A stretch of DNA of 64,000 nt from Haliclona indistincta (Eukaryota > Porifera > Demospongiae > Haplosclerida > Chalinidae): the NCBI GenBank assembly GCA_964017065.1, contig OZ024792.1, positions 2,785,754 through 2,849,753 on the forward strand. Reading direction: 5' to 3'. How positions within the stretch are numbered: position 1 is the first letter of the stretch; the number at the start of each line of letters is the position of its first letter. Shown here in pieces: positions 1 through 64,000 of the stretch. A model generated the notes under the pieces. It had not been told where the DNA came from. It did not search any database and worked only from the letters and a program-made list of their open reading frames with translations. The position numbers and the translations under genes are program-made.

Positions 1-355
1 GTTAGCTACAATTCTTTCTCAATCTTATGTAGTATCTACTTCATCACCTGTTGGCACTCGCAAATGGGTAGACCCTCAGAAATGGAAGGAGAGCCATATT
101 GTCTTAATAGCTTGGTCTTTCTTACAAGACAGCTTTCACACCACTCTCAATCTCCACCATTCAGCCAACAAGATGGCTGTCGCTGTGTTGTATCTAGCAG
201 TGCATTGCTGCAAACTGCAGGTACCGAGTGAAGGAGCTGAGCATCAATGGTGGGAGGTGATGCATCCTGGGATAGAGGAGGTTGAACTGCAGGACATAGC
301 TCATCAAATAATGAACATGGTTGACTCTACAGAATCATCCAACAGCAAAAATTAG
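1..355 (+). CDS. CCNQ: Cyclin Q (CCNQ/FAM58A-like), C-terminal fragment
   Basis: Frame 2 is open from the window edge to a TAG at 353-355, giving about 117 C-terminal residues; the 5' part lies outside the window. The segment reads as the end of a cyclin box: LQDSFHTTLNLHH, then MAVAVLYLAVHCC, a short linker with PSEG, and WWEVMHP. This pattern (helix with AVAVLYLA, then VPxE and a WW pair, then an acidic tail) matches the C-terminus of cyclin Q. In animals that protein is the activating partner of CDK10. No splice site is needed across the visible part. It could be another atypical cyclin, but the WW motif and tail length favour cyclin Q. It converges on the transporter gene that ends at 561. 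Confidence 0.75.
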   Translation, partial: LATILSQSYVVSTSSPVGTRKWVDPQKWKESHIVLIAWSFLQDSFHTTLNLHHSANKMAVAVLYLAVHCCKLQVPSEGAEHQWWEVMHPGIEEVELQDIAHQIMNMVDSTESSNSKN

Positions 356-560
356 TACATGTACATGTTTGTAACGTAATTAATTATGTTTGTAACATAA
401 TTACATGTTTGAACCACTCCTGTCAGCCTGCACCTGCAGACTGTAGAGTAAACCTTATCTGCCTTTTTAGGTACAATTTAAAATTTTAGCTCGGAATGTT
501 AATTATAAATTTTATGCACAAAACTTTTTATGATGTTGATCACACAAGTTATGAAGCTAG
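356..560. other. Convergent intergenic spacer
   Basis: AT-rich spacer between the 3' ends of the cyclin gene and the transporter. It contains short repeats of a TTTGTAACNTAATTA type motif around 368-402. I see no gene in it. Confidence 0.5.
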
Positions 561-2324
561 CTAATTGTTTTCACTCATTGAATCAGAGTAACTACTGCTA
601 CTGCTGATGCTTGACAGATCTAATTCTCTTCTATAGTCTTCCTCTTGCTGGATATATCGCTCGTGATGATCCTCTGCTATGTTATGTATGTTCACCACAA
701 CCTCTCGTTGCCTCATTTGATATTTATGTGCCAATATTAGAAACAAGAGGAACATGGCTAGCACCAACAACAGTTTAGTGATGTAATAATGAGTCATACA
801 GCTCGGTACGGCTTCTCGAAGAGGTTGAACAAACAAGAATACAAATAAAGAATTTTTATTCACAAGTTGCAAAAATCCACCGAATGCATACCAAAGACCA
901 ACCATTAGGCCCCTTATGCGAGCTGGTGACTGAGCCACAATGAACTCGAGAGAAGGAATTGTGAGAAAAAGAGTTACACCAGCATCTGTAAACTTGCTGA
1001 GGACTATCCATTTTCGACTTATAGGAATACCTGTACTGTTAGGCCATCCATTCCAACATACATTAAAGTAGCATTCAATGTGTTCTGTTGACATCAGGTG
1101 ACCAACAGTGTCAACAGTAAAGAAGAAGAATATGCTTGCAATCACGCATATTATTCCGAATCGTATCTGCTTGAGCAATCGAGGAACGTAATGGCTCACA
1201 TAGCGATGAAGAATGACCTCGTATGTTATTAATACCAGTAGAGGTATGAATTGTGTTAAAAAGCCATTTTTGTAGAGAAAAAAGTCAGACCAGCTTACTA
1301 ACAAGAAATGTCTTAAAACTTCATCAAAGTGGAGATAAAAGTTATATGGATTTGACAAAAGTCCTCCTACACAAATACAGATGACTATTGGAGTGAGTCG
1401 TAGCATAGTCTTAACATCTTCCACTACCTCCTCTGAGAAAACTCCACCATATGCAATTTTAGCAAAGTCAAGTCTTGAAGGAGCTACTTCATCAAAATAA
1501 GTGAAAGCACTCCTACGATTACGCGAATAGTGCTTATGTTTTCGAGCATAATTAAGCACTTGAATAGTTGTCTTTACGGGATTGTCTGTCTGTGGATTGG
1601 TGTCCAAATATCTATCGAACCTTTGCATTAAATCAAGACCAACTGCCAAGCAGCAAACACAAAGTAGAGGTGTTAACACTCTTGCTAAATATGGTAAGTA
1701 CATAAAGTACGCCAATACTTCAGCTACTATTTGTGCCATCAATATTCCTACATAGAACCAGCGCATTGCTGAATTTAGCTGATCACCAGATGCTCCATTC
1801 ATTTGGTCAATAATGAAAGGTACAATATTTGCACTGTAACCTGCATTCCCTAAAGAGGTTAACATCAATCCAGTGTACATCATAGCTCGTCCCCAGTTAC
1901 CATAGTCTAAAATGAGATATACATTGTATCCAATTCCAGAAATAACTGATCCAACCAATCTGACAGTTTGGCTGATAAGAATCAATCGATATCGACCAGT
2001 CTTTGTATCAGCAATGTAGCCCATAACTGGATACAGCATTGTTAGTACATGGACAATGTTAAAAAAAGCAAGACCGAAGTAAACGACATCTTCTACCACC
2101 AATGCAAACGTATACACTTTGACAGAACACATCTCCTCGATTTGGAAAAGCACATTGCAGAGAATCAGCAAAACAGCTCCTTTTGAACCAATGCCTCGGG
2201 GCTTGATCCAAGAGAAACATCTTTTTCTCTCATTTTTGTCTGCTGTACCACACTGTTGTGTGCTCTCGTTGTCAAGATTAGATGCCGAACACCTTGAATT
2301 CATCTCTGTCTTTAGGTAATACAA
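561..2324 (-). CDS. POT/SLC15-like proton-coupled transporter, divergent
   Basis: A single uninterrupted frame of 587 codons. The N-terminus is polar, the middle has about 11-12 hydrophobic segments, and a long hydrophilic loop (about residues 240-300) splits them into two halves as in the major facilitator superfamily. GYIADTKTGRYRLILIS near residue 100 fits the POT family signature (G-x-x-A-D-x-x-x-G-R-Y, end of TM2/start of TM3). The usual second POT motif is poorly kept (AMRWFYVGILMAQ in its place). The tail is charged with a run of serines. Known members import di/tripeptides or other small solutes with protons across plasma or lysosomal membranes; the substrate here is unknown. A second Met lies 7 codons in. 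The lack of introns contrasts with the intron-dense neighbours, so retroposition is possible. The 3' end converges on cyclin Q. Confidence 0.7.
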   Translation of the reverse strand: MYYLKTEMNSRCSASNLDNESTQQCGTADKNERKRCFSWIKPRGIGSKGAVLLILCNVLFQIEEMCSVKVYTFALVVEDVVYFGLAFFNIVHVLTMLYPVMGYIADTKTGRYRLILISQTVRLVGSVISGIGYNVYLILDYGNWGRAMMYTGLMLTSLGNAGYSANIVPFIIDQMNGASGDQLNSAMRWFYVGILMAQIVAEVLAYFMYLPYLARVLTPLLCVCCLAVGLDLMQRFDRYLDTNPQTDNPVKTTIQVLNYARKHKHYSRNRRSAFTYFDEVAPSRLDFAKIAYGGVFSEEVVEDVKTMLRLTPIVICICVGGLLSNPYNFYLHFDEVLRHFLLVSWSDFFLYKNGFLTQFIPLLVLITYEVILHRYVSHYVPRLLKQIRFGIICVIASIFFFFTVDTVGHLMSTEHIECYFNVCWNGWPNSTGIPISRKWIVLSKFTDAGVTLFLTIPSLEFIVAQSPARIRGLMVGLWYAFGGFLQLVNKNSLFVFLFVQPLREAVPSCMTHYYITKLLLVLAMFLLFLILAHKYQMRQREVVVNIHNIAEDHHERYIQQEEDYRRELDLSSISSSSSYSDSMSENN

Positions 2325-2835
2325 AAGAACTGACGGTTGCTACACTATGCTGTTGCTGACTGTTTTAAGTTAAAAAAAACTCCTTTAGAAAGGGCAATAA
2401 CAGCCTTTGTTACAAAGTAAACTGTTTTCTGAAAGTCCACAATAAAAATAAGACGTACTGCACCTGGTCAATATGTACTGTATACAAAAAGCAGACACTG
2501 ACAGAAAAGTAACTATGATGAAAATACACATGTAAATATCTATTCTAGTGATGGTTTTATAACCACTGCCGCTAAGTACGGATTGACTAATTTTACCATC
2601 ATCGAGAACTGTAAATTTTAACCTTCTAGAAAATTAGCCTTCTGTGACTGATGAAACACTTTTTTCGATTTTTAGTTCAAAAAGCATTCATGAATGTTGA
2701 GCACTATAAAAATAAAGTATTACGCTAAACCTGTTTAGTTATAAATGCTCTTTGCACCAGAGCACCAGTTGACTTAATACATGTTTGTTTTTAGTGACAA
2801 TTTGTTGTGAAGTGTTCTCTGTGCTAGCTTCCTGT
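2325..2835. other. Intergenic spacer between transporter and SKIC3
   Basis: AT-rich DNA between the transporter start and the SKIC3 stop, both on the minus strand. It must hold the transporter's 5' region. No ORF or RNA gene recognised. Confidence 0.45.
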
Positions 2836-5800
2836 TCACTGAGCTGAGCTGTATGGACAAAAAGACGAGTCACACACAGTATTTAATAGCAGCTGACCAG
2901 CACTGGATAGCATCTCAAGGTAAGGTCTTCCAATGGTGAACTTCTTCGACATCAAACAGGATGTTAGTGCTGCCAAAGACCAAATATCTGACGGGAACGA
3001 GTGGACACTCTTTTGCAAATCAATAAGACTCATTGACAGGTTTTGAATTGGCAGTGGTACCTACATACATGAGAGATTATAGTTATCATGCAGACAGGCA
3101 GACAAACTGACAGAAGGATACTCTTGAATAAAAGCGATTGCTTCCCCAAGGTTTTGAACATGATCACTCAATACCTACAAATATAAGTTTTGAAAATATA
3201 TGATTTTTTTACCATTTTGATTTTACCTCTTCGCCACTATCTCTGAGAATGGCAACCATTGCCTCTAGAACTGAACAGCTGCTTGGGTGCAGGAACAAAC
3301 CCGCCACTACACACAGCAATAAGGACGGTCAGCTCATACAGTGAGGCTTCCATACCTGATAATTGGACTTCTTGGTCTAAAGAAGCACGAAGCAATGTCA
3401 TGTCGTCACTATAACATGCATAGACAGCCAGAGAGATGAGCCCAGGTAATGAATGAGGAGAAATCTCAATACTGAAGAGCATTAAACAGAAGCATAAGAT
3501 TGCACTGAATAAATTAGCATACATTTTGAACAAGAATGACTTCGCCTCTTCCCAGTCATTGTTGGCACAGCTAGTCATAGCCAAGGCAAGCAAGATATCA
3601 GGTTGGTCATCTAACAGAGCACTTTCCAGTAGACCTTGATATGCTGAGAAGGAAGACTAGTTATTGAGATGATAGAGAGAAATATACCAATGCGAGCTTC
3701 TTCAAACATGTTGGCTCTGTACAATCCCAGTGCTCTAGTTAGAGCAGTTGGTGTATCCAGGATATCTCCCAGCTCATCGTAGCATTGTAGTGCCTCTGAG
3801 TGCCGGCCCAACTTACTGAGAGAGTATGAGAAGATAGAGGCGATGAGCAAGATAGACCTCACCTCAATATTCTGGCATTGTTTGCTGTCACAATGCTCAG
3901 TTCATTCCGTTCTGACTTTCCTGACTCCAACAAGGCAGCAGCTCTACACAAACCATACAAGCTGTCTAACTACATTTCTCGAAGTTATACCGTGCAAAGG
4001 ATTGTTGAGCGGGTATATTCAGACCCTCTTGTTCGTACAGCAAGCCCAGTACATTCATCATGTGTGGATCATCGGGATGACGCAAGGTATATTTGTAGGC
4101 ATTGTCCCTCGCTTGCACCATGCTCTCATGAGAGGTCATGTTGAGTTGACCAGAAGAAGACAGAATGATCTCTGGGTCAACAGTCGTGAGTGTATGACAG
4201 ATCCAATGAGCGTGACCTGACGTTGCCTCTGACTACAGGTCATGACATAAGCATCAGTAAACTACGTCACATGATGCTCACATGGTATTGTAGCTCAGAA
4301 GCATGTCTGAACAAATCCATTGCCTGATTTGGCTGGGTCATTTCAGCCACTAGTGCTTGACCCACCCAACCCTGTACCGAGAGTGGATTATATGACTGAG
4401 CATTCTGGAATGATCTGTGAGCAAACTATAGCAAAACAAAGAGATAGACGAAGGGGTAAAATAATGTCTAACTAACTTGCCTCTACGTAAGAGTGAATGA
4501 AGTAGAGGCATCCAAGATTTGACCATACAATACTGTCCTATAATAGCCAAGTTCACTCACACAGCAAGACATCATAGTGAAAACGTACCTGTTGGTCTCT
4601 TTTCAGTGATGAGATGAAGGCGTGTTGAGCTAAAGGATACTGACCAACAGCTGAAGAAGAAATGTAGTCACGGTTTCCCATCTACGGTATTTATCACCTC
4701 TATGAGCTGACACGACTCCTAGTGCATTCCAGTGGGCAGGGTCTTTAGCCGCCAAAGAAACAGCTTTCTTAAGCAGCTATACCCACAAATAAAATACACA
4801 CGTGGAGGTGAAGCTTAGTTTACTGACTTTAATAGACATTTGCAAACTGTCCACCATTTTGCTGTCACTGCTATGCTCCAGCTAACAGGTAGAATACAAC
4901 CACAATCAGGCTATATGTAGTGCCTTACCTGCCCAAGATAGTAGTATGCTACACCCAAATTGTGCCATAGGCTGTCAGATGCTCCATCACAAAGACTGAG
5001 AGCATGTCCATATGTCCTATAAAATTGTTAGTTTTTGTACCAGACAAGTTGTCATACAGCTACGACAACTTAACACACAGATGTATTGATTCGAATAAAT
5101 TCTCTTGAAAAGAGTACCTGATTGCAATTCGAATGAGTTCATCTTTTCCAACAGATTTAGTGTCACCAGGTGAGGTGTTACCAGTATTAGAGTAGAGCTC
5201 AGCTGGAACAGTCACTCTAGCAAACACAAACAATAAGATGAAAACAGACAGTAGGCGGAGCTTACTTAAGATGAGATGCAACCTCGTGTAATGCTAAACA
5301 GCAGTCACCAATCAAGTGCCAGTGACAGACAAAAGATGGTCGGAGCAGAGCAGCTCTACAACAAGAGGAGAGTATGTTAGAAGAAACGATACACTTGAGA
5401 GACCAGACCTTGTGAAATCACTGAGAGCTACTGAAATAAGATCCACTGCTTTGCTGTCAAAGTTGCTATCAAGAGCTAGTTTAGCTAGAGACAACAAGCT
5501 CTCACCACGACCTAATGATAAGGTCACAAAGAAAATCATTCTGGAACAAATTTTCTCCTGTACCTTTCAAAGCTGGCACATAATTGCTATCAGCATTCAG
5601 GAGGGCAGTGTAGTCGCTAATAGCTTCTTCATGGAGGCCCAGTATGTGCTTGATACCAGCCATTCTGAGCAAAACAATGTTCATCACTAATTCACTATCA
5701 ACCAACACAATGAGATTACCGGTAACAAGAATAGAGCGATGAAGTGTGAAGCTGAGCAGACAGAATGACGTGAAGGAAATTAGTGTGTTCTATACACATA

Positions 5801-8800
5801 CCTCTATAGCTCTACCGAATGATTGTAGAGCAGAGCCATAGCTACCTCGAGACAGATACACGTCACCTAGGCATTCCCACACGTGACTAAAGATGTGGAG
5901 ATGAACAGTAAGGGACAGCAACAAGAGAAGAGATCTTACTGATTGTCGCCATCAATATGAAGAACTTTCAGATAGCTGGTGTTGTGAAAAAGTACAATGA
6001 GCACTTTATGTTCAAAGGGTGTTTCACCTTGTAATGGCGCTGTCATACAGGCCCTCTTTGTGTTGGTACAGTCCTACTCTCAACCAGGCTGTCTTGGTTC
6101 TAATACAGTAAATCAACATTACCAAAACAACATACCATGGCTGACTCACTCAGACGAAATAGGTAATGCAGTTACCATCTGATATGCTTGATAAGCACCC
6201 TCCTATGACAACATTCAAGAGCAGAAGCCAGTTAAGCAGTTAAAAATTATTGGTTTCGTTGTATACCTCATCTCCAAGACCTCTGAGAGCATCTCCAAGA
6301 GCCATTGCAGCTTCAAACAGTGTTGGATGCAATGATAGAGCTTTCCTATAGCACTTGACAGCTCTCCTAACAAAACCAATAAAACAGTAATGCTTAGTCA
6401 ATAATTGTCTCACGTACGTTGTATTTTTGCTGACAGACATCTGATAGTGACCAAGTAGAAGAAATGGCTGTGCATTGAGAGGGTCCAGTTGAGCAGCCTA
6501 TGGAAGAAAAAATCAAGATACATCTAGTGAAACATGCTCACACCTTGATCAGTGAGAAATAAGCTTCTTCTCTGTTATCAGCAGAAAGTAAATGCGATCG
6601 TCCCAAGCACAACAGGTACCAGCCGCTATCAGGACACTGCTTGACCACCAAAGAAAACCTGTCAATAATAATAAGATGCATCATACTGCTAACAAGATAG
6701 CTTCATACTTATTCTGAGCTTCATTGAATTTTTTTCTCGACATCAATATTTGACCCTAATCAACACACATAGTAAAACAGCAATGTACAATGCATTGAAC
6801 ATTTATTACCTGTAAGCAAAGGTACATTGGGTCTTCTTGGTTGTGATATAAACCTAGCGCCTAAGATTGAAATGAAGTAAACTGTTTGTATTCAAACACA
6901 CGTGACAACATTACCTGTTCAGCTTCCTCTACACTATCAATAGCTAGTTTCACCATCACCGTCACCCTCACTACTTGATCGCTTGTATCAACCCCGCCAT
7001 CCCAAATCTGCATCAAGTATAAACATGAAATACTAAGACCAAGATTCAGTCCAACCACACCCACTTCACTGATGATGGCGGCAGCTTGTTGAGCACTTCT
7101 TTCGAACAACAGTGCTTCACAGCAACAGAGCCTGAAGCAGCAAACAAGATGATGTCATCTACAAATTTTACACTGATGGTTGTCAATTTTTTGAGATGTG
7201 TAAAATTTTTGACTCACTTTAGAAACAGTTCCAGTTTGTGACTCAAGAAGCACGGAACGGATGACACCACTTTCAATCCTAAACACATCTTCACAAGTGA
7301 GCATATTACCACAATACTATCACAAGCCTTGTGATGCAAGCTGCTCAGCGGTAGCGTAACCATGACTACGAAGATGTGCAAAGGCAAGCACAGTCAGATA
7401 TTCACAGGAACACGATGAGTAGTCTTCATCATCTGGAGTAACAACGAAGGGTCATTGTAGAAAGTTTTCAAGTTTCTTCTGAATCTCACCTTTGTTAATA
7501 GAAGTGGGTTTCTTGCACAGCTGAACTAGCAGATGGAGTGCCTTATGGTAGTCACTGTCACACAGCTCAGATACAAGGTCTAGCTTCTCTGAGTCCTCCA
7601 GCACTGGAACCACTCCGGAACACACTAAACCTACAATCGCATGAACATTGATCAAGACGAAGCACACAATAACTATACTCAGCTCGATCACTCTACAATA
7701 TCTATCTCATTTATTTACCTAGTAGTTGTTTCCACAGCTTCAGTTTTGCTAACACGTTGGCTATAGAGTTCTTCCCTCCTTGTTCCATTTCTCCATCCTC
7801 CTTCAAGCTCTTCAAACACTCTGTCAGTATCTGGTGATACAGAGCATCATCCAAGACTGTCTGAGCCTGCAAAATGACGATATAATATCTACTTCAGCAA
7901 AATCAAGTTTCATCCAGATTCAGTCAATTACAATTTTTTTTATTAAGCTGCAGAGCTAACCTGTAGCTTCTCAACAGAACACAGAATGTACAGCTTTCTC
8001 AGATCCGTCTTAGAAGATGTTGTGATTTCTGTAGACTCCATGATCTGAGCATACAGTTGCTCCACTAGTGACCACGCCCCATGAGTGAGACCATGGTGCT
8101 GCCATAACAAGTACAGCACTCCCTCCAACTGCAGACTAGGAGCTACAGTGTGATCAGTAGAGGATAACAGCTTCATATAGCACTCAACAGCCTAGATGCA
8201 TGGAGTAAAGAACTTGATTAAGGTCTAACTCAAAAAGTACTTCATTTCTGTTTCTAGCTTCACTGTGTAACATTGCTAGTCGTCCCAACAGCTGGTCATG
8301 CTTAGTATGCTCACTGGATAAACAAATTGTATTATTGTTGAAAGTTAGTCTTGTAGCGAGCTCACCTCTCTTTGGTTGATTGGAGTGACTTATCCACTGC
8401 TTTGATGGCCTCTTCTCTCTCATCTTTACCGCAAACCCTATGTTTGTCATAAAAGTCAGCCAATCCCTAGAGAACAAAATTATTCAAGTAACTGTTGTAT
8501 GTACAAGATGCAATGACGTGATGGATCCATGCATGGTCGTGCACTGATGAGCAGCGTACCCTCCATGCTAATAGCTCCTCTGGGTTACTAGTAATAGCTG
8601 CTCTATAGTGATGCAGTGCTGTTTCTCGTTGCCCAAGTTCTGCTACTGCCAGACCAGCAAACACATGCCCATAGTAGTTGGCTGGGTCGATAGCAAACAC
8701 AGCCTACAAGATGGGTGGCACTATTTGGAACAAGCATTAAAAATAACTCACTTCGCAGTGCTTTGCGACCTCTTGGAAATTCTTGTTTGCTACCGAAGAT

Positions 8801-8844
8801 TTTGCCTGCTTGAGCAGAGCCTTGACCTCCTTACTAGACGCCAT
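2836..8844 (-). CDS. SKIC3: SKI3/TTC37-like TPR protein (superkiller complex)
   Basis: A minus-strand gene of some 25-30 short exons with introns mostly of 50-80 bp. The start at 8844 gives MASSKEVKALLKQAKSS, then a helix ending KHCE, which matches the known N-terminus of TTC37 (MSSKEVK...). The second exon (about 8700-8560) has AIDPANYYGHVFAGLAVAEL and AAITSNPEELLAWR, canonical TPR spacing. Further TPR helices follow, for example GRHSEALQCYDELG near 3780, KCYRKALSLHPTLFEAAMAL near 6350 and HEEAISDYTALLNADSNYVP near 5620. The last exon ends in a TGA at 2836. In other animals SKIC3 is the TPR scaffold that ties the SKIV2L helicase and WDR61 to the exosome for 3'-5' mRNA decay. Exon borders were not all assigned. 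It is divergent with UQCR11, 78 bp away. Confidence 0.8.
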
Positions 8845-8922
8845 GATGTGCACGCAAACCCACGTGCACGCCCTAAACAATGAAGGCGTGGTCAAATAAA
8901 ATAGGCGTGGTGAGTTGTCAAG
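8845..8922. promoter_or_regulatory. Bidirectional promoter, SKIC3 / UQCR11
   Basis: Only 78 bp separate the two start codons, so one short region must drive both genes. It contains CCACGTGCACG (E-box) and two GGCGTGGT boxes (8885 and 8904). Inferred from layout. Confidence 0.6.
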
Positions 8923-9197
8923 ATGTCTTCCAGTGTTTCCCTTTTCTTTCGAACGTGGGGCTCACCAACCAAACTTCGCTCATGGTTAGTATTCCAACTA
9001 TACTTTGTTAGAGAAACTGCTTGTATCTGTTGTGTAGGGCTCCCACGCTTGCTGCATGGGGCGGAGTGGCAGCAATAGGCTTAGTGTACTTCGCTGATTG
9101 GAAGGTTGTTTTGACCAGGATACCCTTCATACGGGGACGATACCCTCCAGCTGAAGCGACTCAACCAGCATCAAACAGCAACGAAGAAGAAGACTGA
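8923..9197 (+). CDS. UQCR11: Cytochrome b-c1 complex subunit 10 (UQCR11)
   Basis: Two exons, 8923-8984 and 9038-9197, joined through a 53-bp intron (GTTAGT donor, GTGTAG acceptor). The product is about 73 aa. It has a short basic N-terminus, then LRSWAPTLAAWGGVAAIG, one membrane helix, FADWKVVL, and a basic IRGRYPP patch followed by an acidic tail. The order R-x-W-x-P-T, W-G-x-x-x-x-x-G-L-V and D-W-x-x-x-L-x-x-x-P matches animal UQCR11, the smallest subunit of mitochondrial complex III, which sits in the inner membrane. The tail (Asn/Glu/Asp) is about 15 residues longer than in mammals. The gene is too small and interrupted to stand out as an open frame. It shares its promoter with SKIC3. Confidence 0.82.
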
Positions 9198-9686
9198 CAC
9201 ACTAGATGTATAGTAATTATGATAACAAATTAATTATTGTTAGTGAACACAATAAATTATTACTAACACTGTTTAGGTGACTCTAATAAAAGAAGGACTC
9301 TTGTACATATATGTACGTGCAACGTAGTATGCATGTTGATGGTGGAGTGTAGAAATCTTTTCCTAGATACACAATGTTAAAGCTTCTGTGGAAAGCTTGT
9401 TTCTTCATTGCGTCACTATAATCGCTGCTGCATGTGTTAGTGCTCTAAATCTGGCAGTTTAATTATATCTGTTACATTTTCCACAACTGTCACTTGACGA
9501 TAGACTACAGACAACTCTTCCTTGATTATAAAGCAAATCACAATATCATGATAACAATAACTGTCTGACAAAATTATACTGGCACCGCCAATAATTGGCT
9601 TAGCCAGTTTATACTGCGCACAGGAAAAAAGATATAAGTATAATCATTATTTTTTGTAGATTATAATAAGTAGTAATAGTGTAAGA
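9198..9686. other. Convergent spacer UQCR11 / RNF126-like
   Basis: AT-rich DNA holding the two 3' UTRs, with AATAAA-like signals on the plus strand near 9250 and 9286. No gene seen. Confidence 0.45.
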
Positions 9687-11701
9687 CTAGTTATTGACCG
9701 TCTCTGTTTCGAGAACAACTTGTCCTTGATTGAGACTGTAGCGACATGTAGGGCATGTGTCATGCTGGAAAGATAAGATGAGATAATAATTATTGTGTGT
9801 TGCTACAGCAAGGCAATAGCAAAAAGAGTCTTATCATCCATTCACACAATGGAAAATGATCAACATTATTAGTGCAATGAAAGTGATGTCTCATCAACGT
9901 ACAGCAGTGACAACTTACCATTTTTAACCATGGAATTATGCAATTATCATGATACAGATGTTTACAAGGTAGCTGACAGACTTCGTCACTCTGCTTGAAC
10001 TGGTCCTTACACACTGAACACTCCAACTCTGTAGCAAAGAAGAAGACTATACCTCACATGCTTCAAAAAAACCTCCTCGTCACTGTTACGGTAAACAAGG
10101 ATATGTTCAGTGAGTGAGACTATCCCACACGCTAACCAACCCATGCAAACCTTTCTCTATAACTACTATTAATTTTTTGTTCATACCATTTGTCACTTCG
10201 TCTTGACCTATTGTAAAATGTAAGAGAGCCTTGATTTTTTCCTCCTCTGCTGGAGGTGGTCCTCCCGATCCACCCATACGATCCAATAGCTAGAGGAGTG
10301 CATGACCAGAGTAAGCACATCTCATCTCTAAGATGCTAACCTGGCTGATTACGCTGTCCATGCCTCCTTGACCCCATGCATAGTTTCTAGGATTGCTTCG
10401 TATTCTGTTCTGATCAGAAAGCCTGCATACAGAGCAGCTCTGAGTGAAAGATAGTGTGACAAGACTCACATCGGTAGACCCAAGAGAAAATGTGGTGGAG
10501 GAGGAATAACAGGTAGTGTGTAGTTTTCAGCATCTTCAAGTTGTTCTAAACAAGAAAAAATAACACTAACAGACAAGCAGCTGACATGTCAAGAAGATGT
10601 CAAGAAATCATAATAAAAGACAAATTTAGGCGCTAATTGTTTTTCCACGCCCGCCCGGACATGACCAGGTCGACACCGCCATAATTGACGGTATTGTGCT
10701 GCAGGCAAAACACAAGACTTCATCCATTGCTGCTAGCTAGGTATTTTGCACACACAAACGAAAGTTTATTGGTCATATGAGTTGAAAACACGCATTTCTA
10801 TTTCTCAAACAGCCAGCAAAGCGTTTATTAGCGACTAAAATGGTCTATACGTGCTACATCAGTGAAGACTTACCTCTAGCTTGTAATAGCTGTACTATGT
10901 ATTGTCCCAGAACCCTACAGAGTACAGGATGATGATAGGCTGTGTATGTTATGTTAGCAACTACTCACTCAGCTATGCCGTCCCCTGCGCTGGCAGCTGT
11001 TCCCTCGCCTCGCTCTGCCCTTCTTCTGAGTCTCTGTGCTTCTCTCACTAGGAGGCAAAGAGTATATAGCAATGCCCAGCAAGAGGGACCAGACACTTAC
11101 CTCGTCCACTTTCTTGTTCTTGCCGTACAGACTGCTATAAGTAGAGAAAGCAGTTATCATGTATGACTAAAGTCAAACAGTCTAAAGCATACAACATTCT
11201 ACTATACATCTCAATACTTGTTGAGGTAACACAAAAGAACAGCATAGATATTATACTAAGCAACGTAGTATATTATACATGTCACATCACATCATAATTG
11301 AAGCTATTACTGTTCCTATACTCACCGGTTGTACTGTGGTTTGAGTAGCTTCAGTATTCGTTGCTGACTCACTGTGGATCAGTAAAGATAAGTAAGTCCA
11401 ACTCTAATAGCTAGCTCTTTGCATAAGACCACTCACTGTTGTGAATCGAGCTTCTCTATAAAATCTGACCCACATTGTGCACAATATGCCTCCTGTGTAT
11501 AACAGAACAGAAACATACAGCCACTAATTCCTTTGCTGTTTTCACACTAAAACGAATTAGCACAAGCTTAGCCCCCTCGAGCCCCCTCTACCGGCTTACG
11601 CCTTCTTTGTAATCCACGGCGGTGATTTGACTGTCACAACGATAGCAGAAATACGACGTCTGGCTCGACGACGACAGAGTAGAAGCCGAACTCGTAGCCA
11701 T
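9687..11701 (-). CDS. RNF126: RNF115/RNF126-like RING-H2 E3 ubiquitin ligase
   Basis: About eight small exons. Exon 1 (11701 to about 11597) starts MATSSASTLSSSSQ and has FCYRCDSQI; exon 2 has EAYCAQCGSDFIEKL. Together these form an N-terminal C4 zinc ribbon. Middle exons carry PPPPHFLLGLP, NPRNYAWGQGGMDSVISQ and LLDRMGGSGGPPPAEEEKIK, which are typical of the RNF115/126 family ahead of the RING. The RING-H2 spans two exons: ECSVCKDQFKQSDEVCQLPC, KHLYHDNCIIPWLKM, then HDTCPTCRYSL, with all eight metal ligands (C3H2C3) present. The protein ends at a TAG at 9687. Family members bind ubiquitin or BAG6 clients through the N-terminal ribbon and ubiquitinate mislocalised proteins. It is one ligase representing both vertebrate paralogues, so the symbol is approximate. 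It is divergent with MOCS2. Confidence 0.8.
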
Positions 11702-11831
11702 GATACACTGATGTCAGATGATTCTCGAGCGTTCTGGCATAGATCTATGGTTCTGGTTTACGTTTGTGTCTATAGACCACGCCCATGTAAGACTTATAAT
11801 AGCAAAAAATTCATCACGTGATCATAGATTC
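11702..11831. promoter_or_regulatory. Bidirectional promoter, RNF126-like / MOCS2
   Basis: 130 bp between the two divergent start codons. A TATAGACCACGCCCATG stretch lies at 11770-11787. Inferred from layout only. Confidence 0.5.
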
Positions 11832-12466
11832 ATGGCTTCAGTTCAGGTAGTACTAGTGTCTGCATGATGATCACCTCGTGCACCTGAATTGACGTTTTCT
11901 TTTACAGGTAAAGCTTCTGTTCTTTGCTAAGAGTCGAGATTTGGCAGGTATTAGTGAAACAGAGTTTGATACACCTTCTAAACTGACCGGAAAACAGCTG
12001 CTGGACAAAATAATTGAAAACTTTCCTAGGTGTGTTTATTAGAGAATGTAACTAGAAAGATTGAACAATACCTTGTCATAATCAATCGAGTCTCCCTGTG
12101 CTTCTGTCACCGCGTCCGGCATATAGCAGCAGAGTTTCATTTAGGGACCATGCAGGGCACGTGCTTGCTCGCAATTATAATCTATACATCCCTCGCCCCA
12201 AATTTTTATCAACAAAAGCTTTCCCTACATTGAAATTTTTCTAGATTAGAGCTAGCCTTTAGAAAAGTAGTAAAATCTAACGTTTACAATTAATCATACC
12301 AAGAGTACTAATATAAATTTTATTTTATTTTCATTTTTTCTCAAAGCATTCAGGACATCAGGAGTGTTGTGCTATTAGCTGTGAACCAAGAGTACGTTAG
12401 TTCTGAAGATTCACTTGAGTTGAAGGAAGGAGACGAAGTAGCCTTGATACCTCCCATCAGTGGGGG

Positions 12467-12470
<4 letters not shown>
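11832..12470 (+). CDS. MOCS2: Molybdopterin synthase small subunit (MoaD type), MOCS2A
   Basis: Exons from 11832 (MASVQ), about 11909-12031 and about 12348-12470. The product is about 80 aa. It begins VKLLFFAKSRDLAGI (the first beta strand and helix of the MoaD fold) and has ENFPS, LLAVNQEYV and LKEGDEVALIPPISGG. It ends exactly in Gly-Gly, the C-terminus that is adenylated and thiocarboxylated by MOCS3 and supplies sulfur to make molybdopterin from cPMP. The TGA stop is at 12468-12470. An ATG at 12467-12469 overlaps it (ATGA) and opens a frame that stays open into the MoaE exons. The mRNA is therefore probably bicistronic, as MOCS2 is in mammals. Confidence 0.85.
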
Positions 12471-13406
<936 letters not shown>

Positions 13407-13652
13407 TCAATTGTAGTAAAAAACCATAATCCACAGGAACGTAAATTTCATGCCTAGTGCCGTGAAATACATGAGGAAATGCATAACACTACCACAATGT
13501 ACTGAATGTATGAATGTACTGAACAAGAGTGCATTTGCGCACAATCACGAGTCCCGCCCACATTGACGAGTGTATGTAGTCGCCATCTTGCTATAAGAGT
13601 TCTGGAGCTTCAGTTCAGCCTGCGCTTGGGAGTAGCCGTGCTTGCGTCCAAG

Positions 13653-19586
<5,934 letters not shown>

Positions 19587-19869
19587 ATTCAGGTTGTTTT
19601 TATTTATTTTTTGAGTAGTTAATACTTAATAGTGATAAGTGATATGATACATAATAATGAATAATGTGAACTATGAATAACTAGTACTGTTTAAAGAGAG
19701 CAGAAAAAGCACATACAGGAGTTAAATTTCAAGCAACAACCTATTAAAAATAAGAAAGAAATTTTTAAATACGAGTTACACATTAAAAAGAAGATATCTT
19801 GAAACCGAAATGTATAGATGCTCTCACTACGCACTCGCTATTCCATTGGTTTCCATGGTGATCTAAATC

Positions 19870-21409
19870 TCATTGTCTAACTGTAATAGTTAATAGTATA
19901 CCTGGTTTCAGTTTCTTCCAAAGTAAAACCAAAACTGTAACCAGCAGCACAGCAGCAACCAGTACTACCACCACTATGACAGCTAGGATGCTCAAAGTGA
20001 TTATGACTGTGTTCAGTGAAGAATCAGTTGGAGTACTGGAGTCAATTGGGGTAGGGTTACCAAACACCACCTGTGTACTGCTGATTTCTTGCCGTGCCGT
20101 CATCATTGATGATCTTGAGATAGAGTCAACTATAAAATGCGTTTTCAACATTCTGTAGTGAATAATAATTGTTATGTATACCTGAAGAGAATATCTGCCG
20201 ACTAGCCATGGATGAGGTTGATAGACCAATAATACCTGTAGCTATGAACAATATGCAGGGCTTGCACTTTCACCGCCATTACGCACGGCCAATATTTTTC
20301 ATGCGATAATGTGATGAAATCGTCCATAAAATCATTCAAGCTTAGACATCATACACTACTCATGCCTCAATCCTGCTGAATCAGCCTCACAACCACATCT
20401 CTTCTGCTAACAGATTATGTTTCGTCAATGACTTACATGTACTGGGAGCAGAAAAATTATCAGAAAGAGATGCAAGTTGACCAGGTCCAGCCTGGTTAAT
20501 AGCCACCACAGTTATCATGATGTAGGTAGTCCCTTGAACTGGCTGGTACCATAAAGTAGAGTGTTCAGTGTACAGCTGTTCACTCTCTCCATCAGTAGTT
20601 TTTATAGTGACATAGTAGTTAAAAATTGGTACCCCCTCTAAAGTAAAGGGAGGACTCCAGGAGATGAGGAAGATAGTAGAGTTGACAAAGGTCACAGTGA
20701 GGTTACTCACTGAGTTTAAGATGCCTATAAGTTGTAACATTATCTAATATCTTATACAAACACATGTGACTCTATCTTCTCATACCTTGTACTAGTAGCA
20801 GTGCAGATGCACTAACATTGGTACATGTAACTGTGCTTTCAAAGCTGATAGCAGTACATGTGATATTGGTGGCATTGTCTGTAGAAGATATTTTTATACT
20901 CAGCATTGATCTACGTAGTTCTCCGTCCTCTTTCACTGTATTTATAGATATTTCTTCTGTGTTGTCTATTTGTACTCCATTAGCTTCCCAGCGAAAAGCT
21001 TGTGCAACAGCAGTGCATGAAAAATTAGCTACTCCATTGACTGAGACATTGACAGGTCTAGGAGGATTTGTGATTTCTGAAAAAAACAGAAATTTATTGC
21101 TTCATTATACATCACATCAGTTGTATAAAATCTTCTTCTGTGTTGTCTGTAATGCCGGCATGCAAGCACTGTGCCTAGTAGCTTATAGTTTCAAACAGTT
21201 CTGTCACAGCATTGTTCGTGTATTCATCACGTCTCTATTAATTTTACTGTTCAAACTATGGATCAATGTGTGATTCATCTCGAGGATTTTATCCAACTTA
21301 CTTGCATGCACAACATGATGCACTTACCTGCTCCTTGGGAAATCAGCCACGTGTACAACGCCAGGCCTAATACCACGCGAGTCACGGCAGCTCCATAATC
21401 ACCAGACAT
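19870..21409 (-). CDS. Receptor A: Ig + FN3 type I membrane protein, short tail
   Basis: Exons on the minus strand: signal peptide (21409 to about 21330; MSGDYGAAVTRVVLGLALY); Ig-like exon about 21077-20794 with NFSCTAVAQAFRWEANGVQ and SSTDNATNITCTAI (C, W, C of an Ig fold); FN3 exon about 20725-20439 with LISWSPPFTLEGVPI; a small stalk exon near 20190; and a stalk/TM exon (about 20150-19900) with a long Val/Leu helix ending VLLWKKLKPG. Read through, the tail stops after about a dozen residues (stop at 19870) and has no tyrosine; a splice to an unseen tail exon cannot be excluded (GTATAC follows LKPG). N-glycosylation sequons are frequent. Same architecture as the other receptors here. Divergent partner of B. 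Confidence 0.78.
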
Positions 21410-21611
21410 GGCATTGATTCGATCCGCTCTAGATCTGATTTACTGCTTCCTTTTATGTTCATTCAGGATATGTATACGTCATTAGCTTATCATCGAGGTC
21501 GAGGGCAAGGTGCAACAAGCCGCTTGCCCTTCGCGTTGCCGTTTGCCCGCTCGTCACACAATTTTTTTACATCGACTTGCCCCAAAAAATTGTATTCTCA
21601 AACGTCCCAAG
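21410..21611. promoter_or_regulatory. Bidirectional promoter of receptors A and B
   Basis: 202 bp between the A and B start codons. Contains GGTCGAGGGCAAGGTGCAAC and a nearby inverted TTGCCC. The region is duplicated almost intact at 35235-35423. Confidence 0.55.
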
Positions 21612-22290
21612 ATGCCCTCGATTCGAAGAGCAGTTATCCAGTTTGTGTTAGTTAGTAAGATTTTTACATTCATCGCAGCTCAAGAACCAGGTAAGAATTT
21701 ATTTGTATTTCCGCTACTGAATCATCTGCTGCTTTTATTTGCAAGAAATCGTAATTTCTCCAAGACCTGTGAACTCTTCAGTCAATGGTGTAGCTGAGTT
21801 TACTTGTACTGGTGTTGCAATCAGTATTGTTTGGAAAGCTAACGAAGTGCAACTAGATGCTAGTGAAAGAATTTTCATAGGTACAACAGCAGTAAGTGAG
21901 GAAATACGCATTTCAACATTGAGAATGACATACTGCGGACAATGCTGCAAACATAACGTGTGTTGCCATCAGTTTGACTCCACCTTCAATTGTTATTAGT
22001 GACTCAACACTACTGTTAGTGCAAGGTATCAGACTATAATATCATACCGTCGATAGCATGCAACTGTGAATGAATGCGCAGGCTTGTTGGAGTCAGTCAA
22101 TGACTTGAATTTGACCATCATTATTCCCACCACTATCCTAATCTCTTGGAGTCCTCCCTTCACTCTGGAGGGGGTGCCCATCCTAGGCTACAATGTCACC
22201 ATTATCAGTAACACCACCAGCAGAGTTCAAAGGGAGAAAATGTCGGTATCAGGCAACACTACAGCAATAATATACTCCAACTAATGTTGT
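21612..22290 (+). pseudogene. Receptor B: truncated copy of B'
   Basis: Signal exon MPSIRRAVIQFVLVSKIF (21612-21690) and Ig exon (about 21746-22024) are nearly identical to B' at 35424. The Ig exon lacks 8 bases (GTATTTTC in B'), which shifts the frame before the second Ig cysteine. The FN3 exon (from about 22081) has LISWSPPFTLEGVPILGY but breaks off at about 22284, where homology to B' ends and unrelated DNA begins. No TM or tail exon follows. It is a dead partial duplicate. Confidence 0.85.
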
Positions 22291-22649
22291 GTTCCACTCG
22301 TAATGATCCATACGTGCTTTTTAATGCTTGCCTTATAAACCAATGCCTGGGTCGCTTGTGGAGCGAGATTTACAGCCAAACGCAACATGTAAGTACCATC
22401 TTTGACCGCCAAAGGGTGTAACTTGCACGTGGAGCTAGGCACGCCTACCTAGGCTGCCACGCGATTAATGAGGTGAGAGTTCACGCCGAAGGCGTTACAG
22501 TTGTTTGCGAAGATTTTGCTAACGGAAGCGAAAGCGGAAGTATGACGTCGGCCAATCAAACGCACGTAACTGAAGCTGTACACGTGACGAAAAGTGAATT
22601 TGATTGGCCAGCGTCACACTTCCGCTTTTGACATCGATACGGTGTAATA
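22291..22649. other. Unassigned DNA with an inverted ETS/CCAAT module pair
   Basis: No gene recognised. At 22524-22554 and inverted at 22598-22628 lies a module AAGCGGAAGTNTGACG followed by GCCAATCAAA. A closely related module sits in the C/F promoter at 42908-42938. Confidence 0.5.
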
Positions 22650-23537
22650 ACGGAGATATGTGTTCCCCCTGATTTTCTGTTCCCCCGAACAGATATCTCC
22701 AGCCACGCCCTCGGAGATATGTGTTCCCCCAGATGAACTAGCAGTGATATCTGTTCCCCCTCACGCGGATATGTGTTTCCCCGATGATATGTGTTTCCCA
22801 CTCGCTCGCACGCGTATTCATGCGTGAGTACTAGCTCATCGTAGACTACACACAGGAGAGACTTCGATTGCACGGCGAATGACTGCTCTAAACTATAGTA
22901 TAGTGATCTAGAGCATTTTGGCTTTCAATGGTAGCTTTGTGATGCCCTCTCACTTGCACTAGTGACTGCTGATCGATCTTGTGCATGTATTACCTCAATT
23001 AGTTTATTAATGCATGCAGAGCGGCTGTTTCAAGCAGTATAGATATCTCTAATCATGGAGGTGTATGCTCTGATGATCAAGGCCTATTAAAAATATAGTC
23101 ATAATAAATTCAGTTAATAAACATAGCTATAAAATTAATGCAAATCTTATTTCGTTGCAGAGAATGTCTCTTGCAGTAGTAGTAGCAGTAGCAAATGTGC
23201 TGACAAGTGACGTCACCATTGACTACGTATTTGCAGAGTTGACAAGTAGTCATGTGTAGATTGATCTCATCTGGCTATAAAATTTATTATTCAGACTAGG
23301 TATACTTGCAATTCCTCAGTGCAATGGCCATATCGATGGAGGAAGAGAACTACACTTGTCCTGATAAAATAGCATACCAGATTGTTTGTGAGACGAGCAA
23401 TTCGTGCGCGTGTGCTAATTTGCTGGGAACAGATAACACTGCGTTTTAATTCATCAGGGGAAACACATATCTCCGAGGGCGTGGCTGGAGATATCTGTTC
23501 GGGGGAACAGAAAATCTGGGGGAACACATATCTCCGT
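22650..23537. mobile_element. TIR element (MITE-like), 888 bp
   Basis: Left end ACGGAGATATGTGTTCCCCC; the right end is its reverse complement. The arms pair over about 95 bases (22650-22745 with 23443-23537), with only a few mismatches and small gaps. TA dinucleotides flank both ends (22648-22649, 23538-23539), as expected for Tc1/mariner-type targeting. No transposase is visible. The internal part repeats GATATGTGTT(C/T)CCC several times near the left end. Confidence 0.85.
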
Positions 23538-23539
23538 TA

Positions 23540-23975
23540 CAAAGGCAATCAACTGTAAGCGCGCGCCTCATTATACGCGGTGTGCATGACGTCACAGTGA
23601 ATTACCGTAAATGAAATTTTGAAATAAAATGAATAATAAGTGATCCGGCACGCAGCGCACTTTACTGCTGGATTTAGAATTATAAGTGTTCTGTCTTTCT
23701 GTTCAAAGATTCTCTGTCGAGCCACTCTGAAGGTTCTCTTATCCCTCCGTTGTGAATTCGAGGAGCCGCTAGTTCAGGAAGGATTGCAGTAAAAAAGAAT
23801 TGACGAATGCGTAGCATTGGGATAATGGATGCTGCCACCATTCACCAAAAATAGCACTACGGGTGCACTTGCTTGAAGTAATGAAGACCGGCGCATCTTC
23901 TACATTAGCAAACGGAGGGCCACACGAAGAGATTTTTTGAATATCGACTCGTATTGCAGTTTTATGCTCGAGAAC
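23540..23975. other. Unassigned intergenic DNA
   Basis: GC-richer, with short frames only. No homology recognised. Confidence 0.35.
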
Positions 23976-24885
23976 TGTCACGGAATTTTGGGTCCGCGGA
24001 AATTTTGGTCCGGCGGACTAAAATTACTTTTTTTTTTAATAAATATTTTTTTGAGAAAAAACAAACAAGTCAAATAATTCCATCCACTCTTGAAATTACC
24101 GGTAAAATGGTCCGCTCGGACTAATTTTTCCTGGAAAAATCGGTCCGACTCTGAAATATTTGGTTCGGGTGCGGACCAAAATTACCGGCCAATTTTTCCA
24201 GTGCTACCATCAACAACTGCTGCTGTTAACTTTGGCTGACAGAGGTTCGACCAATCAGAAGATGTTGTCGTCTGTAATAGTAGCTAGCCTACAGAGTAAC
24301 GCTCATTGCCAGCACATTTTATCCTCGCACGCGCACTCGGTCGCCAGCGTGGTAAGACGCCGATTCACCATGGACGTCGATTCACCAGACGTCGATTCAC
24401 CATGGAGCAAGCGATGACAGGGACTGTCAGGAAATCAAATGGAAGTGACGACTAGGAGGATGAACATCTTGTTAAACTCGCCTTTCAGTATGTCACCAAT
24501 CAGGGGGGATACAGCCGATGGTAGAGAGAGGACAATAAGACGGAAGGCAAATAGACTAAGTGAGAAATTGTTGGAGGAGAACATTTTTTTACAAGCATAA
24601 GATTGAAGTTTCAGCAGTCTGACATGAGGCATCGTCTTCGACAGTGAAGCGCTTGCCTCCGATCTAGCTCAGTATGGACATTATTCACCGTAGAATTGTC
24701 TGAGAGCGCTTACAACGTGCATTACAGCAGAATGTCTTGATCGCCATGGTCGGACCATTTTTTCCAGAGGAGGACCAATTTTACCGGTAATTTTGGTCCG
24801 CCGGACCAAAATTTCCACGGTAAAATTGGTCCGCCCGGACCGATTTCACCCGGACCAAAAATCCAGGGACAGGCCTTCGAGAGAA
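23976..24885. mobile_element. TIR/foldback element rich in GGTCCG repeats
   Basis: The ends carry inverted copies of GAAATTTTGGTCCGGCGGAC (about 24000 and, inverted, 24792-24813). Extra GGTCCG(C/G) boxes lie on both sides (24108-24180 and 24749-24855). About 0.9 kb in all; the outer borders are approximate and no target duplication was identified. No transposase seen. Confidence 0.65.
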
Positions 24886-24889
24886 TTTC

Positions 24890-25212
24890 GCTGGACCTAC
24901 CAAGCTGTTTTGTAGTACAAACGAACTCACTAGCTGTAAGGCAGTCAGCTGTAAACTGTTTTGTCTTTAGAGGAGTCCAGATAGTCGGGAACAGCCATCG
25001 CGAGGTAAGCATCTCACGCCATAACTCACGAACAGAGCCTTAGAACCAACAATTTATCAATTCAGTTCTGAGCAAATAGCGGTTTCTACCTGTGTTGCTG
25101 ATATCAGCGCTTAGTTTTTAGCGTGCGATGCGCTATGCTGGCAACGGACAGATACACACACACACACAACACGACTACTGTATGCCTCGTGGCTCCGCCC
25201 ACCGAAGCATAA
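24890..25212 (-). mobile_element. SINE-like repeat with hairpin head, copy 2
   Basis: Minus-strand copy whose head CGGTGGGCGGAGCCACGAGG lies at about 25182-25203, followed by a GT run, CTAAGCGCTGATATC and GAGTTATGGCGTGAGATGCT. The order matches copy 1 in the ADAM intron. Confidence 0.6.
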
Positions 25213-25249
25213 TAAAGCAAAAACCAATGATGCAGAGAGCAGAAGAAAT

Positions 25250-25805
25250 GAGTTTGAGGGGATAATAATAAGAGCTATTAGAACCCCTAAAAAAGAAAAA
25301 CTAGGAGGAAAATTTAACGCTAACAGGTAAATGGCTACATTTAAAACAATGACAAATAACATGGAAGGAACAGGGCAAGGAAGGGTCAAATTGTGATACA
25401 AAATAGACCAAAAATATTGCTTTATTTGCTTAAAAGTAGGAACGATGTGAAGAAGAAGTGGAGCTGAACTTGTGTACCAGTTTAGCAGCTGAACCGGATC
25501 TGGTAGAAGAAGAGAAGAATGAGATGAATTTTTTGACATCAAAGCTAGGGTTGAGAAACTTGATGCATTTGACAAAAAATAAGACGTCAAACAGTTCATA
25601 AAGGAACATTAATGGGAGCAAGTTGAGGAAACCAACCTGGATTTGTAGTCAGCAGTGAAGTCATTCAAGATAAATTTAGTATCCCGCCTCTGAATTCTCT
25701 CTAAGAAAATAATCTATCTTTAATCAGGTGGGGTCTCCAGACTTGACAGCAGTAAGTAAGTTGGGATCGGACAAGCGAAAGATAGAGAAGTTTCTTGACT
25801 CTAAT
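25250..25805 (-). mobile_element. Non-LTR retrotransposon remnant, 3' RT part (interrupted)
   Basis: The minus strand reads KKLLYLSLVRSQLTYCCQVW, then RIQRRDTKFILND, LMFLYELFDVLFFVKCIKFL and FSSSTRSGSAAKLVHKFSST, with frame breaks. This is the conserved region after the catalytic RT motifs in CR1/Jockey-like elements. Its upstream half lies at 28346-28578 (KDLGIIFSSNLSWYKHY, KAYKQLGLIRRTFSS). The gap between the halves is exactly the inserted element at 25806-28345. Confidence 0.75.
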
Positions 25806-28345
25806 TTTTTTTTTTTTTTTTTTGCATATAGCAGGATATCAAAATAGCAAAAATGCTAATCATAAATAGTACCCTATAAGTTATATATTAGATAAGCCAC
25901 AGTTTTTTAAAGGAAAAAAGAGTACAACTCTCCCGAATGTCCACAGGAAGATTGTTCCACAAGGCAATGGAAGATGGGAAAAAGGAGGAGTCGTAGGAAG
26001 TAGAATGAGCTGTGGGCCTGGTCAGTAACTGACTTGAATTTCTAAGGATTCTAGGCAGCGATCTTGCATGGACAGGTGCATCAGGCATAATGATAAGACC
26101 TTTGTTAATCTTGAAAAGAGTGGTTAGCTTCAGGTACTGACGCCTCTGCGCAAGAGAAGGAACTTGGCATACACGAAGGAGATCAACATAGTTGGCCTTC
26201 CATTGTTTTGTAACAGCCTTGACTGCAAATTTTTGAACACTTTCTAGCTTGTTAATAAGATTTATCTGATGAGGGTCCCATACAACTGCCGCATATTCAA
26301 GGTGAGGTCGAACATGAGATAGGTAGAGAGTCAAGAAAGTATCGCAACCAGCATAACTGTAGAGTGATCTGTAAAGGAAACCAATTTGCCGCCTAGCTTT
26401 CATACAAATGTCATCAATTTGCAAAGACCAACTCAGAGACGAGGTTATCCATACGCCCAGATATTTGTATGAGTCAACTTTGTCTAAGGGAGAGCTGTCA
26501 ACAACAATAGGAGAGGATGGCAAGGTGGGAGAACGCTTTCTGGAGATGATCATGAATTTGCATTTTTTTAAATTAAATTTAAAAAAATTATCATTAGTCC
26601 AGACACACAAACGATCAACATCATTTTGAAGAGCAGCGAAGTCAGCACAGGAGTTAATCTGGCAATATAACATCATATCGTCTGCATAGAGTGATAAAAT
26701 ACCTGATGTGAGAGGCAACCGAGTAATATCGTTTATATAAAAGTTAAAAAGAAGCGGGCCCAACACAGATCCCTGAGGAACTCCAGATAGAACATGCCGA
26801 AGTTGAGAGGTGACACCACTAACACACACAGCTTGCATTCTGTTCAATAGATACGAAGCTATCCACTTGAGAATATATGGACTAACATTAACAGCACTCA
26901 GTTTGTCAAGAAGAGGTCTATGAGGCACGGAGTCAAAGGCCTTACTATAGTCAAAAAATACAGTACAAATCTCACGACCAGAGTCAAGTACTCGGTGCCA
27001 TTGATCCGTGACAGCCAAAAGTGCCCCAGTAGTGGATTTGCCACTTGTGAAACCCCACAGCATATCACTGAGGGGAGAACAAAGATCAAAATGATCAAGC
27101 AAAACATTTTTGATATGAGTTTCAAGGAGCTTGCTAAGCACAGATAACAGAGAAATGGGTCGAAACTTTGCTGGATCAGAAGAAACGACACCTTTGGGAA
27201 TAGGAGCCACCCGAGCCATCTTCCAATCATGAGGGAGTTCACCAAGACTGATTGAGATGTTAAACAATTGTGTTACAACAGCTGAAATGCTAACAGCAGT
27301 CATCTTGAGCATCATGGCAGAGATATCATCAGCTCCACTAGCTTTGTTACAGTCTAAGGTGCTAAGGAACATAAAAACTTCTTCTTCAGAACACAAGAGC
27401 TCATCAGGACAATCACCAGACAATGCTGAAGGTATATCTGACTGTTCAAGAACAGGTACAGCTAGATTAAAATTTTTAATGAAACAGTCATTTAGAAGCT
27501 CAGCTTTGTCCAGATTAGTAGAGGCAGTTATATCACCACAAAATAAAGTTGGAATTGAACTCTCCTTGTGATTAAGCAAACGAATTTTTTTCCAGAACTC
27601 ATTCACACCAGCAGACTCTAGATCAGCAAAGAAAGACTTCTTTTCAGCTCTCAGTTTAGCAACTACTCTATTTCGGAGTTCTCTGAATTTTGCACAATCA
27701 GCAACAGAACCTTGACGGGCCCTTTTAAAGTAGCGGTCTCTTTTCCTAATTAGTTGGATGATTTGTTTGGTAAGCCATGGTAGATTATGCCTGTCGGGCA
27801 GCACAGCGCTGGGAATACATTGCTCCATGATATCAAGGAAAACAGTTTTAAATTGAATCCAGCTAGCTTGAATATCACCAGGAACCAAAATCTGCTCAAA
27901 ATCAGTTTCACATAGAAGCTCGTTAGCCAAATCAAAATCTGCACGGTTGTATCTCCACACAGACCTGCAACAGGGAGGAACAGAGGGAACACGTGGGTAA
28001 TCCATAACAAGTGACAAACCAAGGTGATCAGAATTAGCAAGTTGTGGTAAAGTACAACATCGTGAGAAAGAATGCATGTTTGATACAAATACAAGATCAA
28101 TAAGAGAGGACTGCTGAGATGAGGAAAAATGAGTGGGTGAGTCGACAACTTGAGTAAGGGAAAAACTATACATTAAATTACACAAGTGCTGATACAAAGG
28201 ATGAGAGTTACAAAAATAATTGACATTGAAATCTCCAAGTAAAACAAAATTAGAAAAATAAGACTGGTCTAAAGTAAATAAAGTTTCACAAAGAGTATCA
28301 AAAATAATAGAAGCAGAAGATGGGGGCCTATAAAAAACACCAATA
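25806..28345 (-). mobile_element. 5'-truncated CR1/Jockey-group non-LTR retrotransposon
   Basis: Inserted on the minus strand, with a poly(A) tail visible as a T run at 25808-25823. Coding from about 28345 to a stop at 25888. It starts in the middle of an APE-type endonuclease (GVFYRPPS, LLGDFNV, SLIDLVFVSN, NSDHLGLSL), so the first half of that domain is missing. The reverse transcriptase follows with ARVAPIPKG, FRPISLLSVLSKLLE, DYSKAFDSVPH, GVPQGSVLGPLLFN and the catalytic YADDMMLY, then the usual C-terminal region with YLSHVRPHLEYAAVVWDP. The frame is open across all 800-plus codons, so the insertion is young. It cannot be fully autonomous because the 5' end is lost. Confidence 0.85.
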
Positions 28346-28578
28346 ATTGAAACAGAAGAGGAGAAAGTCCGGCGAATCAGGCCGAGTTGCTTGTAGGCCT
28401 TAGCCGAGATGATGCTGTAGTGCTTATACCAAGAGAGATTGGAAGAGAATATGATACCTAAATCTTTACAGTGATCAAGAGGAGGAACTTCTGCCTGACC
28501 AATTTGCTGGAATATCAAAGCATTCTCTTCTTTAATAGTAGTACAAACGCTGCGAGAAGCACTACTACTGTCTTGCAC
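28346..28578 (-). mobile_element. Non-LTR retrotransposon remnant, upstream half
   Basis: Reads PPLDHCKDLGIIFSSNLSW and KAYKQLGLIRRTFSSS, then passes in frame into the inserted element. It is the other half of the remnant at 25250-25805. The upstream boundary is uncertain because the segment begins within a larger RT-type coding region. Confidence 0.7.
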
Positions 28579-29256
28579 GGCTCGCTAGCTAAATGAGCAC
28601 ACGCGAGCTCGCTCGCCAATTCGTTTACGGAATTCCGTAGTTTAGATCCGTGTCATCCGTTGCAGTGACGTCTTCACGCAATATAGTTGTATGCGGACAC
28701 GTTGCATATCCACTTGTGCTGTATTATCTATGGTGTTACCCTTCAGTGTTATCACTACTCTGTTAACTGTTGTGGACCAGTGGCAGATTTTTCATTGCTA
28801 ATCTACCACTTTTGATTTCGTCAAAATAATTATTATTATAATTATTTTAAAATTAATAATATTAATAATAATGAGTAATTTTGATACCGACCCATGTGTG
28901 TGTGGGTAAAATAAGTTCATTACTCCAGATCAGTAACACAAAAATAGCATCGCCGTCCAAGTACATAAGATCCTCCATGTAATTTATGACAGCATTGGCC
29001 TCTAGATATAGTGGAGTTCTTTGGTCCATAACAGTAATAGCTCCAAAGGTAGCACTGTATTACTGCATAATTGAAATAATATTAAGAATAATTGAAGAAT
29101 AATATTAAGAATAATAAAGAATAATTGAATAGCGAAGCACGTACAATACTATAATACGAGTACTGACACAATTAGTGGCCTCATGAGGCCACTAATTGTG
29201 GCAGTACGCTGGGGCGATGAGTGTTGCATGTTTCTCGAAATGTTAATATGTATGTA
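28579..29256. other. AT-rich intergenic DNA with palindromes
   Basis: No gene. Contains a degenerate copy (28770-28826) of the outer part of the arms of the large inverted repeat at 29257-29642, and a perfect 34-bp palindrome at 29167-29200. Confidence 0.6.
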
Positions 29257-29642
29257 AAGAAAATAAAAAGATTTCTATCGAAATCAAAAGGATGTAGGGT
29301 TGTGAAATCTACCACTGGTCCACAATGTAAACTAACAAGGAACAAGCATGGAATGGTAACACGATTGACTTGCTAACAGACCATAGATCCCTACATCAGT
29401 GGCTGCTGTGGTTGGCTACAGCTAGTTCAGCTAGTTGCTGTTGACTGACGCCTGGCGTGCATTCAGCTTGTGACAAAATACTGATCTTATGTACAGCCAC
29501 TGATGTAGGGATCTATGGTCTGTTAGCAAGTCAATCGTGTTACCATTCCATGCTTGTTCCTTGTTAGTTTACATTGTGGACCAGTGGTAGATTTCACAAC
29601 CCTACATCCTTTTGATTTCGATAGAAATCTTTTTATTTTCTT
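29257..29642. repeat. Perfect inverted repeat, two 149-bp arms
   Basis: Arm 29257-29405 is the exact reverse complement of 29494-29642 by direct reading; an 88-bp spacer lies between. The arms begin AAGAAAATAAAAAGATTTCT and end ATCCCTACATCAGTGGCTG. Perfect identity over 149 bp implies a recent origin or gene conversion. The transcript of either strand would fold into a long hairpin. Confidence 0.95.
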
Positions 29643-32209
29643 GTTTGTGTCCTTTTTTACTTTTTCAGCGAAGTGCATTTCAATATCATGTACGTACTGA
29701 GCTGTCTTTGTTTCCACCATTGGTTTAGTTTTCCTGTTGTTGGTGGCTTTTCTTTATTATTAAGAATTTTAAACTTGTAGCTATTGTTATGCTGTACATA
29801 TCAGCTCGCCTACACATGCATGCAGTGGATACGAGCCCCTCCCACAATTGTTTGTAGACATGTACGGCGGTTGTAATTATCTGGCAAGCGCAGAATGGTG
29901 ATCCTATACGAGCTTACCGTTCTTCGAAGACTCCAGACAAATACATGTATGTGTTCTCCGTGATCCATAAGGCGCGTGGCGATACTCAAGCTAGTGCTTG
30001 GTCACGTGCGCTAACCACTGCTTGGTGGTCACGTGCGCTAACCACTGCTTGGTCACGTGCGTATTGCGCAATCACATCAATGGCGTCTAATACTTAGCTG
30101 ACAATGGATCAAGATCGAGAAATCGCGGAATTTATATCGACGTTTCGCTAAAAACTAAGTTCAAAAGGCACCTGCCAGAAGAATTTCATGACTGTTCATG
30201 GGTGTTTTGGTCTCGGCATTGCTCGCGTAAAGGCGCTAGGCGCGCTGAAGAAAGAAGAAAGATGAAAACGAAGATGACGAAACACGATTTTCACCGTTTC
30301 CAGGTTCGTCACTTTAGTAACAATTTCGAGCAATCTCCTTGCTACTGTAAGATGGGGCAACGCCAGAGAGCAGATTTAAGTGTCTTTTGACGTATACAAT
30401 TCATGACCAAGCGAAATATCAGCGTTTGAACGCTAATACATTGTATGTAGCCACCATCTTGTTTTCTCGTTCAACCCTACATAGGGAGGCACTACCGTGC
30501 CTCCCTAATAATGTAACTATTTAAGGTGGAAGGGTACAGGAATTACAATAAAAATTTATTCATAAGAAAATACGGGAATGTGCGGCAAACAATACGAATT
30601 ATGCTATTTAATTAATAATTAGAATAGTTAGATAACATTTTGGCTTTCAACTATTGGTAGTCTCCATAAAAGTACACGGATTATACACACTTTTATTTTG
30701 ACGCCTGATGTTCGCAATTTTTTGTTAATTCCAGATCTGATTGCTTCAAGATGTGCAGCATGGTGTCCTTGGTGGTTCTATGCATGCGTTTGAATCATGA
30801 CAACTTTTTGCTCGTGTTATGTTCGTCAGGGTGGTGCGTGGGCGCACACGATCGCTCGGTTGACGGCCTTTGTCTGTAGAACTGAGTCTTCACAAACCAC
30901 CACGTTTTTTTATGATGAGCTACAAGCCTTGATTCTTATTCGTAGCGCTGCATATTTTACATACAGTAAGTATGCAAAAAGTCATTCGCTAATGATAAAG
31001 CGCACCCGCCACCTTAACGTCACACTAAGAAATCAGTGGGGGCGGGGTACACCGCTCAGCTCGCATGCAACTTCCTGCAAATTCGTATACCTTTTAGCAG
31101 GAGCGCATAAGGGAAGGACCGTTTAGCCGCGATTTATCCATAATATAGTGTGGCGCCATGCGCGTCCAAAAACTTCCATATTAATTATTAGGAAGTTTTT
31201 GGCAAGCGGTCGTTCACCGGTTGGTAGCTTTTGACGTGCGTGGTGTTCATATCGCCAGCTAATCTGTCTGCCTTACCTTTTCTGCCTGCAAGAAGGCCCA
31301 TACAACTTGAAAATCACGGAAGAAAGTGAACCTCACGTGCGTCGCACGCAGCTTACACAGCCTGCCGCCAGAGCGCGCGGAGGAGTTTACATTTGGATAT
31401 TTCCATTGCGTGTATTGGAGTTGAACGCTCCTTCCCTTTATGCGCTCCTGCTTTTAGCTTACAGATACTTTAATTTACCCTCTGGATCTGATTCTTCATT
31501 TTCGGCCAGCATGTCCTCTTCAATAAACTGTGATGGGTCTTTATCAGACTGCGCTGAGTTGGCATCACAAGGCCCTTGCTTGGCCTTTGGCTCTAAATTG
31601 TTCAATCTCAGATCTATAACATTTTTTTCATTTCAATCTCACCTTCATTTCTCATTGGTAAACAGTAGTAGCAGCCGATGGTCACTGCCACTAGCATGAG
31701 AACCAGTGTAGCTTTCATGATGAGTAAACGTGACTTTTTGAGTCCAGAATACAGAATCTGATAAGTATCTTCTTTTTAATACACCTAATGTATAATTATG
31801 ACGTCATATGTGATCATCATACATGCAGCACATGAGCTAGCTAGTTAAGAACAATACACAATAAGTGCATTGTGTCACAATAAGTGTATTGTGTCGCACA
31901 ATAAGTGCATTGTGTCACACAATGGTCTGTCCTACTAGATGCAGGTAGTTTGATCTATAAGTACACTAACTAGCCGGTATTGATAAACAATGTGCTATCG
32001 TAGGTTCCTTCATGCTTACTAGGATATACGTGTATGAGTGAATCATACATTGAGGGGTAGTTCACTACTTTAAGTTTGGTGCAAGGTGTCCTTTGAACTG
32101 GTTGTCGAGCGTAATTTTGGCTACGTTATTTGGTTTGTTTTCAACATAAATTGTCTTATAAAGATAGTAAGTACCTACTGGACAAGTTTTATCCTTCAGC
32201 TACCTCGCA
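29643..32209. other. Intergenic DNA, no gene recognised
   Basis: Contains three close copies of GGTCACGTGCG (30000-30060), a hairpin GGGAGGCACTACCGTGCCTC at 30483, a hairpin AAAAACTTCC..GGAAGTTTTT at 31168-31201 and three tandem copies of an ACAATAAGTGCATTGTGTC unit at 31855-31925. Open frames here are short and look random. Confidence 0.45.
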
Positions 32210-32720
32210 GTGAAATGTTGCAATGGCTGTAAGCTCGACTGCATGGCTGCGTCACCAGAGGCTGTTTATCGCCCCGACGATCTCAATGTTCAATTTGTTT
32301 TCTGGACATGTTTTGGTTCTCACCCGGGTTACAGCACTTTTCACACGTCTTTTGTACTTAAAGAAGCAATTACTGAATGTAAATCCTCTCATTCTATTGC
32401 CTTTTTGGCTCTCTTTAACGTTAAAAAGGCATTTGACACTGTCTGGCACCAACAGTCTATATTTTTAACTAGCTCAGATGGGTGTTGCCGATGAGATCTG
32501 GCTTACCCTTTTTAACTACACTTTCTACCCTTGTCAGATGGAACTCATCTTATTCTAATAGCTTTCCCGCTCAACAAGGTGTCTGTCAGAATGCTGTTCA
32601 TTCCCTAATCCTCTATGCTGTTTTTACCAACGAATTATTGTACGATCTAGAACATAGTCATCTGCATGGGTCTATATTAACTCCATTTACTGCGGTTCTC
32701 CTACAGTGTTCCACTCGAAG
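32210..32720 (+). pseudogene. Non-LTR reverse transcriptase fragment, frameshifted
   Basis: Pieces in different frames read HPGYSTFHTSFVLKEAITEC, then NVKKAFDTVWHQ, then VRWNSSYSNSFPAQQGVCQN and FTNELLYDLEHSHL. These are RT motifs of a non-LTR element (the usual GxRxGYST, D-x-K-KAFDTVWH, Q-G-V-R-Q). The conserved aspartate of motif A is Asn here. At least one frameshift near 32470 makes it dead. It is a different family from the element at 25.8 kb. Confidence 0.75.
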
Positions 32721-33120
32721 AGAGTAAAAAAATGGTTTTTGCACATTTTGCTTCATATCTCAGTAAGTAATGATCCTACTGGCATGTTGCATGTATCATA
32801 ATGATCCTCTACCATTACTGAACACCTTGCTTTATATGGCTTTAAGTCACGTGACATGGGCGTGGCGTAACATGGCGGGATATCGGACCCACTGGAAGGA
32901 CAAGGTTAGGCAAAGAACTTTTGAATTACTGGTAGTTAAGATTTCTTAACGCTGCATTAAAACCTTCACCCAGGGCGCCTACCTGTGGGCTGAGTGTTTT
33001 GCCTTAACTTTCATCAGTTCGGCGTCGGGGAGCAAATAATAGCTTCCTCGACCGACCAAAAGCTTAGGCACGAGAAATCCGATTCTCTGGGAGTTAAGGT
33101 CCAAGATTAGGAAATTGCAT

Positions 33121-33487
33121 TGCTAATACATTCATCTTTACTTTAGAACTTGCGCAGAGTCTGTAGAAATACGTACATCGACAAACGCGACTGTTGTCTG
33201 CTAGAGAGCTGTTTTCTGATCGCCATCTTGCTAGCTAATGGATTTTTGTGATGTCACACGTTGGTTATTAGCCAATGATGAGTCATAACTATTAAACTGA
33301 TTCAATGTATTTTGTATTTTGTTATGACTCATCGCATGATAATATTTATTATGCGTGACATCACAAAAATCCGTTAAACTAGCAAGATGGCGGTCAGAAA
33401 ACAGCTCTCTAGCAGAGAACAGTCGCGTTTGTCGATGTGGGTATTTCTACAGACTCTGCGCAAATTCTAAAGTAAAGATGAATGTAG
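33121..33487. mobile_element. Foldback element with about 135-bp inverted arms
   Basis: Left arm 33121-33257 (CATCTTTACTTTAGAACTTG... GTGATGTCACACGTT) pairs with right arm 33350-33487 (CGTGACATCACAAAAATCCG... CAAATTCTAAAGTAAAGATG). There are a few mismatches; the spacer is about 90 bp. No coding potential. Confidence 0.8.
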
Positions 33488-34070
33488 AGTAAACCACCTA
33501 TATTCGGCCACCATCTATTATCGGCCACTCGCTCGTACACTTGCAAATGCGCTGCACAGATCAAACTTGACCGTTGCAAATCTGCAGCTCGTAACTGCTT
33601 CTTTGTTTACTGTGGAAACGAAGAAAGAGGGTAGCCGAAAACATCGATGTACGGCAAAAGTAATCTATTATCTGGCACCAGTCCTAGTGACCGATAAACG
33701 AATAGGGCGGATTGCAAGTCATTACTGCAAACACCTTCATCCATCAGCATTACAACGAGCTACAATTGAAAAGCTCTCGTCTTGCCGTCCGGGTTATTTT
33801 CTTTTCCAAAGACCCCGGGGTCGAGCAATCTATTCTATGTTCGGCAACTCGTGATATTGTTTCAGTGCAATTTATGCTCAAAGAAAACACGATTGCGATA
33901 CAGAAACACGTTGGCTGAGTAGAGCCATCTCTTGTCTATCACAATCACCAAAATTCAGTAACCCTGCGTTCGTCTCTTGATGACGCAAGCTGCAAACAGC
34001 CAAAAGAGTGGGCGTGGCTTCCAAGGAGCAACCCAGTGCTTGTAAAACAAAGAGTAAACCGAGCATTCCA
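33488..34070. other. Intergenic DNA, no gene recognised
   Basis: Several overlapping short frames on both strands, none with a recognisable domain. Confidence 0.35.
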
Positions 34071-34277
34071 GAAGTTAAATTTGATTCTGAGCCTCTTTGT
34101 CTGCACTCGCAAAGTAGTTTAGCGCTGATCAATGACTGCATTAGTGATGGATAGTAATTTTATAGTGAGTCCTCAAATCAGCAAGCACTGTCCATATCCA
34201 TCACGAGTGCAGTCATTGGTCAGCGCTAAACTACTTTGCGAGTGCAGACAAAGAGGCTCAGAATCAAATTTAACTTC
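34071..34277. repeat. Short foldback repeat, about 84-bp arms
   Basis: GAAGTTAAATTTGATTCTGA at the left end is mirrored by its reverse complement at the right end. The arms (34071-34154 and 34194-34277) are near-perfect with about 4 mismatches at the inner side, around a 40-bp loop. Confidence 0.85.
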
Positions 34278-34779
34278 GTATAACTAAGCTTCGTATAAGG
34301 TTTTCCAATGTTCTAAAGCGAGTAAATACCGTGTTCTACTTGCATTGCTAGTTTCTACTAGTACCGTGTTCTACTTGCATTTTACATTGCTAATCCAAAA
34401 TTTTAAAGTATTTATTGGATTTGGTTGAAGGAAGCAAATGAACTTGATGAAACTCGGTGTGCAATTACATTGCTACCCTACTTGGACAGAAAGTGCATGA
34501 GGGTTGCTATTGGACGATGTACAAGAGCGCTAGAGACCAAGAACTGTTATTGTGGCGTCTCGGAAACCATGCCCACTTCCAAATTAAGCCTTGAAAACGA
34601 TGCAGAGGAGCTGTTGCGACCTCGAAGAGTGTTAAAATCATGACAGCGCGATGCTGTGCATTCTTGACAACAAAACTGTATCGCGTGCATCGAATGTAAC
34701 TCGAATATAAAGTAGTTCATAAGCAATTCGTAGGCTCCATCCCTAATTTTTTAGCGTTTTGTTTTTTCCTGCAAAAACG

Positions 34780-35095
34780 AAAGACTTGGCGCTTCTATAT
34801 CTATCCGTTCTATGTCCGTACCAAGCAACTCTACACACTGACTCGCCATCCCGCTGAATCTGTGACAGTCGATTTTTTCATTGCGGACTCTACTTACGCA
34901 ACTAAGCTTTAAAATCAAACTTCTTGAAATTCAAATCCGAGCAAGTATCGATTTCTAACCGTATCGCTTGTTTCAGCGATTAGTTTTCAGCGAGCTACGA
35001 GAAATCGTTGTGACAGACTGACAGAATGACAACACCGTCACGTACATGTGTACTCGCATGTGTATGCCTCGTGGTTCCGCCCACCGAGGCATAAT
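34780..35095 (-). mobile_element. SINE-like repeat with hairpin head, copy 3
   Basis: Head at about 35064-35093 (reverse complement of GCCTCGGTGGGCGGAACCAC), then AAACTAATCGCTGAAACAAG. It ends exactly where the A'/B' duplication begins, so it interrupts receptor A'. Confidence 0.55.
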
Positions 35096-35234
35096 TATGG
35101 TTCAATGTGTGATTCATCCCAAGGATTTTACTTGCATGCACAATGCACTTACCTGGTCCTTGGGAAATCAACCACGTGTACAACGCCAGGCCTAATACCA
35201 CGCGAGTCACGGCAGCTCCATAATCACCAGACAT
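35096..35234 (-). pseudogene. Receptor A': orphan signal-peptide exon
   Basis: Copy of the A signal exon (MSGDYGAAVTRVVLGLALYT at 35234) with its GTAAGT donor and a bit of the first intron. The Ig, FN3 and TM exons that should follow on the minus strand are absent; the SINE-like repeat takes their place. It keeps the divergent position next to B'. Confidence 0.8.
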
Positions 35235-35423
35235 GGCATTGATTCGATCCGCTCTAGATCTGATGTACTGCTAGTCTGCTTCCTTTTATGTTCATTCAGG
35301 ATACGCATACGTCATTAGCTTATCGTCGAGGTCGAGGGCAAGGTGCAACAAGCCTCTTGCCGTTTGCCCGCTCGTCTCACAATTTTTACATCTATGCCCA
35401 AAAATAATATTCTCAAACGTCCC

Positions 35424-36748
35424 ATGATGCCGTCGATTCGAAGAGCAGTTTTCCAGTTTGTGTTAGTTAGCAAGATTTTTACATTCATCGCAGCTCAAGA
35501 ACCAGGTAAGAATTAATTTTTATTTCGGCTACTGAATCATCTGCTGCTTTTATTTGCAAGAAATCATAATTTCTCCAAGACCTGTGAACTCTTCAGTCAA
35601 TGGTGTAGCTGAGTTTACTTGTACTGCTGTTGCAATCAGTATTGTTTGGAAAGCTAACGAAGTGCAACTAGATGCTAGTGAAAGAATTTTCATAGGTACA
35701 ACAGCAGTAAGTGGGGAAATACGCATTTCAACATTGAGAATGACAGTATTTTCTACTGCGGACAATGCTGCAAACATAACGTGTGTTGCCGTCAGTTTGA
35801 CTCCACCTTCAATTGTTATTAGTGACACAGCACTACTGTTAGTGCAAGGTAACAGACTATATTATTATACCGTCGATAGCATGCAACTGTGAATAAATGT
35901 GCAGGCTTGTTGGAGTCAGTCAATGACCTGAATTTGACCATCATTAATCCCACCACTATCCAAATCTCTTGGTGTCCTCCCTTCACTCTGGAGGGGGTGC
36001 CCATCCTAGGCTACAATGTCACCATTATCAGTAACACCACCAGCAGAGTTCAAAGGGAGAAAATGTCGGTATCAGGCAACACTACAGCAATATACTACAA
36101 CTACTTCTTCAACAGCACTGTCACAGTGCATGTGCTTCCCTTCAACAAAGCTGGTCCAGGAAAATCTGCATTTAGCACTATTAGGATACTAAATACAATT
36201 CAAAATCAAGGTAACTTAAACCTTATATGGCTTATCAGTCATGCATTCACGTAGTAAACTAGTATTTTCTATTTCCTCATTAGAGAGCACAGCTGCAGCT
36301 GCAACTCAAAGTACTAAATATAGCTCCATGGCTATTATCGTAGCAAATGCTAACAATGGTAAACAAATTGAAAGTAAAATAATCAGGTTATCAAGCAAGC
36401 AACACTATTATTGTGTATCAATTTTATCGTACACAGCTACAACACATTTGTCAACTATTGACAAGATCACTATAGTGGTTTTTCCTGTGATTGCCATGGT
36501 ATCAATTCTGCTGCTAACAACACTGATGCTTTATTGTTTGAAGCGAAGACATGTCAATAGAAAAGGTATTTAAATTCTGTTGTAATAATTATTACATGTA
36601 GAATTGTAATGGTAATGCAGAAACACAGGCTGCAGAGCTCAAAGATGTAATCATGATGAACAAAAGTCCAGCATATGCTGAAGTAAAGAGACACACTCCA
36701 CAAAAGCTTGATTTGTTTGAAAACAGTGCTTATGGTATGGTGAAATGA
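35424..36748 (+). CDS. Receptor B': Ig + FN3 membrane receptor with two-tyrosine tail
   Basis: Exons: signal (35424-35505, MMPSIRRAVIQFVLV...IAAQEPG); Ig-like (about 35560-35848; FTCTAVAISIVWKANEVQ, NAANITCVAVS, with both Cys and the Trp); FN3 (about 35905-36211; ISWCPPFTLEGVPILGY, FNKAGPGKSAF); a Thr/Ala-rich stalk exon (about 36285-36358); TM exon (about 36437-36565; IVVFPVIAMVSILLLTTLML then KRRHVNRK); tail exon 36620-36748. The tail contains SPAYAEVKRH and, 20 residues after the first Tyr, NSAYGMVK at the C-terminus; S-A-Y-G-M-V fits the ITIM consensus. The frame is intact throughout. Expected to be a plasma-membrane receptor that could recruit SH2 proteins. The ligand is unknown. Confidence 0.82.
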
Positions 36749-36822
36749 CTTTGAGACAAGTATACTGATGTCTTATTGTTTTTGTATACTCATCACTATT
36801 TTTATTGTGCATTGTTGTAACC

Positions 36823-37406
36823 AAGAGTAAATAATAGAAGAGAGAGTATCCAACTCCAATATACCCGTCAGGGACACTCTCGGGAAAGTAACGTGACCAG
36901 CACGCGAGCAGATGACGTTTATCGGTATCAATTATTAATCGTGTAACGTCATGACTTGGTACGCACGCCCGCGATCGCGATTGCAACAGCCCTAAAGCTA
37001 CCATTTTCATTGACAACAAGTCGGATGCGTGCTGTAGACCCTGCAGGTGGATGCCTGTACCACAGTTTGGAGTCCTCCAGAAGATGGCTACCGTTGGTCA
37101 CGGTGCGTCCCACACGAAAATCGTAGTAAGCCACCCGCCATATTCTTTTTCTCCAGCAGTGTTTAAAGCAGAAATAAAACTATCCGGTGATAGAACGGCT
37201 GTTCGCTTTGCCTGTGGAGCGGAGTCGCTTGCTGCTTCTGCTGTTTATAGCTTCATGGTGTGGGCGGTGCGACGTAGGCAAGATTTTCACTGCCACATAT
37301 ACGTCAGATTACGTCAATTTGCTCGCGTGCTGGTCACGTTACTTTCCCGAGAGTCGGGTATATTGGAGTTGGATACTCTCTCTTCTATTATTTACTCTTG
37401 TTGTAA
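36823..37406. mobile_element. TIR element with about 7-bp target duplication
   Basis: Ends CAAGAGTAAATAATAGAAGA and its reverse complement; the inverted homology continues inward for about 100 bases with gaps, through TCGGGAAAGTAACGTGACCA. TTGTAAC flanks both sides, a 7-bp (perhaps 8) target duplication. About 0.58 kb, no transposase, GC-richer inside than its flanks. Confidence 0.8.
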
Positions 37407-38256
37407 CACGCAATATAAAACATAATACTGCTGGTTGCGGCTACGTGTATACATACATGCAGTCCCAAAAGTTTCAGTCACCATCCAATGATAAACTGCA
37501 ACTACATAGCAATACAGTATGATCCTACTGCCATGAAGTTATCATCTTTGTATCATCTACATGCAACTTTCACATGATATAAAAAGAGTTTACTATGACT
37601 AATATTACAGAAAAATAATGATGACATTATATGTGACACGAGATTTTGCTGCTCTCCATTGACTCACAATCACATAAATGTGTTATTTCAAGGTTTCCTA
37701 TGTTGTAATAGAAAACATAATCTTGGTTACAGCACAGCACGCACACATGCACATGAGAAAGCGCACTATAGTTTTAAGATGGGGTAAAGTAGTTGTACAT
37801 CTCAGCTCATGCATTCTTTGTATTCAAGCTCCTCCTTTTTACAACAATTAGCAATCAAAAGGAGCTTTTTGAGACTTAGTTTTTGCACTCTCACTGTTAG
37901 CTAAGCAGTAACAGTTTGAAAAGCAATTATATTTGTTCTTTGCATTCGAGATCACTGCATCAAAAGGAAAGATTTATTTCATAAATCTCAATGAAGCTTC
38001 TCTATGGTACCATTCTTTGATTGCATGTTTCTCTCTACACCAGAGGGCTGTTTGAAAAATGTATCTTTGTCAAAATTTGTATTGCTGAATATTAGCCCCG
38101 TCTATTGCTTGACTGCCCTTAATAAAATAATTTTAACTTTAGCTACATGTTTTGGTTTATGCTCAACTAATTTCGGTGCTGTACGTAACAGGCAAAATTG
38201 GCAGGTAAATCATATACACAGAACTCACTCAGAGCATGCTAGATCAAGATGGAGCA
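37407..38256. other. Spacer between element and receptor C
   Basis: AT-rich. Holds the 3' end of receptor C on the minus strand. No gene found. Confidence 0.45.
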
Positions 38257-41200
38257 CTAAACATCCATCAACCTCCTGTCCTTTCTGTGCCCGGGAATAT
38301 TTCTGCTAAAACTCCTATTAGGCACACTTTCAGAGGTGCTGGTCTGCTGTGTACATAAAATGTTTTAGAGACATGCATCTCGGTATCACAAACGACTGAC
38401 TGTAGATAATGCTTCCTCATTAGCTTGTGTCTCATAACTGTCTGTCGGTAAATCAGCTGAAAAATAATTTTTTTATTAACAAATGATCTTCTACCAATGA
38501 GAACTGACCATATAAAGTCGAACGGGGTCCCATAGACTTTGACAAAAGCTAGAAAGTTGGCTTGAATAACCATAAATGCATGGATGATGAATTTTACCTT
38601 CGTGTGACTTGCAACATTCTTCAAACTGTTTTGTTTTACTACCTCTTGGGTGTTGTCATGTTTTGGCGAGCCTTCTTCCTCAGTGCCGTTGGGTTCTGAA
38701 AGCAATCGCATGCGATCTTCTTCATTGTTGTCAGATATCAATGAGTCTTCGTCCTCGTCGTCTTCTGTGTGATCAAGTATAGAAAGCATCTCTCCTTCTG
38801 CGCTGATGGATTCTGGTAAACTCTCTATTTTACCAGATTTTGCATTCACACCAATAGTGTCATCAGGTAAATTTTCCTTAAAAACCAAAATGAACAATGA
38901 AGAGAAGTATTGAAATACATCGCACAGGAACTTCAATAATATAGGTACAATAATCTCCATGTAACTACAAAATTTATTCTTATTTTCTGTATTATTAATC
39001 AAAATCATTAACAAGAGTGCATAATGAGAGTGACCAGTGGTGCTCTCTCATTATGTGCTCCTGCCATTAATTAACTATACTAGAAGGTACAAATTTGCAA
39101 AAAATTGCCTAAACGTGACATAATTATACATGTACATGTATATACATGCATATTGATATTTCCATGATACGCACAATGCTCCATGCCCCTACATACTGCC
39201 ATGATTTAGTGACCTCGCTTTGCTTGACAATTATTTGCTCCTGGTTTTATTCACCTCATAATGTTCTAGCTCCAAATTCGTAACATCTGAAACATACATA
39301 TCATTTCCTAGCAGCAATGATAATAAATAAAAATAAGCATAACAATTCAAAAATCATACTTTTTGATCTTCTATTGCGACAGTACATCACCAACACTCCT
39401 GCAACGATCGCGACTATTATCAGGACTACTAAAATTCCAACACACACCAAACTGATCAATATTCCTATAGTGAACACAATTATGTGTGTGTGTCTATCAA
39501 TTCATCATTATAATAATAATACTTGCTGATGAGGAATCAGTTGGATAGTTAGAATTCCTCGGTACAGGATCACTTGATACCTGAACTGCTATTGTACTGA
39601 AAACACTGCTTGCCTGTTCTGTTGTTGATGGAACAGAACTTTCTACAATGTATGTGAAAAAAACAGGTTTCACTATAATTATGCTGACTATAACGACATA
39701 TAAACATACCTGTAGCTGAAATGTGAACACCCTCCGTGGTGTCAACTGTTGGTAGAATCAGTTACATATGCATAGAATATAGTAGAAAATTTTGTTGAGG
39801 AAAACAGTTTAATTAACCTACGACGTAATATTTATTGCAAGAGTGGATCATAAGTACATAATTTTGCCTGATAAAAGCTCAAAGACGCCGCTCGTGCTTT
39901 ATTGCACACTTTGGCATTTATTACACTAACATGGCTGCCATCGTCACTTTTGACCAACAATGTGCAATGTTGTATGAACAATAAAGCACTCTGGATTGGG
40001 TCTCATGCATTATCTTTCATACAGCACTTCAATCGTGCTTAAAATAACACATGCCATCAATTGTAACAAACAGACTTACTAGTGGATGGACTTTCCTTTG
40101 TATATATTGCGGGATGACCTGCTCCACCCTCAATAATTGGTACCACTGTGACTTTATTAGGAACAGTATCTGACTGGTACCACCAATTAGGACTTGTAGT
40201 AGAGAATCTTGCTTCATCCTCTGTGCTACTGATAATGATGTCGTAGGCAAGAACGTCTACTCCAGCCAGAGTATAGGGAGGAATCCAGGTGATGAGGATA
40301 TAAGTGGCGTTAACAGAGGTCACACTGATGTTGGTGACAGGCCCTGGCAATCCTGTGTAAAAGAATATAAGTGCACGCATGACATCCAATCTAACTCAGT
40401 CAGCAGCATGCTGTAACATCACCCACAATATACATGTACCTTGGACAAGCAGGAGTGCTGGATTACTGTCAATAACTACCAGTGGGTCAGTTAAAGCAGC
40501 ATGGCAAGTAATGTTGGTAGCATTCTTAGTAGTAGAAGACACCCACAGTGTCAGGGTTGACATACGAATGTTCTCTGCTCCAACAGTCATAGTAACAACA
40601 ACATCGGCGTCATTGTTGTCCAGTTGCACTGCATTTGCTTTCCACCAACCAGTATCACCAGTAAAGGAACATGTAAATGTTACATTAGAATTGACTGAAG
40701 CATTCCGTGATTGAGGTTCCTCAATAATATCTGTGAAAAGATCAAAAATGTGCTTAGTTGCTACTAAACTTTTTGGTAAATATCTTTAAGGTTAACTAAC
40801 AGGTACACCAGATAAACATCATGATAATGCAATTTATATTAGCCTTTTCTGCAGTTAGAGCCCAGTCAGTGCTGGCCAGAATGGCTAGCTTGTTCATGCA
40901 CCTTTTTCAAGCTCAAGCACTACACTGTTCTGCACTATAGACTACTTGGTCTGTAGGCAGAAAACTCTGGTCTTCAGACAACCAGCTCGGGTCGTCAGAT
41001 ATGCATAACTGAAGCTGTAAAACTAAATAAAATACTGATTTATGCTTGCTCCAATACAAATTTTTCAATGAGTGAGGAGATACAAAATTATCACGGCTCT
41101 GGCTGCTGAGGCAAAAAATGTAAGCTAAGCACATCACATACAGTTTGCGTTGTTGATGCCTCAGTGGAATTTCAAGTTTCCCGAAGGATTACTGAGTGTG

Positions 41201-42797
41201 TCAGCAATAAGCATACAAGATTTAAGCAACTGTAAATTGTAATACGAGAATAATACAATTCAGAAAATTAAAGTTGAATGTGTGTCCTTGTGTTGGTTGT
41301 TCCAATGCCTTAGCAAGCAGCAAGAATGCTGGTGAAAGACAGAACGACACCAAATGGTTCAGCCCAAAGAGGCAGAATACTAATCCCTTGACCCTAAATA
41401 ACCATGCATGATCATTGAGAGAACTAACGGATCTACTCAGCACATGCATGTAAAAATTCTAAAATAGGCACTATACATAGGTTGCACGCCGAGGTGTAAA
41501 GTTTGGCTTGCGTGTAACAAGGACGTGAGTGTGTGTAAACGGGACTTATGCCATCAGTGTTTAGATGTTGGTTTATGACACTCACTGATGACACTGCATG
41601 CCAAGAAACTGTAACCAAAGCTCATGCATGGTTCCTAAATATAATTGTTTTGAGACTTAACTGTCTTGAATTCCATCTCAACCTCAGTTAGTATAAGTAC
41701 ATCTCCACAGTTATTTTAACTATGCCTTGTAGCCTGCCAGCTACAGAGTCTTACTGTCTCGGCACACAACACATTTTTTAGCAACTATAGATTCACTTAC
41801 CCTGGAACAGCCAATTGTGTGTACGCTCACTTGTGTTCATAATAATTATTTGCTCAGTCTTGTCAATGTGGTATATAGCTAGCTACATATAATGTTCTAA
41901 TCAGCAACCTCTGCAGACACCCTATATGAGGCCAGTTTGGGGTGATGATTTAAACTTTATCATAATTAAGTGCACCTCCACTAACTGAATAGGGCAATTA
42001 TAAGAGCTATAATAATGCCTGTAACCCCACTGGATAAGTGGAGGAAAAACAAAATGGGAGCTTTCTATAAATAATGACCATGGAAATTCTCTAGGCTGAG
42101 GGAGTGTCAGCTCAGAGTATAGTGTCTAACCCAAAACATTGTGTACATCTAGTAACTGTATACTAAGACATACAAGCACTATTACTTTACACAGTGTTCA
42201 GTTCTACTTGGCCTTCTACTAGCGCCATCATTCAAAGTATCGGTAACATCGACTAACATCACGCAGCATGTTTAGCAACTATTTTTGCCATTTTGTTCAT
42301 TATTAGTCGCACATATTAATGTTTGTTGTGCAATCATTATTTCTGTTTGACTCAATACTTTAGTCACTAGAGCCTATCACAAAGGTGTTAAGACAACTAT
42401 GTTGGTATCAGTTCAACACTAATTTTGACACTCTTCTTGGTGCCAGCTAGTATTTCAGGGACAGCTTTCTGTTCCATCTATTACAAATGTCAGAGGGTGT
42501 GCAGCTAGTATTTCAGAGGGTGTGCAGCAACTTAAACATGAAACCAATGCCCGTGTGTAGTAAGTTATTTTATGTACTTATACTTTATCTCGCTAGAAAA
42601 TATCTAAACTACGCACATTTAATGTAACATGTAGCGCACCACTATACATGTACTGTATAAAAGTACTGTTGCAGATATAAAGGACGAACAAGTAATTTTT
42701 ATTCTTTGTTAAATTGTTATCACTTACCTGCAATTTGACCGGGAATAGTTACAAGGCAAAACAATAGACTGATCCGCCAAAACAAATTTGCTGACAT
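38257..42797 (-). CDS. Receptor C: Ig + FN3 membrane receptor with long acidic tail
   Basis: Start at 42797: signal MSANLFWRISLLFCLVTIPG (42797-42730), then a 2-kb intron. Ig exon about 40731-40440 (TFTCSFTGDTGWWKANAVQ, KNATNITCHAAL); FN3 exon about 40354-40079 (ILITWIPPYTLAGVDVLAYD); two Ser/Thr/Pro stalk exons (39746-39709, 39645-39523); TM exon (39464-39357; GILISLVCVGILVVLIIVAI...YCRNRRSK). Tail exons: VTNLELEHYE (39290-39257); a long acidic one (about 38879-38597; HTEDDEDEDSLISDNNEED); TDSYETQANEEALS (about 38460-38395); and TSTSESVPNRSF ending LMDV (stop at 38257). The last two align with the matching exons of receptor D and share the GTCAGT donor, which supports the model. Divergent with F. 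Confidence 0.78.
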
Positions 42798-43085
42798 AAT
42801 TGTAATAACGATAGACGTGTAGGTAGAATCAGAATTCGCTGACTGAGTTACTAGGAAAAGTATGCATTAGCCGCATTACACTACAGCGATCTTGCAACGC
42901 CACAGTCAAAGCGGAAGTAATACGTTGACCAATCAAACATGGCTGGTCACGTGTGGAGTTCACGTGGTATGCCCTAGCGTGTATTTAACTATTCACGCAT
43001 TGCATTACATGATCACTGACTACTTATGCATTGTACTTCATTTCGCATCGTGGTGCAAGAACTCTGCAAAGCCGTCAGCAGCAAA
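42798..43085. promoter_or_regulatory. Bidirectional promoter of receptors C and F
   Basis: 288 bp between start codons. Contains CGGAAGT (ETS-type) and CCAATCAAA (CCAAT box) spaced as in the 22.5-kb module, two CACGTG boxes (42956, 42971) and a TATTTAACT at 42983. Confidence 0.6.
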
Positions 43086-44407
43086 ATGTTGCTAGGAGTA
43101 CTAGTTTTGCTGCTGTTTTCAGCTTGTGATGATGTACTCATAGCAGCTCAAGAAGCAAGTACGAAACTTAATGATCTAATCATTCCTCTAGCTATCTTTA
43201 TTATCTCTCTGAAGAAATCACAATTCCTCCTCGATCAATCAACACCTCAGTTAGTGGAGAAGTTGAGTTCAATTGCACTGCAATTGCAAATGGTTTCGTT
43301 TGGAGAGCTAATGGAGTGCAGCTAAACAGCAGCAGAAAAGGAGTCACCATATCTACTGCAGTGGTAAACAAAACAACGAACATACGTACATCGATAATAA
43401 GAATGATAGTGTCTTCAACCGATAATGCAAAAAATATCACGTGTACTGCTATCAGCCGATCGTCTCCACCAACAATTGATAGCAGTGATCCAGCTCTGTT
43501 ATTTGTGCAAGGTATATTGCATGTAGTATTTTAATATTACACACTTTGTGCATGCATACAGGTTTATTGGAGCCAGCAAGAAACCTCACCACGACCATCT
43601 TCAATTCCTCTACTGTCCTCATCTCTTGGAGTCCTCCCTTCACTCTGGAGGGGGTACCCATCCTGGGCTATATCATTACTATTAACAACACTGCTAGCAG
43701 TGGCAAAAATGAAACAATTCAAACTGCAGGCAATGCCACACTGCTGTACTACACTATTGATCCTAGTGTCAACAATATTGTAGCTGTCACTGTTATTGCT
43801 GTCAATATGGCTGGGAAGGGAGATCATGTGTCTACTACCATGAACATACTTCTTAGACCATCAATCACACTAGTAGTTCCAAGAAACAGCCAATATGCAA
43901 GTAATTGTTATTATAACTACATATTATTCTATTACATAACAAATTATTATCAATGATATCACTCACTATAGCAGCTGCAAATCTAACCCCAGAAACCAGT
44001 CAAGCCACAGCTATAATTTATCCTGCTAATAATGGTAAGCAAATAGCGGTACAATCTGCATTGTATACATGTATCTCCATGGTGATGTCATTTGTATACT
44101 GCTACAGCACTATTTCCAACTGTTGAGTTTGTCACTGTAATATCAGTTTCATCTGCGTTTCTAATAACAGCATTGTGGCTGTTGCTGTTTCTCTGTTGCT
44201 TAAGAAGACACATCAAAAGAAAAGGTACACAATTTTTCAGTCTATGAACTTACTCACTAAGCTGGTTTGCTCCTCATAGAAGCACTGAAAGATCGGAAAG
44301 ATGTTATCATAATGAACGACTCTCAAGCATATGCAGTGGTTAAGAGACACACACAGCTGCAACGGATTCAAACTTATGACAACAGTGCTTATGGCATCAT
44401 AATATAG
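43086..44407 (+). CDS. Receptor F: Ig + FN3 membrane receptor with two-tyrosine tail
   Basis: Signal MLLGVLVLLLFSACDDVLIA (43086 on; an upstream in-frame Met at 43026 would spoil the signal). Ig exon about 43215-43512 (EFNCTAIANGFVWRANGVQ, SSTDNAKNITCTAIS). FN3 exon about 43561-43897 (VLISWSPPFTLEGVPILGY, AVNMAGKGDHV). Small Thr-rich stalk exon (about 43973-44033). TM exon (about 44106-44224; VTVISVSSAFLITALWLLLF then CLRRHIKRK). Tail exon (about 44279-44407): QAYAVVKRH and, 20 residues later, NSAYGIII at the end; S-A-Y-G-I-I fits an ITIM. Very close to receptor E in all exons. Probably an intact, expressed receptor. Confidence 0.82.
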
Positions 44408-44514
44408 TGTTGAAAACAATAATGTGATCATAACAATCCATAACATTTACAGCGCTATAACATAGTAATGAAATAAAATCTCATTCATCGTAACTGACTA
44501 ACTGTTTCATTTTT

Positions 44515-45010
44515 ATGGTTTTTTTAATCTTGTGCGGTTTGACCCAGACACCATCATATTACCAACAAAGCTGTTCAACATTGCTATTATGCTCTGCTTC
44601 AACAATAAGTTTGAGATTTAATGCACAGTGTAGTGGAACATTCAATGGTTTATCACTATACCTTGATCCAATACTCATCAGGCATCATCTGCTCTAGCAC
44701 ACTCTCGTCTAGATGAGTAACTTGATTGCTTTGGATTGCATAACTAGCAACAGCAGCAAATTGAGTCACTAAACAAGCTGTCAAGTTGATCCCAACTACC
44801 TTCAATCATCTCTTTCTGAGACTCTAAATTGATTTCACTCCTAGTGACACACTCTGGAGAGTTTCATTCTTTGTACTACTTTGATTTTAATAAACAAATT
44901 TTTCACATTAATTAGCTCACTTTGCTCAAATACTTTATTTTCTACACCTTGCTCATAAATAATCGCTAAAATATTGCTTAACTCTTTCAGTAACTAATCT
45001 GACCAGCATA
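44515..45010 (-). pseudogene. TRIM gene remnant after receptor F
   Basis: Pieces match the TRIM gene at 60801-62276 in the same order, for example TTCAATGGTTTATCA and TAGCACACTCTCGTCT (44640-44708, parent 61222-61290), and AATCGCTAAAATATTGCTTA (44960, parent about 61600). Deletions and stops throughout. Confidence 0.75.
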
Positions 45011-45061
45011 CAAAGACTGATGCTTTGACGCAGCACAATGCATTGATGCATGCATGCATTA

Positions 45062-45465
45062 AGGTGCAGAGACCATCATTGATTTTTAGTACAAATAAAG
45101 TGATTGAGTTATTGGTTGTCACTTGAAAATAGATTACCTATGTTCTGTAATGAGATGCAACAGCAAATTCTGATACCATATCTTGGCAAGAAAAATCAAA
45201 TTATATGTGTATACTGTGTGCTGGTGACTGATGAGTCAGAGACAACAGCACAATCATGCCAGGTAAAAGTGCTGCTAAAGACAACACTTCGACACCAAAC
45301 CCTTATAACTTATAGATGTGTTTATTATACTTCTCCAGGAAATAACTGATACTCCCTCTAGATTGTATAATGGACCAATGACATCATCATAATATTATGT
45401 AGACCTTAGAATGTACTAGCTCTGCTGCCTGGCCACTTCCTCTAAAGAACAAATCAAATTAGATC
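45062..45465 (-). pseudogene. Huntingtin 3'-end remnant
   Basis: Shares blocks with 62356-63375: GTTATTGGTTGTCACTTGAA (45110), ATCATGCCAGGTAAAAGTGC (45257) and AAATAACTGATACTCCCTCT (45341). The parental introns and exon pieces are collapsed and the frame is lost. Confidence 0.75.
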
Positions 45466-45484
45466 GTGGTTTTCTATGAGGAAA

Positions 45485-45695
45485 AGAAATCGTGCTTTAA
45501 TTGGTACCATGTGCAGTGGAAGTTTTGCAACTGGTTTGATAGTGGTATGTTTACAATTCTCCAAAGGATACTGGAAAAAATATAGCTAGTGTGTCTGCTG
45601 CTGTTGCTCATGAGCTCGGACATAATTATCTTCAACATGCAACACAATGATACTGATCCTAACAGTAAGATATTAGCGCTCTCGTATCACTCTCG
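45485..45695 (+). pseudogene. ADAM catalytic-exon fragment
   Basis: Matches 15868-16095 of the ADAM gene: TTAATTGGTACCATGTGCAG, intron, then GCTCATGAGCTCGGACAT for the HELGH motif. Four extra bases (ATTA) after GGACATA break the frame inside the zinc motif, and the intron lost about 15 bases. Not functional; it lies 30 kb from its parent. Confidence 0.85.
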
Positions 45696-46320
45696 TATCG
45701 CCATACAATCTCCTACATATCACAGGCTTTAGTTACCACATGTAGTGGTATAAATAAAATGTGTTGTTCCTCTGAGCATGATACTTTAAATGTAGCTTCT
45801 TTACCAGCAAGGATAGCCAAAAGTCACACAGTTAGGTCTGATCGAGCCATTGTTCTTCATTTTTCCATTACTGTAGCCTTGGAAAACAACGAATTAATAA
45901 TGCAATGTTATAAGACACTGCAGATACTGCCCATCACACGTTGTTGGGCAGTACACAAATTTAATTGGATACTGCCCATCACACATACACAACAATTTCA
46001 TGGAACATCATAGGATATGATGACGTCACCATAGATTCAGAGTTTTGTTTAAACCTCATCTCCAAAATGTGTATTTTACATAACTTAGAAAGAATCTATG
46101 TAGGAATACTACATGTGTAAGAGGATAGTACAATCTCCTACACTTTGCAATGATACAGATCTAGAGCCAGTATCAAATCAAACCACAGTAATTAACATGC
46201 ATGATTTCTTGAACACCAGCATTTATTTTATTGTCGAGGTACTAGGCTAGTTAGCACTACATGGCTACTAGGTTGGCACTCAAGACCAAAACCTAACACT
46301 ACAATGCGCATGACACGCCG
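45696..46320. other. Spacer between duplicated blocks
   Basis: Contains two short tandem TACTGCCCATCACAC units (45927, 45969). No gene seen. Confidence 0.4.
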
Positions 46321-46354
46321 AGGGTTTTGTGAAACCTATTCCGGCATTTCACAT

Positions 46355-47660
46355 CATGGACGTGGTGCAAGAACTCGGCTGCAAAGTCAGCAGCAAAATA
46401 TTGCAAAGAGTACTAGTTTTGCTGCTGCTGTTTTCAGCTTGCGATGATGTAGCTCAAGAAGCAAGTATGAAACTTAATGATCCTCTAGCTATCTTTATCT
46501 TCTCCCTGAACAAGTCACAATTCCTCCTCGTTGCAAATAGTTTCGTTTGGAGAGCTAATGGAGTGCAGGTAGACAGCGTCAGAAAAGGAGTTATCAAATT
46601 ATACTGCAGCACCAAACAAGAATATACGTACATCAACAGTGAGAATGATAGTTTCTTCAACTGATAACGCAAAAAAATATCAAGTGTACTGCTATCAGCA
46701 TAAGGTATATTGCATGAAGTATTTCACACTTTGTGCATGCATACAGGTCAGCAAGTAACCTCACTACGACCATCTTCAATTCTTCTACTGTCCTCATCTC
46801 TTGGAATCCTCCCTTCACTCTGGAGGGGGTACTGGGCTATATCATTACTACTAACGACACTGCTAGCAGTGATAAAAATTAAACAATTCAAACAGCAGGC
46901 ACACTGAAAAAATAGTATTGCTGCTTTACGGGACATTTTTTACTAGAGATTTGATGTGAGTAAAATAAATCAGCCATGTAGCATTTATTATTGTGCTTTT
47001 ACATGGAATACATGAGTGTGTAATGGCTATATGGAAGCAAAAGTAACTGAGCTGAGCTAACATCCTCAAAACATGATATAAAATTCCATGCAGGAAATGA
47101 CTTGTTAAAAACACATAACCTAATCTCAACAATAATGTAACTGTCACTGTTATTGCTGTCAATATGCCGGGAACGGATATCCTGTACCTACTACCATGAA
47201 CATTCTTCTCAGACCATCAACCACATTAGTAGTCCAAGTAAAAGCCAATGTACAAATAATTGTTATTATAACTACAAATTATTTTTCCCCTATTACAATG
47301 ATCAATGATATTACTCACTATAGCAGCTGCAAATCTAACCCCAGAAACCAGTCAACCACTGCTGCAATTTGTCCCAATAATGGTAAACAAATAGCGGCAC
47401 AATCTGCACTGTAGTATCTCCATGGTGATGTCATTATTATGTATACAGCTACAGCACTATTTTCAACGGTTGAAGTTGTCACCGTTTCATCAGTTTCATC
47501 TGCGTTTACATTGATTTGGTTACTAGTAACAGCATTGTGGCTGTTTCTCTGTTGTCTAAGAAGAAGACACGTCAAAAGTTTCAGTCTATGAACTTAGCAA
47601 TGGATTCAAACTTATGACAACAGTGCTTATGGCATCACTTATAGTGTTGAAAACATAATA
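46355..47660 (+). pseudogene. Decayed receptor (F/E type)
   Basis: Collinear with receptor F: signal region (KILQRVLVLLLLFSACDDVA; the F start ATG is mutated to ATA), Ig exon with about 70 bp deleted including the first cysteine, broken FN3 exon (LISWNPPFTLEGV), stalk, TM (LVTALWLFLCCLRRRH-like) and the end of the tail (ACAACAGTGCTTATGGCATC). Multiple frameshifts. A third copy of the F/E unit. Confidence 0.88.
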
Positions 47661-47699
47661 TAATCATAATAATCCATAAAATTAATTTCACAGTGCTAT

Positions 47700-48075
47700 A
47701 ACATTGTTATGAACAATAAAATCTCATTCATCGTAACTGTTTCATTTTTATGGTTCTTTAAAAATCTTGTGCGGTTTGACCCAGACACCAGCATACTACC
47801 AACAAAGCTGTTCAACATTGCTATTATGCTCTGCTTCAACAATAAGTTTGAGATTCTCGCACTGGACGCCCATCCAAATTTCTTTATTTTCCTTGCTCAA
47901 TCTTTTAAATAATCGCTAAAATCTTGCTTACCTCTTTTTGTAAACAATCTGACCAGCACACCGGACCAGCATACAAAAAACTGATACATGTACTTTGACG
48001 CAGCACAAATTGCTGCGTCTGTGTCACAGCATGCATTAAGGTAGACACCATCATAAACTCAATTTTTAGTACAAC
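47700..48075 (-). pseudogene. TRIM remnant after decayed receptor
   Basis: 47755-47855 equals 44518-44620 of the first remnant. TTGCTCAATCTTTTAAATAA and CGCTAAAATCTTGCTTACCT (47893-47935) match TRIM coding sequence at about 61582-61620. It continues into the TTTTTAGTACAA block seen next to the huntingtin remnant. Confidence 0.7.
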
Positions 48076-49490
48076 TGTACAGCTATTCCATTAGCAGATG
48101 ATGATTGTAACAGATTTATAAAGTACAATGCAAGCTATTGATACAAGCTGGCAAAAATAACAGAAGCCAGTAGTATGCTACTACAGTGTAATAATTGCGT
48201 ATGCGTGACTTCTCTGGAAAAATTGAGGCGACAAACACACCCCATGCCATATAGATAGATATATAGTTACATAGATAGGTCCCCCGGAGGCTCGGACCAT
48301 TGTCACCATCAATGTTGGGCTCGCCCAATAATTCACCGCAAACAAGTATTCCAAAAATTAACATTGTTTTAACCAAGAAATGTGAGAGAAAAGCATCACT
48401 GAACACAAAATACAAGCCTAGCAGATTGATTAGACAAAGTGTACATAAAAGATCATGGCTGTTTACATTGTTATCAGTTTTCTGTGAAGACTATAATTCC
48501 TCAGCTCTGGTTGACTAAGTGATGTATACAGTGAAAGTTCTACTTGAGGACATTTCTATAATAAATATAAAATCACTGAATGTGAACACTGGATGTGATT
48601 CCAAATTACATAGTATTTTAACAAACCCAATCATGACGCCTTCCTATCAGGACACTATTTGTGGGGTCCCAAGGAGATTCAAATAAAAGAGGTTTTTTGG
48701 CACAGTTGTACTTACAATGCTGTTGTTTGCCAAAATTGCAAGGTGTTATTGAAGGAATGCAGTACAGACCTTTGCAAGTTGCTTGAAAGCAGATGTTGTC
48801 AATTGGGCAGTGGCTACTAGGCTAACTAACCATATTATGTATTCTTATAAACCAACACCTATTTTATAATCTCCGCTGTCAAGCAACTTGCAAACTTGGT
48901 GGTCTGTAGCATGCAGTACCAATAGTGTGGTTTCATTATCACTCACTTCTTCACAAGCTACAAGTGGAATAGCACCCCATGAGCTAAGGCTGCCTAAGTC
49001 GTTACTGTGAATAAAACTCATTTTAATATTGAGTAGTTCAAATCAACGCGCCATTTTACTGCGCCCGCTTGTAACGCATGCGCAGCAGTGTAGGCGGTAT
49101 AGTTGAGCGCCAATTTTGAATTGCTACAAAGACCAGTGAAGAGGAGCGCGAGGTCAGTCTGTGCCATCCGATGCTACTGTGAAGGGCAAGAGCTACTGAC
49201 AAAGAAGAACCTATCAAGCTATAGCCAAGCAAGCTTCACAATGCTGTCACGAGTGTCTCGCTACCTCACTGAATGCGTTAGCGGTTTGTCTCCACTACTG
49301 TGACCGAGAAGGATGTAATTTGTGTGTATATTTCTCTCACTCATAGCCTTACCCTTTCAAAACTAAGCGCTGCTCCAGCAATAGGACGCCAACATAAGAC
49401 AGTCAACCTGTGATAGAACAAACAGAAGTGGGTATAACTTAAACTCAAAAGCGCGCCAATTATAATACAACCCGTGAACTCGGTCAACTG
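48076..49490. other. Intergenic DNA with one inverted repeat
   Basis: At 48753-48925 an inverted pair (GTACAGACC..GCAAGTTGCTTGA and TCAAGCAACTTGC..GGTCTGTA) forms a foldback. A CG-richer patch with GCATGCGCAG (NRF1-like) at 49077 could be a promoter, but the frame after it (49103-49303) has no recognisable domain. Confidence 0.4.
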
Positions 49491-49494
49491 GCTA

Positions 49495-49625
49495 TATCCT
49501 CTACTACTAGCTCTACCCTCTGCTACTAGGCTCTACCCTCTGCTACTAGCCTCTACCCTCTGCTACTGGCTCTACCCTCTGCTACTGGCTCTACCATCTG
49601 CTACTGGCTCTACCTTCAACTACTG
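49495..49625. repeat. 20-bp tandem repeat
   Basis: About 6 copies of a CTCTACCCTCTGCTACT(A/G)G type unit, some with one base inserted. Confidence 0.85.
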
Positions 49626-50289
49626 GTTACATGATTACTGAACGATACATCTTCCCAACAATGCTACGGTACCACTATTTCATAGTTGTTCTAAGGTTAT
49701 GTACAATTGCTAAGAAGTATAGTAACCATGGATGCTACACTTTCTATGGCACAAGAGAGTGTACCATCTGTGGTTTTAGCAATGCTAGGCTGTATGGTAG
49801 CAATGTTAGATTGTATTTGCATGCCAGCATGTTAGCGTGCGATGTGACGTCATGGATAGCAACAAGGTTAGTGAGTGTTTGTGTGTACCTGCTAGCGCGA
49901 CATGACAGTGAGTGAGACAGTGAGAGTGTATTATGAATCATCTTTAATAATGTTGCATGTAATATTGCTGTGTTATTTCATTGCATTGATGTATGTTAAC
50001 TAGTGTAGTCAAAGCCTTAGAACGAACATTGTGTAGTATAGGTAGTGTAGTCAAAGCCTTAGCCAGGTAGATAACTAGGTAGAGTAGTCAAAGCTTTAGA
50101 TAGGTAGATAGCTATCAAGAGAGCATGGAGAGGAGCAGATCTAGTGAAGTTCTACTCAAGATTCATCATTGCGGTGAAGTCAACAATCTGATGATGTGTT
50201 CAAAATGCGTTTTGTTCTGTAGGAAACCATGATACAAGCTAGAGATGAAAATATTATTACTGTTGTTGTTGTTGTTGTAAATAATTATG

Positions 50290-50755
50290 TCTAATGTACC
50301 GTGCAACGTAGCTCACCCCTCACTGGTCTAATGTACTGGTTCAATGTAGCTCACCCCTCACTGGTCTAATGTACAGGTTCAATGTAGCTCACCCCTCACT
50401 GGTCTAATTGGTCTAATGTACAGCTCACTGGTCTAATGTACAAGTTCAATGTAGCTCACCCCTCACTGGTCTAATGTACTGGTTCAATGTAGCTCACCCC
50501 TCACTGGTCTAATGTACTGTGCAATGTAGCTCACCCCTCACTGGTCTAATGTACTGTGCAATGTAGCTCACCCCTCACTGGTCTAATGTATTGGTTCAAT
50601 GTAGCTCACCCCTCACTGGTCTAATGTACTGGTTCAATGTAGCTCACCCCTCACTGGTCTAATGTACAGGTTCAATGTAGCTCACCCCTCACTGGTCTAA
50701 TGTATTGGTTCAATGTAGCTCACCCCTCACTGGTCTAATGTACAGGTACAATGCC
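50290..50755. repeat. 38-bp tandem repeat
   Basis: About 12 copies. The constant part is TGTAGCTCACCCCTCACTGG then TCTAATGTA; the variable part is CTGGTTCAA, CAGGTTCAA, TTGGTTCAA or CTGTGCAA. One disordered stretch near 50400-50445. Confidence 0.92.
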
Positions 50756-50837
50756 AACACTATCATCATCTACTTCTTCAATCATGAATTCATCGATACA
50801 ATCAACGATTCATTGATACAATCACTGATTCTATCAC

Positions 50838-51217
50838 ACCAATCATCGACTCATCGATTCGATCACATCAATCATCGACTCATCGATTCGATCGCACCAA
50901 TCACCGACTCATCGATTCGATCACACCAATCACCGACTCATCGATTCGATCACACCAATCACCGACTCATCGATTCGATCACACCAATCACCGACTCATC
51001 GATTCGATCACACCAATCACCAACTCATCGATTCGATCACACCAATCACCGACTCATCGATTCGATCACACCAATCACCGACTCATCGATTCGATCACAC
51101 CAATCACCGACTCATCGATTCGATCACATCAATCACCGACTCATCGATTCGATCACACCAATCACCGACTCATCGATTCGATCACACCAATCACCAACTC
51201 ATCGATTCGATCACACC
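50838..51217. repeat. 29-bp tandem repeat
   Basis: About 13 copies of CACCGACTCATCGATTCGAT plus CACAC(C)AAT; each differs by 0-2 bases. The unit is not a multiple of 3 and has no stop in the plus frames used, so the frame cycles through a 29-residue peptide repeat. Probably not a gene. Confidence 0.92.
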
Positions 51218-51639
51218 ATGTACCAATTCATGTTTTTTATCCTCATTTGATTTTCTCTAGATAGGTCTGAAGCAAGCAACAGAACCAAACTGATGGTATG
51301 GTATTGTTATTGTTTATCCACATGTCTTTCAATACAGAAGAACAAGAAGATATGCTTTTAAGATAAGAATCATTATTAAACTGTATGCTCTTTTCTTAGC
51401 AGATAAATAAGCTTGACTATTATTAGAGGTACTCTTACTGTTTATTAACGTGCTGTCTTTCTTTCCCGTCTCCACTTCTCTCAAAACGAGAGGAGCGGAG
51501 CCTGGAAATTAGCCTATTTATTCTACAGATGTACCCAACACCTGTGTAAATGCTGTAAGGTACCTGCTGTATATTGTCTTAGCCCATTTTCACTACAGAA
51601 CAAGACTCCACTATTCACCTTTTTCGCATGTGTGAATGC

Positions 51640-52105
51640 TGACAGGTATATTGCAGTGTGTTGTCTTATCTTTTTCAATACAGATCAAGACCCATTTTAC
51701 CAACAGAATGGTGACAGGTATATTGCAGTGTATTGTCTTACCTTTTTCAATACAGATCAAACTCATTTTACCAACAGAATGGTGACAGGTATATTGCAGT
51801 GTATTGTGTTACCTCTTTTCAATACAGATCAAACCCATTTTACCAACAGAATGCTGACAGGTATATTGCAGTGTATTGTCTTACCTCTTTTCAATACAGA
51901 TCAAACCCATTTTACCAACAGAATGGTGACAGGTATATTGTTGTATGCTGTTTTGTCTCTTTTTTACTACAGACTAAAAGACCCATTTTTTATCCTTTTT
52001 ATTTCATTAAAAATCTCTCCCACAGATTGAGCTTGTCTGATCACTGAGAGGTATATTGCTGTATTGTCTAATCTCTTTTTTACTACAGGTCAAGCAAGAC
52101 CCATT
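51640..52105. repeat. 71-72-bp tandem repeat
   Basis: About 5-6 copies of a unit starting GTGACAGGTATATTGCAGTG and containing TTCAATACAGATCAAA and TTTTACCAACAGAAT. Outer copies are diverged and shortened. Confidence 0.9.
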
Positions 52106-52344
52106 AAAATTTTATCTTAAATTTTGAGCTGTTGTATTTATCATTTGGGTTTTTCCAGAGAAGGTTTTATCCCATCGGGTTTTACTTCTCCGGTTTTTTC
52201 CCTTGGATGGTGTTGGGCCAACCATCCATAAATTTCTGTTTCTTTGGCCTCAGCTCTAATAGAACTACAATGTATGTCAATATTATTTTAGTGATTTGTA
52301 AGATTTTTCATTAAAATTATTTGCAATTAGCAGATGCATGATTA

Positions 52345-52508
52345 TGGCGGCACGCGTGCATGCAGTAGATCCATGGAAGCATGCAAGTTGCAGTAGAAGT
52401 GACCAGCAGATCCATGGAACATGCAGGCAAGCAGAAGCACAGGTAGTGGGCTAGTGGTAGCTATCCAGCACCTGTACAAGCTGTTGTGCAAAAGTTGTAG
52501 TGAAGCCA
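52345..52508 (-). repeat. Inverted short copy of the ADAM-intron minisatellite
   Basis: Reads on the minus strand as the flanks of 18568-19265 (AGCTTGTACAG, GGATAGCTACCACTAGCC, TCTGCTGGTCACTTCTACTG, CTTCCATGGATCTACTGCAT) with only one or two units and no CTG run. Confidence 0.85.
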
Positions 52509-52620
52509 AAAATTATAGTGTTGAAAACAATAATGTAATCATAGTAATAATCCATAACAATTACAGCGTTATAACATCATGAACAATAAAATCTCATTCA
52601 TCGTAACTGTTTCATTTTAA
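52505..52620 (+). pseudogene. Receptor 3'-UTR relic (F type)
   Basis: TTATAGTGTTGAAAACAATA and AATAAAATCTCATTCATCGT match the region just after the stop of receptor F (44400-44510) and of the decayed copy. No coding exon precedes it. Confidence 0.7.
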
Positions 52621-53069
52621 TGACATACTACACTGCTGCTACTACAGAGAAAATGTCTCAATGTGAACCAGCTACATGTGTGAAAAAAAATGAAAAAGAG
52701 TAAACGTGCTTATGGTCAAAGTCAAAGGGTGTCTGAGGTTAAATATGCCTCTTTTTCACCTCTTGTGTTCTTCCTGACTGGAGGCCTTAGTGAAGAGGCA
52801 ACTTGCGTCCTTAAACAACTGTATAATTAGACCATTGTTTAATTTGAGGAGCCTGTTTCAGATTCGATCATGCAGCTCATGCCCTAAGCAAGCCTGTGAA
52901 TCTCTCTTCTAAACTGATACCAAACCTTCCTTGTATGTGTGCGTCATTCTAATGTGTTCTGTATTTTAGTTTAACTAACAAAAAATAATGGTGAAGTGTA
53001 CTCGGAGTGTACTCCTACTTACAGCCACAACTAGCTATAATTATGTGGTTGCCTAGATAATAATTTATT

Positions 53070-53255
53070 ATTAATTCTACACTGATGCTTTATTGTTTGA
53101 ATACTAAAGGTATTGATAACAATAAAGCAATAATAATTGATAACAATAAGCAATAATAGCAATAACAAAGCAATACAATAAGCATGATAACATTTCAGGC
53201 AGACCTGAACTGTTATCATGATCAACAACAGTACAGCATATGCTCAAGGTGGTAA
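53070..53255 (+). pseudogene. Receptor TM/tail-exon relic (B' type)
   Basis: CTGATGCTTTATTGTTTGAA (53082) equals the end of the B' TM exon. GTTATCATGATCAACAACAG and CAGCATATGCTCAAG (53212-53248) match the start of the B' tail exon. The frame breaks before the second tyrosine motif. Confidence 0.65.
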
Positions 53256-53470
53256 ATCATGTGAGCAATTTGAAAGGGTTAAATACTTGTCTTATGTCAG
53301 TATTACAATTTATAAAGATGAAAATAAAGTGAAGTGAACGTGACTGTACATGACGGATGAGATTGGTGCAACATAAACACTGTTCAATAATCAATCACAC
53401 GGCGATGGCACACATCACAATAGTTATAACTGTTCAATAATATTCAATTTTTCCTATTATTTATGGACAC

Positions 53471-56400
53471 TCAGTGTAGTCCCTCGTAACCATCCTCAGC
53501 TTTCTTTGTGCTAATAGAATTTTGACACTGCGTACACTGTACATGCATGTGATTAGCACAAACCTGGACAACAGGAGTAGTCGAAAATCCTACTTTTGGC
53601 TTAGACAATGACTAAAAAAAAAGAATACAGACACTTATAAATTCGATTGTACAAGTGTTCCAACACTATTTCTCACCTGAATCACTTCTGACTCTGAAGG
53701 GGCATTTTCAAGCTCTACTGGTTTTGGTGCTGTTTTTAATAGGTGAGAATGACAGGTGAGACAATGGTAGATTTAACTTACTGAATGGATCAAGAAACAT
53801 TTTAGCTGGAGCACTCTTGCTGTAAACTCCATATTCATTCTCCATCTCTCTCTTCTTCTTACTCACGGGTATCTCTCTGGGAACCTTTCTACTATGAGAT
53901 ACAACTTGTGAGGTGCCAGTCTGTGTACATAAAACATTTTAATAACAACATCATCACCACAAAAATAACCACTGACTTTAGATGATGTCTCTTCATCAGC
54001 TAGCATCCCATAATCATATGTATCACCTGTCTTGATAGCTACCATAGAATGCGACTTGCGAAAAGCCGGCTAACATGAAAAATTATTTTTTGAAGTGTAA
54101 CATAGTGAAGGTAAGGTATGACCTTTCTAAACATCATGTGTCCACAGTCAAATCTCACAACCTTTTGGCTCGGACCAGCCAACAAACCTTTAGACTCCTA
54201 TAACAATGTAACCATTGATGATGAGAGTGTCTTATCACTTTTAGCAGAAACACTTACTGAGCTATCACTGGCATCAAATACATTTTTAGTAAGATCCTAC
54301 AATGAGATTATTTCAATGAAGAACAGATGATACAGAGGACATACCTCCTTGCCAACAAAATCATCTATATCAGTAGATCGGTCCTAAATGAAAAAAAATC
54401 ATTGTAATAGCACATTTGAGCCGACATAGTAGTGTGTTGTGTTTAAGAGCATGAGATCAGGGCTCTCTCCCAATATCACAGATCATTTAACTTTGTTGGT
54501 CGGCTTTAAATTGGGCCAGAGGTTGTAAATAGGTTTGTAACATAATTATGAATATCACTAACCACAATAATCATTTGTGGATTGGTATGTCTATGAGTTA
54601 TTTGTCCAAGTGTTTGTCAAGTGAGTAATTATACAGGACAGTGGACATACATTCTGTATGGGAGAACTTTGACACTGCTGCAATGGAGGAGGAGCAATTG
54701 TCTCTTTGAGGTCCTCTTCTGGCTTCTCTTCCACTCTATTACTCTGGGTAATACACACACAAACTAATAGGTGGTACAGTATAATAATTATGCACATCAC
54801 TATAATAGTTAAACAGTGCATCCGAGGATCTACGCAATTTAGAAGACCGAGAGCCGTTGCTATATAGCGTCCGAGCGTAGCGAGGGCGCTATGGTAACGG
54901 CGCGAGGGCTTCTACATCGCGTAGATCCAATTGGATGCACTGTCTAACTGATTTAGACCATAGCAACAGCAAACAGAAACGACGCGAACGACGAGCAAGG
55001 ACACGCGAGCGCTGTTAAAATTATTCAGTAGAACTCTGCTCACAGAACCGTAATCTGCACCGTGTGGTGGGATTCCATTATGAGATTTAGAGACGCGCAG
55101 CTATGCAACCTGGTTGGTCAACATCGCTTAGCTGTGGTCTAAACTTAAATATTGGGGTTCCTTTTGAGAGAACTAGAGATATGGGATATTGAATAAACTT
55201 ATGCAATGCTTGAGCTATTGTAATAAGAAAAAGAAAAGTGGGAGAGGCAAGTGGTATAATACCTCTGTATTAACTTCTATATCAAGAGAAAATGGTTCCT
55301 TGTCTGCTCCCTCTCCTGTGCTGTCATTTCCTGGTGGACTATCCTTCTGGTCTGTACTGCTAGATTCTGCAACCATTGCTGAAACCTCTTCATCCTCTTC
55401 TGTGTTGCGTGAAGGTTCCATGTTGCCGGGTTCAATAAGTTCTGGTGAAGGTTCCATGTTGCCGGGTTCAATAAGTTCTGGTGAAGGTTCCATGTTGCCG
55501 GGTTCAATAAGTTCTGGTGAAGGTTCCATGTTGCCGGGTTCAATAAGTTCTGGTGAAGGTTCCATGTTGCCGGGTTCAATAAGTTCTGGTGAAGGTTCCA
55601 TGCTGCCGGGTTCAATAAGTTCTGGTGAAGGTTCCATGTTGCCGGGTTCAATAAGTTCTGGTGAAGGTTCCATGTTGCCGGGTTCAATAAGTTCTGGTGA
55701 AGGTTCCATGTTGCCGGGTTCAATAAGTTCTGGTGAAGGTTCCATGTTGCCGGGTTCAATAAGTTCTGGTGAAGGTTCCATGTTGCCGGGTTCAATAAGT
55801 TCTGGTGAAGGTTCCATGCTGCCGGGTTCAATAAGTTCTGGTGAAGGTTTCATGTTGCCGAGTTCAATAGCCATTTCCTAAAATTAAATAAGTACAGTTT
55901 AGTTGGACCAGTATAATGAACATACTGGGGAACCATCACAAAAATTTTTATTGACTGCTTGATAGGTACCAGCTGGCACATACTGCATCAGTGCAAAACA
56001 AGAGAGTTGTTAGTTCTTGTCTACTAAGGTTATAAATGGTCAGAGCACTGAAAATCAGTTGTTAGAGTGATACAAGTTCACTTCTGTCAAAAACGACTTT
56101 CTGTAGAGCATACTAACCACTTTTGTCTGTCAGATTACTAGACTTTTGCAAAGCGCTTGAGCACATGAAAAGCTGAATGGTTATAACAATCTGGAAATTC
56201 AATATAGCGAAGATACAGACGATAGTTCGCCACTACAGCCGCCATCTTACATTACATATAGAGGTCTACCAGCAGTAGTAGTAATAGGATGGTATATAAA
56301 TAATTAATTTTATTAGAGAAAGCTTGTCGTCTATCTAGCATTCTGATCCATTCACTATCATACTCCTACTCACCTGTGTTACTGGGTAATAATCTAAAGG

Positions 56401-59110
56401 AAACAAAAAAAACAATATTGAATTGATAAAAATGATAATCATTATTACCTGATTTTTTCTTCGAACAACACCACAACACTATTGCAACAACAATCGCGAT
56501 CACTGCTGTCACACCTAATAATACCACTCCGATACACATGAAACCGATCAATAATTTTATTCCTATAAATAGCAATTTTGTCAAGTATAATAATTATAGT
56601 GTTACAGTGATCAACATACCTATAGGTGGATCAAATGTGGAATTAGTTGGACTTTTGGAACTGTCAAGTGTTGGACTTTTGGAACTGTCAAGTGTTGGAC
56701 CCATAGGGCTAGTACTGACGACACTGCTCTTTCGTTCTGTTGTTGTCAGTGAATTTATTACAACACTGTACAAGTAATACACAAACCTGTAAACAAAGAA
56801 CTAAGGGTGCTAGTAAATGAAGAGTGAACAGTTACGCCAGTGTCATCTGTAGGATGAAAATTCAAACTAATTGTTATCCTTGAAAGTGCCTACAGACTTA
56901 CTGGGAGATGGACAACTGTTGGTGTGGTTTGTTGCATTACCTAAACCAGCTTTATTAACCGGTACTATGGTGACATTATCAGGACAATCAGAATAATACC
57001 AAAATGATTCTTTAGCAAAGAATAGTTGATCCACTGCACTGATTGTACTGCTGATAATGACATTGTAACCATTGATAGCTACTCCAGCCAGAGTATAGGG
57101 AGGAGTCCAGGTGATGAGGACACATGTTGAGTTGATGGGAGTCACATTGATGTTACTGACTGGACCTAGCAACCCTATACAGAAGAAGCTTTACTGACAG
57201 CTAGCTACAGGTACACAAGCAAGATAGTAGCTAGAGTATAATGTCCTGTCGCTTATTTTTAGTTGATATACAGACATGAAGACCTGTTAATACAGAGCAC
57301 TGAGCTTCTGTATCAGCTACATTCCTCAAGCATGATTACATCATGCCGTCAGGTGACATGTTTCGAGCGATCCGATTGGCTGAAAGGCATTATCAATCCA
57401 AGGAGTGTGCGACTTTAAATTTCCGCCACTCAGCACGAAAAAACTTCCTTACTATGCAGTTTTCATACGAGCCGTACAGCTAAGTGTGAACATACACAAT
57501 ACTATGGCTGTATAAATCTCGTACGCAATAGCGGCCCATTTATTACTTTGTATGCACTTAGGAATGATAGGTTACTGTTTTTATACACACGACAAAAAAA
57601 CGAAAATCTTATGTGGAAAAAACTTGTACATAGTAGATTTTTAGACACAGTGAGTAGAATTTTAGAAGAGCACAAAATGCTTAAACTCTTGGCATGGTCT
57701 ATGTAATTCTCTTGTATAGATAGTACTGTACTAATAAGACAGAATCTACTGCATGCAGTAATATGCTGTCTATCACCCGTTATACAGTATCTACCTTGTA
57801 CAAGCAGTAGTGCTTGACGACTGTTATCAAATGTAATGGGATCAACAGAACTAGAATGGCAAGTGATGTTGGTAGCATTCTCAGGAGAAGACACCCACAG
57901 TATCAGGGTAGAAATGCGAATGTTCTCTGCTTCATCTAGCAATTCAGTTTTTATAAAAACATCTTTACCATTATCCAGTTGCTCTCCATTAGATCGCAAC
58001 CAAATAGAGTTACCAGCAGCAACACAAGTAAAGGTCACATTGGTATTGATTGAAGTATTGATGGATTGAGGGTCTTGTAGAATCCCTATAAAATTAAAAA
58101 AGGTTTATGAAATCCTGGCCCTTTCCTGTGTTAGCTATTATAGTATTTTTATGAAATTGATTTCAATGAACTTTGTATTTTTCTGTCACTTCAAGCAATT
58201 GTAAAACGCTATGGCTTGCGTTCCAGCAACGGGAGCAGCATTTTAACGCTTAGAGTCCCGGCATGTAAAAAACAGGGAAAATCATCAAAAGCAAAGCCCT
58301 AAGCTGGTAACTAAACCCTGAACCATAGTCCCTAAAAACCTTCTAACAGCGCAAAGTTGGGAGGTCATTCTATAATAGAGACTCCAGCCCTCACTAAAGA
58401 TCGTCAGGAGAGTCGTTTAAAAAAATTAAAACGGCGCACAAATCCTCCTAAACAGTGCAATTAAACTAGATATAAAAGCAAAAAACCTGGCGCTAGTAGG
58501 ACTCGAACCGTTAACCACAAGCACCTCTGATCCACGCTGTCCACTCAACCACCGCAGCCACACCGATCAGTAGTATTATTCATAGGGCGCAAAATGAGTG
58601 GGCATTATATGTAGTAGCACCCCTTCGGGGTGGTACACGCCCACATGCCGGGAGTCTAAGCGTTAAAATGCCCATCCCATTACCAAGACAGGAGACACAG
58701 CATAACATAAAACTTAGTTATAAACTATATCGTGTACTTGTTTTAAATGTAGGTTAAGTAAAAAGGTTTCAAGCTTCTGTCACTAAAAAAGCACAACCTA
58801 TATCATAATTATAGTGGGAAATTTCATGTGAATTATTTGGAAAATTGCGAGTTTTTTCGTGAAACACAAATTATGTCTGGAAATACAAAATATCTACAAT
58901 TGGCAATTTGCCTGGAGTTAGGTGAGTACAAAGACAGTTCTAACATGTCTACTAGTGTGCTAACAAAGCTTGGTAACAAGCTCATTATTCGCCACGCTCC
59001 ACTTATGACTAGAGAGAAAACTCACTTGCTATTTGAGCATGGTTTATATCTATGATCGAAGAAAGGTAGACCACTAATGCCAGCAGACCGGTATAATATG
59101 AAAAAGACAT
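53471..59110 (-). CDS. Receptor D: Ig + FN3 membrane receptor with repeat-bearing tail
   Basis: Start at 59110: signal MSFSYYTGLLALVVYLSSII (exon 59110-59026, GTGAGT donor). Ig exon about 58086-57796 (TFTCVAAGNSIWLRSNGEQ, ENATNITCHSS); FN3 exon about 57173-56897 (VLITWTPPYTLAGVAINGY); stalk with repeated LDSSKSPT (about 56760-56625); TM exon about 56565-56450 (VVLLGVTAVIAIVVAIVLWC then CSKKKSG). Tail exons: a long one (about 55874-55260) with 13 copies of a 12-residue repeat PSPELIEPGNME, then EDEEVSAMVAESSS; EEKPEEDLKETIAPPPLQQ (about 54745-54650); TGDTYDYGMLADEETSS (about 54066-53978); REMENEYGVYSKSAPAKMF (53930-53782); and a last exon with VQCTQCQNS to the stop at 53471. Tail tyrosines include YGML (YxxL). 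Orthologous layout to C. Divergent with E. Confidence 0.8.
54811..54947. mobile_element. Small foldback element in a receptor D intron
   Basis: ACAGTGCATCC..GGATCTACGC at the left is mirrored by GCGTAGATCC..GGATGCACTGT at the right, with a CG-rich centre (AGCGTAGCGAGGGCGCT). About 135 bp, almost fully palindromic. Confidence 0.8.
55411..55872. repeat. 36-bp coding tandem repeat, 13 copies
   Basis: Unit GAAGGTTCCATGTTGCCGGG then TTCAATAAGTTCTGGT, exact period 36, copies differing by 0-1 base except the last. It encodes 12 residues (minus strand) in the tail of receptor D; being a multiple of 3 it keeps frame. The other strands are also open, but only the minus frame joins the tail exons. Confidence 0.95.
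58239..58670. mobile_element. TIR element containing a tRNA-like sequence
   Basis: 28-bp near-perfect terminal inverted repeats (CATTTTAACGCTTAGAGTCC at 58239; mirrored at 58643-58670). Inside, on the minus strand (about 58565-58483), lie TGGTTGAGTGG (pol III A box) and GGTTCGAGTCC (B box), followed by TTTTTT. The T-stem does not pair, so it is not an intact tRNA. Sits in the first intron of receptor D. Confidence 0.8.
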
Positions 59111-59281
59111 CTATAATACACGGTCCTGGTAGATCGGATCCTCTAAGCTACTCTGCTACTCCTATAATATCCGTGCATAGACTAGTGGGAGGAGCTGGGA
59201 GGGGCATGAGGTTAATCGATCTAATACCACGCGTGCGTATCACACGCGGTTATTTACGTGTACGTGTGCGCGCTCGCAAGA
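59111..59281. promoter_or_regulatory. Bidirectional promoter of receptors D and E
   Basis: 171 bp between the divergent start codons. Contains GGGAGGAGCTGGGAGGGGC and alternating ACGTGTACGTGTGCGCGC near 59255. Inferred from layout. Confidence 0.5.
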
Positions 59282-60681
59282 ATGTTTTGCAGAGTTGTTC
59301 AACTTGGTCTGCTTTTTGCAGCTTCTTGCGATGTATTCATAGCAGCTCAAGAAGCAAGTACGAAGTTTTTGTGATCAATTTACTCCTCTATTATTAATCC
59401 TCTCAAGAAATCACAGGCCCTCCTCGACCAATCAACACCTCAGTTAGTGAAGAAGTTGAATTCAGCTGCACTGCAGCTGCAAATGGTTTCGTTTGGAGAG
59501 CTAATGGAGTGCAGCTAGACAGCAGAGAAGGTATCATCATATTTACAGTACCGGTAAACAAAGAAATGAACATACGTACATCGATAATAAGAATGATAGT
59601 GTCTTCAACCGATAATGCAACAAATATCACGTGTACTGCTATCAGCCAGTTCCCACCATCAAGTGATATCAGTGATCCAGCTCTGTTACTTGTGCAAGGT
59701 AGTTATTTGCATGTAATATCTTCATATGATACGCATGCATACAGGTTTATTGGAGCCAGCAAGTCACCTCACCATGACCATCTTCAATCCCTCTACTCTC
59801 CTCATCTCTTGGAGCCCTCCCTTCACTCTGGAGGGGGTACCCATCCTGGGCTATATCATTACTATTGACAACACTGCTAGCAGTGATAAAAATGAAACAA
59901 TTCAAACACCAGGCAATGCTACAATGCTGTACTACACTATTGATCCCAATGTCAACAATAACATAACTGTCACTTTATTTCCTATCAATATGGCTGGGAA
60001 AGGGGAATCTTTGTTTACTACCACTATCATACTCTCTCGACCATTGTCTCCATCAACTACACTACTAGCTCCAAGTATCAGCAAACATACAAGTACTTAA
60101 TCATGTTATTACAACTATACTCTCCATTACACATACACAGAGGTATCACTCACTACTATTATCACAGTTACAAATCTAATCTCAGCATCTACTGCATCAA
60201 CTGATGATCTTGCAAACAATGGTAAACAGTGACAATATTGAATAGCGCAGATATCAACTCTGTTCCTACCCCCCTACTGAGTGTTTTTGTATCAATACTG
60301 GTTGTACTGGTTCTCTATAATTTGCATGATAATTGAGTGTATAATATCTCTATGTATACAGCTACAGCACTATTGTCAACTGCTGAATTGGTCACTGTAA
60401 TATCAGTTTCATCTGCGATTACATCGAGTCTGTTACTAACAACAGCACTATTATTGTTTCTATGTTGCTTAAGAAAGAGACACATCAAAAGAAAAGGTAT
60501 ATGCTATAGCTAATATGCAGTTTACCCAACAATCCATCTTATAGAAGCACGGAAAGATCTGAAAGATGCTATCATAATGAATGATAGTGAAGCATATGCA
60601 GTGGTTAAGAGACACACTCAGCTGCAACGGATTGAAACACATGACAATAGCGCTTATGGTGTCGTCATTATAAAGCAATGA
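59282..60681 (+). CDS. Receptor E: Ig + FN3 membrane receptor with two-tyrosine tail
   Basis: Signal MFCRVVQLGLLFAASCDVFI (59282 on). Ig exon about 59410-59697 (EFSCTAAANGFVWRANGVQ, SSTDNATNITCTAIS). FN3 exon about 59745-60093 (LLISWSPPFTLEGVPILGY, PINMAGKGESLF). Thr-rich stalk exon (about 60140-60220). TM exon (about 60361-60496; SSAITSSLLLTTALLLFLCC then LRKRHIKRK). Tail (about 60543-60681): EAYAVVKRH and, 20 residues on, NSAYGVVIIKQ. S-A-Y-G-V-V fits the ITIM consensus. The frame is intact. Closest relative is F. Its 3' end converges on the TRIM gene 120 bp away. Confidence 0.83.
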
Positions 60682-60800
60682 CAATAATAATCTTCAGCAC
60701 TGTAACATAATTATGTGTGTAAGTCCTAAAACTTGATTTCTACATGCACATCACAAGTTAAGGTGAGTAGAATCATAGATACAATAGTCATGGAGGAAGC

Positions 60801-62276
60801 CTACACAAGGTAATATTTTACCCTAGTAGTTTCAGTTGCCGATTGCAGGTCTCCTGAAAGCAAGCATTTAACCTTTAATTCATCACCATAGCTATCTTCA
60901 CTAATATCCATGTGTATGTCTCTAAAAGAAACAACCCATGATAATTCATGTGATTTGATCGAGGTGGTAACTTTACTGGTAGTTTTATTCACAGTTTCAT
61001 AAAGTCCATCATTGTCTATGTACTGCGCGCCAACAATCTTGTAATGATTATACTTCCCCTCAGCAGTAAATTGAAAATCCTCTCGTGAGGTCAATGGAAG
61101 CCCTCCAACTGTCAGTGTTATTCTGATACTTGTTTCTGTCTGATGTATGGCTAATGTTGATCCAGGGACAGGGTCAAAGATGAGTGTTGGCTGCCCTAAT
61201 GTAAACACACAGTCTAGTGGTATATTCAATGGTTTATCATTATGCCTTGATCCAACACTCATCATCTTCTGCTTTAGCACACTCTCGTCTCCATTAGTAT
61301 CTTTCAGTCGCTCCATGAATTTGATTCCTTGGGTTGCCATGGCCACATAGCTAGCATCAGTTGTGCACTTGTGGGCATGGCCAGCAAATCGAGTATAGCT
61401 GTCTAGTTGAGCCAGACTGACTTCCATCATCTCCTTCTGTGACCATATCTTCTTCACTCTTTGTGACACACTCTGGAGAGCTTCATTCCTCTGTGCCTCT
61501 ACTGATGCTACGATTCTATCAAACCCATTGTTCACTTCACTCTTCATTAGCTCACTATGCTCTAGTGCTTTATTCTCTACCTTGCTCAATCTTTTCAAAT
61601 AATTGCTAAAATCTTGCTTCTTTTTTGTAACTGAGCTAGCCAAATCTTTCATCTTTGTCTCCAAGCTGTGACGTGCTTTATCTACCATGATATAGTCATG
61701 ATTTTTGTGAGCCAGTAGCAGACATTCTGGACAAACCATCTCTGAGCAGCGAGTGCATAAATACTTAAGTTTCTGACCAGCATGTATCAAACACGATGCG
61801 TGCTTTCCTAAAGAGGCAGCAGCTTTTGGCTCATTGACAGTCACAACAGTATGCTTTTGAAAAACTGCTATCTTTTGGTGTAATGACACACACGTTTGGC
61901 AGATCAATGAATTACAATCTTCACACCAAGCGACTAGTGCCCCTTGCTCTCCACATGACTTGCACTGCTGTTTTCCGCTTAGCTCCTGTAACCTCTTGAG
62001 TGGTAGCTCTTGTACTGCATATTGATCTACAGGGAGCTGCTCCACCATATCTGGGCTAAGCTCATGATTAGCTCGACAAACGGGGCACTTTAGCGAATGG
62101 CTATTACCGAGAGACTGCTGTAAACACTCAAAGCAAAACGTGTGAAGGCAAGGAAGACTTCGTGGATCTTTGAACAGCTCCAGACATATACCGCATCTAA
62201 GGTCGTTAGATGATGCTGCACACGTCGCCATTGTTTTGGTAGTCACGTGCGTGAGCAAATTCATGTTCGTAAACAA
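60801..62276 (-). CDS. TRIM-type protein: RING, two B-boxes, coiled coil
   Basis: One exon, 491 codons. RING C3HC4 at about residues 27-70 (CGICLELFKDPRSLPCLHTF, then CPVCRANHEL); B-box 1 at about 105-145 (CKSCGEQGALVAWCEDC, CQTCVSLH); B-box 2 at about 160-200 (CLIHAGQKLKYLCTRC, CPECLLLAHKNH); coiled coil about 205-300; and a C-terminal beta-rich region (residues about 350-491) that I cannot assign to B30.2, NHL or filamin repeats with confidence. Order and spacing are those of animal TRIM E3 ligases (RING for ubiquitin transfer, coiled coil for dimers). The likely start is the second Met (MATCAASSNDLRCG, codon at 62231), since the preceding 15 residues are not TRIM-like. Placed between receptor E and huntingtin; broken copies occur at 44.5 and 47.7 kb. 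Confidence 0.85.
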   Translation of the reverse strand: MFTNMNLLTHVTTKTMATCAASSNDLRCGICLELFKDPRSLPCLHTFCFECLQQSLGNSHSLKCPVCRANHELSPDMVEQLPVDQYAVQELPLKRLQELSGKQQCKSCGEQGALVAWCEDCNSLICQTCVSLHQKIAVFQKHTVVTVNEPKAAASLGKHASCLIHAGQKLKYLCTRCSEMVCPECLLLAHKNHDYIMVDKARHSLETKMKDLASSVTKKKQDFSNYLKRLSKVENKALEHSELMKSEVNNGFDRIVASVEAQRNEALQSVSQRVKKIWSQKEMMEVSLAQLDSYTRFAGHAHKCTTDASYVAMATQGIKFMERLKDTNGDESVLKQKMMSVGSRHNDKPLNIPLDCVFTLGQPTLIFDPVPGSTLAIHQTETSIRITLTVGGLPLTSREDFQFTAEGKYNHYKIVGAQYIDNDGLYETVNKTTSKVTTSIKSHELSWVVSFRDIHMDISEDSYGDELKVKCLLSGDLQSATETTRVKYYLV

Positions 62277-62370
62277 AAACGAGACCTTCCATGTCTTTGA
62301 TCATAAACTTGATATTGAGGAACTAGATAATCTATTGCAAAATAATAGTACAAATAAAGTGATAGAGTTA

Positions 62371-64000
62371 TTAGTTGTCACTCGAAAATAGATTAGCTAT
62401 GCTGTGTAATGAAGTATAGCGACTTTGCTGTAATTTCTGAACAAACTCGGACACCATCTCCTATAAGAAAACATCTAATAATTATTGCAAGATCGACACA
62501 GTTTCCTGTTACCTGATTGTGTCTACAAAAATCATTAGCAGCCGCACATAGAACATTGAATGTTTGTGTTTCATTTGGTATAGCACTGCTGAGTATCGCA
62601 GGAGATCTGAAAACACAAGAATGTGACTATAAAGAGGGTCATGCAGGTATGGACTAACATAGCTCTGAGGTAATGGTTAGTAGTAGCTGCTACTAGCAAA
62701 CAGGTAATACACCATACAGCATATGACTCCGGCTCCCTAGAGTAGAGTAGATGAAAGAAAGAAATTTTTCAAATTATGAGCATTTAAAAATTACGTGACT
62801 ACATGTTGCAATTGTTTTACACAGCGTTCGTTACTCACTGTTGTATAAAGCTGTCCAGTGAGAGCGTGACCCAGTCACTAACTGATGGAGCCAGTGCTGG
62901 TGGAGTAGAGTTCAGCTCATCCAATAGCAACAGCTCAAATGTCTGTGGAGTAAAGTGAAAAATAGCTTACCACGGATAAATTTGTTAAATTTTTGTACGT
63001 CAACACGGCGATTATTTTAGTGCAAAATTTCTACATTTACAATCATCATAATATTATACCTTTATCATGATGGAGGCTACGAGCCAAGGACGAGAGTGCT
63101 GATGACTGATCAGTTCAGTGACGACAGTATTGAGAGCATCCACTCTTGGTAGCAAATCAACAATCATGCCGGGTAAAAGTACCGCCAAAAACGACACCTC
63201 AACACCAAACCCTTGTCTCAATCTACATACACATAAGAATTTGAAATTAACTTATAGACAAGTTTACTTCTCTAGGAAATGACTGATACTCTCTCTGGAT
63301 TGTATAATGGAGTCACTGTGACCAATGACATCATCGTGTAGACCAGAGAATGAACTAGCTGTCTCTTCCCCTGAAGAACAAATTGTTTTTTTAACAATCA
63401 CAAATTTAGAGAAAAATGTCACAATGTGAACTAACCTGTGTACATGCATGTAACCAATAGCGACAATGAGGACAGCGACTTGCAGTATTCACTTTTTACA
63501 AAGCTGTGACATTATTCGAATAAGAGATACATAAGAGAAGACGCAATACCTGTTGATAGCTAGTTCTGTGAGAGATGAGTGCTCAGATTTTGTCAAAGAG
63601 AAGGAGAGTAAGAGTTGCTCTTAATCACTCTGAATAGCTGTGTTGTAGTGTGCTGGTGGCCAGTGTGTAACACAGGCTCATGTACCCCTGTAAAAGCACA
63701 ATAAATGCTACATGGCTGATTTATTTTACTCACTACAAATCTCTAGTAACAAACTGGAGTTCTAATGAACACATACCAGTGTGCTGAGCTAAGATCTACA
63801 TAGTCAGTATACGACTACTCCAGCATACTGCAACAGCTAGTCCGGTCCGTAGACAGCAGCGAGCTCCAGATAAATTGATAATAGCATAGCTACCATACAT
63901 GCACTAACAGACTAACAGTTAATTGGCACATCACAGGAGGCCTCAAAGAAAGAATGATACCCTACGATCAAAGGCCTCAAGCCATGGTTAAACTTGAGGC
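62371..64000 (-). CDS. HTT: Huntingtin homologue, C-terminal part
   Basis: Exons on the minus strand: 62371-62460 (last), 62513-62606, about 62655-62738, about 62840-62943, about 63059-63222, about 63274-63372 and about 63433-63480; further exons upstream are unclear, and the gene runs past the window edge. Joined text has VDALNTVVTELISHQHSRPW, LVASIMIKTFELLLL, SDWVTLSLDSFIQQ, AVWCITCLLVAATTNHYL, LCAAANDFCRHNQ and a final SRYTSLHSIANLF. These follow, in order and spacing, the C-terminal HEAT region of animal huntingtin (DWVxLSLxxFxQR, a helix with W-x-L-x-C-x-x-V-x-A-x-T, and DFYRHQ). Huntingtin is a large HEAT scaffold bound to HAP40 in transport and autophagy. This end says nothing on polyglutamine, which would lie far upstream. 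Confidence 0.78.

Follow-up and report, generated by a model that had tools for sequence, protein, structure and literature searches.

Head-to-head pairs of Ig-FN3 receptor genes with unlike tails in the sponge Haliclona indistincta: candidate paired recognition receptors

Introduction

To our knowledge, self/non-self recognition molecules have been described from few animals only. The vertebrate paired receptors (KIR, LILR, SIRP) have like ectodomains, unlike tails and ITIM-type inhibition; they are not arranged head to head as a rule, and their activating members are known to work through ITAM adaptors rather than death domains. In Botryllus, the fester family and fester co-receptor genes (FF/FcoR) form adjacent, co-expressed receptor gene pairs at one polymorphic locus, the content of which varies by whole pairs (PMC12065747). 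The Alr complex of Hydractinia is a large cluster with 41 Ig-superfamily genes (PMC11999971).

Here we analyze a stretch of 64,000 nucleotides of the H. indistincta genome (contig OZ024792.1, C10 in our numbering; hereafter, the window) together with its relatives elsewhere in the same genome. We think it probable that the genes encode paired recognition receptors, a single-pass family whose genes have been duplicated and lost pairwise, in head-to-head units.

Results

The original prediction placed two receptor genes back to back at four positions in the window, and this was borne out: there are four head-to-head signal-exon pairs of Ig-FN3 membrane receptor genes, with ATG-ATG spacings of 159 to 288 bp, measured between chosen ATGs, some genes having other in-frame ATGs. 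The features are listed by window position, with pair number and m (minus) or p (plus) for each gene.

19870..20087, minus: 1m stalk, TM and short tail without tyrosine; tail end uncertain
20443..20724, minus: 1m FN3 exon, Pfam fn3 above cut-off
20786..21076, minus: 1m Ig exon, Pfam I-set above cut-off
21328..21409, minus: 1m signal-peptide exon, ATG 21409; 84% identity over 49 aa with the 2m stretch
21410..21611, no strand: pair 1 inter-ATG region, 202 bp, ATGs 21409/21612
21612..22278, plus: 1p pseudogene; signal exon, Ig with frameshift, FN3 cut
35153..35234, minus: 2m stump, a lone signal exon
35235..35393, no strand: pair 2 inter-ATG region, 159 bp, ATGs 35234/35394
35394..36748, plus: 2p receptor; signal, Ig, FN3, stalk, TM, A-type tail (SAYGMV)
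38598..38876, minus: candidate additional acidic tail exon for 3m, by a putative phase-0 splice from the tail exon
39231..42797, minus: 3m receptor; signal 42728-42797, Ig 40440-40730, FN3 40080-40352, stalk 39523-39642, TM 39360-39464, tail 39231-39307
42798..43085, no strand: pair 3 inter-ATG region, 288 bp, ATGs 42797/43086
43086..44407, plus: 3p receptor; signal, Ig, FN3, stalk, TM, A-type tail (SAYGII)
46362..47636, plus: decayed copy of a 3p-like receptor
54594..55877, minus: possible 3' alternative to the 4m tail; a repeat exon at 55263-55877 plus a last exon at 54594-54743, phase 0, putatively spliced
56335..59110, minus: 4m receptor; signal 59026-59110, Ig 57795-58085, FN3 56902-57174, stalk 56620-56736, TM 56449-56562, tail 56335-56393 (SDYYPV)
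59111..59281, no strand: pair 4 inter-ATG region, 171 bp, ATGs 59110/59282
59282..60681, plus: 4p receptor; signal, Ig, FN3, stalk 60168-60221, TM, A-type tail (SAYGVV)

Both members can be read in pairs 3 and 4, and pairs 1 and 2 each kept one member. The proposed plan of signal, Ig, FN3, stalk, TM and tail exons holds for 2p, 3m, 3p, 4m, and 4p, each of which carries signal, Ig, FN3, and TM in one phase-consistent gene with phase-1 joins throughout, as predicted. The plan holds in part for 1m, an Ig-FN3 single-pass receptor with a fused stalk/TM exon, and fails for the frameshifted and cut 1p and for the stump 2m, neither of which combines signal, Ig, FN3, and TM in one gene. No match was found downstream of 1p with the TM and tail of 2p as queries, and no Ig or FN3 match was found behind the 2m signal exon. 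Ten window exons were submitted to Pfam: the 1m Ig exon scored above cut-off for I-set and the 1m and 3p FN3 exons for fn3, with the other seven below cut-off. FN3 exons from 4m and 4p, outside this set, align with the remaining FN3 exons. In a sequence search of the PDB, no solved structure was close to the Ig domain (LAR and titin at E 0.004-0.005); the FN3 domain matched titin, ROS, receptor phosphatase delta, DCC, and others.

One ITIM-like pattern, [ILVS]xYxx[ILV], is present in each of the 2p, 3p, and 4p tails (SAYG[MIV][VI]) and in 4m (SDYYPV), and none in the 3m tail. Tails were predicted to differ between the minus and plus members of every pair; they do in pairs 3 and 4, where the double-tyrosine A-type tail of 3p and 4p faces other tyrosine or acidic tails on 3m and 4m, and pairs 1 and 2 do not have two tails to compare. 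The 3m and 4m tail exons are uncertain beyond the first tail exon, and the acidic exon of 3m had no genome match except itself. A profile search detected no death domain in the window receptors, including the 3m and 4m tails (best window E 3.1).

The same exon pattern was sought in the rest of the genome. The Ig exon of 4p gave 113 matches and that of 4m gave 99, some of them decayed, mostly at C3:4.00-4.45 Mb, C5:2.27-2.33, C5:3.21-3.39, and C10. The main cluster spans 450 kb on C3, with two clusters on C5; within this larger receptor family the C10 window forms a small outpost, probably an older one. Pairing is not random. In the orientation count, which took in 101 of the 113 match rows, all 19 neighboring Ig exons no more than 1.5 kb apart are divergent, 18 of these outside the window, and within 4 kb there are 29 divergent neighbors compared with a maximum of 21 in 20,000 strand permutations. 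Strand flips occur in 31 of 39 neighbor steps in the examined 200 kb of C3 (runs test z 3.6), compared with 3 of 57 in the comparable other FN3 genes and clusters of the same genome. Pairs also invert as whole blocks: 4069-/4070+ and 4125-/4126+ have the same two signal peptides with strands swapped, and 4132-/4134+ and 4173-/4173+ are likewise block-inverted. Given the family-wide pairing and its absence from the other comparable FN3 genes, the head-to-head pair looks like the unit of evolution in this family. An inverted copy at C3:4079/4344, its Ig exons identical, could be an assembly duplicate. A protein from another public contig matches the C3:4304272+ receptor through its intron, with 100% identity over 264 aa, which supports the Ig-FN3 stretch of that gene and not its tail. 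Within-species variation is hinted at by protein P0011, with a 100% match, versus P0004, the best own-genome match of which is 67%.

Tails in the C3 cluster are modular and include tyrosine tails with ITIM-like motifs and predicted death-domain tails (Pfam, AlphaFold/Foldseek). From DNA alone, each tail was given to the nearest same-strand gene upstream, and the tail count takes in all but 7 of the 16 head-to-head sites within the examined 200 kb. The prediction of unlike tails within a pair has stronger support here than in the window: among the 11 pairs in which both partners received a tail, no class occurs on both sides, and eight are tyrosine/death domain, two tyrosine/VWD, and one B/C. 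Tail classes recur in several genes, with consistent phase wherever joins were read. Six of the eight tyrosine/death-domain pairs, which are all six inside the examined 200 kb, have a damaged member, and the two pairs with no damage visible (4303/4304 and 4356/4359) were chosen for examination given a downstream death-domain exon. The clearest case is 4356904-/4359401+, where the partner Ig exons are 74% identical and a C-like tyrosine tail faces an open death-domain exon; this exon lies 6 kb downstream of 4359401+, beyond repeated DNA. The 4181 head-to-head place, one of the seven beyond the tail count, may be death domain/VWD, without a tyrosine tail.

Fold prediction and Pfam support identification of the C3 tail exon as a putative death domain. 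Pfam Death was above cut-off for cluster copy L044 (2.4e-6), with weak scores for single copies. The best AlphaFold model, from a 25-sequence input, had a pLDDT of 96.0, an earlier 7-sequence model having been poor (pLDDT 52.8). The top 20 Foldseek matches were all death domains, with a TM-score of 0.59-0.77 by query, a best E-value of 0.035, and none of 34 matches below 0.001. The 7-sequence profile gave weak matches to the PDB, the best being THO complex subunit 1 (E 0.07), with RIPK1 at E 0.49. The strand and order of the exons, together with the final two joins in 4126+, suggest that the death-domain exon is spliced to the receptor. Many more death-domain-like exons are found elsewhere in the genome.

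At 4-fold sites in C3 the difference is 0.097 for FN3 and 0.433 for Ig, and in 271 of 276 gene pairs FN3 has the lower value; the FN3 exons are homogenized while the Ig exons diverge. Similar ectodomains had been predicted within pairs, and this stands for 10 of 27 pairs (partner Ig 65-95% identical, five of the ten being copies of one another) and not for the live window pairs 3 and 4, at 40% and 46%; identity is 39-62% in the other 17. Partners are each other's best Ig match in just 4 of 27 pairs, and the readable window pairs group by strand, 3m with 4m and 3p with 4p. General positive selection on the Ig exons is not supported, close copies having a pooled pN/pS of 0.58, although values of 2.46 and 1.14 occur in single pairs.

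Across the family, ATG gaps shrink to 69-70 bp, and because the gaps measure 69-288 bp, a shared bidirectional promoter is plausible. No common promoter word above shuffled sequence was found in the 10 of 13 inter-ATG regions used. An ETS-CCAAT element in the pair 3 gap was rejected as a candidate; it also occurs twice at 22.5 kb and is absent from the examined 200 kb of C3.

Discussion

As paired recognition receptors, the proteins would each consist of a signal peptide, one I-set-like Ig, one FN3, a stalk, a TM, and a modular tail. The two partners would be expressed together from a short bidirectional promoter, the membrane-distal Ig would read a variable cell-surface ligand, and the partners would feed different outputs. 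In the combination common in C3, the tyrosine tail (ITIM-like YxxV/I, NPxY) may recruit SH2/PTB proteins, and the facing death-domain tail may lead to death or NF-kB-type signaling, the pair setting a threshold between attack and tolerance. The two live pairs of C10 would instead set an A-type tyrosine tail against another tyrosine or acidic tail, without a death domain. The most likely job is self/non-self or microbe recognition, of which we infer the self/non-self part. A more elaborate form of this idea, which we regard as tentative and somewhat doubtful, is a histocompatibility-like megacluster, where the unit is a head-to-head pair whose Ig ectodomains are common or matched, the ITIM-like partner tolerates and the death-domain partner kills or rejects, the FN3 stem is kept interchangeable by cluster-wide conversion, the Ig diversifies, and phase-1 tails are shuffled.

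The same paired system could serve microbe or symbiont recognition in innate immunity rather than allorecognition; this overlaps with the main reading and is a serious possibility, if short of probable. It would accord with the response of Ig and death-domain genes to microbial cues in two sponges, as described in PMC6208332, and with the many further death-domain-like exons in the genome, although histocompatibility complexes, as outlined in PMC12065747, are just as good a match for the size of the cluster and its pairing. An unlikely alternative is an ordinary expanded adhesion or receptor family of independently acting genes, where inverted tandem duplication left the head-to-head order behind as a fossil only. 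The many decayed members (window pairs 1 and 2, six of the eight tyrosine/death-domain pairs), the low partner Ig identity in 17 of 27 pairs, and the failure to find a common promoter word all fit a fossil order. However, such an order would have to coexist with the rarity of flips in other FN3 genes, with heterologous pairs that move and flip as blocks, and with the lack of any assigned pair with the same tail class twice. Mis-assembled exons or assembly errors are a very improbable source of the tail differences: the uncertain 3m and 4m tails and the 4079/4344 copy lend themselves to it, but tail classes recur in phase in several genes, and the public contig matches C3:4304272+ over its Ig-FN3 stretch, though not its tail.

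For paired recognition receptors, the roughly 100 Ig exons arranged as head-to-head receptor pairs with unlike tails provide concrete candidate genes, making allorecognition or immune recognition in this sponge directly testable. No description of paired or death-domain Ig-FN3 receptors in sponges was found in the open-access titles and abstract openings searched. A death domain facing an ITIM-like tail, if true, would be a different build of the balance between activation and inhibition of NK receptors and Botryllus FF/FcoR.

Among described systems, Botryllus FF/FcoR shares the adjacent pairing of receptor genes, and its Ig co-receptors have ITIM, hemITAM, or core YxxI/L/V tails; it differs in having Ig and sushi ectodomains and one partner without a known signaling motif, whereas the sponge family is Ig-FN3 and head to head, and a death-domain partner is not mentioned in the parts of that account used here (PMC12065747). 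The suggested comparison with Hydractinia Alr holds as an analogy by description and not as membership: both have large clusters, and ITIM/hemITAM motifs are reported for Alr (PMC12065747), but Alr proteins have V-set and I-set domains where the sponge genes have one I-set-like Ig and one FN3, and neither head-to-head pairing nor death domains are mentioned in the consulted portion of PMC11999971. Sponge Ig-TIR receptors and an Ig/CARD sponge gene likewise join Ig to a TIR or death-fold signaling domain, but number one or two per species, head-to-head pairing not being mentioned in the text drawn on (PMC6208332). The plant NLR pairs RGA4/RGA5 and RRS1/RPS4 are described as divergent immune receptor genes with generally shared promoter sequences and different roles (PMC9528088); they are intracellular, unrelated proteins, and the likeness is one of genomic logic only.

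Receptor genes and tails in the window

The divergently paired Ig-FN3 receptors of the window prove to be a satellite: the system to which they belong is much larger and mostly paired. The window genes were modeled one exon at a time and are designated by pair (1 to 4) and strand (m, minus; p, plus).

Receptor features of the window
19870-21409, minus: 1m; signal, Ig, FN3, fused stalk/TM exon, short tail
21612-22278, plus: 1p, dead; Ig frameshifted relative to the closely similar 2p, FN3 cut
35153-35234, minus: 2m, single signal exon; stretch 84% identical to 1m over 49 aa
35394-36748, plus: 2p receptor, phase-1 gene model
39231-42797, minus: 3m receptor, phase-1 gene model
43086-44407, plus: 3p receptor, phase-1 gene model
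46362-47636, plus: third dead receptor copy
56335-59110, minus: 4m receptor, phase-1 gene model
59282-60681, plus: 4p receptor, phase-1 gene model

The original prediction placed complete divergent receptors with different tails at four places. This holds at two, pairs 3 and 4, and fails at pairs 1 and 2; clean phase-1 joins from signal peptide to tail are present in 2p, 3m, 3p, 4m and 4p, not in 1p or 2m, and 1m has a fused stalk/TM exon. No match to the 2p TM or tail was found downstream of 1p, and no Ig or FN3 match behind the 2m signal exon. Because 1p is dead, 2m is only a signal exon and the sequences are alike, a single ancestral pair seems to have been copied to give pairs 1 and 2, with the opposite member surviving in each. 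A LINE reverse transcriptase-like open frame of 898 aa, recognized by eye between the two pairs (25888-28584, minus), is perhaps linked to loss of the 2m body. The chosen ATGs are 202, 159, 288 and 171 bp apart in pairs 1 to 4. The Pfam scan took ten window exons, leaving out FN3 of 4m and 4p: the 1m Ig passed the cut-off for I-set and 1m and 3p for fn3, and the seven other exons fell below it, all being alignable nonetheless.

The 2p, 3p and 4p receptors share one tail class (KD.I.MN...AYA.VKRHT....NSAYG..) with one ITIM consensus per tail (SAYGMV, SAYGII and SAYGVV, respectively). The 4m tail has SDYYPV, and the ITIM consensus was not found in the 3m tail. Judged from the sequence, 3m and 4m may continue in phase 0 into acidic or repeat exons; the sole genome match of the 3m acidic exon is itself. 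Since 3p and 4p carry the A-type tail and 3m and 4m different ones, both live pairs do have unlike tails. No death domain was found in the window.

Several other elements lie nearby. A tandem coding repeat of PSPELIEPGNME-like units (55263-55877, minus) is 3' of 4m and in phase with its tail, and a TRIM-like RING/B-box gene (60801-62300, minus) adjoins 4p tail to tail. A CGGAAGT + CCAATCA element occurs at 22535 and 22624 (both inverted) and at 42912, within the pair 3 promoter gap; it was not found in the fetched 200 kb of contig C3. An ADAM-like protease gene (15857-18093 and about 19394-19585, plus) matches Pfam Reprolysin_5 above and Disintegrin below the cut-off. Its TM and last exons (PQDMIPVERNSAYEQ...QENCAYSVV) resemble the TM and B-type tail of C3 receptors on visual comparison and in a weak tblastn match (E 0.021), and exon shuffling may have given the two gene types common tail modules.

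Family size and head-to-head order across the genome

The family extends well beyond the window: the 4p Ig has 113 genome matches and the 4m Ig 99, some decayed or fragmentary, most at C3:4.00-4.45 Mb, followed by C5:2.27-2.33, C5:3.21-3.39 and the window (C10:2785754-2849753). Orientation was analyzed for 101 of the 113, after dropping ten beyond the clusters and two second pieces of one exon. All 19 Ig neighbors at most 1.5 kb apart are divergent, and 18 of these cases come from other parts of the genome than the window. Extending the limit to 4 kb gives 29 divergent, 3 convergent and 11 same-strand neighbors; the highest divergent count in 20,000 strand permutations was 21. The short-distance excess is in part geometry, because Ig sits close to the gene start. 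Along the fetched 200 kb of C3, strand flips at 31 of 39 steps between 40 Ig units (16 divergent, 15 convergent; runs test z 3.6). Control FN3 genes (the best 150 of 2225 candidate hits, none in receptor clusters, merged to 98 units) flip 3 times in 57 steps, although some units may be exons within one long gene, biasing them toward same-strand steps.

Receptor pairs travel as units. The signal peptides of 4069-/4070+ (C3 genes are named by position and strand) recur at 4125-/4126+ with strands swapped, and the 4132/4134 pair, in which Ig-FN3 and Ig-VWD genes face each other, has a strand-swapped counterpart at 4173. The tightest pairs are 69-70 bp apart, ATG to ATG. Of two copies submitted to Pfam, one exceeded the VWD cut-off. 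A VWD-like domain replaces FN3 after the Ig exon at C3:4134230+, 4173015- and 4181815+ (L022, L026, L027), each head-to-head with another family member. Inverted copies of one pair, C3:4076775-4080483 and C3:4343864-4347572, about 265 kb apart, have identical Ig proteins, reflecting a recent inverted duplication, conversion or an assembly duplicate.

Tail classes and death domains

C3 tyrosine tails are of class A (NPVYAEV...ENNAYGV), B (NPAYEQV...ENSAYSTV) or C (DNPAYQMV); other C3 tails are long and terminate in a death-domain exon. On C5, class assignment succeeded for two minus genes, both with a B-like tyrosine tail, and for no plus gene. The C3 200 kb contains 16 head-to-head places, 15 defined by Ig less than 3 kb apart and one with FN3 only on the minus side. 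Both tails were counted at nine: six tyrosine/death domain, two tyrosine/VWD and one B/C. Omitted were six places at which one side lacked an assignment, and 4181, where an Ig-VWD gene faces a partial Ig with a death-domain exon behind it. Two additional C3 pairs, picked for a downstream death-domain exon, are both tyrosine/death domain. None of these 11 pairs has the same class twice. All six tyrosine/death-domain pairs of the 200 kb have a damaged member:

4058: frameshift within the death domain
4070: Ig interrupted
4125: stop within the tail
4139, 4168: fragments
4188: Ig/FN3 damaged

The cleanest such pair is 4356904-/4359401+, with 74% identical partner Igs and FN3 on both sides; 4356904- has a C-like tail, and 6 kb downstream of 4359401+ lies a death-domain exon with an open frame. 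Phase is kept, as read from the DNA, at the last two joins leading to the death-domain exon of 4126+.

Two death-domain copies scored singly were weak (E 0.03-0.06), one being cut short; nine of ten more exons matched Pfam Death, four over the cut-off, including cluster copy L044 (2.4e-6), which is tied to no particular receptor gene. AlphaFold on 25 sequences gave a best model with pLDDT 96.0 (remaining models 85-89). The top 20 of 34 Foldseek matches were all death domains, at a best E-value of only 0.035, and included p84, FADD, ankyrin, Fas-FADD, DR3, TNFR1, RIPK1 and Pelle-Tube. When 150 of 355 candidates were scored, 119 of 140 death-domain-like matches lay outside the C3 receptor cluster, on many contigs, which amounts to a large expansion of death domains across the genome.

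Evolution of Ig, FN3 and tail exons

In 24 C3 genes the 4-fold-site difference is 0.097 for FN3 versus 0.433 for the neighboring Ig, and 271 of the 276 gene pairs have the lower value in FN3. We read this pattern as FN3 gene conversion inside the main C3 cluster. In six window genes the contrast is weak (0.414 versus 0.480). The tail regions also have a mosaic look: 4126+ and 4069- agree at 97-100% through the greater part of the first kilobase and close to the end, but at 57-92% through much of the intervening sequence, and the likeness of 4178- to both is confined to the last part.

The partner ectodomains of the window, predicted to be similar, are only 40% and 46% alike in Ig. Among 27 pairs with both Igs readable, likeness is 65-95% in ten, all on C3, and 39-62% in 17; five of the ten (4079, 4271, 4317, 4343, 4373) are copies of each other, and partners are reciprocal best matches in 4 of 27. 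In the tree, 3m groups with 4m (100/99) and 3p with 4p (96/78). Pooled over 100 overlapping close Ig comparisons, pN/pS is 0.58, with single pairs higher (3p versus 4p 1.14 on 32 changes; one pair 2.46), so general diversifying selection on Ig is not supported in these comparisons.

Within-species variation was approached with 25 public proteins. P0011 has 100% identity to C3:4304272+ across 264 aa, including the intron, and P0012 has 99.5% identity to C3:4025283+ across 210 aa; their source contigs are therefore probably from the same species as the genome. P0004, from a record resembling that of P0011, has a best own-genome match of 67% overall (78-83% exon by exon), and P0013 and P0001, from other contigs, reach 70% and 59%. 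These mismatches hint at gene-content or strong allelic variation, and P0013 and P0001 could come from another species.

Proposed mechanism and relation to known systems

By analogy, a single promoter would supply one cell with two receptors that share a stem, carry a variable Ig and differ in their tails, so that their signals could be compared. Tyrosine-motif tails would engage SH2/PTB proteins, and death-domain tails would lead to death or NF-kB-type signaling. In its logic the proposal resembles vertebrate paired receptors. The window pairs are a simpler form of the paired system, without the death domain. The proposed arrangement would also share the logic of the Botryllus FF/FcoR pairs (PMC12065747) and of head-to-head plant NLR pairs (PMC9528088).
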